This document shows, piece after piece, positions 1 through 64,000 of a stretch of DNA of 64,000 nt. The stretch comes from Nocardiopsis potens DSM 45234 (GTDB taxonomy: Bacteria; Actinomycetota; Actinomycetes; Streptosporangiales; Streptosporangiaceae): the NCBI RefSeq assembly GCF_000341105.1, contig NZ_ANBB01000037.1, positions 62,001-126,000 on the forward strand. The letters run 5' to 3'. Numbering within the stretch: position 1 is the stretch's first letter; the number at the start of each line of letters is the position of its first letter. Position numbers and translations under genes: made by a program. Below the pieces are notes generated by a model. That model was not told the origin of the DNA. It did no database searches and saw nothing but the letters and a program-made list of their open reading frames with translations.

Positions 1-33
1 GGCGGTGTCGGTGCGCGGCAGGTACAGCGTCAT
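1..33 (-). CDS. opcA: OpcA N-terminus (partial), glucose-6-phosphate dehydrogenase assembly protein
   Basis: Only the first 11 codons are inside the window (MTLYLPRTDTA), starting at an ATG whose complement is at 31-33, with a purine-rich GGAAGGA ribosome site just upstream. The gene follows zwf on the same strand after 28 bp. In actinobacteria opcA is the usual next gene after zwf and its product is needed for glucose-6-phosphate dehydrogenase activity. The call rests on position and the short N-terminus, not on domain evidence. Confidence 0.6.
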   Translation of the reverse strand, partial: MTLYLPRTDTA

Positions 34-61
34 CGCCGGTCCTTCCGGTCGTCGTTCCCGG

Positions 62-1591
62 TCACGGGCGCCTCCACTGGCGCCCCTCGCGGGCCAGCAT
101 GGCGTCGGCGGAGGCCGGGCCCCACTCGCCGGAGCGGTACTGCTCGGGCTGCCCGGACTCGGCCCAGTGCCGCTCCACCGGGTCCAGGATCTCCCAGGAC
201 AGCTCCACCTCCCGCTGGCGCGGGAAGAGCGGCGGGTCGCCGATGAGCACGTCCAGGATGAGCCGCTCGTAGGCCTCCGGGCTGGCCTCGGTGAAGGACT
301 GGCCGTAGGCGAAGTCCATGGTCACGTCGCGGACCTCCATGGCCGCGCCGGGCACCTTCGAGCCGAACCGCATGGTGACGCCCTCGTCCGGCTGGATCCG
401 CAGCACCAGCGCGTTCTGCCCCATGTCCTCGGTGTCGGTCTGGCTGAACACCTGGTTGGGGGTGCGCCGGAAGACCAGCGCCACCTCGGTGACCCGGCGG
501 CCCAGCCGCTTGCCGGTGCGCAGGTAGAACGGGACCCCGGCCCAGCGGCGGGTGTTGACCTCCAGCCGCAGTGCCGCGTAGGTCTCGGTGACCGACTCCG
601 CGGGGATGCCCTTCTCCTGCAGGTAGCCGCAGACCTCGGCGCCGCCCTGCCAGCCCGCGGCGTACTGGCCGCGGGCGGTCCCGGTGGACAGGTCCTCGGG
701 CAGCCGCACCGCGGAGAGCACCTTCTCCTTCTCGGTGCGGATGGCGTCGGCGGTGAAGGAGACCGGCTCCTCCATCGCCACCAGCGCGAGCAGCTGCAGC
801 AGGTGGTTCTGGATCACGTCGCGGGCGGCGCCGATGCCGTCGTAGTACCCGGCGCGCCCGCCCACCCCTATGTCCTCGGCCATGGTGATCTGCACGTGGT
901 CGACGAGGGTGCGGTTCCACAGCGGCTCGAACAGGGCGTTGGCGAACCGCAGCGCCATGATGTTCTGGACGGTCTCCTTGCCCAGGTAGTGGTCGATGCG
1001 GAAGACCGAGTGCGGCGGGAAGACCTCGTCCACCACCGCGTTGAGCTCCTGGGCGCTGTGCAGGTCGTGGCCGAACGGCTTCTCGATCACCACCCGGCGC
1101 CAGGCGCCGTCGGCGGAGGACGCCAGGTCGGACCGCTTGAGCTGCTTGACCACGCTGGGGAAGAGCGCGGGCGGCAGCGACAGGTAGAAGGCGTAGTTGC
1201 CGCCGGTGCCGCGGTCGGCGTCGAGGCTGCGCACCGTGCGGGCCAGCTCGTCGAATGCCTCGTCGTCGTCGAGCTCGCCCTGGACGAACCGCATGCCCTC
1301 GCTGAGCTGGCGCCACACGTCCTCGCGGAACGGGGTGCGGGCGTGCTCGCGCACCGCGTCGTAGGCGACCTTCGCGAAGTCCTGGTCCGCCCAGTCCCGC
1401 CGGGCGAACCCGACCAGGCCGAAGCCGGGCGGCAGCAGGCCGCGGTTGGCCAGGTCGTAGATGGCCGGCAGCAGCTTCTTCCGGGCCAGGTCGCCGGTGA
1501 CCCCGAAGAGCACCAGCACGCTCGGCCCGGCGATCCGCGGCAGCCGCCGGTCCAGTTCGCTGCGGAGCGGGTTCGGGGTCGCCCCCGGCAT
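62..1591 (-). CDS. zwf: Glucose-6-phosphate 1-dehydrogenase
   Basis: Oxidises glucose 6-phosphate to 6-phosphogluconolactone with reduction of NADP, the entry step of the oxidative pentose phosphate pathway, in the cytoplasm. The 509-aa product has the dinucleotide-binding stretch [19 protein letters not shown] near residue 28 and the family signature RIDHYLGKE, whose His is the catalytic base. Length matches the family. The ATG at 1591 was chosen because it lies just after the pgi stop and gives the typical N-terminus; the longer open frame upstream is the opposite-frame shadow of pgi. Third to last gene of the operon tkt-tal-pgi-zwf-opcA. Confidence 0.97.
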
Positions 1592-1602
1592 CGCCGGTTC
1601 CT

Positions 1603-3246
1603 TCACCGGGACACTCCTTCCAGGGAGCCGGCCGCCCGGCGCAGCTGCTCGATGCCGGCGGCGCGGTCGGTCAGGTGCAGGCGCACGGCGGGGCGGCCGC
1701 GCGAGTCCAGGGCCCCGAAGTCGCCCAGCGCCTGGGCGAGCTGGAGCCGGGCCAGCCCGTAGGGGCGGCCGGGGATCTCCAGGTCCTCCGCGGAGTCCGC
1801 GGTGATCTGCAGGAACACCCCGGCGGCCGGGCCGCCCTTGTGGTACTGGCCGGTGGAGTGCAGGAACCGCGGCCCCCAGCCGAAGGTGACCTGCCCCGGG
1901 CCGGCGGCGGCCAGCCCGGCGCGCAGGCCCGCCGCGGGGGCGTCGCCCACCCGGTCCAGGTAGGCCATGACGGCGAGGTAGCCGCCCTCGGGGACCGCGC
2001 CGAGCAGGCCGCGCAGCAGGCCGGCCAGGTCCTCGGCGCGCGGTGCGGAGCCGGAGGCGTGCACCTCCACCGCGCCCTCGGTGAACAGCGGCTCGCCGGC
2101 GGGCAGCGGCCCGGTGCCGGCCCGCTCCAGCAGCGCCTTGGTGTTGTCCTTGGACTCCTGCACGTTGGGCTGGTCGAACGGGTCGATGCCGAGCAGCCGG
2201 CCGGCGACGGCGGTGGCGTACTCCCAGGCCAGGAACTGCGCGCCGAGCGGCCCGGTGACCTGGACCAGGGCGCCGCCGTCCGGCGCCGGGCCCGCCTCGG
2301 AGCAGGAGACGGGGAGGGTGTCCGGGGCGTCGGTGAACCCGGGCGCGTTGGCGCCCTCGACCACCACCGGCAGCACGCCGGTGCCCTGCTTGCCGGTGGA
2401 CTCGGCGACCAGCTGCTCGATCCAGTCGCCCAGCCCGATCGGGGTGGCGGCGGCCAGCGCGGCCAGGTTCCGGCCGGAGGCGCCCAGTGCCGCGCCGAGC
2501 AGCAGGGCGGGATTGTCCTTGCCCGCGGCCAGCGATTCGGCCAGCGCGGCCGCCTCGTCCAGCAGCGCGGCGACGTCCACCCCGGCCAGCGCCGTCGGCA
2601 CCAGGCCGAACGCGGACAGCGCGCTGTACCGGCCGCCGACGTCGGGGTCGGCCAGGAAGGTGCGGTAGCCGCGCTCGGCGGCCAGGCCGGCCAGCGGCGA
2701 ACCGGGGTCGGTCACCACCACGATCCGCTCGGCCGGGTCGATCCCGGCGTCGGTGAAGGCCTTCTCGAACACCCGCCGGTGGCTGTCGGTCTCCACCGTC
2801 CCGCCGCTCTTGGAGGAGACCACCAGCACGGTGCGGTGCAGCCGGTCGGCTGCCGCGGCGCGCACCTGCGCGGGGTCGGTGGTGTCCAGGACGGTCAGTT
2901 CCGCCCCGCGGGTCGCCGCGATCACCTCGGGGGCCAGCGAGGAGCCGCCCATCCCGGCCAGCACCACCCGGTCCAGCCCGGCGGCGCGGTTCTCCGCGGC
3001 GAGCCGGGACAGCTCGGGCAGCAGCTCCCGGGAGGTGTGCGGCAGGTCGAGCCAGCCCAGCCGGACCTCGGCCAGCTCGGCGGCGTCCGGCCCCCACAGC
3101 GTGCTGTCCCCGGAGGCCAGTGCGGCCGGGACCCCGTCGGCGGCCAGTGCGGCGACCGCTTCGGCGGCGGCCTCCGCGGCCGCGCCGCGCACCCGCACGG
3201 CCAGTCCGCCGGCGCGGGCCTCTTCGACTCGGTTCTCCGTGCTCAA
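1603..3246 (-). CDS. pgi: Glucose-6-phosphate isomerase
   Basis: Interconverts glucose 6-phosphate and fructose 6-phosphate. The 547-aa protein has the SIS-type sugar-phosphate motifs [10 protein letters not shown] (about residue 95), [10 protein letters not shown] (about 145) and [11 protein letters not shown] (about 365). It belongs to the divergent actinobacterial Pgi type that in other species is fused to transaldolase; here tal and pgi are separate adjacent genes. The likely start is a TTG at 3246. The stop is 11 bp before the zwf ATG, so the two are almost certainly co-transcribed. Confidence 0.93.
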
Positions 3247-3330
3247 CGTGGGTGACCCTTCTAAATCAGCGAGTTCGGCGAAAACTTTCGTGGAGCCCCG
3301 TACCCGTTCCGACCCCGGGAAGACGAAGAC

Positions 3331-3367
3331 GGGGGGCCGGGAACGCGGAGAGCGTTCCCGGCCCCCC
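3331..3367 (-). terminator. Strong hairpin between tal and pgi
   Basis: A perfect 16-bp inverted repeat (arms 3331-3346 and 3352-3367) with a 5-nt loop lies 18 bp downstream of the tal stop. There is no long T-run, as is common for actinobacterial terminators. Because pgi continues on the same strand, the hairpin may attenuate transcription or protect the tkt-tal mRNA rather than stop all transcription. Confidence 0.75.
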
Positions 3368-3384
3368 GCGGGCGGCGGGAACGG

Positions 3385-4488
3385 TCAGACCGCGCCGAGC
3401 GCGGAGCCGACCTTGTCCAGCAGCTGCTCCCAGGACTTCTCGAACTTGGCCACGCCGTCCTCTTCGAGCAGGCGGAGCACGTCGTCGAAGTCGACGCCGG
3501 CGCCGGCCAGCGCGTCCAGGTCGGCGCGGGCCTGCGCGTAGCCGCCGCGGACCGTGTCACCGGTGATCCGGCCGTGGTCGGCGACCGCCTCCAGGGTGGC
3601 CTCCGGCATGGTGTTGACGGTGTCCGGGGCGACCAGCTCGGTCACGTACCGGGTGTCGTCGTAGGCGGGGTCCTTCACGCCGGTGGAGGCCCACAGCGGG
3701 CGCTGCCGGTGCGCCCCGGCGGCCTCCAGCACCCGCCAGGACTCCGAGCCGAAGAACTCCTCGTAGGCCTGGTAGGCGAGGCGGGCGTTGGCGACGGCGG
3801 CGCGGCCGCGCAGCGCCTTGGCCTCGGGGGTGCCCTGGGCGTCCAGGCGCTTGTCCACCTCGGCGTCGACCCGGCTGACGAAGAACGACGCCACCGAGTG
3901 GATCCGGGAGACGTCCAGCCCGGCCTCGCGCGCCTTGGACAGGCCCTCCTGGAAGGCCTGCATGACGGCGCGGTAGCGCTCCAGGGAGAAGATCAGCGTG
4001 ACGTTGACGCTGATCCCCTCGGCGAGCGCCCGGGTGATCGCGGGCAGGCCCTCGACCGTGGCCGGGATCTTGATCATCAGGTTGGGGCGGTCGACCAGCC
4101 ACCACAGGGCGCGCGCCTCGGCGACGGTGCGCTCGGTGTCGCGGGCCAGCCGCGGGTCGACCTCCAGCGACACCCGGCCGTCCCGGCCGCCGGTGGAGTC
4201 GAACACCGGGCGCAGCACGTCGGCGGCCTCGCGGATGTCGGCGCCGGTCAGCGCGCGCACCGCCTCGTCCACCGAGACGCCGCGCAGCGCCAGGTCGCGC
4301 AGCTGCGCGTCGTAGGCGTCGCCCTCGCCGAGGGCCTTCTCGAAGATCGTCGGGTTGGAGGTCACCCCGACGACGCTGCGCTCGGCGATCAGCTCCTTCA
4401 GGTTGCCGGTGCGCAGCCGGTCGCGGCTGATGTCGTCCAGCCAGACCGCGACGCCCTCAGCGGAGAGCTCGCTCAGCGGGTTCGTCAT
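3385..4488 (-). CDS. tal: Transaldolase
   Basis: Transfers a dihydroxyacetone unit between sedoheptulose 7-phosphate and glyceraldehyde 3-phosphate in the non-oxidative pentose phosphate pathway. The 367-aa protein has the N-terminal signature [12 protein letters not shown] (residues 41-52) and the Schiff-base lysine in LMIKIPAT (K140). Length and motifs fit the long actinobacterial transaldolase type. It starts 34 bp after tkt and ends before a strong hairpin. Confidence 0.97.
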
Positions 4489-4522
4489 CGACTTCTCGTT
4501 TCTCCCTCGAATGGGTCGTGCG

Positions 4523-6619
4523 TCAGGCGGAGGCGGCGGCGAGGCTGCGGCGGGCGGCCTCCACCACGGCGTCGGCGGTCAGCCCGAACTCCTCGTAGAG
4601 CCTCTGGTAGGGGGCGGAGGCGCCGAAGTGCTCCAGGGAGACGGCCTCGCCGGCGTCCCCGGTGAACTCGCGCCAGCCCAGCTCGATCCCGGCCTCCACC
4701 GAGACGCGGGCGCGCACCGCGGGCGGCAGCACGCTCTGCCGGTACTCGGCGTCCTGGGCGCGGAACCACTCCACGCACGGCATGGAGACCACCCGGGTCG
4801 GGGTCCCCTCCGCCTCCAGGCGCTCGCGGGCGTCCAGGGCGATGGCGACCTCGCTGCCGGTGGCGATGAGGATCGCCTCCGGGGTGCCGGTGGAGGCCTC
4901 GGCCAGCACGTAGCCGCCCTTGGCGGTGCCCTCGGCGGAGCCCAGCACGGTGCGGTCCAGCACCGGCACGTTCTGCCGGGTCAGCGCGAGCGCGGCGGGC
5001 CGGTCGGCGTTGCCGATCAGGGTGCGCCAGGCGACGGCGGTCTCGTTGGCGTCGGCGGGGCGCACCACGTCCAGGCCGGGGATGGCGCGCAGCGACCACA
5101 GGTGCTCGACCGGCTGGTGGGTCGGGCCGTCCTCGCCCAGGCCGATGGAGTCGTGCGTCCACACGTAGGCGACCGGGAGCTTCATCAGCGCGGCGAGCCG
5201 CACCGCCGGGCGCATGTAGTCGCTGAACACCAGGAAGGTGCCGCCGTAGGGGCGGGTCGGGCCGTGCAGCGCGATGCCGTTGAGGATCGCGCCCATGCCG
5301 TGCTCGCGGATGCCGAAGTGCAGCACCCGGCCGTAGGGGTCGCCGGGGAACGCCTTGCTGGCGGCGCTCTCCGGGAGGAAGGACGGCTGCCCCTTGGGCG
5401 TGGTGTTGTTGGACCCGGCCAGGTCGGCCGAGCCGCCCCACAGCTCGGGGAGCTCCGGGGCCAGCGCGCTCAGCACCTCGCCGCTGGCCTTGCGGGTGGC
5501 CATCCCCTTGGCGTCGGCCTCGAACACCGGGAGGGCGTCCTCCCAGCCCTCGGGGAGCTTGCCGGACTCCAGGCGGGCGAAGAGCTCGGCGCGCTCGCCG
5601 GCCTCGGCCTGCCAGGAGGCGAACCGCTGCTGCCAGGCCTCGTGCGCGGCGCGGCCGCGCTCGGCGGCGGCGCGGGTGTGCGCGAGCAGCTCGGCGGGGA
5701 CGTCGAAGCGGGCGTCGGGGTCCATGCCCAGCACCTGCTTGGTGGCGGCGACCTCCTCGGCGCCCAGCGCGGCGCCGTGGATGCCGCCGGTGCCCTGCTT
5801 GTTCGGCGACGGCCAGCCGATGATGGTGCTCAGCCGGATGAACGACGGCCGCGAGGTCTCGGCGCGGGCCGCCTGGATCGCGGCGTGCAGCGCCTCCACG
5901 TCCTCGTGGTAGGTGCCGCCGGCGGTCCAGTCCACGGTCTGCACGTGCCAGCCGTAGGCCTCGTAGCGGGCGGCGACGTCCTCGGAGAAGGCGATCCGGG
6001 TGTCGTCCTCGATGGAGATCCGGTTGTCGTCCCAGATCAGCACGAGGTTGCCGAGCTCCTGGGTGCCGGCCAGGGCGCTGGCCTCGTGGCTCACGCCCTC
6101 CTGCACGTCGCCGTCGGAGCAGATCGCGTAGACGTGGTGGTCGAAGAGGCTCTCGCCGGGGGCGGCCTCCGGGTCGAACAGGCCGCGCTCGCGGCGGGCG
6201 GCCATCGCCATGCCGACCGCGTTGCCGATGCCCTGGCCGAGCGGGCCGGTGGTGGTCTCCACGCCGGCGGTGTGCCCGTACTCGGGGTGGCCGGGGGTGG
6301 GGCTGTCCCACTGCCGGAGGTTCTTGACGTCGTCCAGCTCCAGGCCGTAACCGGCCAGGAAGAGCTGGATGTACAGGGTGAGGCTGCTGTGGCCGCAGGA
6401 GAGCACGAAGCGGTCCCGGCCGACCCAGTGCGGGTCGGTGGGGTCGTGCCGCATGACCTTCTGGAACAGCAGGTAGGCCGCCGGCGCGAGGCTCATCGCG
6501 GTGCCGGGGTGCCCGGAGCCGGCCTCCTCGACTGCGTCCATGGCCAGTGCGCGGACCACATCGACCGAGCGGCGGTCGAGGTCCGACCACGCAAGGGAGT
6601 CGGAGGTGTCGGTGTTCAC
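4523..6619 (-). CDS. tkt: Transketolase
   Basis: Thiamine-diphosphate enzyme that moves two-carbon units between ketose and aldose phosphates. The 698-aa product has the ThDP/Mg motif beginning CSDGDVQEG and continuing to WDDNRISI (about residues 170-200), the N-terminal SGHPG motif, the pyrimidine-domain motif REHGMG (about 435) and the C-terminal domain. First gene of the minus-strand operon, with a GTG start at 6619 and an upstream AAAGGAG. Divergent from ctaB, an arrangement also seen in Mycobacterium. Confidence 0.97.
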
Positions 6620-7121
6620 GCGGGCTCAGGGCTCCTTTCGCGCATTCGACCGGTCCCGTGCGGCGTTGGGCCGGGGCACCGTGAATGTGAGGTTGTCCAT
6701 GCTCATCGGGTCGGTGCGCCGTGCGTCGGGGCGCCGGTCGGCTCCCGGGGAGAGAACACGGCAGGATTGACCAGGTACGACCCTATCGCTCGCGGAAGGG
6801 GACGGGACTGTGCGACGCGGCACGTCGGCGCCCGCGGTCAAACGGGGGCAAAGGGGTGCGGGCGGCGCGGAAAGGCCGGGCGGTGCGCGGGCAAGCGGCC
6901 CGGCAAGAGCGGGGCCGGGCGGGCCGGCCGGGGGCGGGCCCTGCGGGGACGGAGCGGTCCGCACCGGGCCGGGCGCTGGGCGAGCCCCGGTCGAGGGGGC
7001 GGCGCAGGCAGTACTACAGTATGTCGTTGACGGGGTTTTACGGGCTCTTGGCCGGCTGCCGGAGATGCCCCGGATCCCGCTGTGGCGAGCAGTGCAGATC
7101 CCTATTTCTTCGAGGTACAGC
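6620..7121. other. Divergent tkt/ctaB intergenic region
   Basis: About 500 bp without a credible gene. The long open frames here are proline/arginine/glycine-rich shadows of very GC-rich DNA. The only distinctive sequence is the AT-richer stretch around 7010-7040, which carries the motif shared with the ctaA upstream region. The transcription starts of tkt and ctaB must lie here. Confidence 0.6.
7012..7027 (+). promoter_or_regulatory. Candidate ctaB promoter/operator motif shared with ctaA
   Basis: TACTAC-N4-TGTCGT, containing an imperfect dyad ACTAC-N5-GTCGT and a possible -10 hexamer TACAGT (7015-7020). The same spaced motif occurs on the ctaA coding strand immediately before its start codon (10450-10465). 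Function is inferred from its occurrence upstream of both heme A biosynthesis genes. Confidence 0.45.
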
Positions 7122-8105
7122 GTGTCATTGTCCGTAGAGCGGGTGCCCCAGGGGGAGCGGTCCTCCGCGAGCGGCGCCGGCGAGAGCGGCGGGCCGGGGC
7201 GCCGGGCGTCCTTCGGCGCCTATGTCCGGGCCTACGTCGCGCTGTCCAAGCCCCGGGTCATCGAGCTGCTGCTGATCACCACGATCCCGGTGATGTTCGT
7301 GGCGGCCGGCGGGGTGCCGCCGCTGTGGACCGCGGTGGCCACCCTGGTCTTCGGCACCTTCTCCGCGGCCAGCGCCAACGCCATCAACTGCTACATCGAC
7401 CGCGACATCGACCAGGAGATGCGCCGCACGCGGCGGCGCCCGGTGGCGATGGACCAGGTCACCCCGCGCGGGGCGATGGTCTACGGGCTGGTCCTGGCGG
7501 CGCTGTCCACCGGCGGGTTCGCGCTCTTCGTGAACTGGCTGGCGGCGGCCCTGTCGCTGTTCGCGATCCTGTTCTACATCTTCGTCTACACGATGCTGCT
7601 CAAGCGGCGCACCGCGCAGAACGTGGTGTGGGGCGGCATCGCCGGGTGCATGCCGGTGCTGATCGGCTGGGCCGCGGTCACCGAGCGGCTGGACTGGGCG
7701 CCGTTCGTCCTGTTCCTGGTGGTCTTCTTCTGGACCCCGCCGCACACCTGGGCGCTGGCGATGCGCTACCGGGACGACTACGCGGCGGCGAAGGTGCCGA
7801 TGCTCCCGGTGGTCGCCACCGACCAGCGGGTGCTGCTGGAGTGCGTGCTCTACAGCTGGGCCACGGTGCTCACCTCGGTGCTGCTCTGGCCGGTCGCCGG
7901 GACCACCCTGTTCTACCTGGCGGTCGCGGTGGTGCTGGGCATCGTGCTGCTGGTGCAGGCGCACCGCCTGCTTGCGGCCAGCCGGGCCGGGGTCTCCGGG
8001 GCCAAGCTCAAGACGATGGGCTTCTTCCACCTGTCCAACGCCTACCTGGCGCTGCTGTTCACCGCGGTGACCATCGACCCGCTGCTGCGCGGCTGGCTGA
8101 CCTGA
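7122..8105 (+). CDS. ctaB: Protoheme IX farnesyltransferase (heme O synthase)
   Basis: Integral membrane prenyltransferase that converts heme B to heme O for aa3-type cytochrome oxidase. About 327 aa with several hydrophobic spans. The UbiA-family motif is [15 protein letters not shown] followed by RTRRRP, and the second conserved stretch is [20 protein letters not shown] chose GTG 7122, preceded by GAGGT at 5-nt spacing; an in-frame ATG at 7065 is the alternative. Divergent from tkt, with ctaA about 1.3 kb downstream on the other strand. Confidence 0.93.
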
Positions 8106-8141
8106 CCCGGGCGGGCCCCGGAGCGGTTACGATCTGGGGCC

Positions 8142-9446
8142 ATGCCCGCTCTCGACAGCAAGGCCATTCTCGAAGGCCGCAAACCGGGGAGCAGGTCCTA
8201 CGGCCTGCTCATCGGCATTTTCATCAGTGTCCTGTGCACCCTGGGGATGCTCGGCTACCTGCTGCTGTCCGGCCTGGTCACCGGCGGCGTCTCCGGTGTG
8301 GTCGGGTTCCTGGTCAGCCTGGTCGCCGCGGTCATCCCGGTGGCGATCCTGATCCCGCTGATCCTGATGCTGGACCGGCTGGAGCCCGAGCCCGGGTCCA
8401 TGCTGCTGTTCGCGTTCCTGTGGGGCGCGGGCGTGGCGGTCGGCGTCTCGTTCATCCTCAACACCGTCGGCATGCAGCTGGGCACGGTGCCGCTGTTCGG
8501 CGCGGACACCGGCACCTACATCAGCACCGCGGTGGGCGCCCCGGTGGTGGAGGAGAGCGCCAAGGGCCTGGTGCTGGTGCTGCTGCTGTGGCGGCGGCGC
8601 TACGAGATCGACTCCTACACCGACGGCGTCATCTACGCGGGCATGGTCGCCACCGGCTTCGCCTTCACCGAGAACGTGCTGTACTTCCTCACCTCCTACT
8701 TCGAGGAGGGGTTCTTCGGCCTGGCGTTCACCTTCGTGCTGCGCGGCCTGATCGGCCCGTTCGGCCACCCGATCTACACCGCGATGATCGGCCTGGGCGT
8801 CGCCTACGCGGCGATGCGCCGCGGCCCGATGCGGCTGGTCGCCCCGGTGGCCGGCTGGGTGGCAGCGGTGCTGCTGCACGCGCTGTGGAACGGCTCGACC
8901 ATCTTCGGCTGGTACGGCCTGGGCGCCGCCTACCTGGTGCTGTTCTTCGTTCTGGTGGCGATCATCGGCGTCGCGGTGCAGGACCGCCGCCGCCAGATCG
9001 CGGCCATCTCCCACTACCTGCCGCCCTACATCCCGACCGGGCTGGTCACGCCGGCCGACATCAGGATGCTGAGCAGCATGGGCGGGCGGCGCGCCGCCCG
9101 CGCCTGGGCCTCGCGCAACGCCGGCGTGCGCGGCCGCCGGGCGATGCAGGACTACCAGCTGGCCGCCACCGAGCTGGCGCTGCTCCACCAGCGCCTGGAC
9201 CGGGGCGTGGCCCGCCCGCACTGGGAGGGCCGCCGGGACGCGTTCCTGGCGCTGATGCACGTGGCCCGGGAGGCGTTCCAGGGCCGGGTGCAGGCGCCCG
9301 CGACACCGGCCTGGGCCCCCTCGGCGACCGACTCCGGCTTCCTGCGCCGCTCGGACTTCTCGCACGTCATCGCGGAGGCGCAGGCGCGCCGCGGGTTCAG
9401 CGGACCGCCTCCGCAGGCGCCGCCGGGGCGGCCTCCGGGGCGCTGA
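8142..9446 (+). CDS. PrsW-type intramembrane metalloprotease
   Basis: A 434-aa multi-pass membrane protein. Hydrophobic spans fill roughly residues 20-290 and a soluble tail follows. PrsW-family zinc motifs are visible: VVEESAKG (EExxK, about residue 135), FAFTENVLYF (about 170), FGHPIYTA and LHALWNGS (His ligands, about 207 and 247). PrsW proteins cleave membrane substrates such as anti-sigma factors; the substrate here is unknown. It starts 36 bp after ctaB and its 3' end overlaps the convergent ctaA gene by 50 bp. Confidence 0.9.
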   Translation: MPALDSKAILEGRKPGSRSYGLLIGIFISVLCTLGMLGYLLLSGLVTGGVSGVVGFLVSLVAAVIPVAILIPLILMLDRLEPEPGSMLLFAFLWGAGVAVGVSFILNTVGMQLGTVPLFGADTGTYISTAVGAPVVEESAKGLVLVLLLWRRRYEIDSYTDGVIYAGMVATGFAFTENVLYFLTSYFEEGFFGLAFTFVLRGLIGPFGHPIYTAMIGLGVAYAAMRRGPMRLVAPVAGWVAAVLLHALWNGSTIFGWYGLGAAYLVLFFVLVAIIGVAVQDRRRQIAAISHYLPPYIPTGLVTPADIRMLSSMGGRRAARAWASRNAGVRGRRAMQDYQLAATELALLHQRLDRGVARPHWEGRRDAFLALMHVAREAFQGRVQAPATPAWAPSATDSGFLRRSDFSHVIAEAQARRGFSGPPPQAPPGRPPGR

Positions 9447-10449
9447 CCCGCTCGGCGGTGCCGAAGTAGAGGCGCAGGATCGCGATCCACACCAGCGCCG
9501 ACCCGAGCACGTGCAGCACCACCAGCCACTCGGGCAGGCCGAGGAAGTACTGGACGTAGCCGATCACGCCCTGCAGCAGCACCGACCCGAGCAGCAGCAG
9601 GCTCTGCACCCGGGGGGTCCGCGCGCCGGCGCGCAGCGTCAGCACCACCATGGCCAGCGCGCCGGCCAGCACCGCCCAGGCCAGCACCGAGTGCACCCGG
9701 GTCACCAGCACCAGGTCGAAGCCCCACCGGGGCGCCTCGGCGTCGCCGCCGTGCGGGCCGGTGCCGGTGACCACGGTCCCCGCGACCAGCAGCACGAAGC
9801 CCAGCGGCACCAGCGCGGTGGCCAGGGTCCGGGCGGCCGGGCCGACGGTGGGCCGCAGCACCCCCTCGGGTTCGCGGCAGCGCACGTAGTAGGCGACGGC
9901 CACCACGACCACCAGGGTGGAGAGCAGGAAGTGCGAGGCGACCGACGCCGGGTGCAGGTCGCTCCAGACGGTGATCCCCCCGACCACGGCCTGGCCCAGC
10001 ACGCCCAGCGGGATGACCGTCGCCATCACCCGCAGGTCCCGGCGGCGCGGCCGGAGCCGCAGCGTCGCGATGAAGACGATGACCCCCACGGCCAGCACCA
10101 GGAAGGTCAGCGTCCGGTTGCCGAACTCGATCGCGGCGTTGAACGCCGAGTGGTCGGTGCCCACCGGGACGAAGCTCTCCTCGGTGCACTTGGGCCACTC
10201 CGAGCAGCCCAGCCCGGAGGAGGTCACCCGCACGGTGGCCCCGGTGACCGCGATCCCCGCGTTGACCACGATGTTGCCCAGCGCCCACCAGCGCAGCGAC
10301 GCGGTCGTGGGCCGCCACACGGTCCGGGCGAGCAGCGCCAGCGCCACCACGCCGACCACGGCGAAGGCCACCTGCCAGGCCCACAGCGGCAGGGACAGGA
10401 TCTCGATCTCTTCGGCCGCCACCGGGCCCGGACCAGCGTCGATCAGCAT
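9397..10449 (-). CDS. ctaA: Heme A synthase (Cox15/CtaA)
   Basis: Membrane enzyme oxidising heme O to heme A. About 350 aa with some eight hydrophobic spans. Conserved elements include WPKCTEE following an SSGLGC loop and GPHGGD, with histidines in the predicted heme-binding helices. The ATG at 10449 gives the normal N-terminus (MLIDAGPGPVAA); the open frame further upstream is low-complexity. The start codon directly follows the TACTAC-N4-TGTCGT motif with no Shine-Dalgarno sequence, so a leaderless mRNA is plausible. Confidence 0.93.
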   Translation of the reverse strand: MLIDAGPGPVAAEEIEILSLPLWAWQVAFAVVGVVALALLARTVWRPTTASLRWWALGNIVVNAGIAVTGATVRVTSSGLGCSEWPKCTEESFVPVGTDHSAFNAAIEFGNRTLTFLVLAVGVIVFIATLRLRPRRRDLRVMATVIPLGVLGQAVVGGITVWSDLHPASVASHFLLSTLVVVVAVAYYVRCREPEGVLRPTVGPAARTLATALVPLGFVLLVAGTVVTGTGPHGGDAEAPRWGFDLVLVTRVHSVLAWAVLAGALAMVVLTLRAGARTPRVQSLLLLGSVLLQGVIGYVQYFLGLPEWLVVLHVLGSALVWIAILRLYFGTAERVSAPEAAPAAPAEAVR

Positions 10450-10465
10450 ACGACAGAGCGTAGTA
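10450..10465 (-). promoter_or_regulatory. Candidate ctaA promoter/operator motif shared with ctaB
   Basis: On the minus strand, TACTAC-N4-TGTCGT abuts the ctaA ATG. A -10-like TACGCT lies 7 nt before the ATG, consistent with leaderless transcription. See 7012-7027 for the partner site. Confidence 0.45.
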
Positions 10466-10600
10466 GATTCTCGGGGCCGCCTGGATCCGGGGCGCCGGGA
10501 CCGCGTGGCCTGCGCCGACGGGAGAGCGGAAGGCGCCCGCCGCCGCGGCCGGGTCCGGCCGGGAGGGAACGCCCGGCGGTGCCGCGGGGTCGGACCCGGC

Positions 10601-11644
10601 ATGACCGCAGCTCCCCAGGACCCGCCGGACCCGCCCCGAGAGCTCCGCGCCTCGGACGCGGCCGTCGCGGCCTTCGTCCACGTTCCGGCGGCGTCCGCCG
10701 CCGTCCTCGGCTGGCTCATGCTGGTGCACAGCGGCTACCCCGCGCCGATGGCCGAGAACCTGCTCATCCTCCTTCCCGTCGCAGGCGCCGCCGCTCTGGC
10801 CTCGGGGACGCACTTCAGAGTGCGCAGCGTCCCCGCCCCCTACCGGATCGGCGCCCTGGCGGCGTTCGCGTCGGCCTTCTGCGCCGCCTTCGGCATCGAC
10901 ACGGGGATCTGGTCGACGGGCCGGGAACGGCTCCTCTACCTCGCCTTCCCGGTCTCCCTGGTCTTCGCCGCGCTGCTGGCCGCGGCGAGACTGCCCCGCG
11001 GCCGGCTCCGCGTCTCGCCCGCCTGGACCTCGGGGACCGCCTGGGCGGTCGCGGCGGCGGTGCTCCTCCTCGTCGACGGAGCGGTCCGCCACGCCGAGGC
11101 GCAGGAGGAGCAGCGGCGGGCGGCCGCCGCCCTGCGCGGGTACGACACCGTGGCCGTCCTCGACGCGCCGGGGTGGCGGCTCGCCCACGCCTACCACGAA
11201 TCGGACTTCCCCGAGCTGGTCTACCGCGACCTGCTGGGCCGCACGGTCCTGCTCGGCTCCGCGCCGGGGCCGCTTCCGGAGGAGGCGGAGGAGTGGGAGC
11301 TCACCGCCGACGTCCTGGACCCCGGGAAGTGCGGCACCGGGCCGGGGGAGCCCAGTGAGGAGGAGTGCGAGGTGCGGGCGGGGATGCTCGTGGTGGAGAT
11401 GGAGGGGGCGTCCGCCGACCGCTACCTGGGCGACGACACCGACCGGTGGCCGTCCGGGTGGACGGAGGTGCGGACGGAGACCGCCGACGGGCGGTACGTG
11501 CGCCTGCGCTCGGACTCCCCGGGCGTCGACCTGGTCGGGCTCGCCGGATCGATCGAGGAGGCGGACCCCGGCGACCCGCGGGCCGACGCCGCGGAGGCGT
11601 CCTGCCTGCTCCGCTGCCCGGTGTGGCGGAACTACCACCCGTGA
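10601..11644 (+). CDS. Hypothetical membrane protein with extracytoplasmic C-terminal domain
   Basis: 347 aa, not recognised. About five hydrophobic spans (roughly residues 20-43, 53-68, 84-102, 108-127 and 147-163) precede a hydrophilic C-terminal half rich in Asp/Glu, with paired cysteines near its end (CLLRCPVW) that could form a disulfide. ATG 10601 was chosen because it begins the recognisable protein and the divergent ctaA promoter lies upstream. It stands alone between ctaA and the FAD oxidase. Confidence 0.75.
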   Translation: MTAAPQDPPDPPRELRASDAAVAAFVHVPAASAAVLGWLMLVHSGYPAPMAENLLILLPVAGAAALASGTHFRVRSVPAPYRIGALAAFASAFCAAFGIDTGIWSTGRERLLYLAFPVSLVFAALLAAARLPRGRLRVSPAWTSGTAWAVAAAVLLLVDGAVRHAEAQEEQRRAAAALRGYDTVAVLDAPGWRLAHAYHESDFPELVYRDLLGRTVLLGSAPGPLPEEAEEWELTADVLDPGKCGTGPGEPSEEECEVRAGMLVVEMEGASADRYLGDDTDRWPSGWTEVRTETADGRYVRLRSDSPGVDLVGLAGSIEEADPGDPRADAAEASCLLRCPVWRNYHP

Positions 11645-11719
11645 GCGCGGGCGGCCGGGGGAGCCGGACGCCCGAGTGCGCACGGCGCCCCGCCCGCCGA
11701 GGCGGTGCGCCGGCCCGGC

Positions 11720-13135
11720 TCACCCGGCCGGGTCGATGTTGTGGTTGCCGGAGAAGAGGTTGCCCGGGTCCCAGGCGCGCTTGGCCCTGCGCAGCCGCTC
11801 GGCGTTGACCGGGGCGTAGACGCCGAGGGCGAACGGGTCGCCGTCGGCGCGCTCGTGGAAGTTGCCGTAGGTCCCGTGCCCCTCCCCGATCGCGGACCAG
11901 GCCTTCTCCAGCCGGGCGACGTCGCCGGCGCCGCTCCCCGGGGGGAGGACCCCGGTGAAGACCGCCAGCGCCTCGGCGTCCCGCCAGCCGAACGCGGTCG
12001 CGGTGGGCGCCACCCGGCCGAACGCGCCGCCGAGGGCGCGGACGGCCAGGATCGACCCGGGGGCCTGCCCGACCAGGCCGGCCAGGCCGTCGACCACCGC
12101 GTCGTCGAGCCGGAGGAAGGCGTTGCGCTCCTCCACGACGACGTCGTCGTGGCCGGCCCCGGGCGCGTCCGCCAGGGCATGCTCCACGACGCCCTCCAGG
12201 CCGTCGGGCTCGCCCCCGTCCTGGAGCACCGATACGTAGGAGCGGCGCTCGAACCGGGTGCGGACGATCCCGGGCAGTTCGAGCAGGGGCGCGACGGCGG
12301 CGCGGGCCCGGTGCCCGTCGCCGCCGCCCCAGACGGTGAAGATCTGGCAGTTCGCCGGCGCGCCGCCTTCGGCGGGCATGGCGAAGAGGGTGGAGTTCAG
12401 CCGCTCGTCGGCGCCGCGCATGGCGTCCCGCCATCCGCGGAGCAGGGCGGCCAGGCTCTCCCGGGACGGACTGACCGCGGTGACGGTGCCGTAGTGGACG
12501 GCGGGCAGCGGGTGGGCCTGGAAGGTGAACCGGGTGACCGCGCCGAAGTTCCCGCCGCCGCCCCGCAGCGCCCAGAACAGGTCGGGGTGGTGCTCGGCGT
12601 CGGTGTGCAGCACCTCGCCGGCCGCCGTCACCACCTCGGCGGCGAGCAGGTTGTCCAGGGTCAGCCCGTGCCGGCGCACCAGCCAGCCCACGCCGCCGGT
12701 GAGCGCCAGCCCGCCCACCCCGACGCTGTCGGTGTCGCCCGAGCTGAGCGCCAGCCCGTGCGGGTGCAGCGCCCGGGCGACCTGCCGCCACACGGCGCCG
12801 CCGCCGACGTCGACGCGGCCGCCGCCGCGGACCTCGACGGAGTCCAGCCGGGACAGCAGCACCAGCACCGCGCCGGCGCGGGCGGCGAACGCGCCGTGGC
12901 CGCCGCCGCGGACCGACAGGGGCAGCCCGTTCCCGGCGGCGAACCGCACCGTCCGGGCGACGTCCGCCGCCGTGGCGGGCCGGGCGATCGCGGCCGGCGC
13001 CGCGGTGCCGCCGTCCTGGGCCGCGGCCTCGGCGAAGCCGGGCTCGCCGGGCAGCAGCACCTCGCCGTCCAGGGCGGCGCGCCACGCGGCGAGCGCGGCG
13101 GCCGGTGCGGCCGGCGGTCGGAGTTCTGCGGTCAT
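11720..13135 (-). CDS. FAD-linked oxidase, berberine-bridge-enzyme-like
   Basis: 471 aa. It has a PCMH-type FAD-binding N-terminal half with VRGGGHG (about residue 75), whose His is the usual 8-alpha covalent FAD attachment site. The Cys used for a second covalent link in bicovalent enzymes appears replaced (SSGDTDSVGVGGLALTGG), so single linkage is expected. It ends with the BBE motif NLFSGNHNIDP. Such enzymes oxidise sugars, alkaloids or polyketides; the substrate is unknown. Divergent from a TetR regulator with an operator between them. Confidence 0.88.
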   Translation of the reverse strand: MTAELRPPAAPAAALAAWRAALDGEVLLPGEPGFAEAAAQDGGTAAPAAIARPATAADVARTVRFAAGNGLPLSVRGGGHGAFAARAGAVLVLLSRLDSVEVRGGGRVDVGGGAVWRQVARALHPHGLALSSGDTDSVGVGGLALTGGVGWLVRRHGLTLDNLLAAEVVTAAGEVLHTDAEHHPDLFWALRGGGGNFGAVTRFTFQAHPLPAVHYGTVTAVSPSRESLAALLRGWRDAMRGADERLNSTLFAMPAEGGAPANCQIFTVWGGGDGHRARAAVAPLLELPGIVRTRFERRSYVSVLQDGGEPDGLEGVVEHALADAPGAGHDDVVVEERNAFLRLDDAVVDGLAGLVGQAPGSILAVRALGGAFGRVAPTATAFGWRDAEALAVFTGVLPPGSGAGDVARLEKAWSAIGEGHGTYGNFHERADGDPFALGVYAPVNAERLRRAKRAWDPGNLFSGNHNIDPAG

Positions 13136-13164
13136 GGTCGCCTTCCCCGGGTCGTCGCCACTCT

Positions 13165-13183
13165 TTGTTTGCAGTGCAAACAA
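13165..13183. promoter_or_regulatory. TetR operator between FAD oxidase and its regulator
   Basis: Perfect palindrome with 9-bp arms TTGTTTGCA and TGCAAACAA around one central base. A further half-site-like GGTTTGCAC lies at about 13189-13196. The site lies 30 bp from the oxidase start and 65 bp from the TetR start, as expected for an autorepressed divergent pair. Confidence 0.75.
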
Positions 13184-13247
13184 GGTCGGTTTGCACCGTA
13201 CACTCGTCCCGGACACCGCCACAAGCCGCCGAAGGGGGACCGGGCCG

Positions 13248-13955
13248 ATGACACCGGAGCACCGGGAACGGCGGGCGCTGAGCGTCCCGCTGATCGTGGA
13301 GGCCGCCATCGCCCTCGCCGACGAGCAGGGCCTGGACGCCGTCTCCACCCGCAGGCTCGGCGGGCGGCTCGGCACCTCCGGAATGGCCGTCTACCGCCAC
13401 GTCAGCGGCCGCGGAGAGCTGCTGGAACTGATGGTCGACGAGATCGCCGGCCGCTTCGCCTACCCCGAGCCCCGGCCCTCCTCCTGGCGCGAGGCGCTGG
13501 AGGCGGCCGGATGGCAGGACTGGCGGGCCTACCGCGCGCACCCGTGGCTGGTCGCGGCGGCGGCCGGCACCCGCCCGCGGCTCGGCCCCAACTCGCGCGC
13601 CGCGATGGAGTGGACGCTGGCCGCCCTGGACGGCTTCGGCCTCGGCTCCGCCGAGCGGCTGCACCTGCTGGGGGCCGTCGCCTCCTACGCCAGGGGCCTC
13701 GCCCTGGCCTGGATGCCCGAGGGCGGCGCCCCGCCGCCCGAGCCGCCGGACATCGCCCGGCACTGGAAGGAGCGGTTCGCCCCGGGAGGGGACCCCGCCG
13801 CGGACCACCCCCGGCTCGCCGCCGCCGTCGCGGAGCTGGCCGGCGACCGGGGCGCGCCGGGCCCCGACGCCGAGTTCGGCTTCGGCCTGGCCCGCGTCCT
13901 CGACGGGATCGAACAGCACATCGAACAGCACCTCGCCCACCGGCGCGGCCGCTGA
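13248..13955 (+). CDS. TetR-family transcriptional regulator
   Basis: 235 aa. N-terminal helix-turn-helix: residues 14-60 include ALADEQGLDAVSTRRLGGRL and the recognition helix region GTSGMAVYRHVSGRGELL. The C-terminal part looks like the TetR_C ligand-binding type seen in regulators of efflux and oxidoreductase genes. Likely represses the divergent FAD oxidase and itself through the 13165-13183 palindrome. Confidence 0.88.
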   Translation: MTPEHRERRALSVPLIVEAAIALADEQGLDAVSTRRLGGRLGTSGMAVYRHVSGRGELLELMVDEIAGRFAYPEPRPSSWREALEAAGWQDWRAYRAHPWLVAAAAGTRPRLGPNSRAAMEWTLAALDGFGLGSAERLHLLGAVASYARGLALAWMPEGGAPPPEPPDIARHWKERFAPGGDPAADHPRLAAAVAELAGDRGAPGPDAEFGFGLARVLDGIEQHIEQHLAHRRGR

Positions 13956-14179
13956 CCCCCGGCCCGCCCGCTCCCGGCCGCCGCTGAATCGGTGGCGCCG
14001 CGACCGGCCCGGACGGAGACCGGTCCGGGCCCGGCCGGCCCCGGTGCGGCGGCGGCCCGGTCGGCCGGGAGGCGCGCCGGCGCGGCGGCCGAGGGCATGA
14101 GCGGGTACCGGAGCGGGAATGCATCCGGTCTCAGCGGTCGCGGAAGCGCAGTACGCGGCAGCCGCCGGGAGGCTCGGCC

Positions 14180-15484
14180 ATGGGGGGCTATGCGACCCAG
14201 ATCGGTCTCGTCGTGCTGCTGGTGGTGATCAACGCGGCCCTCGCCGGGACCGAGATAGCGCTGGTGACGCTGCGCGCGGGGCAGATCGCGCGGCTGGAGG
14301 CGAGCGGGCCGGGAGGCAGGGCGGTGGCGCGGCTGGCCCGCGACCCCAACCGGTTCCTGGCCACCATCCAGATCGGCATCACCCTGGCCGGGTTCCTCGC
14401 CTCGGCGACGGCCGCGGTCACCCTGGCCCAGCCGCTGATCGGCCCGCTGGGGTTCCTCGGCGACGCCGCCGGGCCGGTCGCGGTCGTGCTGGTCACCGTG
14501 GTGCTCACCTTCTTCACCCTGGTCGTCGGCGAACTCGCGCCCAAGCGCATCGCGATGCAGCGGGCCGAGGCCTGGTCGGCGCTGGCCGCGCGCCCGCTGG
14601 AGCTGCTGGGCACCCTCTCCCGGCCGGCGGTGTGGCTGCTCGGCATCTCCACCGACCTGGTCGTCCGGGTGTTCGGCGGGGACCCCCGGTCCCGGGGCGA
14701 GGAGGAGATCGGCGAGGACGAGCTGCGCGCCATGGTCTCCGGGCACCGGGGCATGACGCCGACCCAGCGCACCATCATCACCGGCGCCCTGGAGCTGTCC
14801 CAGCGCCGGCTCCGGCACGTCCTGGTGCCGCGCCGGGAGGTCGACGCGGTCTCCGCCGCGGCGCCCTCCCGGGAGGCGGCGCGGATCCTCGCCGAGCACG
14901 GGCACAGCCGCGCCCCGGTGGTCCAGGGCGACGAGCTGGACGATGTGGTGGGCGTGGTGCACTGGTGCGACCTGCTGCTCAACGACGACCACGCGGGGGC
15001 GGTGGCCCGGCCGCCGATGCTGCTCCCCGACACCCTGGGGGTGCCCGCCGCGTTCCAGCGGATGACCGCCGAGCGGCAGCAGCTGGCGGTGGTCATCGGG
15101 GAGACCGGCGAGGTGGCCGGCATCGTCAGCCTGGAGGACCTGCTGGAGGAGATCGTCGGCGAGATCTACGACGAGACCGACTCCGACGTCCGGGGCGCCA
15201 CCCGGCTGGAGGACGGCTCGATCCGGCTGCCCGGCACCTTCCCGGTGCACGACCTGCCCGACGTCGGCGTCCACCCGGAGGACCTGCCGGACGGCTCCTA
15301 CGTCACGATCGCCGGGCTGGTCATCGCGCACCTGGGGCACATTCCGGAGGCGCCCGGCGAGACCGTCGACATCGGCGGCTGGCTGGCGCTGGTCGCGGCC
15401 ACCGAGGGCCGCGCCGTCACCGAGGTGATCCTCACCCCCGACGTGGCCGAGGCCGGCGAGGAGACCGGCCCTTCAGAGCGGTGA
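14180..15484 (+). CDS. CNNM/CorC-type membrane protein (hemolysin C-like) with CBS domains
   Basis: 434 aa: an N-terminal CNNM (DUF21) membrane domain with about four hydrophobic spans (residues 5-135), two CBS modules (about 195-320, including VLVPRREVDAV and VSLEDLLEEIVGEIYDE), and a C-terminal CorC_HlyC domain (about 340-415). Members are linked to Mg2+/cation transport and membrane integrity. The gene is followed directly by repeat locus 1. No partner CNNM gene is adjacent, although such genes often occur in pairs. Confidence 0.92.
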   Translation: MGGYATQIGLVVLLVVINAALAGTEIALVTLRAGQIARLEASGPGGRAVARLARDPNRFLATIQIGITLAGFLASATAAVTLAQPLIGPLGFLGDAAGPVAVVLVTVVLTFFTLVVGELAPKRIAMQRAEAWSALAARPLELLGTLSRPAVWLLGISTDLVVRVFGGDPRSRGEEEIGEDELRAMVSGHRGMTPTQRTIITGALELSQRRLRHVLVPRREVDAVSAAAPSREAARILAEHGHSRAPVVQGDELDDVVGVVHWCDLLLNDDHAGAVARPPMLLPDTLGVPAAFQRMTAERQQLAVVIGETGEVAGIVSLEDLLEEIVGEIYDETDSDVRGATRLEDGSIRLPGTFPVHDLPDVGVHPEDLPDGSYVTIAGLVIAHLGHIPEAPGETVDIGGWLALVAATEGRAVTEVILTPDVAEAGEETGPSER

Positions 15485-15589
15485 TCTCGACGGCTGTCAG
15501 TGGCTGCCGGCGGCCTTGTCGCCGAGTGGCCGCCACAACGAGGAAGGGGAATCCGGGAAGGGGGAGGGGAGCGGGAGACGCCCCACCCG

Positions 15590-17325
15590 GGCGCGGCGCC
15601 TCACGGGACCCGGTGACAGCGGCCCGGGAAGGAACGGCGCGGAGGGCGGTCGCCCGAGCACGGGCCCCACGGAGCGGGGGTTCAAGCAGGCGGCGAGGGC
15701 GGGAAGGGGCGACCGGCCAGTCGGTCGGGTGCGGCGCCCCACGAAGTGAAGGTTCAAGCGGGCGGCGAGGGCGGTGGTGGGGGACCGGCTGGTCGGTCGG
15801 GTGCGGCGCCCTGCGGGGTGGGGGTTCAGACCGGCGGCGACGGCAGCGGTAGGAGCGGGGCGGAGGCGGCCGCCCGAGGGGCGGGCCCCACGGGGTGGCG
15901 GTTCAGGCTGGCGGCGAGGGCGGTGGTGGGGACCGGCCGGTCGGTCGGGCGCGGCGCCTCACGGGGTGGCGGCTCAAACCGGCGGCGACGGCATAGGAAG
16001 GGGCGGGGCCGGGCGCCTCACCCGAGCGCGGCGTCTCGCGGAGCGAAGGTTCAAGCAGCGGCGACGGCAGCGGTGGGGGCTGGGGGCAGGTGGTCGCCCG
16101 GGCGCGGGCCCCACGGGGTGAGGGTTCAAGCGGGCGGCGAAGGCGGGGAGGGACACCGGCTGGTCGGTCGGGTGCGGCAGAGCAGGGCGGGGGCGGTCGA
16201 GGTGGGCCGGGGCGGCGGGATCGCCGTTCCCGCGTCGCCGGGGGCACCGGGGCCGGCCGCCCCTGAAACCGCCGCACCTCCCTGAACTGGATGAATACGC
16301 AGGGTGATGGCGAGGAGGGGCGCCCTGCACACCGCGAGAGCACCCCGGTGATTCCCAGGCGCGCATCCCGGCCGGGAACGGGCCCCGGAAGCCCCGAATC
16401 GTCCTGATCAGGCCGGTGGTGAAGGGTTCAAGCCGCCTGGAAGGCAGCAAAGTAGAGGCCCGAAACTCGGGCAGGGGCGGCGCGGGGGCGAGATGTCGCT
16501 TTTGTTTCCTCGAGGGGCCCCGCCCTGGCCACTCCGGGTAATCAGCGAGGGGGCGATGGGGGTCTCGGGGCTCACTACTCGCTGGTAGATGTAATCGGGG
16601 TGCTGCGGAGGTGTGCAGGGCGCCTCCTCCTTCGGCTGTTCCCTGCTGCAAACCCGGCATATAGGGATAAGGCCCCAGGTGGGCCCGCCCTCGCCTTCAC
16701 CGGGCCCCGCCCTGCTCCCCGCCGGAAGCATGTGCGGGCCGGACCGGTGAGCGCGGCGCCCGCCCCTCCTCGCCTTCGCTGCCTGCTTGAACCCTCGCCC
16801 TGTGAGGCGCCGCGCCCGGGCGATCGCCTCCGCCCTGTCCCTACCTTCGCCGTCGCCGCCCGTTTTGACCTTCGCTCCGTGGGGCGCCGCGCCGGACCGA
16901 CCAGCCGGTTCCCACTGCCGCCTTCGCCGCCCGCTTGAACCCCGACTCCGCGAGGCGCCGCACCCGGCTGGAGCGTCAAGCTCCGTCCCCCCGCTGCCGT
17001 CGCTGCTTGTCTTGACCTTCGCTCTGCGGGGCGCCGCGCCGGACCGACCGGCCGGTTCCCACTGCCGCCGTCGCCGCCTGCTTGAACCCTGACCCCGCGA
17101 GATGCCGCGCTCGGGTGAGACGCCCGCCCCGTGCCTGCCGCTGCCGTCGCCGCCTGCCTGAACCTTCGCTCTGCGGGGCGCCGCGCCGGATCGACCGGCC
17201 GGTTCCCACTGCCGCCTTCGCCGCCCGTCTTAGCCCCCGCCCCGTGGGATGCCGCGCTCGGGCGATCGCCTTCGCGCCGTTCCTTCCCGGGCCGCTGTCG
17301 CTGGGTCCCGTGGGCACCGTGCTCG
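15590..17325. repeat. Repeat locus 1: flanking tandem arrays in opposite orientation around a conserved core
   Basis: A non-coding block between two tail-to-tail genes. Left array (about 15590-16155): degenerate units marked by GGTTCAAGC followed by GGGCGGCGA and TCGGTCGGGTGCGGCG. Right array (about 16755-17325): the same units reversed, with alternating lengths of about 70 and 77 bp (unit starts near 16788, 16866, 16936, 17013, 17083, 17159, 17231). The outermost sequences form a long inverted repeat: GACAGCGGCCCGGGAAGGAA at about 15614 has its complement near 17278-17297. The open frames here are Arg/Gly/Pro-rich and not conserved between copies. Related to loci at 43680-44910 and 51060-52110. 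Confidence 0.85.
16156..16754 (-). repeat. Repeat family core, copy 1 (inverted relative to copies 2 and 3)
   Basis: About 600 bp that is the reverse complement of the cores at 43913-44523 and 51344-51939. The marker ACATCTACCAGCGAGTAG reads on the minus strand at about 16575-16592. An internal inverted repeat (about 16317-16353 and 16593-16629; GGTGCTCTCGCGGTG type) encloses about 240 bp. No reading frame is consistently preserved among the three copies. Confidence 0.8.
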
Positions 17326-17339
17326 GGAGGAGTGAGGTG

Positions 17340-18272
17340 TCAGGCCGGGTCGGGAGGGCGTTGGCCGCGGGTGGCGCCGACGCTGGCGGCCACCACGCAG
17401 CCGATGGCCAGCCACTGCCAGCCGGAGAGCACCTCGCCCAGCAGTGCCAGGCCGACCAGCGCGGCCGCCGCCGGCTCCAGGCTCATCAGGATGCCGAACA
17501 CCCGGGTCGGCATCCGGCGCAGCGCCTGCATCTCCAGCGAGTACGGCACCACCGAGGAGAGCAGGCCCACCGCCAGGCCGATCAGCAGCAGCCGCCAGTC
17601 GAGCAGGCCCGTCCCGCCTTCGGCGATGCCGGCCGGCGCCATCGCGAAGGCGCCCACCACGCTGGCGATGGCCAGCCCGGAGGTGCCGGCGAAGCGCCGC
17701 CCGGTGGACGCGCTGAGCAGGATGTAGGCGGCCCAGGCCGCCGCGGCGAGCAGGGCGAAGCCGACCCCGGCCGCGGTGATGTCGCCGTCGCTGCGGCCCA
17801 GCAGCACCACGCCGGTCCCGGCCAGCAGCACCCACAGCACGTCGATCCGGCGCCGCGAGCCCAGGATGGCCACGGTGAGCGGGCCGAGGAACTCGATGGT
17901 CACCGCGATGCCCAGCGGGATCCGGGCGATCGCCTGGTAGAGCGCGTAGTTCATGACGGCCAGGGAGAGGCCGAAGGCGACCGCCACCGCCCAGTCGGCG
18001 CGCGTACGCCCGCGCAGCACCGGCCGGGCCAGGGCGACGAGCACGATCGCGGAGGTGAGCAGCCGGAGCCAGACCACCGCGCTCGGCGGGAGCACCCCGA
18101 ACAGGTTCTTCGCGATGCCGGCGCCGGCCTGCACCGACACGATGCCGACCAGCACCATCCAGGTGGGCGGGATGTTGTCGGCGAGCCCGCGCAGGCTCCC
18201 GGCGGCGAACGGGTTGGAGAAGAGGGGCCGGCCCGGGTACTCGGGGCGGCCGGAGGCTGCTTCGGCGGTCAC
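17340..18272 (-). CDS. EamA/RhtA-type exporter (DMT superfamily)
   Basis: 310 aa with about ten hydrophobic spans arranged as two EamA repeats. The first includes LRLLTSAIVLVALARP and IARIPLGIAVTIEFLGPL; the second includes VPYSLEMQALRRMPTRVFGI and LMSLEPAAAAL, which match RhtA-like threonine/homoserine exporters. Substrate not determinable. The stop lies directly beside repeat locus 1, and the gene is divergent from arcA. Confidence 0.88.
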   Translation of the reverse strand: MTAEAASGRPEYPGRPLFSNPFAAGSLRGLADNIPPTWMVLVGIVSVQAGAGIAKNLFGVLPPSAVVWLRLLTSAIVLVALARPVLRGRTRADWAVAVAFGLSLAVMNYALYQAIARIPLGIAVTIEFLGPLTVAILGSRRRIDVLWVLLAGTGVVLLGRSDGDITAAGVGFALLAAAAWAAYILLSASTGRRFAGTSGLAIASVVGAFAMAPAGIAEGGTGLLDWRLLLIGLAVGLLSSVVPYSLEMQALRRMPTRVFGILMSLEPAAAALVGLALLGEVLSGWQWLAIGCVVAASVGATRGQRPPDPA

Positions 18273-18398
18273 GACCGATCATCCTAGGACCTGGGGGGCG
18301 CCGCCCGCTTCGGCCTCCCCCGGGTTCACCGGCGCCCCCGGGGGAATGCAGCCTTCGTCCGGAGCAGCCGGAACCCAGGAGACAGGAGAGGGGAGCGC

Positions 18399-19619
18399 AT
18401 GGTCTTCCGCGTCGCATCGGAGGTGGGGCGCCTGCGGCAGGTCATCGTGCACCGGCCCGGCCTCGAACTCAAGCGGCTCACCCCGTCCAACAAGGACGCC
18501 TTCCTCTTCGACGACGTGCTGTGGGTGAAGCGGGCCCGGGAGGAGCACGACGCCTTCGCCGCCCTGCTGCGCGGGCACGGCGTCGCGGTGCACTACTTCC
18601 ACGAACTGCTCCAGGAGGTGCTGGCGGTGCCCGAGGCCCGCGCCTTCATCCTGGGCGAGGTGGTGGACGAGCGGTTCCACGGCCCCCGGGCCGCCGACCC
18701 GCTGCGCGCCGCCCTGGACGGGATGGGCGACGAGGAGCTGCGCCGCTTCCTCATCGGCGGCATCACCAAGGCCGAGATCCTGGAGCGCTCCGCGGACCCC
18801 TCCTCGCTGTGGCTGCACTCCCTGGGCCCGGACGACTTCGTCCTCGACCCGCTGCCCAACCACCTGTTCACCCGGGACACCTCCTGCTGGCTGTACGGCG
18901 GGGTGTCGATCAACCAGATGCGGAAGAAGGCCCGGCGCCGGGAGACCGTCCACTACGAGGCGGTCTACCAGTGGCACCCGATGTTCGCCGGGGCCGGGTT
19001 CGAGGTCTGGAACCGGGGCCGGGTGCACGCCCCCGCCACCATCGAGGGCGGCGACGTGATGCCGATCGGCAACGCGTCGGTGCTGGTGGGGATGGGGGAG
19101 CGGACCCAGCCGCAGGCCGTGGAGCTGCTGGCCCGGGAGATGTTCGCCCGGGGCGGCGCGGAGCGCCTGGTCTGCCTGCGGATGCCGCACGCCCGCGCGG
19201 TGATGCACCTGGACACCGTGATGACCAACGTGGACCGGGGCGTGTTCACCGCCTACGCGGGCCTGGGGCTGCTGCCGTCGTTCACCATCGAGCCCGGCGG
19301 GGACGGCAAGGAGCTCAAGGTCACCGACCACCCGCCGGAGGACATGTACCGGGTGATCGCCGAGGCCGCCGGGGTGGACCGGCTGAAGGTGCTCACCCCG
19401 GTGCAGGACGTGTTCTCCTCCCAGCGCGAGCAGTGGGACGACGGGTGCAACGTCTTCGCCCTGGAGCCGGGGGTGGTGGTCGCCTACGAGCGGAACATGA
19501 CCAGCAACGCCCACCTGCGGGACAACGGGATCGAAGTGCTCACCATCAGCGGCGGCGAGCTGGGCCGCGGCCGCGGCGGCCCGCACTGCATGACCTGCCC
19601 TATCGAACGGGATCCGTGA
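18399..19619 (+). CDS. arcA: Arginine deiminase
   Basis: Hydrolyses L-arginine to citrulline and ammonia. 406 aa with guanidino-modifying-enzyme motifs: [28 protein letters not shown] and the catalytic Cys near the C-terminus in GGPHCMTCP (C397). Start ATG preceded by AGGAGAGGGGAG. No arcB, arcC or arginine/ornithine antiporter is adjacent, so it is not part of a local ADI pathway operon. The 3' end overlaps the convergent small membrane gene by 20 bp. Confidence 0.95.
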
Positions 19620-19977
19620 CCGGCTCCGCGGTCTCCGCGGCCGGCGGCCCCCCGGCCGCGGGCCGCACCCGGCGCAGCCCGCCGACCGCTGCGACCAGCA
19701 GCAGCGCCCAGGCGGCCGCCTCCAGCCCGGGCTGCACCAGGATCATCGCCAGCCCGACCTCGGTGCGCCCGCCGATCCCGGCGCCGGCCTGGGCCAGCAG
19801 CCAGCCGAACGGCAGCGCCGCCGCGGCCAGCTGCACCGCCAGCGCGGCCCACACCAGCCCGCGCCGGGCCGGCCTCCGCCGCACCAGCAGCACCGCGCCG
19901 ACCGCGAACAGCACCGCGGCGGGCCCGACCGCCCGCACCACCGCAACCCAGGGAACGTCGATGAACTCCACCGGCAC
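19600..19977 (-). CDS. Small hypothetical membrane protein
   Basis: 125 aa, not recognised. Three to four hydrophobic spans (roughly residues 10-32, 40-62, 75-100) and a short Pro/Ala/Glu-rich tail that overlaps the 3' end of arcA. It follows the HicB-like gene after 17 bp on the same strand, so the two may be co-transcribed. Confidence 0.55.
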
Positions 19978-19993
19978 ACCCTACGGGGACGGC

Positions 19994-20206
19994 TCAGGCG
20001 GCCTGCACCGAGGCCGCGACGGTGGAGGGGACGGGGACCGGCAGGCCCTCGGCGCGGAGCCCGTCGAGGTGGAAGTCGATCGCCCCGCGCATCTCCTCGA
20101 TGGTCTCGTCCACGGTGTCGCCCAGGGCCACGCAGCCGGGGAGGTCCGGGCACCATGCCCCGTAACCGTCGTGGCCGGGTTCGATGAGGATCACGTACCG
20201 GCTCAT
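19994..20206 (-). CDS. HicB-like antitoxin/UPF0150 protein, orphan
   Basis: 70 aa beginning MSRYVILIEPGHDGYGAWCPDLPGCVALGDTV, the classic HicB partial RNase-H-like fold (GYxAxxPDLPGC), followed by EEMRGAIDFHLDGLRAEG. There is no C-terminal DNA-binding domain and no HicA toxin gene next to it. In actinobacteria such solitary HicB-like proteins are common; the role is unknown. Confidence 0.8.
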   Translation of the reverse strand: MSRYVILIEPGHDGYGAWCPDLPGCVALGDTVDETIEEMRGAIDFHLDGLRAEGLPVPVPSTVAASVQAA

Positions 20207-20292
20207 CCGAGTCCTTCCTTGCTCCCGCACCGGATCCGTCGGTGCCAGGATGCCGGAGCGGCCGCCGGTACGGCGGCTCTTCCGGCGGAAAG

Positions 20293-21084
20293 TCACTCCC
20301 AGCGGAAGAAGCGGGCCGCCAGGGCCGCGCCGGCCGCGGTCCACAGGGCCAGTACCAGGACCGGGGCCAGGGTCGGGGCGGCGCCGTCGGCGAGGACCGC
20401 GCGCAGGCCCTCGGCCAGGGCGGTGACCGGGAGGGCCTGGAGGAGCGGCTGGACCGCGTCGGGGAAGCGGTCGGTGGCGAAGACCACCCCGCCCAGGCCG
20501 AGCAGGACCACGTAGACCAGGTTGGCCGCGGCCAGGGTGGCCTCGGCGCGCAGGGTGCCCGCCATCAGCAGGGCCAGCGAGCTGAACGCCGCGGTGCCCA
20601 GCAGCACCAGCAGCACGCAGTAGGCCAGCCCGGCCGGGTCGGCCGCGGGGCGCCAGCCGAGCAGCACCGCGGTGGCCCCGATGACCAGGAACTGCAGCGC
20701 CTCCACCGCGAGCACCGCCAGGGTCTTGGCGGCGAGCAGCCCGAACCGGGAGAGCGGGGTCGCGCCGAGCCGCTTGAGCACGCCGTAGCGGCGCTCGAAG
20801 CCGGTGCCGATGGCCTGGCCGGTGAAGGCGGTGGAGAGCACCGCCAGGGCCAGCACGCCGGGGGTGAGGAAGTCGACGCGCGGCCCGGAGCCCAGGTCGA
20901 GCACGCCGGTGGTGCTGAAGCCGACCAGCAGCAGCACCGGGATGACCATGGTGAGCAGCAGCTGCTCGCCGTTGCGGAGCATGACGCGCAGCTCCATGCC
21001 GGCCTGGGCGGCGACCATCCGGTGCAGTGGGGCGGCGCCCGGCGCCGGGGTGAACGGGGAGGTCCCCGAGGCGGTTGGGGTCAT
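20293..21084 (-). CDS. ABC-2 type transporter permease
   Basis: 263 aa with six predicted hydrophobic spans and the ABC2 pattern (ERRYGVLKRLGATPLSRFGLLAAKTL). Its ATG overlaps the stop of the ATPase gene (ATGA), indicating translational coupling. Homologous gene pairs lie beside sufR in Mycobacterium tuberculosis (Rv1457c/Rv1458c), as recalled from the known map. Substrate unknown. Confidence 0.9.
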   Translation of the reverse strand: MTPTASGTSPFTPAPGAAPLHRMVAAQAGMELRVMLRNGEQLLLTMVIPVLLLVGFSTTGVLDLGSGPRVDFLTPGVLALAVLSTAFTGQAIGTGFERRYGVLKRLGATPLSRFGLLAAKTLAVLAVEALQFLVIGATAVLLGWRPAADPAGLAYCVLLVLLGTAAFSSLALLMAGTLRAEATLAAANLVYVVLLGLGGVVFATDRFPDAVQPLLQALPVTALAEGLRAVLADGAAPTLAPVLVLALWTAAGAALAARFFRWE

Positions 21085-22031
21085 GGTTCTCGCAGCTCGC
21101 GTCCGGTGAGTTCGAGGAAGACGTCTTCCAGGGTGCGGCTCTGCACGCGCAGCCCCTCGGGGTCGACGCCGTTGGCGGCGCACCAGGTGCTGACCGTGGC
21201 GACCAGCTCCGGGCCGATCCGGCCGTCGGCGTCCTCCCCGGAGACGGTGCAGGCGGTCCGTCCGCCGGCGCCCTCCGCGCGGACCTCCACCCTGGTCCCC
21301 TCGGGCAGGGCGGTGCGCAGCGCCTCGGCGTCCAGCCCGGAGCGGGCCTCGAAGCGCAGCTCCTGGCGGGCCCGGGTGAGCTCGGAGGTGCTGCCGTCGG
21401 CGACCACCCGGCCGGAGTCGATGATGACCACCCGGTCGGCCAGCCGCTCGGCCTCCTCCATGTAGTGGGTGGTCAGCAGCACCGCCACCCCGGCGTCGCG
21501 CAGTTCGGCGACCAGGTCCCAGGTGGCGTGGCGGGCCTGCGGGTCCAGTCCGGCGGTGGGCTCGTCCAGGAAGACGGCCTCGGGGCGGCCGATCACCGCC
21601 GCGGCCAGCGACAGCCGCTGCTGCTGGCCGCCGGAGAGCCGGCGGAACGGGGTGCGCGCCGCCGAGGTCAGGCCCAGCCGCTCCAGCAGCGACTCCGGGG
21701 CGATCGGGCGGGCGTGGAAGGAGGCCATCAGGCGCAGCCACTCGCCGGCCCGGGCGCCGGTGGGCACCCCGCCGGACTGCAGCATCACGCCGACCCGCGG
21801 CTTGAGCCGGGCGGCGTCGGCCACCGGGTCCATGCCCAGCACCCGCACCGTGCCGGCGTCGGCGCGGCGGAAGCCCTCGCAGATCTCGACCGTGCTGGTC
21901 TTGCCGGCGCCGTTCGGGCCGAGCAGCGCGGTCACCGCGCCCGCGGGCGCGGTGAACGACAGTCCGGCGACGGCGGTGGTCTCGCCGTACCTCTTGACCA
22001 GGTCGGTGACCTCGACCGCGGGTGTTCCCAT
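21081..22031 (-). CDS. ABC transporter ATP-binding protein
   Basis: 316 aa. Walker A GPNGAGKTS (about residue 38), Q-loop MLQSGG, signature LSGGQQQR (about 135), Walker B AVFLDEPTAGLDP and switch His in LLTTHYMEEAE. The C-terminal extension resembles the DrrA-type exporter ATPases. Pairs with the downstream permease through a 4-bp overlap. Start ATG 22031. Confidence 0.94.
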   Translation of the reverse strand: MGTPAVEVTDLVKRYGETTAVAGLSFTAPAGAVTALLGPNGAGKTSTVEICEGFRRADAGTVRVLGMDPVADAARLKPRVGVMLQSGGVPTGARAGEWLRLMASFHARPIAPESLLERLGLTSAARTPFRRLSGGQQQRLSLAAAVIGRPEAVFLDEPTAGLDPQARHATWDLVAELRDAGVAVLLTTHYMEEAERLADRVVIIDSGRVVADGSTSELTRARQELRFEARSGLDAEALRTALPEGTRVEVRAEGAGGRTACTVSGEDADGRIGPELVATVSTWCAANGVDPEGLRVQSRTLEDVFLELTGRELREP

Positions 22032-22353
22032 GGCAGCAGAGTCTATGGGCGCCCCGCCGCCGGGCTGCACCGGCCCGGCCCGGCGGGGCGCCGCGGCCTC
22101 CGCCCCGGCCCCCGCGGCGCCGTGCCGGACGGGGCGGATGCGCACCGGCGGGACGTGCGGGGGCGCCGGGGCCGTCCCGGATACCGGTCGCCCTGTATCA
22201 CATGCCGAGAGAATTTCGGCCCGGCCGCGGCCCGCTGCGGAGTGACGGACCGCTCTCTGCGGGTGAAACGCCTGCAAGGTAAGGCTTGCCTGGGTGATGA
22301 ATGGCATGGATCACCGTTTGCCCCAACGGAACTATTTACGCCACACTGATGTT
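22032..22353. other. Divergent ABC transporter/sufR control region
   Basis: About 320 bp with no credible gene. It holds the promoters of both transcription units, a DtxR-type box candidate at 22275-22293 and the SufR site at 22343-22357. The local fall in GC after 22190 fits a regulatory region. Confidence 0.65.
22275..22293. promoter_or_regulatory. Possible DtxR/IdeR-type iron box upstream of sufR
   Basis: CAAGGTAAGGCTTGCCTGG matches 12 of 19 positions of the IdeR consensus TTAGGTTAGSCTAACCTAA by my own alignment, including AGGT and CCT in the two half-sites. It lies about 60 bp before the sufR start. Functional iron control is inference. Confidence 0.4.
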
Positions 22354-22357
22354 GTGA
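22343..22357. promoter_or_regulatory. SufR operator overlapping the sufR start
   Basis: Exact ACACT-N5-TGTGA inverted repeat (ACACT GATGT TGTGA). I recall this as the binding site reported for M. tuberculosis SufR. It overlaps the likely GTG start of sufR at 22354, so bound SufR would block transcription initiation of the suf operon. Confidence 0.75.
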
Positions 22358-23145
22358 AAAAGGTGAGCGGCGGACAGAGGGCGCGCGAGGGCGGCGCGCA
22401 CGATCCCGCGCGCACTCCGGCCGTGCCCGACCTGGGCGCCGAGACCGGGACGCGCGCGCGGGTCGCCCGACTCATCCTCGAACAGGGTCCGATCACCGCC
22501 TCCAGCCTGGGGGAACGGCTCGGACTCACGCCGGCGGCGATCCGCCGGCACCTTGACAACCTCATGGGCGAGGGCCTCGTGGAGGCCCGCGACGCCCGGC
22601 CGATCGGGCGGCGCGGCCGCGGCCGGCCGGCCAGGGTGTTCGCGATCACCGAAGCCGGGCGCGACGCGTTCGTGCACGGCTACGACGACCTCGCCTCCAG
22701 CGCGCTCCGCTTCCTGGCGGAGCGGGCGGGACCGGGGGCGGTCACCGAGTTCGCGCGGCGCCAGGTCGCCGAACTGGAGGCCCGCTACCGGCCGCTCCTG
22801 GAGGGCGTGCCCCCTCAAGCGAGGGTGCGCAAGCTCGCCGAGGCGCTGACCAACGACGGCTACGCGGCTGCCGCGGCCGAGGCGCCCGCGCCCGGCGGTG
22901 GACAGCAGCTCTGCCAGCACCACTGCCCGGTGGGGCACGTGGCGGCCGAGTTCCCGGAGCTGTGCGAGGCGGAGGTGGAGGCCTTCGCCCGCCTGCTGGG
23001 GACCCCGGTCCGGCGGCTGGCGACCATCGCCCACGGCGACGGCGTCTGCACCACCCACGTGACACCCCGGGACATCGAGGCCGGCGGTACCGCCCAGGCC
23101 CGCCAGACCCCCGCCGACGGCGGGCGAGACCAACAGGACGTCTGA
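22354..23145 (+). CDS. sufR: SufR, Fe-S cluster-sensing repressor of the suf operon
   Basis: 263 aa. A winged helix-turn-helix occupies residues about 30-95 ([30 protein letters not shown]), and a C-terminal cluster-binding region carries [20 protein letters not shown] and GDGVCTTHV, the cysteines expected to hold a [4Fe-4S] cluster. GTG 22354 was chosen since it coincides with the operator and has no Shine-Dalgarno; in-frame ATGs at 22294-22306 would add an atypical N-terminus. The arrangement suggests a leaderless, autorepressed transcript. It is followed after 19 bp by sufB. Confidence 0.93.
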
Positions 23146-23164
23146 GTCCAGGAGGATCCGCGTA

Positions 23165-24577
23165 ATGACGTCTATCGCGCACCCCGAGCTCGAAGGGCTC
23201 GGAACATACGAGTACGGCTGGGCCGACTCCGACGAGGCCGGCGCCTCGGCTCGGCGCGGCCTGAACGAAGAGGTCGTCCGCGACATCGCGGGCAAGAAGT
23301 CCGAACCGGAGTGGATGGTCAACACCCGGCTCAAGGCGCTGAAGCTCTTCGACAAGAAGCCGATGCCCTCCTGGGGTGCCGACCTGTCCCGGATCGACTT
23401 CGAGAACATCAAGTACTTCGTGCGGTCCACGGAGAAGCAGGCCACCTCCTGGGAGGACCTGCCCGAGGACATCAAGAACACCTACGACAAGCTGGGCATC
23501 CCCGAGGCGGAGAAGCAGCGCCTGGTCGCCGGCGTCGCCGCGCAGTACGAGTCCGAGGTCGTCTACCACCAGATCCGCGAGGACCTGGAGGAGCAGGGCG
23601 TCATCTTCCTCGACACCGACACCGCGCTCAAGGAGCACCCGGAGCTCTTCAAGGAGTACTTCGGCACCGTCATCCCCTCCGGCGACAACAAGTTCGCCGC
23701 GCTCAACACCGCGGTGTGGAGCGGCGGGTCGTTCATCTACGTGCCGAAGAACGTGCACGTGGAGATCCCGCTGCAGGCCTACTTCCGGATCAACACCGAG
23801 AACATGGGCCAGTTCGAGCGGACGCTGATCATCGTCGACGAGGGCGCCTACGTGCACTACGTCGAGGGCTGCACCGCGCCGATCTACAAGACCGACTCGC
23901 TGCACTCCGCGGTCGTCGAGATCATCGTCAAGAAGAACGCGCGCTGCCGCTACACGACCATCCAGAACTGGTCGAACAACGTCTACAACCTGGTCACCAA
24001 GCGCGCCGTCGCCTACGAGGGCGCCACCATGGAGTGGATCGACGGCAACATCGGCTCCCAGGTGACCATGAAGTACCCCGCGGTCTACCTGATGGGCGAG
24101 CACGCCAAGGGCGAGACGCTGTCCATCGCCTTCGCCGGCGAGGGCCAGCACCAGGACACCGGGTCCAAGATGGTGCACTGCGCCCCGAACACCTCGTCCA
24201 CCATCATCTCCAAGTCGGTGGCCCGCGGCGGCGGCCGCGCCTCCTACCGCGGCCTGGTCCAGGTCCAGGAGGGCGCCGACCGGGCCAAGTCCACGGTCAA
24301 GTGCGACGCGCTGCTGATCGACACGATCAGCCGCTCGGACACCTACCCCTACAACGACATCCGCGAGGACGACACGGAGCTCGGCCACGAGGCCACCGTG
24401 TCCAAGGTCAGCGAGGACCAGCTCTTCTACCTGATGAGCCGCGGCCTGGACGAGGACGAGGCCATGGCCATGATCGTGCGCGGCTTCGTCGAGCCCATCG
24501 CGCGCGAGCTGCCGATGGAGTACGCGCTGGAACTGAACCGGCTCATCGAGCTGCAGATGGAAGGAGCGGTTGGTTAA
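23165..24577 (+). CDS. sufB: Fe-S cluster assembly scaffold protein SufB
   Basis: 470 aa. Forms the SufBC2D scaffold on which Fe-S clusters are built. Typical SufB features are [39 protein letters not shown], a C-terminal [21 protein letters not shown] and the Cys in the core near [15 protein letters not shown]. Strong ribosome site (AGGAGG) before the ATG. The stop overlaps the sufD start. Confidence 0.97.
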
Positions 24578-25748
24578 GTTGGCCGCCAATCTCGGAATCA
24601 AGGAGCACAGCCACGGAGCGGGCGAGCTCCCGGTCTCCCGGCTCGACGTGCACGGGTCGTTCGACGTGGACGACTTCCCCGTGCCGAACGGGCGCGAGGA
24701 GGAATGGCGGTTCACCCCGCTGCGCCGGCTGCGCGGCCTGCACGACGGCCGGGACATCAAGGACGGCAAGGTCTCCGTCGACGTGACCGCCCCCGAGGGC
24801 GTCACCCACGAGACCGCGCCCTCCGGCGACCCCCGGCTGGGCACCTCGTTCCTGCCCACCGACCGGGTCTCCGCGCTCGCCTTCCGCGACTTCGGCTCCT
24901 TCGGCGAGGCCACCGTGGTGACGGTGGCCCCCGACGCCAAGCCGGCCGACCCGGTCTTCATCAAGATCACCGGGCACGAGCACGGCGACGCCTACGGCCA
25001 CGTGCTGGTCCGCGCGGGCCGGCACAGCGAGGCCACCGTCGTGCTGGAGTACGCCGGCGACGCGGTCTACGCCGACAACGTCGAGTTCATCGTCGAGGAC
25101 GGCGCCCGCCTCACCGTGATCAGCCTGCAGGACTGGGACCGCGACGCGGTGCACGTCGGCCACCAGTACACCAAGGTCGGCCGGGACGCGAAGTTCAAGA
25201 GCTTCGTGGTCACCCTCGGCGGCGACCTGGTCCGGCTCTCGCCGAAGGTCGGCTACACCGGCACCGGCGGCGACGCCGAGCTGCACGGCCTGTACTTCAG
25301 CGGCGAGGGCCAGCACCACGAGCACCGCTCGCTGATCGACCACAACGTCTCGCACACCCGGAGCCGGGTCGAGTACAAGGGCGCGCTCAGCGGCGAGGGC
25401 GCGCACGCGGTGTGGATCGGCGACGTGATCATCGGCGAGGGCACCGAGGGCACCGACTCCTACGAGCACAACCGGAACCTCGCGCTCACCGACGGCACCC
25501 GGGTCGACTCCGTGCCGAACCTGGAGATCTTCACCGGTGAGGTGGAGGGCGCCGGGCACGCCAGCGCCAGCGGGCGGCTCGACGACATCCACCTGTTCTA
25601 CCTCCGCTCCCGGGGCATCCCCGAGGACGAGGCCCGCCGCCTGGTCATCCGGGGCTACTTCGCCGAGCTCATCAACCGGATCGAGGTCCCCGAGCTGCGG
25701 GACCGGATCATGGCCGAGGTCGAAGAGAAGCTGGCCGAGCATGAGTGA
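24570..25748 (+). CDS. sufD: Fe-S cluster assembly protein SufD
   Basis: About 392 aa, paralogue of SufB and third partner of the scaffold. Motifs: [19 protein letters not shown] near the N-terminus, [22 protein letters not shown] near the C-terminus and a conserved His in [15 protein letters not shown]. The start is uncertain: TTG 24570 (overlapping the sufB stop) or TTG 24579, both after AAGGAG. No ATG/GTG fits. Confidence 0.95.
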
Positions 25749-26070
25749 CGGCGGTTTCGTGAAGGTCTGCACGCTGAGCGACGTCCCCGACGAGGGGGCG
25801 CTCGGCGTGGAGGTCGGCGACACCCCGGTCGCGGTGGTGCGCAGCGAGGGAGAGGTGTACGCGATCAGCGACATCTGCTCGCACGCCGAGGTCAACCTGT
25901 CCGAGGGGGAGGTCGAGGACGGCACCATCGAGTGCTGGCTGCACGGCTCCTGCTTCGAACTCTCCTCCGGCAAGCCGATCAACCCTCCCGCCACCCGGCC
26001 GGTACCCACCTACGCAGTCAAGATCGATGGCGATGACGTGCTCGTCTCGCTGGACACCGAGAATTCCTGA
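25741..26070 (+). CDS. Rieske-type ferredoxin of the suf operon
   Basis: 109 aa. Two-Cys/two-His [2Fe-2S] Rieske motif: CSHAEVNLSEGE (C-x-H, about residue 48) and CWLHGSCFELSSG (C-x2-H, about 66). The ATG lies inside the last codons of sufD, so translation is coupled. A non-heme-dioxygenase-ferredoxin-like protein at this place is common in actinobacterial suf operons and may supply electrons for cluster assembly; that role is inferred. Confidence 0.93.
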   Translation: MSDGGFVKVCTLSDVPDEGALGVEVGDTPVAVVRSEGEVYAISDICSHAEVNLSEGEVEDGTIECWLHGSCFELSSGKPINPPATRPVPTYAVKIDGDDVLVSLDTENS

Positions 26071-26082
26071 GGCCTGAATCAG

Positions 26083-28136
<2,054 letters not shown>

Positions 28137-28155
28137 GAGAGGTTGACCCACCCCG

Positions 28156-28671
28156 ATGCGTTTGGACGCGATGTACCAGGAGATCATCCTGGACCACTAC
28201 CGCAACCCGCATAACAAAGGGCTGCGGGACCCGCACGAGGGCGAGGCCCACCACATCAACCCCACCTGCGGGGACGAGGTGACCCTCCGGGTGCACCTGG
28301 AGCCGTCCGGGGCGTCCCTGGACGGCGGCGCCACCGTCGCCGACGTGTCCTACGAGAGCATGGGCTGCTCGATCAGCCAGGCCAGCGCATCGGTCATGAC
28401 CGATCTGCTGATCGGGCGGACGGTGGACGAGGGCATGAAGATGCTCGACTCGTTCAACGAGCTCATGCACTCCAAGGGGCAGGGCGAACCGGATGAGGAC
28501 GTGCTGGAGGATGCGGTGGCCTTCGCCGGCGTGTCCAAATACCCTGCCCGTATCAAGTGCGCCCTGCTCGCCTGGATGGCGTGGAAGGACGCGACCGTGC
28601 AGTCCCTGGAGAAGCAGTCCGCGGACGAGGAGCCCCGCCAGGCCGGGGCAGGACCGGAGGGTGTCTCATGA
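28156..28671 (+). CDS. sufU: SufU, zinc-dependent sulfurtransferase partner of SufS
   Basis: 171 aa. Zinc ligands are visible in NPTCGD (about residue 38), GCSISQASAS (about 75) and RIKCALLAW (about 137). The insertion between the second and third ligand regions marks SufU rather than IscU. Accepts sulfur from SufS. Overlaps sufT by 4 bp (ATGA). Confidence 0.96.
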   Translation: MRLDAMYQEIILDHYRNPHNKGLRDPHEGEAHHINPTCGDEVTLRVHLEPSGASLDGGATVADVSYESMGCSISQASASVMTDLLIGRTVDEGMKMLDSFNELMHSKGQGEPDEDVLEDAVAFAGVSKYPARIKCALLAWMAWKDATVQSLEKQSADEEPRQAGAGPEGVS

Positions 28672-29030
28672 CGGAGAACGAGACCGCGGCGCCCGCCCCA
28701 GAGCAGGGCGGCCCGGCCGTGGACGAGGAGCTGGTCGAGGAGATCAGCGAGGCGCTCAAGGACGTCATCGACCCTGAGCTCGGCGTCAACGTGGTCGACC
28801 TGGGCCTGCTCTACGGGGTCCGGGCCGACGACTCCGCCATCACGCTGGACATGACGCTGACCAGCGCCGCCTGCCCGCTGACCGATGTCATCGAGGACCA
28901 GGCCACCAGCGCCCTGGACGAGTTCGGCCGGGACGTCACGATCAACTGGGTCTGGATGCCGCCGTGGGGTCCGGACAAGATCACCGAGGACGGCCGCGAC
29001 CAGCTCCGGATGCTCGGCTTCAACGTCTGA
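28668..29030 (+). CDS. sufT: SufT, MIP18/DUF59-type Fe-S maturation factor
   Basis: 120 aa. The DUF59 core reads IDPELGVNVVDLGLLYGV with the conserved Cys motif LTSAACPLTDVIEDQA and a C-terminal INWVWMPPWGPDKI. Last gene of the suf operon; followed by two strong hairpins. Such proteins assist Fe-S protein maturation under high demand. Confidence 0.94.
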   Translation: MTENETAAPAPEQGGPAVDEELVEEISEALKDVIDPELGVNVVDLGLLYGVRADDSAITLDMTLTSAACPLTDVIEDQATSALDEFGRDVTINWVWMPPWGPDKITEDGRDQLRMLGFNV

Positions 29031-29053
29031 GGCCGGACCGGGCGGAAGCAGTG

Positions 29054-29093
29054 CGAAGGGGCCGCCGCGCCGAACGGCGCGGCGGCCCCTTCG
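29054..29093 (+). terminator. suf operon terminator
   Basis: Perfect 19-bp inverted repeat (29054-29072 / 29075-29093) with a minimal loop, 24 bp after the sufT stop; no T-run. Confidence 0.85.
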
Positions 29094-29147
29094 ACGTCTC
29101 CGGGCCCCGCCCCTTCCCCGCCGGTCTTGCCCTCCCGCGATGGTCCT

Positions 29148-29179
29148 GCGGCCCTGTCGGAGCGCTCCGACAGGGCCGC
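29148..29179. terminator. Second hairpin, probable bidirectional terminator
   Basis: A perfect 32-bp palindrome (arms 29148-29163 and 29164-29179) between the convergent sufT and the 29224-31311 gene. It would serve transcripts from either side. Confidence 0.75.
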
Positions 29180-29223
29180 GACGCCAAGATCATCGCCGGC
29201 GGGCGGTTCTTCCGGGCCGGTCG

Positions 29224-31311
29224 TCAGTGCGGTGCGAACAGGCTCTGCCGCAGCTCCTCGGCGATGTCGTCGTCGCCGCGCCGGGCGAGCCGGTCGATCA
29301 GCTCCTGCGGGTCCGGGACCGGGGCGGCCGGGTCGGCGTCCTCCTCGCTGATCCGCCGGGAGATGATCCGCAGCGCCTCCTCCGCCGGGGCGGGCGCGGT
29401 GTAGCCGATCAGGTGCAGCGCCCTGCCGGTGGGGCCGTTGCCGCCCAGTTCGGCGGCGGGGAGCCGGCGGGCCTCCAGCCGGTCGCCGTCCACCGTGATG
29501 AAGACCCGGTCGCCGGGCTGGGCGGAGAGCCGGCGCAGCAGCGGCCGCAGCGAGTCGAACGCGGCCTGGTCCCGCCAGACCAGCACCAGCAGGTCGGCCC
29601 CGGGCGCGGTGAGGCAGAGCAGCCGGCCCGGCTGCAGCCCCAGGTGGGTGGCGTAGCCGGGGGGCACCGTGACCGGGGCGCCGTTGAGGTGGTCGGCGCC
29701 GATGTCCACCCGGTGCCACCAGCGCCCGTCGGGGGCGCGGAAGCAGCGCGGGGAGGACGCGACCCCGGGGCCGGGCGGGGCGGCCGCGGCCGGCCGGGAG
29801 GCCTGCTGCGCGGCGGCCGGGGGCGGCGTCCCGGGCCGGCGCCGGATCGGCAGCCCGCTGGCGGTGGCGGAGGGGGCGTCGACCAGCTCGGAGCGGGCCG
29901 GGGCCGGGGCGGGCCCCTCCTGCGGGGGCAGCGACGGGTCGAGGATGACCCGGCCGTCGCGGATCTCGATCCCCGGCGTGCTCAGCAGCCAGGCGCGCAG
30001 CGACTGCTGCCGGATGCCGATCCGGCCCAGCCGCACGCCCGCGTCGGCCAGGGTCGGCGCGTCGCCGAGCATCTCCCGGGTCTGCCAGCGCAGCCGCTCC
30101 GGGTCGTCGGCGACCAGCCAGCCGTTGTGCATCCGCCGGTCGGTGAAGAAGGTGATGACCACCCGCCACAGCGGCGCGTTCAGCGACGGGACGTCGACCG
30201 GGTGGTCCGGGTGCGCGTTGATCAGCTGGTCGATGGTGGTGGCGGCGCCGAGCCGGTCGCTCAGCTCGCGCATGTGCCGGCCGATCGGCTCGCCGTCGGG
30301 GGAGGCGAGCCAGCGCAGCAGCCGCTCCTCGACGCTGCGCTGGGCGGCGCGGATCTCCCTTATGTCGGTGCTGATCTGGTCGGCCAGCAGCCGGATGCTG
30401 ATCGGCTCGGCGGAGAACAGCCGCTGCGCGGCCACCGTGCGCTCCAGCGGGCTCCAGCCGCGCAGCAGCTCCTCGATCAGGTCGACCAGCGGGTGCGCGC
30501 CCAGCTCGGGCCCGGTGGGCCCGGCGGGCTCGGGCGCGCCGGAGGCGGCCGGGGGGGCGGCGGGGGCCGCGGACGGCTCGGGCCGGGGCGGGGCGGGCGG
30601 CGGGGCCGCTTCGCCCGCCGCCTTCTCCTCGGCGTGCTGGGCGCGGAGCGCGCGCAGGGTGCGGATGGCCCGGGACGCGGCGCTCTGCGGCGGCTCCCCG
30701 GGGCCCCCCGCGACCTCGGGCGGGAGGGCCGGCGGGGCCTCGTCCTCGGCGCCGGTAGCGGTGGACAGGTAGCCCAGGGCGCGCCGGACGTGCTCGGGCG
30801 CGGTGTCGGGGAGCCAGTGCGCGATGGTGCGCACCGCCTCGATGATGAGCGCGGGGGAGGGCAGCGGGGTGCGCCCCTCATCGCCGCCGAACGGCTGCAC
30901 GGCCCGCCAAGCGGCGGCCCCGATCACCTCGATCCGGCCGCACTCCTCGGTGAACGCCCAGGTCTTCATCTCGGCGGGGGAGGCGGTCACCAGCGCCTCC
31001 CAGCTGCCCGCGGTGGCCAGCACCGCGCCGCGCACCGGCTCGGCGATGTCGTCGACGTCCACCGAGGAGGCGAGCAGCGGCGGCAGGAACTCGCCGATGG
31101 GCAGGTGCTCCCAGTACTCGGCGGCCAGTAGCGCGAGGTTGTGCGCCAGCCAGGCGGTGCCCGCGATGTCGAGCACCCTGGGCAGCGGCACGGAGCGCCA
31201 CCAGCCGTCGACGAGGCGGCTGTGCCGCAGGAAGGGGGTGAGGTCGGAGGGCCGGTGCCAGCGGAGGGCCGGGGCCAGGTCCGTCAGGCAGACCGGGGAG
31301 ATGGCGTTCAT
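29224..31311 (-). CDS. Large hypothetical protein with a sigma-region-4-like helix-turn-helix
   Basis: 695 aa, not recognised. An N-terminal globular part (residues 1-200) is followed by a long Pro/Ala/Glu-rich linker (about 200-270). A segment near 275-340 resembles a sigma-70 region 4 helix-turn-helix (GWSPLERTVAAQRLFS, then ADQISTDIREIRAAQRSVEERLL). A winged-helix-like part around 430-470 (IRQQSLRAWLLSTPGIEIRDG), a second Pro-rich linker (about 475-540) and a conserved-looking C-terminal domain (540-690) follow. Nucleic-acid binding is an inference. Convergent to the suf operon and far longer than a sigma factor. Confidence 0.8.
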   Translation of the reverse strand: MNAISPVCLTDLAPALRWHRPSDLTPFLRHSRLVDGWWRSVPLPRVLDIAGTAWLAHNLALLAAEYWEHLPIGEFLPPLLASSVDVDDIAEPVRGAVLATAGSWEALVTASPAEMKTWAFTEECGRIEVIGAAAWRAVQPFGGDEGRTPLPSPALIIEAVRTIAHWLPDTAPEHVRRALGYLSTATGAEDEAPPALPPEVAGGPGEPPQSAASRAIRTLRALRAQHAEEKAAGEAAPPPAPPRPEPSAAPAAPPAASGAPEPAGPTGPELGAHPLVDLIEELLRGWSPLERTVAAQRLFSAEPISIRLLADQISTDIREIRAAQRSVEERLLRWLASPDGEPIGRHMRELSDRLGAATTIDQLINAHPDHPVDVPSLNAPLWRVVITFFTDRRMHNGWLVADDPERLRWQTREMLGDAPTLADAGVRLGRIGIRQQSLRAWLLSTPGIEIRDGRVILDPSLPPQEGPAPAPARSELVDAPSATASGLPIRRRPGTPPPAAAQQASRPAAAAPPGPGVASSPRCFRAPDGRWWHRVDIGADHLNGAPVTVPPGYATHLGLQPGRLLCLTAPGADLLVLVWRDQAAFDSLRPLLRRLSAQPGDRVFITVDGDRLEARRLPAAELGGNGPTGRALHLIGYTAPAPAEEALRIISRRISEEDADPAAPVPDPQELIDRLARRGDDDIAEELRQSLFAPH

Positions 31312-31623
31312 CTGCTCGGGACCTCGGCCTCCAGGGAATCGGCGCGTTCGAAAGGAAAGAACCGCACGTGCATTGGGTCAGTGCTCCACTGTATGCGTCC
31401 TTTGCCGGTTTCGGGGCCGTGCGGCCGCGATGGGGGGTGGGCGGGCCGCGGACGCCGCGGGCCTGCCGGAGATCGTACGTCGCCGCACCGCCCATGGGTA
31501 GCCCCGGCGGTGCGCCGCGCGACCCGCGGAACCGCGCCCCCGCGCGCGATCCGCTCCCCGACCGAACCGTACTATGACCCGCGCCACATGTGCGGCCGGT
31601 CGGGGAGCGCGGTCAGCGGCGGG
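31312..31623. other. Gene-free spacer
   Basis: About 310 bp between two minus-strand genes. It should hold the promoter of the 29224-31311 gene (AAGGAAAGAA-type purine stretch at 31348-31357 on the plus strand; a TACAGT -10-like hexamer on the minus strand near 31389-31394). No gene or hairpin is evident. Confidence 0.5.
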
Positions 31624-32049
31624 TCACGCGGAGGCCAGGGCCGGCACCGCCTCGGGCGGGACCGGCAGCCCGGCCGCGTTGCCCGGGTTGACGGCCAGGC
31701 CGACCCCCTCGGGGAGCACCTGGGCCAGGTCGCGGGCGTCCAGCACCGCGCAGGGGATGTCCCCGCTGCGCTGCTCGTACTGCTCCTGCGAGGTGAAGAC
31801 CGGGATGAACACCGCGCCGTCGAGCTCCAGCGAGGGCAGTGCGACGGCGCCGTCCTCCTCCCGCCGGCCCGACCCCTCGGGCACCGGCACCCACACCCGG
31901 CCCGCGCCGAGCGCCTCCAGGAAGGCCGCGTCGGGCGCGGTGTCCTCCGGGTCCTCCCGGTCGGCCTCCAGGACCCGCAGGAGGGCCTGCTCGACGGGGT
32001 TGGCGGGGAACCCCGGGCCGTAGCCGGCCGGGGAGTCGTGGCTGGTCAT
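31624..32049 (-). CDS. SseB N-terminal domain protein
   Basis: 141 aa with the SseB pattern: NPVEQALLRVLEAD, RVWVPVP, FIPVFTSQEQYEQ and GVGLAVNPGNAAGLPVP. Members occur singly or in tandem in actinobacteria, with unknown function. Start ATG 32049. Confidence 0.85.
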   Translation of the reverse strand: MTSHDSPAGYGPGFPANPVEQALLRVLEADREDPEDTAPDAAFLEALGAGRVWVPVPEGSGRREEDGAVALPSLELDGAVFIPVFTSQEQYEQRSGDIPCAVLDARDLAQVLPEGVGLAVNPGNAAGLPVPPEAVPALASA

Positions 32050-32329
32050 GCTGGACGGATCCGTTCCTTCCCGGGGGCCGCGCCAGGTCACGGTAGGGAC
32101 CTGCGCCGGTCTCGGTCGGGATTCACTCCCGCCCCCGGCGGATACGCGGCGGTATGCTTGTCGGGCACGCCGTACCCCCGTCCCTCGCCTCCGACACCTG
32201 GTCGCCGGTGTCGCGCGAGGCACACAGGCGGCGCTCCCAGCCCCGCGCACCGTCGGCGGAAGCGGCGTGCCCCGCGCAGCCGTGCGGGGCGACGACCGGC
32301 CCGACGATCGACCAGCACGATGGGTAGAA

Positions 32330-33178
32330 GTGACTGACCTGGAGATGAACCCCCCAGGAAGAGCGCAGGCGGAGAGCCCGGCGGTCATCCGCTCGTACAT
32401 GGCGATCGGCGACAGCCTCACCGAGGGACTGGAGGACGTGGGTCCCGACGGCGGCTACCGGGGGTTCGCCGACCGGCTCGCCGAGCACCTCGCCGAGGGA
32501 GTCCCGGGGTTCCGCTACGCCAACCTCGCCGTCCGCGGCCGCCGGATGCGCCACATCGCCGGCGAGCAGCTCGACTCGGTCCTGGAGCAGCGCCCCGACC
32601 TGGTCACCGTGCACGCCGGCGGCAACGACGTGCTGCGCCCCAACGCCGACCTGGACGGGCTCGCCGGCCGGCTGGAGGAGGCCGTGCGGCGGATGCGCGC
32701 GGCCGGGGTCCGCGTGGTCCTGCTCTCCGGGCACGACACCGGCTGGGTGCCGGTGCTGCGCATCTACCGGGGGCGGATCGCGGTGTTCAGCATGCACCTG
32801 CGGGCCATCGCCGAGCGCACCGGCTGCGACATCGTCGACCTGTGGTCCATGGCGGCGCTCAACGACCCGCGGGCCTGGAGCGAGGACCGGCTGCACTTCA
32901 ACGGGGAGGGCCACCGCATCGTCGCGGCCCGGATCGCCGAGCTCCTCGGCCGCCCGATGGGCCCGCGCGAGCTCTGGGCCGACCCGTGGGACACCCCCAC
33001 CGAGCGGCTCCCCAAGATCCTGCGCCGCCGCGAGCACCGCCGCTGGGCGCGGACGTACCTGGTGCCCTGGCTGGGCCGGCGCGCCCTGGGCCGCTCCTCC
33101 GGCGACGGCCGCCTCCCCAAGCGCCCGCACCTGGAGGAACTCGCCCCCCGCGACGAGACCGAACCGCCCCGCGACTGA
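32330..33178 (+). CDS. SGNH/GDSL hydrolase
   Basis: 282 aa from GTG 32330 (ATG 32345 is possible). Catalytic Ser in AIGDSLTEG, oxyanion Gly and Asn in HAGGNDVLR and the Asp/His pair in DRLHFNGEGH. No signal peptide, so a cytoplasmic esterase or lipase-like enzyme. The C-terminal stretch LVPWLGRRALGRSSGDG is typical of an actinobacterial subfamily; the natural substrate is unknown. A strong terminator follows. Confidence 0.9.
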   Translation: MTDLEMNPPGRAQAESPAVIRSYMAIGDSLTEGLEDVGPDGGYRGFADRLAEHLAEGVPGFRYANLAVRGRRMRHIAGEQLDSVLEQRPDLVTVHAGGNDVLRPNADLDGLAGRLEEAVRRMRAAGVRVVLLSGHDTGWVPVLRIYRGRIAVFSMHLRAIAERTGCDIVDLWSMAALNDPRAWSEDRLHFNGEGHRIVAARIAELLGRPMGPRELWADPWDTPTERLPKILRRREHRRWARTYLVPWLGRRALGRSSGDGRLPKRPHLEELAPRDETEPPRD

Positions 33179-33234
33179 GCGGCCCCCGGCCGCCCTGCAC
33201 CCGCCCGCGTCGCGCGGCACCGGGAACCGCGAAG

Positions 33235-33269
33235 AAGGGCGGACCGGGGGGTCTCCCCGGTCCGCCCTT
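33235..33269 (+). terminator. Terminator of the SGNH hydrolase gene
   Basis: Perfect 15-bp stem (33235-33249 / 33255-33269) with a 5-nt loop, then a pyrimidine run TTCTCTCC. The remaining 250 bp up to fabF hold nothing recognisable. Confidence 0.85.
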
Positions 33270-33522
33270 TCTCTCCGTGCCAGGGAGGGGCGGTCAGGTG
33301 CAGCACCGTTGAGTGAATCCCAGCGTTCCTCGAATCATCGGGAAGCGCCGGTGAAATCCCCAGCAGTCGCCGGCCCCGCTGCGCCGGCCGTGCGCGCCGG
33401 CGCCGCCCGGCTCCTCTCCGGTGACGCTGCGCACCACGTCGGGGCCGGTGACGAAGACCCTGCCGCGCTCGGATCCCCGGGCACGGGGACGGGGCGGCGC
33501 GGGTCCGGCGGGTCCGGCCGGG

Positions 33523-34755
33523 TCAGACCCGGCGGAAGGCCACGGCGACGTTGTGCCCGCCGAAGCCGAACCCCTCGTTGATCGCGGCCACCGTGTCGGC
33601 GGGCAGGTCGCGCGGCTTGTCCCGGACGATGTCCACCACGACCTCGGGGTCGAGCTCGTCGATGTTGATCGTCGGCGGGATGCGGCCCTCGTGCAGCGCC
33701 AGCACCGTGGCGATGGACTCGACGGCGCCGGCGCCGCCCAGCAGGTGCCCGGTCATGGACTTGGTGGAGGTGACCGCCACCCGGTCGGCCGCGGCGTCGC
33801 CCAGCGCGCGCCGGATCGCCACGGTCTCGCCGACGTCGCCCGCCGGCGTCGAGGTGGCGTGCGCGTTGACGTGCGTGATCTCCTCGGGGCGCAGCCCGGA
33901 GTCGTCCAGCGCCGCGCGGATCGCGCGGACCTGGCCGTCGGGGTCCGGGGAGACGATGTCGTGGGCGTCGGCGGAGTAGCCGGCGCCGGCCGCGACCGCG
34001 TACACCCGGGCGCCGCGGGCCGCGGCGTGCTCGGCGGACTCCAGCACCAGGATCCCGGCGCCCTCGCCCATGACGAAGCCGTCCCGGGAGGTGGCCCAGG
34101 GCCGCGAGGCGCCGGCCGGGTCGTCGTTGTTGGTGCTCAGCGCGCGCATCGAGGCGAACGAGGCGATGTTCAGCGGGTGGATCGCGGCCTCGGTGCCGCC
34201 GGCGATGACGATGTCGGCGCGGCCGGAGCGGATCAGCCGGATCGCGTCGGCGACCGCCTCGGCGCTGGACGCGCAGGCGCTGACCGGCGCGTGCGCCGCG
34301 GCGCGGGCGGTGAACTCCAGGGAGACCGCGGCCACCGGGCTGTTCGGCATCAGCATCGGCACGGTGAAGGGCGACACGCGCCGCCAGCCCTTCTCCCGGA
34401 ACGTGTCGTACTGCTCGAGGATGGTGAGGATGCCGCCGATGCCGCTGGAGACGACGGCGCCCAGGCGCAGCGGGTCGACCTCGGGGGCGCCGGCGTCCTG
34501 CCAGGCCTCCTTGGCGGCGACCAGCGCGAACTGCTGGGTGCGGTCGAGCCGGCGCAGCCGCGCGCGCGGGAAGAGTTCCGCGGGGTCCTGAGCGGCGCGC
34601 CCGGCGATGCGGACGGGCAGCTCCTCGGCCCACTCCTCGTCGATGGTGGTGATTCCGGACCGGCCTTCGAGGAGGGCGGACCAGGTCGAGGCGACGTCAC
34701 CCCCCACAGGGGTGGTGGCGCCGAGGCCAGTGACGACGACTTCGGTGGTGCTCAT
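33523..34755 (-). CDS. fabF: Beta-ketoacyl-ACP synthase II
   Basis: 410 aa. Condenses acyl-ACP with malonyl-ACP in type II fatty-acid synthesis. Cys-His-His triad: VSACASSAEA (Cys near 165), VNAHATSTPAGD (His near 303) and STKSMTGHLLGGAGA (His near 340); also NEGFGFGGHN. Last gene of fabD-fabH-acpP-fabF. Confidence 0.96.
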   Translation of the reverse strand: MSTTEVVVTGLGATTPVGGDVASTWSALLEGRSGITTIDEEWAEELPVRIAGRAAQDPAELFPRARLRRLDRTQQFALVAAKEAWQDAGAPEVDPLRLGAVVSSGIGGILTILEQYDTFREKGWRRVSPFTVPMLMPNSPVAAVSLEFTARAAAHAPVSACASSAEAVADAIRLIRSGRADIVIAGGTEAAIHPLNIASFASMRALSTNNDDPAGASRPWATSRDGFVMGEGAGILVLESAEHAAARGARVYAVAAGAGYSADAHDIVSPDPDGQVRAIRAALDDSGLRPEEITHVNAHATSTPAGDVGETVAIRRALGDAAADRVAVTSTKSMTGHLLGGAGAVESIATVLALHEGRIPPTINIDELDPEVVVDIVRDKPRDLPADTVAAINEGFGFGGHNVAVAFRRV

Positions 34756-34881
34756 CGGCCTTTATCGCCCTTCGGGTCTCGTCGGTCGGTTCCGGCCGCG
34801 GTGCGGCCGGCCGGGGGATGCGGCGGCGGTCCGGGCCGCGGAGGCGCGGGGAGCGCCGCCGCGGCCCCGCCGCGGCCGCGC

Positions 34882-35124
34882 CTACTTCTGGATGAAGTTG
34901 ATGACGTCCTGGACCGTCTTGAGGTCCTTCAGCTGGTCGTCGGGGATCTCGCTGCCGAACTTGTCCTGAGCGGCGACGGCGATCTCCACCATCGACAGGG
35001 AGTCGATGTCGAGGTCGTCGACGAAGCTCTTCTCGGGGGTCACGTCGGCGGCCGGAACACCGGCGATCTCGTCGATGATCTCGCCGAGACCCTCGAGGAT
35101 CTCCTTCTCGCTGTGCTGCGCCAT
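34882..35124 (-). CDS. acpP: Acyl carrier protein
   Basis: 80 aa acidic protein with the phosphopantetheine attachment Ser in LDIDSLSMVE (S42), a slight variant of the DSL motif. Third gene in the fab operon, between fabH and fabF, so the dedicated fatty-acid ACP. Confidence 0.97.
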   Translation of the reverse strand: MAQHSEKEILEGLGEIIDEIAGVPAADVTPEKSFVDDLDIDSLSMVEIAVAAQDKFGSEIPDDQLKDLKTVQDVINFIQK

Positions 35125-35178
35125 GGTGTCGCTTTCTCCTTAGTTCGTTCTCTCACCGGGGGCGGGGCCCGCGGTGGG

Positions 35179-36144
35179 TCAGGGGATGCGCAGGACCTGG
35201 GCCGCGTAGGTCAGGCCGGCGCCGAATCCCAGGGTGAGCACGGTGCTCCCCGAGGGCAGCTCCCCGCGTTCGGTCATCCGGGCGATGGCCAGCGGAATGG
35301 ACGCGGACGAGGTGTTGCCAGCGGAGACGATATCGCGGGCGACGACCGCCTGCGGCGCTCCGAGCCTGCGCGCGATCGACTCCACGATCCGCAGGTTGGC
35401 CTGGTGCGGGACGAACGCGGTCAGCTCCGCCGGGTCCACCCCCGCCCGCTCCAGCGCCTCCAGCGCGACCTTGTACAGCTCGGTGGTGGTCCACCGGAAC
35501 ACCGCCTGGCCCTCCTGGTAGAGGTAGCGGTGCTCGCGCAGGTAGATCTTGTCGGCCCGCTCGCCGGAGCTGCCCCACACCACGGGGCCGACGGCGTCCT
35601 CCTCGGCGGCCGAGACCACCGCGGCGCCCGCGCCGTCGGCGAAGATCACGCAGGTGGAGCGGTCGTCCCAGTCCACCCAGTCGGAGAGCTTCTCCGAGCC
35701 GATCACCAGCACGTTGCGGGCCGAGCCGCCGCGGACCGCGTCGGCGGCGATGCCCAGCGCGTAGCAGAAGCCGGCGCAGGCGGCGTTGACGTCGAAGGCG
35801 CCCGGCGCGGTGATGCCCAGCTTCGCGGCGACGCTCGCCGAGGCGTTGGGGATCTGGTCCTGCTGGGTGCAGGTGGCGACGATGACCAGGTCGATGTCGT
35901 CCGGGGAGAGGCCGCCGGCCGCCAGCGCCTTGCCGCCGGCGGCGACCGCCATGCTCACCACGGTTTCGGCGGGGCCGGCGATGCGGCGCTCGGCGATCCC
36001 GACCCGGCTGCGGATCCACTCGTCGGAGGTGTCCACCCGCTGGGCGAGGTCGTCGTTGGTGACCACGTTGGCGGGCTGGTACTCGCCGAAGGAGACCAGG
36101 CGCGCGCCGCGGGGGCGGTCGGTGCGGCCGCTGTCGTTACTCAT
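35179..36144 (-). CDS. fabH: Beta-ketoacyl-ACP synthase III
   Basis: 321 aa. Starts fatty-acid chains from acyl-CoA primers; in actinomycetes usually branched. Catalytic Cys123 in NAACAGFCYAL, His in FVPHQANLRI and Asn in SAGNTSSASIP. The start codon overlaps the 3' end of fabD by 8 bp. Confidence 0.97.
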   Translation of the reverse strand: MSNDSGRTDRPRGARLVSFGEYQPANVVTNDDLAQRVDTSDEWIRSRVGIAERRIAGPAETVVSMAVAAGGKALAAGGLSPDDIDLVIVATCTQQDQIPNASASVAAKLGITAPGAFDVNAACAGFCYALGIAADAVRGGSARNVLVIGSEKLSDWVDWDDRSTCVIFADGAGAAVVSAAEEDAVGPVVWGSSGERADKIYLREHRYLYQEGQAVFRWTTTELYKVALEALERAGVDPAELTAFVPHQANLRIVESIARRLGAPQAVVARDIVSAGNTSSASIPLAIARMTERGELPSGSTVLTLGFGAGLTYAAQVLRIP

Positions 36145-37099
36145 CGGAGGGGCCTTCCACGAGGACGGCGTCGCCGGAGTGCTTCGCGACGAGCTCCTTC
36201 GCCCGCTCGAGGTCGTCCGGCGTCTTGACGGCCAGCAGCTCCACGCCGCGCAGGGCGCGCTTGGCCAGCCCGGTGAGCGTCCCCGCCGGGGGGAGCTCGA
36301 TGATCGCGGTGACGCCCAGGTCCGCCAGCGTCTGCGTGCAGGCGTCCCAGCGGACCGGGGAGCTGATCTGGGAGACCAGCCGGTCCAGGTACTCGCCGCC
36401 GGACTCCACCACCGCGCCGTCGCGGTTGGAGAGCAGCCGGGTCCGCGGGTCGGCGGCGCCGACCCGGCCGGCGACCTCCCGCACCCGCTGCACCGCCGGG
36501 GCCATGTGCTCGGTGTGGAACGCGCCGGCCACCGACAGCGGGCGCAGCCGCGCCCGGGCCGGGGGCTCCTCGGCGAAGGCGGCCAGCCGCTCCAGGGTGC
36601 CGGCGGCGACGATCTGGCCGGAGCCGTTGTCGTTGGCGGGGGTCAGCCCGGCGGCCTCGATCGCGGCCAGCACCTCGGCGCGGTCGCCGCCGAGCACCGC
36701 GGTCATCCCGGTGGCGGTCGCCGCGGCGGCCTCGGCCATGCCCCGGCCGCGCTCGGCGACCAGGGCGAGCGCGTCCTCGGGGGAGAGCACGCCGGCGAGC
36801 GCGGCGGCGGTGAACTCCCCGACGCTGTGCCCGGCGACCGCGTCGGCCCTGGCGGCCGCGGTCTCCAGGTCGCCGAAGAGCGAGACGGCGGCCGCCATGC
36901 CGGCGCTGACGAGGAGGGGCTGGGCCACCGCGGTGTCGCGGATCTCGTCCGCGTCCGCGGTGGTGCCGTAGCGCACCAGGTCCAGCCCGGCCACCTCGGA
37001 CCACGCGGCGAAGCGCTCGGCCATGCCGGGCGCCTCCAGCCACGGGGAGAGGAAGCCGGGTACCTGGGCGCCTTGGCCCGGAGCAACGATTACAAGCAC
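36137..37099 (-). CDS. fabD: Malonyl-CoA:ACP transacylase
   Basis: About 320 aa. Loads malonate onto ACP. Active-site Ser in AVAGHSVGEF, His in VAGAFHTEHM, N-terminal IVAPGQGAQVPGF. Start uncertain between GTG 37099 and GTG 37108; AGGGCAGG lies upstream. First gene of the fab operon, divergent from the FasR-type regulator. Confidence 0.95.
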   Translation of the reverse strand: MLVIVAPGQGAQVPGFLSPWLEAPGMAERFAAWSEVAGLDLVRYGTTADADEIRDTAVAQPLLVSAGMAAAVSLFGDLETAAARADAVAGHSVGEFTAAALAGVLSPEDALALVAERGRGMAEAAAATATGMTAVLGGDRAEVLAAIEAAGLTPANDNGSGQIVAAGTLERLAAFAEEPPARARLRPLSVAGAFHTEHMAPAVQRVREVAGRVGAADPRTRLLSNRDGAVVESGGEYLDRLVSQISSPVRWDACTQTLADLGVTAIIELPPAGTLTGLAKRALRGVELLAVKTPDDLERAKELVAKHSGDAVLVEGPSDE

Positions 37100-37289
37100 G
37101 ACAACCACCCTGCCCTGTAGGACATCACCAGTTGGATGAGGAGCATGACGAAGTTTAGGAGAGACCGCTTGTCGGACTTCTACAACATAGGGGCGGTTAG
37201 GCACCTGATCGGGGCCGGATGTGACCGGGGTCGCGCACTCGGCGGGTGCGGAGTGCGCCGTTCTTCCGGCGGGATGCCACTCTGGGAGC

Positions 37290-38543
37290 GTGAGCACTGG
37301 ATCCGCTGATCAGAACGAACACGACCAGGAGAACGGGCGCCCCGCGGAGGAGGGCCCGGAGGCCGGCGCCGTGCGTGCGGCGACCGTGCAGCGCCTGGAG
37401 CGGGCCATGGGCGCGCTGGGCACCGCCGCCGTGGCGCGGATGGAGAGCCGGCTGTCCTGGTTCCGCAGGATGTCGGCGGAGGACCGCTCCTGGGTGGGGC
37501 TGGTCGCCCAGTCCGGGGTGGCGGCCTTCGTCGACTGGTTCAAGAACCCGGAGCGGGGCCGGCCCGCGATCACCGTCGAGGTCTTCGGCACCGCCCCGCG
37601 CGAGCTGACCCGCTCGGTCACCCTGCAGCAGACCGTCGACATGATCCGGGTCGTCATCGACGTGGTGGAGAACCAGGTGGAGGAGCTGGCCGCGCCCGGC
37701 GGCGAGCAGCAGCTGCGCGAGGCGGTGCTGCGCTACACCCGGGAGGTGGCGTTCAGCTCGGCCAAGGTGTACGCGCGCGCCGCCGAGGCGCGGGGCGCCT
37801 GGGACGCCCGGCTGGAGGCGCTGATCGTCGACGCGCTGCTGCACGGGGACCGGGACGAGGGGCTGCAGACCTGGGGGTCGGCGCTGCGCTGGACCCGCAC
37901 CCCGGTGATCGCGATCGCCGGCCACGCCGGCGAGGACGGAGAGGCGGTCCTGGAGGACCTGCGCAACGCCGCGCGCCGGTCCGGCCACGACGTGATCGCC
38001 GGGCTCCAGGGCGACCGGGTGGTCGCGGTGCTCGGGGTGAACGAGAAGGACGTCCGCGACGACGGGGTGTCGGCGGCGGTCACCGAGCCGCTGACCGAGC
38101 TGTTCGGGCCCGGCCCGGTGGTGGTCGGCCCGCCGGTCGGCGAGCTGCCCCGGGCCGGCGCGTCGGTGCGCGCCGCGGTGAGCGGGCTGCGCGCCGCGGT
38201 GGGCTGGCCGGACGCGCCCCGCCCGGCGCTCGCCGAGGACCTGCTGCCGGAGCGGGCGCTGCAGGGCGACCCGAGCGCCCGGACCCAGCTGGTGGAGGAG
38301 ATCTACAAGCCGCTGCGCGGGGCCGGGTCGCCGCTGCTGGACACCCTCTCGGTCTACCTGGAGCACGCCTCCTCGCTGGAGTCGACGGCGCGGATGCTCT
38401 TCGTCCACCCGAACACGGTGCGCTACCGGCTGAGCCGGATCGCGGAGCTGACCGGGCACATGCCGGCCGACGGCCGCGGGTCGTTCGTGCTCCGCATCGC
38501 GGTCACCCTGGGCAGGCTCGCGGAGACCGGCGAGGAGCCCTGA
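37290..38543 (+). CDS. fasR: FasR-type (PucR C-terminal HTH) activator of fatty-acid synthesis
   Basis: 417 aa. The C-terminus carries the PucR-type helix-turn-helix (LEHASSLESTARMLFVHPNTVRYRLSRIAELTG). The central region is a GGDEF-like regulatory module of the CdaR family. Next to fabDHPF, as for FasR (SCO2386) of Streptomyces coelicolor, which activates that operon; orthology is inferred from position and architecture. GTG 37290 chosen after GGGAG. The fabD promoter and FasR sites should lie in 37100-37289, but I could not identify a known box. Confidence 0.88.
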   Translation: MSTGSADQNEHDQENGRPAEEGPEAGAVRAATVQRLERAMGALGTAAVARMESRLSWFRRMSAEDRSWVGLVAQSGVAAFVDWFKNPERGRPAITVEVFGTAPRELTRSVTLQQTVDMIRVVIDVVENQVEELAAPGGEQQLREAVLRYTREVAFSSAKVYARAAEARGAWDARLEALIVDALLHGDRDEGLQTWGSALRWTRTPVIAIAGHAGEDGEAVLEDLRNAARRSGHDVIAGLQGDRVVAVLGVNEKDVRDDGVSAAVTEPLTELFGPGPVVVGPPVGELPRAGASVRAAVSGLRAAVGWPDAPRPALAEDLLPERALQGDPSARTQLVEEIYKPLRGAGSPLLDTLSVYLEHASSLESTARMLFVHPNTVRYRLSRIAELTGHMPADGRGSFVLRIAVTLGRLAETGEEP

Positions 38544-38920
38544 CGCCCCGGTGGTACGGGGCCGTGCCGCGGACCGCGGACCGCGGAGCGAAGGGGCGAT
38601 CGGGCCCACCGGAATCTCCCGGAATGTGGGGTGAACGGCGGAACGCGACGGTTGCCCCGCACGTTGTGACGGGGGAGGATGGGGGCGGTGCCGCGGAGCG
38701 GCGTCCCTCCCGGTGGGGCGGGGTTCGCGGTGCCCGAGGCATCGGTGCCGACGGTGTGATGCGGGCCGCTCCGGCGAACGCGCTCCCGGGGGTGAACCCC
38801 TTGCCGGGCGCGGGCGTCTCCTCCCCGGAGGCGGACGCGGGGTCAGGATTCGGGGCGGGCACCGGTCCGCCGCCGAAGAAGTCGGAACTCAGGCGGTGTG
38901 GGGGCATTGCGGTGAGAAAG

Positions 38921-39781
38921 ATGAGCGCGGAGCCGGTGAAGCGGCTGTACCGCGAAGCGGTCGATGCGGTCATGGCGCCCGACGAGGCCGGGAGGCTCTG
39001 GCGCACGGTCCTGGTCTGCCTGCCCGCCCCGATCCCGATACTGGCCCTGGTCGCCCTGGCGGTGGGCGGCGGCTGGTCGGCCGCGGGCGTGTGGATCCTG
39101 GCGTCGGTCTCGGTCGCGGTGGCGGCGCTGCTGCTGGCCGCCGTGGTCCAGCCGTCGCCGCTGCCCGAGGGGCTGTCCACCGGCGCCTCGGTGCGCCGGT
39201 CGCTGCACCGCTACCGCCAGATCACCTCGCTGCGCCTCGCGCTCGGCCTGGTCCCGGTCGCGGTCGGCGCCGGCTGCTCCATCGCCGGCGGCGGACTGCT
39301 GCCGCTCGCGGCGGCGATGGCGCTGTCCTGGCCGCAGCTGGCCCTGGCCGCGCCGACCTTCTTCTCCATCACCCGCGCGCGCCGCGCGATGGAGGCCTGG
39401 GGGACCAAGGCCTACCTGTGGGCCGCCCTGGCGCAGCCCGCCCCGGTCGAGTGGCCGGTGCTCACCCCCACCGCGGCCTGGATCCGCGCCCGCCTGGACG
39501 CCCGCCGCACCGGGGGCGCGCAGCCGCCCGCCGAGGCGGCCGGGCCCGCCGCCGAGCCGGGCGAGGAGCCCGACGACGAGGCCGAGGCCGCGACCGGCCT
39601 GCCCACCCGGCTGGCCGCGCCCAGCGCCGCCCGGCAGGAGCCGGCCGACCTGGTCCCCGGCTTCCCGGTGCAGGACCCGGCCACGGCCACCGGGCCGCGC
39701 CCGATCGTGCGCGCCCCGGCCCCGGCCCGCCGCCCGCTGCGCCCGCTCCGCCGCGACCGCAGGTCCAAGACGAAGCGCTGA
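38921..39781 (+). CDS. Hypothetical membrane protein
   Basis: 286 aa, not recognised. Hydrophobic spans at about residues 33-52, 57-77, 105-125 and 128-148, then a hydrophilic Pro/Ala/Glu-rich tail ending in many Arg residues. ATG 38921 follows GAGAAAG. The open frame extending upstream to 38564 looks like shadow sequence. Confidence 0.7.
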   Translation: MSAEPVKRLYREAVDAVMAPDEAGRLWRTVLVCLPAPIPILALVALAVGGGWSAAGVWILASVSVAVAALLLAAVVQPSPLPEGLSTGASVRRSLHRYRQITSLRLALGLVPVAVGAGCSIAGGGLLPLAAAMALSWPQLALAAPTFFSITRARRAMEAWGTKAYLWAALAQPAPVEWPVLTPTAAWIRARLDARRTGGAQPPAEAAGPAAEPGEEPDDEAEAATGLPTRLAAPSAARQEPADLVPGFPVQDPATATGPRPIVRAPAPARRPLRPLRRDRRSKTKR

Positions 39782-39820
39782 CCCGCCCGGCCGCTCCGCG
39801 CCGGAGGGCCTGCGCGCACC

Positions 39821-39853
39821 CCGCCCGGCCGCTCGCCCCGAGCGGCCGGGCGG
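39821..39853 (+). terminator. Terminator after the 38921-39781 gene
   Basis: Perfect 14-bp GC stem (39821-39834 / 39840-39853) with a 5-nt loop. Confidence 0.75.
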
Positions 39854-39945
39854 CGGCCGTTCGGGCCGGCCCGTTCGGGGGTAGGCCCCGGTGAGCGCGG
39901 GCCCCGATCCGCCCGCGCCGGGGACGAGGGCTCAGGAGGACCGCG

Positions 39946-43554
<3,609 letters not shown>

Positions 43555-43679
43555 CCCGCCCGCGCCCGCACCGCCCACGGGACGGGCGGATCCCCAGCGC
43601 CCCGGCGACCTTTCCGCCGGACGCGTCGGTCGGGCACGGCGAAGGAAGGCACAGCAAAGGAAGGCACAGCGAGGGTAGG

Positions 43680-44910
43680 GGCGGGGCGCAGGCCTCACCC
43701 GGGCGCGGCGCCCCACGGGGTCGGGCTTAAAGCGGGCGGCGAAGGCGGCGGTGGGGGCCGGCCGGTCGGTTAGGCGCGGCGCCCCACGGAGTGAAGGTTC
43801 AAGCAGCGGCGACGGCAGCGGTAGGGGCGGGACGAAGGTGGTCGCCCGGGCGTCGGGCCCCACGGGGTCAGGGTTCAAGCGGGCGGCGAGGGGGGGAGCG
43901 GGGCGAGGCTCCGCGTTCACCGGTCAGGGGCGGCGCGTGCTCCCGGTGAGGGGAGCAGGGCGGCGCCCCGGCGGCGCGGGCCGGCCCGCCTGCCCGCGCC
44001 CGCCAGGGGGCCTTATCCCCATATGCCTGCTTTGCGGCAGGGAACGGGCGAGCGTGGGGGCGCCCTGCGCATCGCGAGAGCACCCCGATTACATCTACCA
44101 GCGAGTAGTGAGTCTCGAAGCCCCCACCACCCCCTCATCGATTACCCAGAGTGACCAATCGGGGCCTTTTGGGGGAACGAAAGCGGCATTCCGCCCCTGC
44201 CTCTCCTCTTCCCGGGTTCCGGCCCCCTGCTTTGCGGCCTTGCGGGCGGCTCGAACCCCCGATCACCGGCCCGATCAGGGCGATCCGGGCCTCTCGGGGC
44301 CGATCCGGCCCAGGATGCGCGCCCAGGAATCACCGGGGTGCTCTCGCGGTGCGCAGGGCGCCCCACCCCGCCATCGCCCTGCGTATTTGCCCAGGTCAGA
44401 GAGGTGTGGCGGTTTCAAGGGAGGCCGACCCCGGCGCCCGGGCGGCGCGGGAACGGCGATCCTGCCGCCCCGGCCAGCCCCGACCGGCCCTCCCCGCTCT
44501 GCTGCACCCGACCGACCAGCCGGTTCCCCTGCCTGCCTTCGCTGCCCGCTTGAACACCCGCCTAGCGAGACGCCGCGCCCGGGCGATCACCTCCGCCCCG
44601 CCCCTACCTGTGCCGTCGCCGCCCGTCTTGACCTTCGCTCCGCGAGACGCCGCGCCGGACCGGCCGGCCGGTCCCCACTGCCGCCCTCGCTGCCCGCCTG
44701 AACCTCGGCCCCGTGGGGTGCCGCGCCCGGCTGGGGTGCTCGGCCCCGCCCCTACTGGCGCCGTCGCCGCCTGCTTGAACCCTCACCCCGCGAGACGCCG
44801 CGCTTGACCGACCGGCCGGCACGCCCTTCCGCCTTCGCCGCCTGCTTGAACCCCGGCCCCGCGAGATGCCGCGCCCGGCCGGGGCGCCTGACCGGGGCGC
44901 GGGGGGGGTG
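43680..44910. repeat. Repeat locus 2: flanking tandem arrays around a conserved core
   Basis: Non-coding region between tail-to-tail hyuAB and the GntR gene. The left array (about 43690-43912) reads GGTTCAAGC-GGGCGGCGA units forward. The right array (about 44524-44910) reads them reversed (CCGCTTGAAC, then GCGAGACGCCGCGC). Immediately upstream (about 43638-43672) is a short 15-bp tandem repeat GAAGGAAGGCACAGC / AAAGGAAGGCACAGC. Same architecture as 15590-17325 and 51060-52110. Confidence 0.85.
43913..44523 (+). repeat. Repeat family core, copy 2
   Basis: 611 bp from GCGTTCACCGGT to CCGACCAGCCGG. It contains the marker ACATCTACCAGCGAGTAG (44091-44108) and a long internal inverted repeat: left arm 44056-44090 and right arm 44328-44364 (centred on GGTGCTCTCGCG), enclosing 237 bp. 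Reading frames differ between copies, so conservation is at the DNA or RNA level. It could be an MITE-like insertion or a structured RNA. Confidence 0.8.
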
Positions 44911-44953
44911 AGGCACCGGGGTGCCGGGGTGCCGGAGTACTGGGGCGCCGGGG

Positions 44954-45661
44954 TCAGGCCGGGGCGTGCCGCTCTGCGCCGTCGAAGGCCTCGACCAGCT
45001 GCCGCTCGGCGGCGTCGAAGTAGGCGGCGAGCCGCTCGGCGGCGGCCTCCGTGCGGCCCTCCCGGAGCAGCTCGTAGATCTCCCGGTTCAGCGCCACGTA
45101 GGGCACGTGGAACTCCTCGGGGGCGGCCATCACGTGGAAGACCAGCCGCAGCTCCGCGAGGAGCCGGCGCACCGCCTCGTCGGTCCGCGGGCTGCCGGCC
45201 AGTCCGGCGACGGCCTGGTGGAAGTGCATGTTGGCGGTGCCCACCGCCCACCAGTCGGCGCGGGCCGCCGCGTCCTCGGCCTCCTGCACGGCGGCGCCGA
45301 CCCGGGCCACCGCCTCCGGGTCCGCGCCGCCGGCCGCGCGGAGCGCGGCCAGCTCCAGGGCGCGCCGCACCAGGTACAGGTCGGTGACGTCGTCCCGGGT
45401 CGGCTTGGCGACGAACACGCCGCGGTTGAACTCGTGCACCAGCAGCCGCTCGTGGCCGAGCAGCCGGAACGCCTCGCGCAGGGTGTTGCGGGAGACGCCC
45501 AGTGCCGATCCGATGGCCTCCTCGGACAACCGTTCGCCCGGCGCCATGGCCCCCGCGATGACCTGCGCGCGCAGGACGTCGGCGACACGCTCCGCGGTGC
45601 TGGAGCGCTCCAGCGTGCCGCGCAGTGCGGAGAGCCGGTCCAGTCCCTCGCTCGTGGTCAC
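44954..45661 (-). CDS. GntR-family regulator (FCD subfamily)
   Basis: 235 aa. N-terminal winged HTH (SALGVSRNTLREAFRLLGHERLLVHEFNRGVFVA, residues about 45-85) and an all-helical FCD ligand domain with metal-site-like His residues (MHFHQAVAG, about 145; FHVMAAPEE). Start GTG 45661. Divergent from the NRAMP-like/pxp genes and a likely regulator of them via the palindrome at 45796-45808. Confidence 0.92.
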   Translation of the reverse strand: MTTSEGLDRLSALRGTLERSSTAERVADVLRAQVIAGAMAPGERLSEEAIGSALGVSRNTLREAFRLLGHERLLVHEFNRGVFVAKPTRDDVTDLYLVRRALELAALRAAGGADPEAVARVGAAVQEAEDAAARADWWAVGTANMHFHQAVAGLAGSPRTDEAVRRLLAELRLVFHVMAAPEEFHVPYVALNREIYELLREGRTEAAAERLAAYFDAAERQLVEAFDGAERHAPA

Positions 45662-45795
45662 CCGTCCCCGCCTTCGCCCGCCGTCGCCGTCCGTCCTCCC
45701 ATTGTGGCGGATCGCAGCGGTGGTCCGGCTCACCGGGGGGTGTGGCCTGGGACGCTCTCCGGGGGTACCATGGCAGCCGTTCGCTCGATCAGAGA

Positions 45796-45808
45796 ATTGT
45801 TCAACAAT
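45796..45808. promoter_or_regulatory. GntR/FCD operator palindrome
   Basis: ATTGTT-C-AACAAT, a 13-bp perfect palindrome containing the T-G-T...A-C-A pattern of FCD-type GntR sites. It sits between the divergent GntR gene (135 bp away) and the NRAMP-like gene (83 bp away). Confidence 0.7.
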
Positions 45809-45890
45809 CCTCATGTCGTTCGGGCGGACGCCCCCCGCCATTCCCCGCAACCCCCTCCTCCCCGGAGGGCCGGACCCCAGTGAGGACCGT

Positions 45891-47126
45891 ATGAGCGGAA
45901 CGAAGGGAACCGCCGCGCCCGTGCGGCGCGCAGCAGGGCGCAGCGCCCTCCTCGGGGCCGTGTTCCTGATGGCCACCAGCGCCGTCGGGCCGGGCTTCAT
46001 CACCCAGACCACCGAGTTCACGGCGACGCTGGGCGCCGCCTTCGCGTTCGCCATCGCGGTGTCGATCCTGATCGACGTCGCCGTCCAGCTGAACCTGTGG
46101 CGGGTGATCGGCGTCGCCGGCCGCCGCGCCCAGGAACTGGCCGAACAGGTGCTTCCCGGCGCCGGGTACCTGCTGGCCGCGCTGGTGGTCTTCGGCGGCC
46201 TGGTGTTCAACGTCGGCAACGTCGCCGGGACCGCGCTCGGCCTGGACGCGCTGGCCGGGATCGACGTGAAGATCGGCGGCGCGGTCTCCGCGCTGATCGC
46301 GATCGGCGTCTTCGCCAGCAGACGCGCCGGGATGGCGATGGACCGGATCATCGTCGCCCTGGGCGTCGCGATGATCGCCATGACGCTCTACGTCGCGTTC
46401 ACCTCGAACCCCCCGGTCGGCGAGGCGCTGCGGAACACGGTCCTCCCCGAGGAGCTGGGCTCCCCGATGTTCGTCGCGATCGTGACCATCGTCGGCGGCA
46501 CGGTGGGCGGCTACATCACCTACGCCGGCGCGCACCGGCTGCTCGACGCCGGCGTCTCCGGGCCGGAGAACGTCAAGGAGATCACCCGGGCCTCGGTGAC
46601 CGGCATCATCGTCACCGGCGTCATGCGGGTGGTGCTCTTCCTCGCGGTGCTCGGCGTGGTCGCCGGCGGCGTCTCGCTGGCCGGCCTGGACAACGCCCCG
46701 GCCGCCGCCTTCCAGCACGCCGCCGGGGAGTTCGGGCTGCGCCTGTTCGGGGTGATCATGTGGGCCGCCGCGATCAGCTCGGTGATCGGCGCCTCCTACA
46801 CCTCGGTCTCCTTCGTCACCTCCTTCCACCCCTGGGCGGAGCGGAACCGCTCCTGGCTGGTGGCCGGGTTCATCGCCGTCTCCGCCGTGCTCTACCTGCT
46901 GCTCGGTCAGGCCCCCGCGCAGCTGCTGATCACGGCGGGCGCGCTGAACGGCCTCATCCTGCCGATCGGCTTCGCCATCATGCTGTGGGTGGCGGCCCGC
47001 CGCCGCGACCTGCTCAACGGCTACCGCTACCCGCGCTGGCTGCTCGCCCTGGGCATCGCCGGCTGGCTGGTGAGCGTGTACATCGCCTGGCAGGCGCTGT
47101 CCGGCCTGTCCGCGCTCTGGTCCTGA
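45891..47126 (+). CDS. NRAMP-family transporter lacking canonical metal ligands (YcsG-like)
   Basis: 411 aa with about 11 hydrophobic spans and the NRAMP fold pattern. In the first helix the canonical DPGN metal motif is replaced by GPGF (residues 33-36). The sixth-helix MPH motif is also not evident ([12 protein letters not shown]). In Bacillus subtilis the NRAMP-like ycsG sits in the same ycsF-kip operon. I infer transport of something other than a divalent metal, for example 5-oxoproline. ATG 45891 follows GAGGA. Confidence 0.88.
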
Positions 47127-47179
47127 CCGCCCCCATCGCCCCACCGCCCCCGACAGAGGAAACAGGAGGACGCACACCG

Positions 47180-47980
47180 GTGCGCATCGACCTCAACTCC
47201 GACCTGGGTGAGAGCTTCGGACGCTGGGAACTCGGCGACGACGAGGCGCTGCTGTCCATCGTCACCAGCGCCAACGTCGCCTGCGGGTTCCACGCCGGGG
47301 ACCCGACCGTGCTCCGCCGCACCTGCGAGCAGGCGGTGCGCGGCGGCGTCGCCATCGGGGCCCAGGTGGGCTACCGGGACCTCGCCGGATTCGGCCGCCG
47401 GTTCATCGACGTGCCGCCCGAGGACCTCGCCAACGACGTGCTCTACCAGATCGGCGCCCTGGAGGCGATGGCCCGCGCGGCCGGCGGCCGGGTCGGCTAC
47501 GTCAAGCCGCACGGCGCGCTGTACAACGCCATCGTGCACCACGAGGAGCAGGCCGAGGCGGTGGCGCGGGGCGTCCGCGCCTTCGCCCCGGACCTGGCCG
47601 TGCTCGGGCTGCCCGGGTCGGCCTGGCTGCGCGCCGCCGAGCGGGCCGGGCTGCGCCCCGTGCGCGAAGCGTTCGCCGACCGCGCCTACACCCCGGAGGG
47701 CACCCTGGTGCCGCGCCGCGAACCCGGCGCGGTGCTGCACGACGCCGAGGAGATCGCCGAGCGGTGCCTGCGGATGGCCCGCGGCGAGCCGGTGGCCGCC
47801 GTCGACGGCACCCCGGTCCGGGTCGGCGCCGAGTCGCTGTGCGTGCACGGCGACAGCCCCGGCGCGGTGGACATCGCCCGCAAGGTCGCCGAGCGGCTGC
47901 GCGGCGCCGGGGCCGCCGTCGAGGCGTTCGCCCCGCCGAGCCCCGCCGCACACCGGGAGGACCCGGCGTGCACGTTCTGA
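47180..47980 (+). CDS. pxpA: 5-oxoprolinase subunit A (LamB/YcsF family)
   Basis: 266 aa. Family motifs [49 protein letters not shown] and [16 protein letters not shown]. With PxpB and PxpC it forms the prokaryotic ATP-dependent 5-oxoprolinase. GTG start after AGGAGGA. Overlaps pxpB by 13 bp. Confidence 0.95.
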
Positions 47981-48579
47981 ACTGCGCCGACTCCGGGGTG
48001 CTGGTCGAGGTCGAGGACCTGGGGCGGGTGCTGGCGCTGCAGGCCGCGCTGGCCGAGGACCCGATCCCCGGAGTGGTCGAGGTCGTCCCGGCGGCGCGCA
48101 CCGTGCTGCTGCGGATCGACCCGGCGGCCCCCGGCGGGCCCCGGGCCGTCGCCGACGCGGTGCGCCGCCTCCGCCCCAGCCCCGGCGGCCGCCCCGCCGG
48201 GCCCGAGGTGGAGATCGAGGTGCACTACGACGGCGCCGACCTGGCCGACGCCGCCGCGCTCACCGGGATGACCGAGCGGGAGCTGGTCCGCGCGCACACC
48301 GCCGCCGAATGGACCGTCGCGTTCTGCGGGTTCGCCCCCGGGTTCGGCTACCTGGTCTGCGACGACCCCCGGCTGCGGGTGCCGCGCCGGGGCGAGTCCC
48401 GCACCCGGGTCCCGGCCGGGTCGGTGGCCCTCGCCGGCGGCTTCGGCGGGGTGTACCCGCGCAGCTCCCCCGGGGGCTGGCAGCTCATCGGGCGGACCGA
48501 CGCCGTCGTATGGGACCTGGACCGCGACCCGCCGGGCCTCCTCGCCCCGGGCACCCGGGTCCGGTTCCACGAAGCATGA
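47968..48579 (+). CDS. pxpB: 5-oxoprolinase subunit B (KipI family)
   Basis: 203 aa. Carboxyltransferase-type domain C/D with [30 protein letters not shown] and [14 protein letters not shown] start inside the end of pxpA. Unusually, about 630 bp of repeat-rich DNA separate it from pxpC, whereas these genes normally adjoin or overlap. Confidence 0.94.
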
Positions 48580-48639
48580 GCCGGACACCCCGCCGGCACG
48601 GGGAGGGCGCTCGGCGCCGGGGCCGGCGGTGACCACCGC

Positions 48640-49010
48640 GGATCGTGCGGCGGGCCTTCTCCGCCTCGGGGCCACTCACCGCCGGCGGGCAGGGGGCGCG
48701 GCCCTGAACGGGTGAGCGCTTCCGGGACGGCGGCCGGGCCGGTGCAGAGGGGGGCGGGGATGCCGTGCAGCGGCGGTCGAGGGCCGTGCGGGGCGGGTCT
48801 TCTCCGCTCTGCGGGACCGCCGCCGGCGGATAGGGCTGCGGCCCTGCGCCGGTGAACGGCTCCGGGCCGGTGCAGGCGGTGCAGGGAGAACGGCGGTGGC
48901 GGCCGCCGGCCGTGCGGCGGGTCTTCTCCGCTTCGCGGCTCGCCCGCCGCGGACGGCTCCGGGGCGCGGCCCTGCACGGGTGAGCGGATGCGGGCCGGCG
49001 GCCGGATCGG
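48640..49010 (+). repeat. Three imperfect tandem repeats between pxpB and pxpC
   Basis: Three copies spaced about 125-143 bp. Each has CTTCTCCGC (48656, 48799, 48923) and, 39-43 bp later, GCGGCCCTG (48698, 48838, 48966) followed by a GGTGA and GGGCCGG block. The rest of the 630-bp gap (48580-49208) shows no gene. The sequence differs from the three large repeat loci. Confidence 0.7.
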
Positions 49011-49208
49011 CGCCGGAAGAGGGGAGGCCGTAGGGCGGGCCCCTCCGCCGGTCGCGCCGCCCGTCCGCGGCCGGTCGGCGGGGACCGCGGTCCGGCCCGG
49101 CGAGCGGCCCCGGGGCGGCCCTAGGCCGGCGGGGAAGGGACAGGGAGAGTACGGGGGCGGCCCGCGCCGGGAACGGATCGGGCGCGGGCGGTTCAAGGAA
49201 GGTGGAAG

Positions 49209-50135
49209 ATGACGGCGACGATGACGGCGCCGCTCCCCGGGGCGGGGGCGGCACCGGCGGAGGGACGCGGCGGAGCGGCACTGGAGGTGCTCGCTCCGGG
49301 GCCCTTCGCCACCGTCCAGGACGGCGGCCGGCCCGGCCGGGCCGCACTGGGCGTGGGCGCCTCCGGCGCGGCCGACCGGGCCTCCTACGGCCTGGCCAAC
49401 CGGCTGCTCGCCAACCCGGAGGGCGCCCCGGCCGTCGAGGCGACCCTGGGCGGCCTGGAGCTGCGCGCCCGGGGCGACCTGTGGGTCGCGGTCACCGGCG
49501 CCGAGTGCGCCGTCACCGTCGGCGGCCGCGGCGGCGCGATGAACACCGTGCTGCGGCTGCGCGACGGCGAGCGGCTGCGGCTCGGCGCCCCAGCCCGCGG
49601 CCTGCGCAGCTACGTCGCGGTGCGCGGCGGCGTCGCGGTCCGCCCGGTGCTCGGCTCGTGCAGCACCGACGTGCTGGCCGGCCTCGGCCCGGACCCGCTC
49701 GCCCCCGGCGACCTGCTCCCGGTCGGCCCGCCGCCCGCGGCGGCCCCGGTGCTGGACGCCGCACCGGCCGCCCCGGTCGGCGCCGACTCCGCGGAGCTGC
49801 GGGTGGTGCTCGGCCCCCGGGACGCCTGGTTCGCCCCGGAGGCGGTCCGCGCCCTGCTCGGCGCCGACTTCGAGGTGACCGTCCGCAGCGACCGGGTCGG
49901 CATGCGCCTGGCCGGCCCGCCGCTGCCGCGCGCCGTCGACGGCGAGCTGCCCAGCGAGGGCATGGTGCCCGGAGCCCTCCAGGTGCCCCCGGACGGCGAG
50001 CCGGTGCTGTTCCTCGCCGACCACCCGGTGACCGGCGGATACCCGGTGATCGCGGTGGTGCTCTCCGCCGACCTGCCCGCCGCCGCCCAGGCCCGGCCCG
50101 GCACCCGGCTGCGCTTCCGGGCGGTGCGGCCGTGA
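49209..50135 (+). CDS. pxpC: 5-oxoprolinase subunit C (KipA, biotin-dependent carboxyltransferase-like)
   Basis: 308 aa. Motifs [65 protein letters not shown] and [15 protein letters not shown] preceded by GAAGGTGGAAG. Partner of PxpA and PxpB; its stop overlaps an alternative start of the next gene. Confidence 0.94.
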
Positions 50136-50182
50136 CCGGCCCCGACCGGAGAACCGACCCCGACCGGAAAGGCGGCGACGCC

Positions 50183-50968
50183 GTGACCACCGACCCCGCT
50201 GCACTCACCCCCGCCGAGGCCCGCGCGCTCTTCCGCGGCGGGCTGGTGACGCCCACCGCCGGCTACAGCGCCGGGTACGCCCAGGCCAACCTGATCGCGC
50301 TCCCGCGCGACCTGGCCTTCGACTTCCTGCTGTTCGCGCAGCGCAACCCCAAGGCCTGCCCGGTGCTGGACGTGGCCGACGCGGGCGAGGTCTCGGCGTC
50401 GGTCTTCGCCGGCGACCTCCGCACCGACCTGCCCGCCTACCGGGTGTACGAGCACGGCCGCCAGGTCGCCGAGACGGCGGACGTGCGCGACGTGTGGCGG
50501 GACGACCTGGTCTCCTTCCTGATCGGGTGCAGCTTCACCTTCGAGGCGCCGCTGCTGGCCGCCGGGGTGCCGCTCCGCCACCACGAGGCCGGGAGCAACG
50601 TGGCGATGTTCACCACGAACCGGCGGTGCCGCCCGGCCGGCCGGCTCTCCGGGCCGCTGGTGGTCTCCATGCGCCCGATCCCCGCAGGGCAGGTGGCCGA
50701 CGCGGTCCGGGTGACCTCCCGCTACCCGGCGGTGCACGGCGCACCGGTGCACGTCGGCGACCCGGCCGCACTGGGCATCGCCGACCTGGACCGGCCCGAC
50801 TTCGGAGACCCGGTCGAGGTCTGCCCCGGGGAGATCCCGGTCTTCTGGGCCTGCGGCGTCACCCCGCAGGCCGCGGTGGCGGCCTCCGCCCCCGAGTTCG
50901 CCATCGGCCACGCCCCCGGCCACATGGCGATCACCGACGCCCGGGACGCCGACTACCAGGTCCCCTGA
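50183..50968 (+). CDS. DUF1445 (YcsI-type) putative hydro-lyase
   Basis: 261 aa from GTG 50183; GTG 50132 overlapping the pxpC stop would add 17 residues. Family motifs [57 protein letters not shown] and [14 protein letters not shown] with [11 protein letters not shown]. Related proteins accompany PxpABC (B. subtilis YcsI); the exact reaction is unknown. Confidence 0.9.
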
Positions 50969-51059
50969 CCGGCCGCCGGCCCCGGGCCGCCCGCCCCGGG
51001 TCGCTGATCTCGGCTCTGCGGGCCCCTGGGCGCTGAGGAACCCGGGAAGGGGCGAGGGG

Positions 51060-52110
51060 CGGGGGAGGAGGGGATCGGCCGGGCGCGGCGCTTCACGGGG
51101 TGAAGGTTCAAGCGGGCGGCGAGGGCGGGAGGAGGGGCCGGCCGGTCGGTCGGGTGCGGCGTCTCGCGGGGCGGGGGTTCCAGCGGGCGGCGACGGCAGC
51201 GGTGGGGGCCGGGCACTCCAGTCGGGCGCGGCGCCTCGCGGGGCGGGGGCGCAGGCGGGAAGGGGACCGGCTGGTCGGTCGGGTGCGGCGTCTCGCGGGG
51301 CCGGGGCTCAGACGGGCGGCGAGGGTGGGAGTGGGCGGGCGCTGCGTTCACCGGTTCGGCCCGGCGCCTGTTCCCGGCGGGAAGAGGCGGCGCCCCGGCG
51401 GCGCGGGGGTCTGCCCGCGCCCACCAGGGGTCATATCCCATATGCCCGGTTTGTAGCGGGGATCGGGGCAGGGTGGCGCACCCTGCGCACCTCCGCAGCA
51501 CCCCGATTACATCTACCAGCGAGTAGTAAGCCCTGAGGCCTCCACCACCCCCTCTTCGGTTACCCAGAGTGGTCGAGGTGGGCCTTTGGGTGGGACAAAT
51601 GCGACATCTTGCCCCCGTCTCTGTCCTTCCCCGGGTTTCGGTCCCTGCTTCCCGGTCTTGCGGGCGGCTCGAACCCCCGATCACCGGCCCGACCGGGCCG
51701 ATTCGGGCCCCTGGAGGGCCGAATGGCCCCGGGGTGCGCGCCCAGGAATCACCGGGGTGCTCTCGCGGTGCGCAGGGCGCCCCTCCTCGCCGTCACCCTG
51801 CGTATTCGCCCAGGTCAGGGGGGAGTGGTTTCAAGGGCGGTCGGCCCCGGCGCCGAGGCGGCGCGGGCGCGGCGATCTCGCCGCTGCTACCCGCCCCTGC
51901 CGCCCCGACCCGCTCCGCCGCGCCTGACCGACCGGCCGGCACGCCCTCTCGCCCTCGCCGCCTGTTCGAGCCTTCGCTCCGTGGGGCGCCGCGCCCGACC
52001 GACCGGCCGGTGCCCCTCCCGCCTTTGCCGCCCGCTGGAACCTTCGCCCCGTGGGGTGCCGCGCTCGGGTGATCGCCTCCACCCCGGCCCTTCCTTGGCC
52101 GTCGCTGCGG
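51060..52110. repeat. Repeat locus 3: flanking tandem arrays around a conserved core
   Basis: Non-coding region between tail-to-tail DUF1445 and PhoD-like genes. The left array (about 51080-51343) has forward GGTTCAAGCGGGCGGCGA units. The right array (about 51940-52110) has reversed units with CCGTGGGGYGCCGCGC. Core orientation as in locus 2. Confidence 0.85.
51344..51939 (+). repeat. Repeat family core, copy 3
   Basis: 596 bp aligned throughout with copy 2. Marker ACATCTACCAGCGAGTAG at 51509-51526. Internal inverted repeat arms at about 51475-51508 and 51747-51783; the left arm is more degenerate than in copy 2. The stretch TCTTGCGGGCGGCTCGAACC (51657-51676) is nearly identical to copy 2. 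Confidence 0.8.
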
Positions 52111-52191
52111 CCCCGGAGGCCGCTGCCCCTTTCCCCTTCCGGGCTCCTGCTGCAGAGGAGACCAGGAGACCCCCGCAGGGGCAGCGTGGGG

Positions 52192-53913
52192 TCAGTGCGG
52201 GGAGAGGACGTGGGTGGGGCCGTCCTCCAGTAGGGGGGAGCCGGAGTCGCAGCCCTGGGCGGCGAAGGACCAGCGGACCTCTGCGCGGTCGCCGTCGAGG
52301 AGCAGTGTCGCCACGGCGTTGCCGAACCACGGGCCCTCGTCCATCCCCCAGGTGAGGGGGGAGCGGGCCACGCCGGCCAGCCGGGCCATGACCGTGCCCA
52401 CCGCGGCCGGGAGGCGCCGGGGCGACAGCCAGGCCGCCCGGCGGAAGTTGCCGGGCAGCCGGTTGCACAGCGGCGACGAGGTGAGCTGCGCGATCACCGT
52501 CCGGCCGGCCGCCGCGGCGGAGCCCGCGGCCCGCGTCGGCCGGGCCCGCGCCAGATAGGAGAAGTGCACGTCCCCGGAGAGCAGCAGCGCGGTGGCCGGC
52601 GGTGCGCCGCGCTCGCCCGCGGCGACCCGCACCAGCGCGCCCGCGACCGCGTCGAAGGAGCGGCGGAACGCCGCCCAGTGCTCCAGGTCGAGCGCGCGGC
52701 GCAGCCGCTCGCCGAAACCGCGCAGCCGGCCGCCCCAGGCGCCGGCGCACAGCGCCTCGCTCCACCCCTCCAGGTGGTGCACGGCCCGGGGGAGCAGGAA
52801 CGGCAGCGTGGTCGCGACGACCAGGTGCCGGGTGCCGCCGCGCAGCCGCTCGTCCAGCCACGCCTCCCCGGGGCCGCCGAGGATCGACCGGTCCGCGTCG
52901 TCGGCCACGTCGCGCGAGGCCCGCGCGTCGACCATCAGCACCCTGCCGTCGCCGACGGCGTGCTCGTGGCTCCACAGCATGCTCTGCGGCTCGGTGTGCG
53001 CGCGCAGCGCGGCGGCGTCCACCTCCGCGCCCGCGTCGCGCCCGGCGGCCGCCGCCCGCCGCACCTCGGCGAAGAGCGGGTCCTCGGCGCGCTGCGCCGC
53101 GGTGAGGTTGCCCAGGTGCTGGTAGACCCAGTAGGAGCCGAGCCCGGAGACGATGCGCCGCCGCCACCACGGGGAGGCGTCCATGTCCCGCCGCCAGGAG
53201 CCCGAGGTGTTCCAGTCGTCGCGGACGTCGTGGTCGTCGAAGAGCATCAGCGACGGCACGGTGGACAGCAGCCAGCGCACGTCGGGGTCGGTCCAGGTCT
53301 GCCGGTACAGCTCGGCGTACTCGTCGTAGAAGACCACCTCGCCGTCGGGCGGGGCGGCCGCCGCGCGCTCCCCGGAGTCCTGGGCGCGCGCCTCGGCCAG
53401 GTGCGCCGCCATCCGCGGCTGCAGTTCGTCGGCGTAGACCTGGTCGCCGATGAGCAGCAGCGCGGTCGGCTCGTCCTCGCCCGCGTGGCCGCCCGCGGCG
53501 GCGCGCCGCCCGGACAGCCGCAGGGCGTAGGCGCGCAGCGCGTCGGGGCCGTACCGGGCGACGGCGCCGGGGGAGTGGTCGGTGGGCGTGCGGCAGGAGC
53601 CGAACGCCAGCCGGACCGGCCGGCCCGTCCCGGGCAGGGTGCGCAGCAGGCTCGGCGGGTGCGGGGAGGCGGCCGGCGGCCAGACGCGCTCGCCGTCCAC
53701 CTCCACCGTGTAGGGCTCGGCGGAGTCCGGGGCGAGCCCGCCGACCTCGCACAGCGCGTAGTGGTGGCCGTGCACGGTGAACGTCTCCGCGCTCGCCGCG
53801 GCGGTGCCCGCGCGGACCCGCACCGTGCCGGGGGCGTCGGTCTCCACCCAGACCGTCGCGGTGGTCTCGGTCGTCTTCCGCAGGATCGGGCCGAGCCGGA
53901 GACCGGTTGCCAC
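52192..53913 (-). CDS. PhoD-like metallophosphodiesterase/phosphatase
   Basis: About 573 aa. An N-terminal fibronectin-like domain (residues 1-95) precedes a PhoD catalytic domain with metal motifs FGSCRTPTDH, LLIGDQVYADELQ, MLFDDHDVRDDWN and LSGDVHFSYLA. No Tat or Sec signal is evident, unlike secreted PhoD, so it is probably cytoplasmic. GTG 53913 has AAAGGGG at good spacing; GTG 53919 is the alternative. Confidence 0.88.
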   Translation of the reverse strand: MATGLRLGPILRKTTETTATVWVETDAPGTVRVRAGTAAASAETFTVHGHHYALCEVGGLAPDSAEPYTVEVDGERVWPPAASPHPPSLLRTLPGTGRPVRLAFGSCRTPTDHSPGAVARYGPDALRAYALRLSGRRAAAGGHAGEDEPTALLLIGDQVYADELQPRMAAHLAEARAQDSGERAAAAPPDGEVVFYDEYAELYRQTWTDPDVRWLLSTVPSLMLFDDHDVRDDWNTSGSWRRDMDASPWWRRRIVSGLGSYWVYQHLGNLTAAQRAEDPLFAEVRRAAAAGRDAGAEVDAAALRAHTEPQSMLWSHEHAVGDGRVLMVDARASRDVADDADRSILGGPGEAWLDERLRGGTRHLVVATTLPFLLPRAVHHLEGWSEALCAGAWGGRLRGFGERLRRALDLEHWAAFRRSFDAVAGALVRVAAGERGAPPATALLLSGDVHFSYLARARPTRAAGSAAAAGRTVIAQLTSSPLCNRLPGNFRRAAWLSPRRLPAAVGTVMARLAGVARSPLTWGMDEGPWFGNAVATLLLDGDRAEVRWSFAAQGCDSGSPLLEDGPTHVLSPH

Positions 53914-53925
53914 GCGCACCCCTTT

Positions 53926-53949
53926 GACTGATCGGCTGACTGGTCGGCA
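53926..53949. repeat. 12-bp direct repeat upstream of the PhoD-like gene
   Basis: GACTGATCGGCT followed directly by GACTGGTCGGCA. It lies 13 bp upstream of the start codon. It does not match the 11-bp PHO box, so phosphate control is not supported. Confidence 0.4.
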
Positions 53950-54079
53950 CTGCAGGCCGCCCGGGGGCGGCGGGGCCGGAGCCCCAAGGGCGAGTATGGC
54001 GCCCCGGCGAGGCGGGCGTCACCCGGACGGCTCCCGGAAAGAGGTTCGGTACCGCCCCGGCGTGGGTAACCGTTGCCGC

Positions 54080-54508
54080 ATGCGGACAAAAGAACTGGAC
54101 CTCCGCACGGGGGACCGCGAGGGCGTCTTCGACATCACCGAGGAGTGCCGCGCGTTCACCGCGGAGGCGGGCGGGGACGGGCTGCTGAACGTCTTCGTGC
54201 CGCACGCGACGGCGGGCGTCGCCGTGATGGAGCTGGGCGCCGGCTCCGACGACGACCTGCTGGCCGCGCTCGCCGACCTGCTCCCGGCAGACGACCGGTG
54301 GCGGCACCGGCACGGATCGCCCGGTCACGGACGCTCGCACGTCATGCCCGCGATGATCGCGCCCTACGCCACGCTGCCCGTGCTGGACGGCCGTCCGGCA
54401 CTGGGAACCTGGCAGTCGGTCGCGGTGGTCGACCTCAACGTGGACAACCCCCGGCGCACGGTGCGGCTGTCCTTCTTGACGGGCGGTGCGGACGGAGCAG
54501 GATGGTAG
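54080..54508 (+). CDS. YjbQ/UPF0047 family protein
   Basis: 142 aa. Family pattern: ITEECRAFTAEA, LLNVFVPHATAGVAVMELG, WRHRHGSPGHGRSHVMPAMIAP and GTWQSVAVVDLNVDNPRRTVRLSFL, with conserved His residues. Members have been reported to have thiamine-phosphate synthase side activity; the true role is unsettled. ATG 54080 chosen; divergent from the PhoD-like gene. Confidence 0.88.
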   Translation: MRTKELDLRTGDREGVFDITEECRAFTAEAGGDGLLNVFVPHATAGVAVMELGAGSDDDLLAALADLLPADDRWRHRHGSPGHGRSHVMPAMIAPYATLPVLDGRPALGTWQSVAVVDLNVDNPRRTVRLSFLTGGADGAGW

Positions 54509-54644
54509 GTGGCGAGGCCGCCGGTGGGGCGCGCGTTGACGGATCGGTGCCGCAGCGTGTGAACTTAGGCGGCAGCAAGCGGGAACGAGCCGGTGACGGT
54601 ACAGGACCGGTGGACACAGTGGATTTTCGTGGAGGAGGACTTTC

Positions 54645-55076
54645 GTGAGCGCGACCGCGGGCCAGGCGCAAAGTGAACGAGGCCTGGCCGATCGACTCGG
54701 GTTCAAACCGGGTCAGGTGGTGCAGGAGTTCGGCTACGACGACGACGTGGACGAGCGGCTGCGCGAGTCGATCGCCGAGCTGACCGGCGAGGAGCTGGTC
54801 GACGAGGACGACGACGGCATCTTCGACGCCGCCCTGCTGTGGTGGCGGAGCGACGAGGAGGGCGACCTCACCGACGCCCTGGTCGACGTGCTCGGGGCGG
54901 TGGAGGGCGGCGGCGCCATCCTGGTGCTGACCCCCAAGGCGGGTCGGGAGGGCCACGTGCCGCCGACCGACGTGTCGGATGCCGCTTCGACCGCGGGCCT
55001 GTCGCAGACCAGCGCGGTCAGCGTCGGCTCGGACTGGGCCGGCTTCAGGCTCGTGGCCCCGAAGGCCGGCCGCTGA
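54645..55076 (+). CDS. DUF3052 family protein
   Basis: 143 aa acidic protein: RLGFKPGQVVQEFGYDDDVDE, DEDDDGIFDAALLWWRSDEGD-like stretch, ILVLTPKAGREGHVPPTDVSDAA and TSAVSVGSDWAGFRLVAPK. Actinobacteria-specific and often next to ahpE, as here. Function unknown. GTG start after GGAGGAGGA. Confidence 0.88.
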   Translation: MSATAGQAQSERGLADRLGFKPGQVVQEFGYDDDVDERLRESIAELTGEELVDEDDDGIFDAALLWWRSDEEGDLTDALVDVLGAVEGGGAILVLTPKAGREGHVPPTDVSDAASTAGLSQTSAVSVGSDWAGFRLVAPKAGR

Positions 55077-55141
55077 GCGGCGCCGCACGGGGTCGCGCCC
55101 GGAGGGCCTCCGGCACCCGGCTGCCCTAGGCTTGGCCGTGC

Positions 55142-55175
55142 AGGGTGCCGCCCGCCCGAGCGCGGGCGGCACCCT
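55142..55175 (+). terminator. Terminator after the DUF3052 gene
   Basis: Perfect 14-bp stem (55142-55155 / 55162-55175) with a 6-nt loop, 65 bp after the stop. Confidence 0.8.
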
Positions 55176-55219
55176 CGCGGTGCGCATCGTCGATACAGAG
55201 AGGTACAGGTGCCGACCCC

Positions 55220-55681
55220 ATGTCGATCGAGATCGGGCAGCCCGCCCCGGACTTCGAGCTCTCCGACCAGCACGGCCAGACCGTGCGGCTGTCCGACTTC
55301 AAGGGCCGCAAGAACGTGGTCGTGGTCTTCTACCCGCTGGCGTTCTCCGGCGTGTGCGAGGGCGAGCTCTGCTCCCTGCGGGACAACATCTCCGACTTCC
55401 GGAGCGGCGACGCCGAGCTGCTGAGCATCTCCGTCGACTCGATGTTCGCCCACCGGGCCTGGGCGGACCGGGAGAACCTGGACTACCCGCTGCTCTCCGA
55501 CTTCTGGCCGCACGGCGCCGTCGCCAAGGCGTATGGTGTGTTCGACGAGGACAAGGGCGTCGCCGTGCGCGGCACGTTCCTGGTCGACAAGGAGGGCGTG
55601 GTCCGCTGGAAGGTCGTCAACCCCATCTCGGAGGCGCGCGACCTGGACGACTACCGCAAGGCCCTCGCCGAACTCAGCTGA
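55220..55681 (+). CDS. ahpE: Peroxiredoxin, AhpE type
   Basis: 153 aa. Thioredoxin-fold peroxidase reducing hydroperoxides. Peroxidatic Cys46 in PLAFSGVCEGEL; LLSDFWPHGAVAKAYGVF and RGTFLVDKEGVVRW are AhpE hallmarks. A second Cys lies at position 51 (GELCSL), absent from the M. tuberculosis protein as I recall it. Clustered with DUF3052. Confidence 0.94.
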   Translation: MSIEIGQPAPDFELSDQHGQTVRLSDFKGRKNVVVVFYPLAFSGVCEGELCSLRDNISDFRSGDAELLSISVDSMFAHRAWADRENLDYPLLSDFWPHGAVAKAYGVFDEDKGVAVRGTFLVDKEGVVRWKVVNPISEARDLDDYRKALAELS

Positions 55682-55697
55682 TCTCCGGAGGACCGTG

Positions 55698-56039
55698 ATG
55701 CCCTGCTCGCTCTGCGGGGCGCGGCACACCGACCCGGCCCGTGGCGCGCGCCCATGGAAGCGCGGCGTGCGCCACGAGCGCCAGGTCCTGATCTGCCCGG
55801 AATGCCAGCTCGCCCGGGACTGGAAGGCGGACCTGGACCGCTGCCCCCGCTGCCGCTCCACCTTCCTCCTCTCCCGCCTCGGCGAGGTCGAGTGCCACAG
55901 CTGCGGCCACATCCGCCCGCAGACCTCCCCCTGCCCGGCCCCGGATCCGGACCCGGCCCTCACCAACGCGGTCGAACAGGCCCTCTCCCGCGCCCTGCGC
56001 GGCCTGTCCTTCCTCCCGGCCGACCGCACCCACCACTGA
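55698..56039 (+). CDS. Zinc-ribbon hypothetical protein
   Basis: 113 aa with four CxxC pairs (CSLC, CPEC, CPRC, CHSC) in the first 75 residues, enough for two zinc ribbons, and a C-terminal helix rich in Leu/Arg. No enzymatic motif. It follows ahpE by 16 bp and may be co-transcribed. Confidence 0.75.
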   Translation: MPCSLCGARHTDPARGARPWKRGVRHERQVLICPECQLARDWKADLDRCPRCRSTFLLSRLGEVECHSCGHIRPQTSPCPAPDPDPALTNAVEQALSRALRGLSFLPADRTHH

Positions 56040-56073
56040 CCCGACCCTGTACCATTTCTTCCGACCCGGTTCA

Positions 56074-56147
56074 GGGCGCATAGCTCAGTTGGCCAGAGCA
56101 TCCGGCTTACAACCGGAAGGTCGCAGGTTCGAGCCCTGCTGCGCCCA
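56074..56147 (+). tRNA. tRNA-Val (anticodon UAC)
   Basis: 74-nt cloverleaf: acceptor GGGCGCA/TGCGCCC, D stem GCTC/GAGC, anticodon stem TCCGG/CCGGA with loop CTTACAA (anticodon TAC), T arm GCAGG-TTCGAGC-CCTGC. CCA is not encoded. A hairpin terminator follows. Confidence 0.95.
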
Positions 56148-56164
56148 CCCAGCCACAGACCAGC

Positions 56165-56206
56165 GAGAAGCCCCGCCACCTGCACGGGCAGGCGGCGGGG
56201 CTTCTC
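56165..56206 (+). terminator. tRNA-Val terminator
   Basis: Stem GAGAAGCCCCGCC (56165-56177) pairs with its complement at 56194-56206, with an inner CCTGC/GCAGG stem; then CTGCGC. Located 17 bp after the tRNA. Confidence 0.85.
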
Positions 56207-56254
56207 TGCGCCCGGGGATCGCCGACCGGTTCCGGTCGGCCGCTCAGCGGGGCA

Positions 56255-56530
56255 CTAGCTCCTGCTCACGCTCATGAGGTGCATCTTGGGGGGATTGCTG
56301 GTGACGCACCAGTAATAGCGGGAGGTCCCGGTGCCGATCGAGCTGTTGTAGAGGAAGGCCTTGGCCTTGCACTCCTTCTCCGAGAGGTTCTTCTCCTCGA
56401 TCCTCGTGTCGTTCGGAGGGCCGTAGGCGCTCACCGTGTCGGCTCCGGCCGGCGCCGCGGCGAGGAGGATTCCGGATGCGGCCGCTGCGGCCACCAGGAG
56501 CGAGGCCGCTCCCTTCTTGATGCGGTTCAC
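56255..56530 (-). CDS. Small secreted protein
   Basis: 91 aa. Sec-type signal peptide: MNRIKKG followed by a hydrophobic stretch and AAAPAGA-DT cleavage region near residue 30. The mature part is about 60 aa with exactly two cysteines (KECKA and YYWCV), likely one disulfide. GTG start. Not recognised; resembles the many small secreted proteins of filamentous actinomycetes. Confidence 0.75.
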   Translation of the reverse strand: MNRIKKGAASLLVAAAAASGILLAAAPAGADTVSAYGPPNDTRIEEKNLSEKECKAKAFLYNSSIGTGTSRYYWCVTSNPPKMHLMSVSRS

Positions 56531-56889
56531 GTGGAGGACCTTTCTGCGGATGTCGGCGCCGGCTCCGGCGGATGAACGTGAAAACGGAACGGCCTTCTCC
56601 TTGGGAGAGCGCTCCGAATTCGCGGACCCCGACGCTATCCAGCGCCCGTGGCGGCCGCAAGGCGCCGGGGCTTTTCCCGATCGGACCGGAAAAGGGGGCG
56701 GAGAAGTGCACTGAGATCCCTGTTGACCTGGCCGTATGTCGCCATCGAAGGGGTGCCGTGCCTATTGCCGGGCATTTCGATCCTCGTTGAAAAACCCTGA
56801 TGCGGAGAGTAAACCGAATGCGGGGAACGCGGGCCGTGTGAAGTGGGCCACTCGAATTCCGTGCTTCGGATGCCTCCCGGGTCGCCCGT
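56531..56889. other. Gene-free spacer
   Basis: About 360 bp upstream of the secreted-protein gene and downstream of the truncated serine hydrolase. It should carry the secreted-protein promoter; I see no gene, hairpin or repeat in it. Confidence 0.5.
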
Positions 56890-57273
56890 TCAGTTCTGCA
56901 GGCGGGTGCCGATCTCGAGGAACGCCCGGACGAGGGGCGGGTAGGGGGCCGCCGGGGAGACGACCTGGGAGGCGTAGTGGACGACGACCAGTTCGAGCGC
57001 GGGGGAGATGAACAGGCGCTGGCCGTGGATGCCGCTCGCCATGAAGGAGCCGTAGGGGTCGTTCAGGATCCACCACAGGTCGTGGTAGGAGAGGGCGGCA
57101 GGTGAATCGGGCGGCGCCGCGGGGAAGCGGACCCGGTGCCCGCAGCCGTCCGGTACGTCGGAGGCGATCGCCGAGGCGACGGCCTCCGGGACGATCCGGC
57201 GGCCGCCGAGCACGCCGCCGAGCCGGACCATCTCGCCGAACCTGGCCAGGTCGCGGGCGGTGCCGGGCCCTCC
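56890..57273 (-). pseudogene. Truncated serine hydrolase (beta-lactamase-like), 3' fragment
   Basis: Minus-strand frame reads GTARDLARFGEMVRLGGVLGGRRIV... to SYHDLWWILNDPYGSFMASGIHGQRLFISPALELVVVHYAS, the C-terminal third of a class C beta-lactamase-like serine hydrolase including its HG-G motif equivalent. The SxxK catalytic part is missing: the similarity ends at about 57273 and Pro/Arg-rich sequence follows. The next 150 bp up to the operator may hold another remnant (GGEILVSGP, cyclase-like). Confidence 0.75.
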
Positions 57274-57423
57274 CGCCCGGAGCGGGCGGGGGAGGGGGCC
57301 GGCGCCGCAGGAGCGCCGGGACGGGCGGTGTTTCCGCGCGGGCGGCCGGTGCGCTGGACGGGCCGGACACGAGGATCTCCCCGCCGGCGGAGCGGGCGAC
57401 CTGCCGCCTTCGAGGCGTTGAGG

Positions 57424-57449
57424 CCGATTGAACCACGTTGTTCAATCGG
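57424..57449. promoter_or_regulatory. TetR-type operator palindrome
   Basis: Arms CCGATTGAAC and GTTCAATCGG separated by 6 bp, perfect. It lies 35 bp before the TetR remnant start and upstream of the divergent hydrolase remnant, as expected for a former autoregulated divergent pair. Confidence 0.75.
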
Positions 57450-57484
57450 TTCCCGGTGCCGCAGGGCCGGACAGGGGAAAGCCA

Positions 57485-58110
57485 GTGGAATCATCGACCC
57501 GATTGCAGATCCTGCTCACCGCGGAGCAGCTGTTCGCGACGCAGGGAATCGACGCGACCTCTCTCCGGCAGATCGGTTCCGAGGTGTGGAAGCGCAATAC
57601 CGTCGCGGCCAAATACCACTTTCAGAACAAGAAAACCCTGATCAGGGCCATTTCAAGCACTGGCTCAGTGTGATCGCCGCCCGCTGCGCAGAATTCTTGA
57701 AAACGGCCGATGCCGACGGGCGACTCGACGATCCGCGGGCATTGGTGGGGATCCTCGTGCGGCCGCCCGCCGATCAGGCCACCGGCTCGGGGAGCCACTA
57801 CGTGCGTTTTCTGCACCGGGTGTTCGAATACGTCGGACGCTATGTCACCGCCTTCCCGGAATCGGGCGGGCTCGAAGAGGCGGTGGCCGTCGGGCGCCTG
57901 GTCGCCGACCGGCTCCCCGGCCTGACCCTGCCGGCGCTGCGCCCCCGGATCACCTGGGCGGGCCGGCCGATCATCTCCGCCCTCGCCGACCTGGAAGGGG
58001 CGGAGGGGGCCGCGCCCCTCCGCGAGCCGGACGCCGAGACGTACGCGGCGGCGCTGATCGACGCGGCCACCGGCCTGCTCACGGCCGATTCCACCGCCCG
58101 GCCCACCGGG
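57485..58110 (+). pseudogene. Frameshifted TetR-family regulator
   Basis: GTG start; residues 1-56 give a good TetR HTH (LQILLTAEQLFATQGIDATSLRQIGSE and YHFQNKKTLIRAI). The frame then stops at 57673. The protein continues in another frame from about 57652 (FKHWLSVIAARCAEFLK to LIDAATGLLTADSTARP). One missing T in the ATTT run at 57650-57653 explains the break: a real mutation or a sequencing error. The normal stop is absent; the frame runs into the kinase remnant. Confidence 0.8.
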
Positions 58111-58141
58111 GAGCGGTGGCGGCCGGCCCGCCTCGGCCCAG

Positions 58142-58501
58142 ACGCTCGGGGACGAGGAGCGCCTGCGGCAGGTCGTCACCAACCTGGTCGGCAACGCGGT
58201 CGCGCACACGCCGGCCGGAACGCCGGTCCGGATCGGCGTGGGCGCCGAGGACGGATACGCGGTGCTGGAGGTGGCCGACCAGGGGCCGGGCCTCCCGCCG
58301 GAGGAGGAGCGGCGGGTCTTCGAGCGGTTCTACCGGGCCGACGCCTCGCGCACCCGCGCCACCGGCGCCGGCGCGGGCCTCGGCCTGTCGATCGTGCACT
58401 CCCTCGTCACGGCCCACGGCGGCGACGTCGAGGTCGACAGCGCCCCGGGGCGGGGGTGCACCTTCCGGGTGCGGCTCGCCCTGCTCGGACCGGCGGACTG
58501 A
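58142..58501 (+). pseudogene. Histidine kinase 3' fragment (HATPase domain only)
   Basis: The frame reads TLGDEERLRQVVTNLVGNAV, then DQGPGLPPEEERRVFERFYR, GAGLGLSIVHSLVTAHGG and SAPGRGCTFRVRL: the N, G1, F and G2 boxes of a sensor kinase ATPase domain. No sensor, HAMP or HisKA part and no response regulator is nearby. It directly follows the TetR remnant. Confidence 0.8.
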
Positions 58502-58608
58502 GCGGGCCCGCGGCGCGGCGCCCCGTCCCGCCCGGCGCGCTGTGACGGGTTTCACCGGCCCTGCCTGCGAGGATGGCCTACCATGAGGCCGGGCCCCCGG
58601 AACCGGGT

Positions 58609-58652
58609 CCGCGGACGAGGGAGCCGTACCCGCACCACGACAAGACGGCCTC
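58609..58652 (+). promoter_or_regulatory. Guanidine-III (ykkC-III) riboswitch
   Basis: The sequence contains GCGGACGAGG, GCCGTACCCGC and ACGACAAGACGGC in order, close to the guanidine-III aptamer of Thermobifida fusca as I recall it. P1 forms between GCGG (58611-58614) and CCGC (58630-58633). A second helix forms between GCCGT and ACGGC. The conserved ACGAGG and ACAAGACGG stretches are intact. AAAGGGG follows immediately, then the ATG of an SMR gene at 58672, fitting translational control by guanidinium. Confidence 0.88.
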
Positions 58653-58671
58653 GAAAGGGGCTCGTTCTTCC

Positions 58672-58986
58672 ATGGCCTGGTTCGTTCTGGTCGCCTCCGG
58701 CGTCCTGGAGGCCGTCTGGGCGCTGGCGCTCTCCGCCTCCAAGGGGTTCTCCCGATGGCGCCCCACCGTCCTCTTCCTCGTCGCCCTGACCCTGAGCATG
58801 GCGGGTCTGGCCTGGGCGATGACCTCCCTGCCGACCGGTACCGCCTACGCGGTCTGGGTGGGCATCGGCGCCACCCTGACGGTGCTGTGGGGCCTGGTCA
58901 CCGGGCAGGACCGCGCGACCTGGAGCAAGTCCCTGCTGCTGGTCCTGCTCGTCGGTTCGATCGTCGGCCTCAAGGCGGTGAGCTGA
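58672..58986 (+). CDS. SMR-family guanidinium exporter subunit (Gdx/SugE-like)
   Basis: 104 aa, four transmembrane helices. Conserved Glu in the first helix (VASGVLEAVWALAL), SugE-type KGFSRWRPT, and WAMTSLPTGTAYAVWVGIGA. ATG 58672 chosen because the riboswitch ends just upstream; the longer open frame from 58573 would translate through the aptamer. Probably works as a heterodimer with the next gene. Confidence 0.92.
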   Translation: MAWFVLVASGVLEAVWALALSASKGFSRWRPTVLFLVALTLSMAGLAWAMTSLPTGTAYAVWVGIGATLTVLWGLVTGQDRATWSKSLLLVLLVGSIVGLKAVS

Positions 58987-58987
58987 C

Positions 58988-59332
58988 ATGCCGTGGATCG
59001 TCCTTCTCGTCAGCGCGGTGTTCGAGGCCGTGTGGGCCACCGCCCTGGGCATGTCCGAGGGGTTCAGCCGGCCGGTCCCGACCGCCGTCTTCCTCGTCGC
59101 CCTCGCGGTGAGCATGGTCGGCCTGGGATGGGCCGCCGAGCACATCCCCATCGGCACCGCCTACGCGGTCTGGGTCGGCCTCGGCGCCGCGCTGACGGTG
59201 CTCTACGCGATGGCCACCGGCGGCGAGAGCGTCTCGGCGGCCAAGATCGTCTTCCTCATCGGGATCATCGCCGCGGTCGTCGGGCTGAAGCTGGTGCGGG
59301 GCGCGCCCGAACCGGCCGCCGAGAAGCCCTGA
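58988..59332 (+). CDS. SMR-family guanidinium exporter partner subunit
   Basis: 114 aa, four transmembrane helices; membrane-helix Glu in VSAVFEAVWATALG, GFSRPVPT and IPIGTAYAVWVGLGA. Starts 1 bp after the first subunit. The tandem pair resembles heterodimeric SMR systems such as YkkCD, and both sequences carry Gdx-type motifs. The C-terminal extension is polar. Confidence 0.92.
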   Translation: MPWIVLLVSAVFEAVWATALGMSEGFSRPVPTAVFLVALAVSMVGLGWAAEHIPIGTAYAVWVGLGAALTVLYAMATGGESVSAAKIVFLIGIIAAVVGLKLVRGAPEPAAEKP

Positions 59333-59352
59333 CGGCCGCCCGGGGCGGCGCT

Positions 59353-59389
59353 CCTCCGGGCCCGGCCGTGTCCCCGCCGGGCCCGGAGG
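59353..59389 (+). terminator. Terminator of the SMR operon
   Basis: Perfect 14-bp stem (59353-59366 / 59376-59389), 9-nt loop, 20 bp after the second SMR stop. Confidence 0.8.
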
Positions 59390-59583
59390 CCGTTCGAGGA
59401 GCGGCGCCCGCCGCGCCCGCGGCCGCCGCTCCGTCCGCCACTCCGCCCGCCGGGCGGAGCACCGGCCGGCGCCGCTGCGTCCGCGACCGCGGGCGCCCGC
59501 CCACGCACCGCGGAGCCGCGGCCCTGCGGCGAGTGGGCGGGCGCATGCGCGGACGGCTCACCCGACCGGAGCCCTCCCGCCCG

Positions 59584-60657
59584 TCACCGAGGGGCGCGGG
59601 GGCCCGCACCGCCTTCGCCGCCCGCACCGCTCTCACCGTCCTCGCCGCCGGGCGGCCGGTCGTCGGAGTGCCGCGCCCTGAGCACGAACGACGCGGTCAG
59701 GGCGACGCCGCGGTCCGGGTCCTCCGCGAGCGCGGCCAGGACCGCGCGGGCGCGCGGGCCGGGGACCTCGGCGAGCGCGCCCGCGAGGCGGCGGCGGGCC
59801 GGCTCCGCCGCGCCGGCCAGCCCGCCGGCGACCGCGTGCGCGATCTCGTCCGCGCAGCCGTGCAGGCGGGCGAGGAGCCCGAGCACGTCGGCGGCTTCGA
59901 CGTCGTCACTCCCCTCGGCGACCAGGGCGACGAGCGCGGGGACGGCGTCGGCCCGGCCGCGCGCGCCGCGTGCGAGCACCGCCCGCCGGCGCACCAGCGG
60001 GTCGGGGTGGCGGAACGCACCGGCGAGGGCGGCGGAGGCGCGGGGCGAGCCGATCTTCTCGAGCGCCGCCACCGCGCGCCGCCTCCGGTCGGCGTCCGGG
60101 GAGTCCAAGGCCTCCACCAGGACCGGGAGCGCGCGGTCGCCGGTCCGCGCCAGGGCCCAGCGCAGCGCGCCGGCGACGTTGGGGTCGGGCTCGTTCAGCG
60201 CCGCTTCGGCGAGGGGGACGGCGTCGCGGTCCTCCCCGCCCGGGAGCGACAGGGCGAGGCGCTGGCGCGCCGAGGGCGTGCCGGCGCCGAGCCCGCGCAC
60301 CAGCTCGACCAGGCGCAGCACGTCGGACCAGGCGTCCGGGCCGCTCGCCCGCACCCGGTCGAGCCGGCGGAGCAGCTCCTCCTCGCGGGCGATGCGGTCG
60401 CGGGCGCGGGCGGTGAGCTGCTCGACCATGGCCGCCGGGCTGAACGAGAGGTCCCCGAGCACGTCGGCGATCTCGTTCAGGCTCAGCCCGAGCGAGCGGA
60501 GCCCCTCCACGTGGAACAGGCGGCGGACGTCCTGCTCCGAGTACTCCCGGTACCCGCCCGGCGTGCGCCCGCTCGGCGACACCAGCCCGATCCGGTCGTA
60601 GTGGCGCAGCATGCGGGTGCTGATGCCGGACCGCTCCGAGACCTCGCCGATCAGCAC
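59584..60657 (-). CDS. MerR-family regulator fused to HEAT repeats
   Basis: 357 aa. N-terminal MerR HTH (LIGEVSERSGISTRMLRHYDRIGLVSPSGRTPGGYREY, residues 1-40) with wing and dimerisation helix to about 110. Residues 120-330 consist of HEAT-like Ala/Leu/Arg helical repeats (for example ALEKIGSPRASAALAGAFRHPDPLVRRRAV). A HEAT array as effector domain is unusual for MerR. Start 4 bp after the partner HEAT gene. Confidence 0.9.
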   Translation of the reverse strand: MLIGEVSERSGISTRMLRHYDRIGLVSPSGRTPGGYREYSEQDVRRLFHVEGLRSLGLSLNEIADVLGDLSFSPAAMVEQLTARARDRIAREEELLRRLDRVRASGPDAWSDVLRLVELVRGLGAGTPSARQRLALSLPGGEDRDAVPLAEAALNEPDPNVAGALRWALARTGDRALPVLVEALDSPDADRRRRAVAALEKIGSPRASAALAGAFRHPDPLVRRRAVLARGARGRADAVPALVALVAEGSDDVEAADVLGLLARLHGCADEIAHAVAGGLAGAAEPARRRLAGALAEVPGPRARAVLAALAEDPDRGVALTASFVLRARHSDDRPPGGEDGESGAGGEGGAGPRAPR

Positions 60658-60661
60658 CGGT

Positions 60662-61333
60662 TCACTCCCCGGTGAGCGGTGCGCCGAGAAGCGTGACGAT
60701 CCGCTCCGCCTCCGCGATCGCGGCGTCGAACCCCTCCTCGGGGTCGAGCATCAGGCGCTCGGTGGCGACGGCGTGCGTGCGCACGCCCTCGTCGGGGTCG
60801 GCCCGGGCCCGCTCGACGGCGGGCGCCGCCGCCGGGCCGAGCGCGACGAAGGCCCGGCTGAGGCTCAGCCGCACCTCGCGGCCCCCTCGGCCGAACTGGG
60901 TCGACAGGGTCTCGGCGAGGTCGGCCTCGAAGCCTTCCGGGACGAGCCCGGCGGCGGTGCGCCACGCGGCGCGGGCGACCTCGTCGTCCTCGTCCCGCAG
61001 CAGGTCCGCCGTGATCGCGGGCCACACCCGCCGGTCCCCGATCTTGGAGAGCGTGTGCAGGGCCTGGCTCCGGGCCTGCGGGTTCTCCGACTCCAGCTCG
61101 GGCAGGAGCAGGCCGACGGCGGCCTCCGCGTCGTGCTGGGTGAGCGCCCAGGTCAGCATGTCGCGCACGTAGAAGTCCGGCTCGGTGCCGCACCGCTCCA
61201 CCAGGACCCCGACGTACTCGGGCGCGGGCCGCATTCCGGCGGCCAGCGCCGCCTGCAGCCGGGCCGACGACTCCGCGGCCTCCAGTGCGCTCTTCAACCG
61301 CGGCGCGATCCGGCCGCCGTGTTTCCCGTCCAC
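60662..61333 (-). CDS. HEAT-repeat protein, partner of the MerR-HEAT regulator
   Basis: 223 aa almost entirely of HEAT repeats (LPELESENPQARSQALHTLSKIGDRRVWPAI; DLLRDEDDEVARAAWRTAAGLVP). No enzymatic motif. GTG start with GGAGGTGG upstream. First gene of a two-gene operon driven by the MerR-type promoter at 61356-61386. May interact with the regulator's own HEAT domain; inferred. Confidence 0.85.
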   Translation of the reverse strand: MDGKHGGRIAPRLKSALEAAESSARLQAALAAGMRPAPEYVGVLVERCGTEPDFYVRDMLTWALTQHDAEAAVGLLLPELESENPQARSQALHTLSKIGDRRVWPAITADLLRDEDDEVARAAWRTAAGLVPEGFEADLAETLSTQFGRGGREVRLSLSRAFVALGPAAAPAVERARADPDEGVRTHAVATERLMLDPEEGFDAAIAEAERIVTLLGAPLTGE

Positions 61334-61355
61334 TTCTGGACCACCTCCGCCCGCG

Positions 61356-61386
61356 ATTCAAGACCTTGTCACAGTGGCAAGGTCAA
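61356..61386 (-). promoter_or_regulatory. MerR-type promoter with 19-bp spacer and operator dyad
   Basis: On the minus strand: -35 TTGACC (61381-61386), a 19-bp spacer, -10 TTGAAT (61356-61361). The dyad GACCTTG...CAAGGTC (61362-61368 and 61378-61384) fills the spacer. The overlong spacer with internal dyad is the hallmark of MerR-activated promoters. It lies 23 bp before the HEAT gene start. Confidence 0.85.
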
Positions 61387-61469
61387 GTCCTCGCGGCGGG
61401 GCCGTGCCGGGCGGGGAAAGCCGCCGGCCGCCGGCCCGCCCGCCCGCCGGAGCGCGGGGCGGGTGCCGG

Positions 61470-62711
61470 CTACCGGGCCGCCCGCTCGGTGGACCTCCGG
61501 ATGGACCGCTGGACGGAGCGCTGGAAGAGGGCGCTCACCCCGGGAAGCCCGATGGCGCGCATCACCAGGTCGTTCGCCCGGACGTGGGCCCTGGTGGGCG
61601 GGGCGAACCGGGTCATCCCCTTGCGGGCCGAGGCCTGGCGCCCGCGGACCTCGGGACGGAGCCGCGCCTCCCAGGCGGCCAGCGCCGCCGGGACGTCGCC
61701 GCCGTGCTCGTCCAGGGCGTCGCCGAGTCGGTCGGCGCCGCTGAGGGCGAGGGTCGCGCCGTGCCCGGCGAACAGGGAGACGCACCAGGCCGCGTCGCCG
61801 AGCAGCACCACCCGGCCCCGGCTCCACCGGTCCATCGCGGTCTGGGAGACGGAGTCGAAGTAGGCGTCCTCCGGGGCGCCGGCGAGCAGCTCCAGCGCAC
61901 CGGCCGCGCCCCCGCCGAGGTCCCCGAAGGCGGTGCCGAGCGCGCCGACCGGGCCGCGGTCCAGCTCGGCGTCCGGGTCGGCGCAGCGGTAGGCGAAGAA
62001 CGCGGAGGACCGGCCCGGCCCCAGGTTGACCACGGAGGCGGTGCGCCCCGGGCCGATGAACACGGTGCCCGCGCCCTCGGGGACGTCCGCCGGGACGCGG
62101 GGGAGCGGGAACGCCGCCACCGCGTGCCGCAGGTCCACCCGGAAGTCCCGCTCCGGGCCGAAGACGGTCCGGCGGACGCCGGAGTGCAGGCCGTCCGCGC
62201 CGACGAGGAGGTCGGCCTGCTCGGACGTGCCGTCGTCGAGCGCGACCCGGACCCGGTCGGCGTCCTGCTCGACGGCCCGCACGGTGGTGCCGAAGCGGAT
62301 CGCGGCGTGCTCCCGCACCGCCCGGTAGAGAGCGGACTCCAGGTCGCCGCGGAAGACCGTGAGCGCCCGGTCGCCGAGCGCGGCCTGCGCGAGCGCGGCC
62401 GGGACGGTGAACTTCGGCCGCCCGTCCGCCCTGACCATGACCGTGGTGAACAGGCCGAGGTCCCGGGGGGCCAGCGCGGGCAGCAGCCCCAGGCGCTCCG
62501 CGGCGGCGTGGCCGGGGCCGACCAGGTTGATCATGTAGCCGCCGCTGCGGCGGGCCGGGGCGCGCTCGACCACGAGCACCTCCCACCCCGCGTGGTGCAG
62601 CCGGAGCGCGGTGGCCAGGCCGGCGATGCCGGCCCCGGAGACGACCGCCCGTCCGGCCCGCGCTCCTCCGCCCGAACCCCGGGCGCGCCGCCCGCCGCCG
62701 ATGTCCGCCAT
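61470..62711 (-). CDS. FAD-dependent monooxygenase (aromatic hydroxylase family)
   Basis: 413 aa. FAD-binding GAGIAGLATALRLHHAG (GxGxxG), the DG motif LLVGADGLHSGVRR and the GD motif RVVLLGDAAWCVSLFAGHGATLAL. Related to TetX/PHBH-type enzymes; the substrate is unknown. ATG 62711 preferred because GGTGGAGG precedes it at good spacing; ATG 62726 is possible. Divergent from a TetR gene. Confidence 0.9.
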   Translation of the reverse strand: MADIGGGRRARGSGGGARAGRAVVSGAGIAGLATALRLHHAGWEVLVVERAPARRSGGYMINLVGPGHAAAERLGLLPALAPRDLGLFTTVMVRADGRPKFTVPAALAQAALGDRALTVFRGDLESALYRAVREHAAIRFGTTVRAVEQDADRVRVALDDGTSEQADLLVGADGLHSGVRRTVFGPERDFRVDLRHAVAAFPLPRVPADVPEGAGTVFIGPGRTASVVNLGPGRSSAFFAYRCADPDAELDRGPVGALGTAFGDLGGGAAGALELLAGAPEDAYFDSVSQTAMDRWSRGRVVLLGDAAWCVSLFAGHGATLALSGADRLGDALDEHGGDVPAALAAWEARLRPEVRGRQASARKGMTRFAPPTRAHVRANDLVMRAIGLPGVSALFQRSVQRSIRRSTERAAR

Positions 62712-62762
62712 CGCTGCCTCCACCATCTCCGAGCCGGGTACGAACGGTTGCCCACGCCAAGT

Positions 62763-62778
62763 ATGAACACATGTTCAT
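62763..62778. promoter_or_regulatory. TetR operator of the monooxygenase/TetR pair
   Basis: Arms ATGAAC and GTTCAT around ACAT. It lies 51 bp from the monooxygenase start and 55 bp from the TetR start. Confidence 0.65.
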
Positions 62779-62833
62779 TCTGGGGGCAAGTCGCCGGAAG
62801 CGCCCCGCGCACCGGGCGCATAGACTGGTCGGC

Positions 62834-63436
62834 ATGCCAAGGGGCGTCGCCATTCCGGAGGTCCGGCAGCACCTGTTCGCCGCCGCCGAGCGGGTGATCG
62901 TCCGAGACGGACCCGCCAGGCTCAGCGGCCGGTCCGTCACCGCCGAGGCCGGGGTCGCGATCGGGCTGCTGCACCGGCACTTCGCCGACTTCGACGCGTT
63001 CCTCGCCGACTACGCCGTCGACCGCGCGTTCCTGATCTCCGCCGAGGCGGCCGCACTGCCGGACCGGGCCGGCTCGGGCACCGTCGCCGGCAACCTCCGC
63101 GACGCGCTGCTCGCCACCCCGCCGACCGCCCTGCTGGCACCGGTGCGGCTGCTCGCCTCGCGCCCGGAGCTGGCCGAGCGGGTCCGCGCGATCCTCGGCG
63201 AGCGGACGGCCGGCCTCGACGCGATCGAGAGCGCCGCCGCCGCCTACCTCGCGGAAGAGCAGCGCCTCGGCCGCCTGACCCCCTCGGCGGACCCCGGCGC
63301 ACTGGCCCTCGCACTCGTCGGCGTCCTGCACCACCTCGTCCTCACCACCGGGGACGAGACCGCCGTCCGCACCCGCATCCGGCACACCGCCACCGCACTG
63401 GCCGACGGCTTCACCGCCCCCGCCCCGCACCACTAG
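62834..63436 (+). CDS. TetR-family transcriptional regulator
   Basis: 200 aa. N-terminal TetR HTH in a somewhat degenerate form (LFAAAERVIVRDGPARLSGRSVTAEAGVAIGLLHRHFADFDAFL, residues 12-60) and a helical ligand domain. A -10-like TAGACT (62821-62826) sits 7 nt before the ATG with no Shine-Dalgarno, suggesting leaderless translation. Probably controls the divergent monooxygenase. Confidence 0.88.
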   Translation: MPRGVAIPEVRQHLFAAAERVIVRDGPARLSGRSVTAEAGVAIGLLHRHFADFDAFLADYAVDRAFLISAEAAALPDRAGSGTVAGNLRDALLATPPTALLAPVRLLASRPELAERVRAILGERTAGLDAIESAAAAYLAEEQRLGRLTPSADPGALALALVGVLHHLVLTTGDETAVRTRIRHTATALADGFTAPAPHH

Positions 63437-63520
63437 CCGGAGGAGAGGCGCCGCACACCCGGACCCGGGCGAACGATTTCCCGTCGACTCCGCGGGTGCG
63501 CTAAAGTCGGTGTGCAGCAA

Positions 63521-63592
63521 GGGCGATTGGCGCAGCGGTAGCGCGCTTCGTTCACACCGAAGAGGTCACTGGTTCGAACCCAGTATCGCCCA
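63521..63592 (+). tRNA. tRNA-Val (anticodon CAC)
   Basis: 72-nt cloverleaf: acceptor GGGCGAT/ATCGCCC, D stem GCGC/GCGC, anticodon stem CTTCG/CGAAG with loop TTCACAC (anticodon CAC), T arm ACTGG-TTCGAAC-CCAGT. CCA not encoded. Confidence 0.95.
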
Positions 63593-63602
63593 CATCGAAG
63601 AG

Positions 63603-63640
63603 AGCCCCACGGCCTGTATGGACAGGACGTGGGGCTTTTT
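63603..63640 (+). terminator. tRNA-Val(CAC) terminator
   Basis: Stem AGCCCCACG (63603-63611) pairs with CGTGGGGCT (63628-63636), with an inner CCTGT/ACAGG stem, followed by TTTT: a canonical intrinsic terminator. Confidence 0.93.
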
Positions 63641-63813
63641 CGTGTCTCGGGGCACCGCGGCCTCCTGCGGGAAGCGGCGCCGGACATCCCACCGAGGGCC
63701 CGGCGGGGCGGGCGATGCCGGTGGAGGTCGCCGGTTCCGGCCGGGACCGGAGCGCTTCACCGGGCGGAAACGCGGGGACGGGAAGCGGAGAGCCGCGGTG
63801 GGAGGGCGGGCGG

Positions 63814-64000
63814 ATGCACGACGGTGAGAGCGGCGCGGCGCGCAACACGATCGGCGGTGACGTCGGCAGCGCGTTGCAGGCCGGGAGCATCATCGCCGGA
63901 AGGATCAGCGTCGGCGCACCGGAACCGGGGCCGGTGCCCGGCTGGGTGCGGGGTTCGCCGCGAGTCGCCGAGGCCGATCCGCTGGTGCTGGGGGTGAAGC
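63814..64000 (+). CDS. N-terminus of a protein with a RHIM/BASS-like amyloid signalling motif (partial)
   Basis: The frame is open to the window end (62 codons). ATG 63814 follows a GGGAGGGCGGGCGG purine run. The first 35 residues contain ARNTIGGDVGSALQAGSII then AGRISVG, the G-x-V/L-Q-A-G pattern of actinobacterial N-terminal amyloid signalling sequences (BASS) found on NLR-like and effector proteins of immunity-type systems. A Pro/Gly linker (APEPGPVPGW) then begins the next domain, which lies outside the window. Identity of that domain is unknown. Confidence 0.6.
   Translation, partial: MHDGESGAARNTIGGDVGSALQAGSIIAGRISVGAPEPGPVPGWVRGSPRVAEADPLVLGVK

What the first reader, a model, noticed from the sequence alone, without database searches (positions are those of the whole stretch)
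15590..52110. Three large dispersed repeat loci, all between tail-to-tail genes
Loci at about 15590-17325, 43680-44910 and 51060-52110 share one architecture: forward tandem array, core of about 600 bp, reversed tandem array. Each sits between a plus-strand gene ending on its left and a minus-strand gene ending on its right. Because the arrays are inverted, each neighbouring transcript reads through the same sense of repeat. This recalls enterobacterial BIME/REP logic on a much larger scale: transcription barrier, mRNA 3' end, nucleoid or gyrase site. I know no described actinobacterial element like it.
Basis: partly seen in the sequence, partly recalled or inferred. Interest (0 to 1): 0.82.

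Follow-up and report, generated by a model that had tools for sequence, protein, structure and literature searches.

The report
Mobile inverted-array repeats at gene ends
A bacterium carries over a hundred copies of a large non-coding DNA element, made of mirror-image repeat arrays around a conserved middle, that sits at the ends of genes probably because it jumps into small palindromes there, so that it looks like a bacterial counterpart of the 'foldback' jumping elements known from animals.

Summary
The three loci are real and share one architecture: inverted arrays of a ~74-bp unit around a ~520-bp core with no called gene. The family has 125 places in this genome (core 23-mer, <=3 mismatches; reversed control 0). 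Array polarity is fixed: 863 of 863 units in 85 copies point outward, 311 of 311 in a sister species. 'Always tail-to-tail' holds only inside the window: of 85 assessable copies 43 are convergent, 38 co-directional, 4 divergent. Among five congeners searched, only one (G004) has the core 23-mer. At 8 of 11 G000 sites checked there, G004 has no element. Of 95 cores, 36 have a recognised outer end resembling termini of an IS30-family insertion sequence, and 48 of 53 such ends abut half of a 64-bp palindrome that is itself dispersed at gene ends. Best reading: a non-autonomous, foldback-like mobile element spread at least partly by IS30-type insertion into palindromes, so placement follows targets plus selection. 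A 3'-end role stays open: in G000 (not significantly in G004) neighbouring genes more often lack their own hairpin (24/124 against 245/573). 59 of 95 copies lack recognised ends.

The parts
15514..15549 (+). Copy 1: degenerate IS30-like end module B at the outer left edge, just after the left gene's stop codon
   Evidence: B module matched with 10 mismatches of 36; the weakest of the matches accepted
15664..16143 (-). Copy 1: left array, 7 units, pointing away from the core
   Evidence: unit profile; TRF period 72/148
16173..16693 (-). Copy 1: core; constrained 23-mer at 16575-16597 (-)
   Evidence: nhmmer 480 bits; exact 23-mer at C37:78575-78597
16773..17257 (+). Copy 1: right array, 7 units
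   Evidence: TRF period 71/147
43703..43889 (-). Copy 2: left array, 3 units
43979..44506 (+). Copy 2: core; 31-bp inverted arms at 44057-44087 and 44334-44364 (97% complementary); 23-mer at 44086-44108
   Evidence: nhmmer 517 bits; inverted repeat I9
44536..44874 (+). Copy 2: right array, 5 units
51083..51322 (-). Copy 3: left array, 3 units
51408..51921 (+). Copy 3: core; 23-mer at 51504-51526
   Evidence: nhmmer 451 bits
51955..52064 (+). Copy 3: right array, 2 units

Best explanation
A high-copy, non-coding, non-autonomous mobile element with foldback architecture: [end B] - outward array - core - outward array - [end A]. Shown: the fixed architecture and copy number; presence in this genome (G000) and one sister species (G004) with different site occupancy; in 36 of 95 G000 copies, one or both outer ends A/B; half of a 64-bp palindrome next to nearly all such ends; intact copies of the palindrome elsewhere at gene ends. 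Inferred: A and B are the termini of an IS30-family insertion sequence whose transposase recognises them and inserts at the centre of the palindromes, with the array-core-array body in place of the transposase gene; because the palindromes lie mostly downstream of genes, and insertions into promoters or genes are selected out, the elements end up at 3' ends. Also inferred: recombination between the inverted arrays flips the core and, together with slippage, changes unit number (1-10 per arm); gene conversion or replacement keeps copies alike within a genome; loss of the ends leaves bodies without A/B. What the arrays and the constrained 23-mer do (protein binding, transcript 3' ends, or help in mobility) is not known.
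For: Copy number and control. Polarity 863/863 and 311/311. Presence/absence: in a 400-kb G004 stretch, 9 G000 sites could be placed; 5 have gaps of 110-543 bp without a core hit (all three window copies among them), 1 (L078) has no core but other sequence, 3 are occupied. L072 and L082, picked because they carry both ends, also have no element in G004. Total 3 of 11 occupied. Ends: 27 of 28 A ends and 21 of 25 B ends near cores have a palindrome half within 75 bp upstream (control windows in other gaps 38 of 1034); the junction lies at the palindrome centre in most (offsets 36-38 nt in 24 of 28 A, 34-35 nt in 18 of 25 B). IS30 link: the B-like relic at G004 C1:2438745 adjoins a piece matching NF033563 transpos_IS30 (C1:2438513-2438635, E 5.4e-5). 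In G004 L210 an IS30-type transposase gene (137 bits over 93-232 of NF033563, with a further piece downstream) begins next to a palindrome half followed by an A-like sequence; the same A-like sequence begins at a palindrome half at the start of G000 contig C99. At G004's empty sites for copies 1 and 3 an intact 62-bp palindrome lies between the flanks that enclose the element in G000. Palindrome and element occur in the same two genomes: 68 palindromes in G000, 25 in G004, 0 in 58 other genomes. Precedent: E. coli IS30 inserts at the central 2 bp of nearly palindromic hot spots with 2-bp duplications (PMC9333248, passages); REPs are targets of insertion sequences (PMC1525189, passages).
Against: 59 of 95 G000 cores have neither A nor B at the threshold used, and in G004 few ends carry them (4 A and 3 B matches in all). 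Ends A/B may therefore be a later addition to a body moved by something else. The expected 2-bp duplication is not clear: the dinucleotide just outside is CG in 14 of 28 A ends and 10 of 25 B ends. The A and B modules are similar, not identical, to the ends beside transposase genes (by eye). NF033563 finds nothing in G000; IS30-type ends there run off contig ends, so an active source copy was not seen. Only 2 of the 8 empty sites show a palindrome in G004; at L072 G004 has neither palindrome nor element. Copies with and without A/B are equally diverged (0.888, 0.888, 0.884 identity to consensus), so copies with ends are not visibly younger. Copies within G000 differ by 17% on average, more than 4-fold sites between the two species (10.3%), which fits badly with insertion after the split.
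Confidence: 0.58

Rival explanations
1. A selected 3'-end / transcription-barrier element: the polarised arrays end or protect both incoming transcripts, and placement between convergent genes is kept by selection.
For: Bias to 3' ends and convergent gaps (43/38/4); median distance from outermost unit to a gene's 3' end 109 bp (n=124) against 225 bp to a 5' end (n=46); fixed polarity; G000 genes beside elements lack their own hairpin more often (24/124 against 245/573, p=7.7e-7; shuffled sequence 39/230; 18/88, p=5.8e-5, for sides with >=80 bp before the first unit); the unit consensus differs at only 3 of 49 positions in G004 although cores average 68% identity between the genomes.
Against: 38 co-directional and 4 divergent copies; G004 lacks the element at 8 of 11 sites; the hairpin deficit is not significant in G004 (12/45 against 122/328); both genes at L072 keep hairpins outside the element that are also in G004. 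The deficit in G000 could simply mean that insertion split a hairpin. G-quadruplex motifs are fewer than in shuffled arrays (100 against 181-213 in ten shuffles) and units show no base-pair covariation.
Confidence: 0.22
2. Chromosome-organising sites: the 23-mer and the phased units bind a host protein (nucleoid-associated, segregation or topology), and the element is an inverted array of such sites.
For: The 23-mer is exact in 28 of 30 BLAST-found copies (loci L001-L030, chosen without the motif), where 7% would be expected from the average divergence; it holds a CTAC-N6-GTAG inverted motif; unit starts are most often 71 or 77 bp apart, about seven helical turns (inference); copies are spread over many contigs.
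Against: Absent from four of five congeners and from the other families searched, different occupancy between sisters, no binding data. The wider count of 90 of 95 exact is biased because those loci were fetched by the motif.
Confidence: 0.12
3. A structured non-coding RNA or RNA pair encoded by the core.
For: Consensus folding energy of the core alignment lies below column shuffles (z -6.2 and -7.2, a weak control); on the minus strand the paired fraction in G004 (0.915) exceeds 200 row permutations (maximum 0.906).
Against: Compensatory pairs do not exceed permutation (G000 minus strand 6 against mean 9.0; G004 13 against mean 9.6, maximum 14; plus strand 0 and 2); no Rfam family at the three window elements.
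Confidence: 0.05

Closest known systems
IS30-family insertion sequences and their non-autonomous derivatives
   Same: Ends A/B resemble sequences flanking IS30-type transposase genes of the sister genome; insertion at the centre of a palindromic target (E. coli IS30 hot spots: PMC9333248, passages seen)
   Different: No transposase; body of inverted tandem arrays and a conserved core of ~520 bp; most copies lack recognised ends; 2-bp duplication not established
Foldback transposons (Drosophila FB/Galileo/Tetris type)
   Same: Long internally repetitive inverted arms flanking a middle part, variable unit number, flipping middle (Galileo and Tetris seen only as listings and abstract openings: PMC3573991, PMC4079207; the rest recalled)
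   Different: Bacterial; ends of IS30 type; core strongly conserved; those elements are eukaryotic and of other transposase families
REP / BIME elements and REPINs
   Same: Dispersed, intergenic, mostly between convergent or co-directional genes (PMC3733652, passages); the 64-bp palindrome of this lineage is REP-like; REPs as targets of insertion sequences (PMC1525189, passages)
   Different: Over 1 kb instead of 20-40 bp units; no Y1 (RAYT-type) transposase found in G000 (PF01797)
Neisserial intergenic mosaic elements / pneumococcal BOX
   Same: Modular intergenic repeats with variable number of inner units (recalled; one pneumococcal repeat paper seen as listing only, PMC3049150)
   Different: No shared sequence was looked for or claimed; here two arrays always point away from a unique core

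Membership tests
IS30-family non-autonomous derivative | Terminal sequences matching those of an IS30-family element | tested here: inconclusive
   36 of 95 cores have A and/or B; B-like relic adjoins an NF033563 match and A-like sequence precedes a transposase gene in G004; 59 of 95 have neither; similarity judged by eye
IS30-family non-autonomous derivative | Insertion at the centre of a palindromic target | tested here: met
   For copies with ends: palindrome half upstream of 27/28 A and 21/25 B ends, control 38/1034 windows
IS30-family non-autonomous derivative | 2-bp target duplication | tested here: inconclusive
   CG just outside 14/28 A and 10/25 B ends; boundary uncertain by a base
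IS30-family non-autonomous derivative | Autonomous relative in the same genome | tested here: inconclusive
   NF033563: 8 matches in G004 (2 over cut-off), 0 in draft G000, where IS30-type ends lie at contig ends
Foldback transposon | Long inverted repeats made of tandem units around a middle part | tested here: met
   863/863 and 311/311 units outward, 1-10 units per arm (G000)
Foldback transposon | Membership of a eukaryotic foldback lineage (its transposase, 9-bp duplications) | not tested
   Architecture only; the 9-bp figure is recalled; no claim of kinship
REP/BIME | Short (20-40 bp) palindromic unit | tested here: not met
   Element 882-1726 bp from outermost unit to outermost unit; unit of ~74 bp is not a simple palindrome
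REP/BIME | Partner Y1 / RAYT transposase | tested here: not met
   PF01797: 0 matches in G000; control search positive in 5 of 14 genomes
REP/BIME | Intergenic, mostly convergent or co-directional | tested here: met
   43/38/4 of 85

The most novel reading that the evidence does not exclude
A bacterial foldback element that has become a mobile, two-sided transcript-end module: it inserts into terminator-like palindromes by IS30-type transposition, takes over termination for both neighbours through its polarised arrays, and its units and core 23-mer are kept by a host DNA-binding protein and by gene conversion, so that two sister species have rewired the ends of about a hundred transcripts each with different copies.
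Probability: 0.17. Interest if true: 0.87.

Novelty: new variant of a known kind. Interest (0 to 1): 0.62.

Why it matters
It would be a bacterial element with foldback architecture at very high copy number (125 places; with a median array-to-array length of 1257 bp about 2% of the genome, an estimate), and it shows how a 3'-end bias that looks like function can come from target choice. Two sister species with different occupancy at >94%-identical flanking genes offer a natural experiment on whether such elements change transcript ends.

Tried and rejected
Considered and set aside: (1) 'always convergent' - refuted genome-wide. (2) RAYT/REPIN system - no PF01797 in G000. (3) Known RNA family - no Rfam match at the window elements. 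(4) Core as a covarying RNA - no excess of compensatory pairs, though the paired fraction in G004 exceeded permutations and folding energies lay below column shuffles. (5) Unit hairpin by covariation - not seen. (6) G-quadruplex / R-loop barrier - G4 motifs fewer than in shuffles; strand skew is fixed (85 of 85 each side) but follows from polarity. (7) Plasmid or phage origin - no match to the copy-2 core at E 1e-5. (8) Wider spread - 81 of 297 family genomes gave a match at E<=0.001, but in the listed rows only G000 and G004 have long ones; the other pieces listed are at most about 100 bp; only 2 candidates per genome were scored, so distant relatives could be missed. (9) Exact 23-mer in genome contigs: none, near records may be left out. 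(10) Naming the organism: the genome-contig search with a window protein gave only distant genera; not resolved. (11) A second end type seen by eye in G004 and single-link clustering of 218 ends (120 in one cluster, 92 singletons) did not resolve further end classes. (12) Twelve sites occupied in both species: orientation kept in 10 of 12, and in each the G000 copy is on average nearer to other G000 copies than to its partner; compatible with gene conversion or with independent insertion into the same target; not decided. These twelve were found because both sides hold an element, so they give no rate.

Limits: gene calls come from a home-made codon-usage caller (369 training ORFs). G000 is a draft of 133 contigs and at least 12 contig ends lie in or at the edge of a core, so copies are undercounted. 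The 20-kb stretches were chosen by the 23-mer, so counts of intact cores and exact 23-mers in them are biased. The 23-mer listing stopped at 100 of 125 places.
Full report
OBSERVATION. The three loci are as described. Each has units of about 74 bp (a conserved ~47-bp block plus a variable spacer; successive unit starts most often 77 or 71 bp apart) in an array on either side of a core of about 520 bp. The arrays are inverted relative to each other. My gene caller, trained on 369 long ORFs, puts each locus between convergent genes; the neighbours are ordinary: CNNM/CBS transporter and EamA transporter; hydantoinase and GntR-type regulator; D-glutamate cyclase and PhoD-like phosphatase.

GENOME-WIDE. 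The core of copy 2 has 40 scored BLASTN places in its own genome (G000, 6.91 Mb, 133 contigs), itself included, the other 39 at 84-89% identity and near full length; 285 candidates were seen and only 40 scored. The pattern CGATTACATCTACCAGCGAGTAG has 125 places at <=3 mismatches, reversed control 0. I fetched stretches of up to 20 kb around 100 listed places. In them, 101 motif copies: 16 at edges, 85 assessable: 43 convergent, 38 co-directional, 4 divergent, none inside a called gene. Background gaps in the same stretches: 254 convergent, 768 co-directional, 260 divergent; of 52 convergent gaps of >=500 bp, 43 hold an element.

ANATOMY. In those 85 copies, 425 of 425 units left of the core are on the minus strand and 438 of 438 right of it on the plus strand; arms have 1-10 units; outermost unit to outermost unit spans 882-1726 bp, median 1257. 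The outermost unit lies a median 109 bp from a gene 3' end (n=124) and 225 bp from a 5' end (n=46). The core holds 31-bp inverted arms and the 23-mer, the most conserved window of the core alignment. The 23-mer is exact in 28 of 30 copies that BLAST found without use of the motif; from the mean divergence about 7% would be expected. The figure of 90 of 95 is biased by how the loci were chosen. The sister genome G004 has 311 of 311 units outward in 32 copies, and its unit consensus differs from that of G000 at 3 of 49 positions, while cores average 68% identity between the genomes and 83% within G000.

SPREAD. At <=2 mismatches the 23-mer is found in G000 (124) and in one of five same-genus genomes searched (G004, 5), and in none of the other 58 of 60 genomes. 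G004 also has many diverged copies: 7 in a contiguous 400 kb. BLASTN of the core in 297 family genomes gave long matches only in G000 and G004 among the rows listed. No match in the plasmid and phage collections.

TURNOVER. In the 400-kb G004 stretch nine G000 element sites could be placed by flanking genes: five have short gaps without a core hit (110 to 543 bp, the three window copies among them), one (L078) has no core but other sequence, three are occupied. Two further sites chosen because they carry both ends (L072, L082) have no element in G004 either. At twelve sites found occupied in both genomes, core orientation agrees in ten, and in all twelve the G000 copy is on average closer to other G000 copies than to its partner: concerted evolution, or repeated insertion into the same target. 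Four-fold sites differ by 10.3% between the species (100 genes, 24,995 sites), less than the 17% between copies within G000; this remains unexplained.

ENDS AND TARGET. Outside the outermost unit, 36 of 95 G000 cores have one or two constant modules, A and B (modules first seen, sequences; threshold 10 mismatches of 36). 27 of 28 A ends and 21 of 25 B ends have half of a palindrome within 75 bp upstream, against 38 of 1034 control windows. Two of the four B ends without a half (L096, L100) are insertion-sequence ends lying at the edge of a core, not outer ends. The whole palindrome, 62-64 bp and nearly perfect, is itself dispersed: 68 in G000, 25 in G004, 0 in 58 other genomes. It folds to about -60 kcal/mol. 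In the fetched stretches 38 intact ones in G000 lie 16 convergent, 20 co-directional, 2 divergent, not different from the elements (p=0.68) but different from gaps of >=100 bp (p=5.5e-4), as are the elements (p=8.5e-11). The palindrome, too, is present or absent at matching sites.

IS30 LINK. B-like relics read into a peptide of the form ..TPAEAL..FLVATT*, and the one in G004 adjoins an NF033563 (transpos_IS30) match at C1:2438513-2438635, E 5.4e-5. In G004 L210 a gene with rve and HTH matches below cut-off and NF033563 at 137 bits starts just after a palindrome half and an A-like sequence; this gene is interrupted by an IS110-type transposase gene. In G000 the family model finds nothing, but the same A-like sequence follows a palindrome half at the start of contig C99, and the two kinds of IS30-type end have three places each, five of the six at contig ends and one (C81) of unknown distance from its end, as expected if a multi-copy insertion sequence broke the assembly (inference). 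E. coli IS30 is known to insert at the central 2 bp of nearly palindromic hot spots with 2-bp duplications (PMC9333248, passages seen). Here the dinucleotide is only partly consistent. At L082 both sides read CG next to complementary halves. Among copies with both ends, B lies on the 5' side of the core in 9 and on the 3' side in 5, and two have A on both sides; core inversion between the arrays would explain this (inference).

FUNCTION. For a 3'-end role: in G000 gene ends beside elements have a >=10-bp hairpin within 80 bp in 24 of 124 cases against 245 of 573 elsewhere (p=7.7e-7), near the shuffled level of 39 of 230; with >=80 bp before the first unit 18 of 88 (p=5.8e-5). In G004 12 of 45 against 122 of 328, p=0.19. 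At L072 both neighbours keep their own hairpins outside the element, as in G004. So elements may take over termination after splitting a hairpin, or simply sit where termination does not matter. G-quadruplex motifs are below shuffled level, units show no pairing covariation, and the core shows no excess of compensatory pairs although G004's paired fraction exceeds permutation.

VERDICT. A lineage-specific, non-coding, foldback-like mobile element. The IS30-type route into palindromes is shown by anatomy for about a third of copies and inferred for the family. Library searches for prior description (open-licence PubMed Central only, listings) showed none that names such an element; passages were read in four papers.

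Noticed in passing
window 48580-49286: A different ~128-bp repeat in about two copies in a gap between two plus-strand genes; in the local data found only here and at the matching place of the sister genome (74% over 487 bp).
   Followed up: partly
window 58590-58655: Guanidine-III riboswitch (Rfam RF01763, 41.7 bits), just upstream of the plus-strand gene called at 58672.
   Followed up: no
L096 1-64, L100 19951-19991: An IS30-type 3' end lies at the 5' edge of a large-element core, so the insertion sequence also inserts into the large elements, and the contig ends there.
   Followed up: partly
L097 2540-2880: A mini form with one inward and one or two outward-side units but no core, at the place where the sister genome has a full element.
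   Followed up: partly
L210 1354-3429 (sister genome): An IS30-type transposase gene interrupted by an IS110-type transposase gene (Pfam DEDD_Tnp_IS110).
   Followed up: no
L075 5550-5611 and matching place in the sister genome: A 62-bp palindrome present in one species and absent in the other at a clean junction: the palindromes turn over by themselves.
   Followed up: partly
G000 contig ends (e.g. L031, L044, L080, L084, L093, L095, L097, L109, L113): At least a dozen contig ends lie inside or at the edge of large-element cores; L044 and L113 begin with nearly the same sequence.
   Followed up: no
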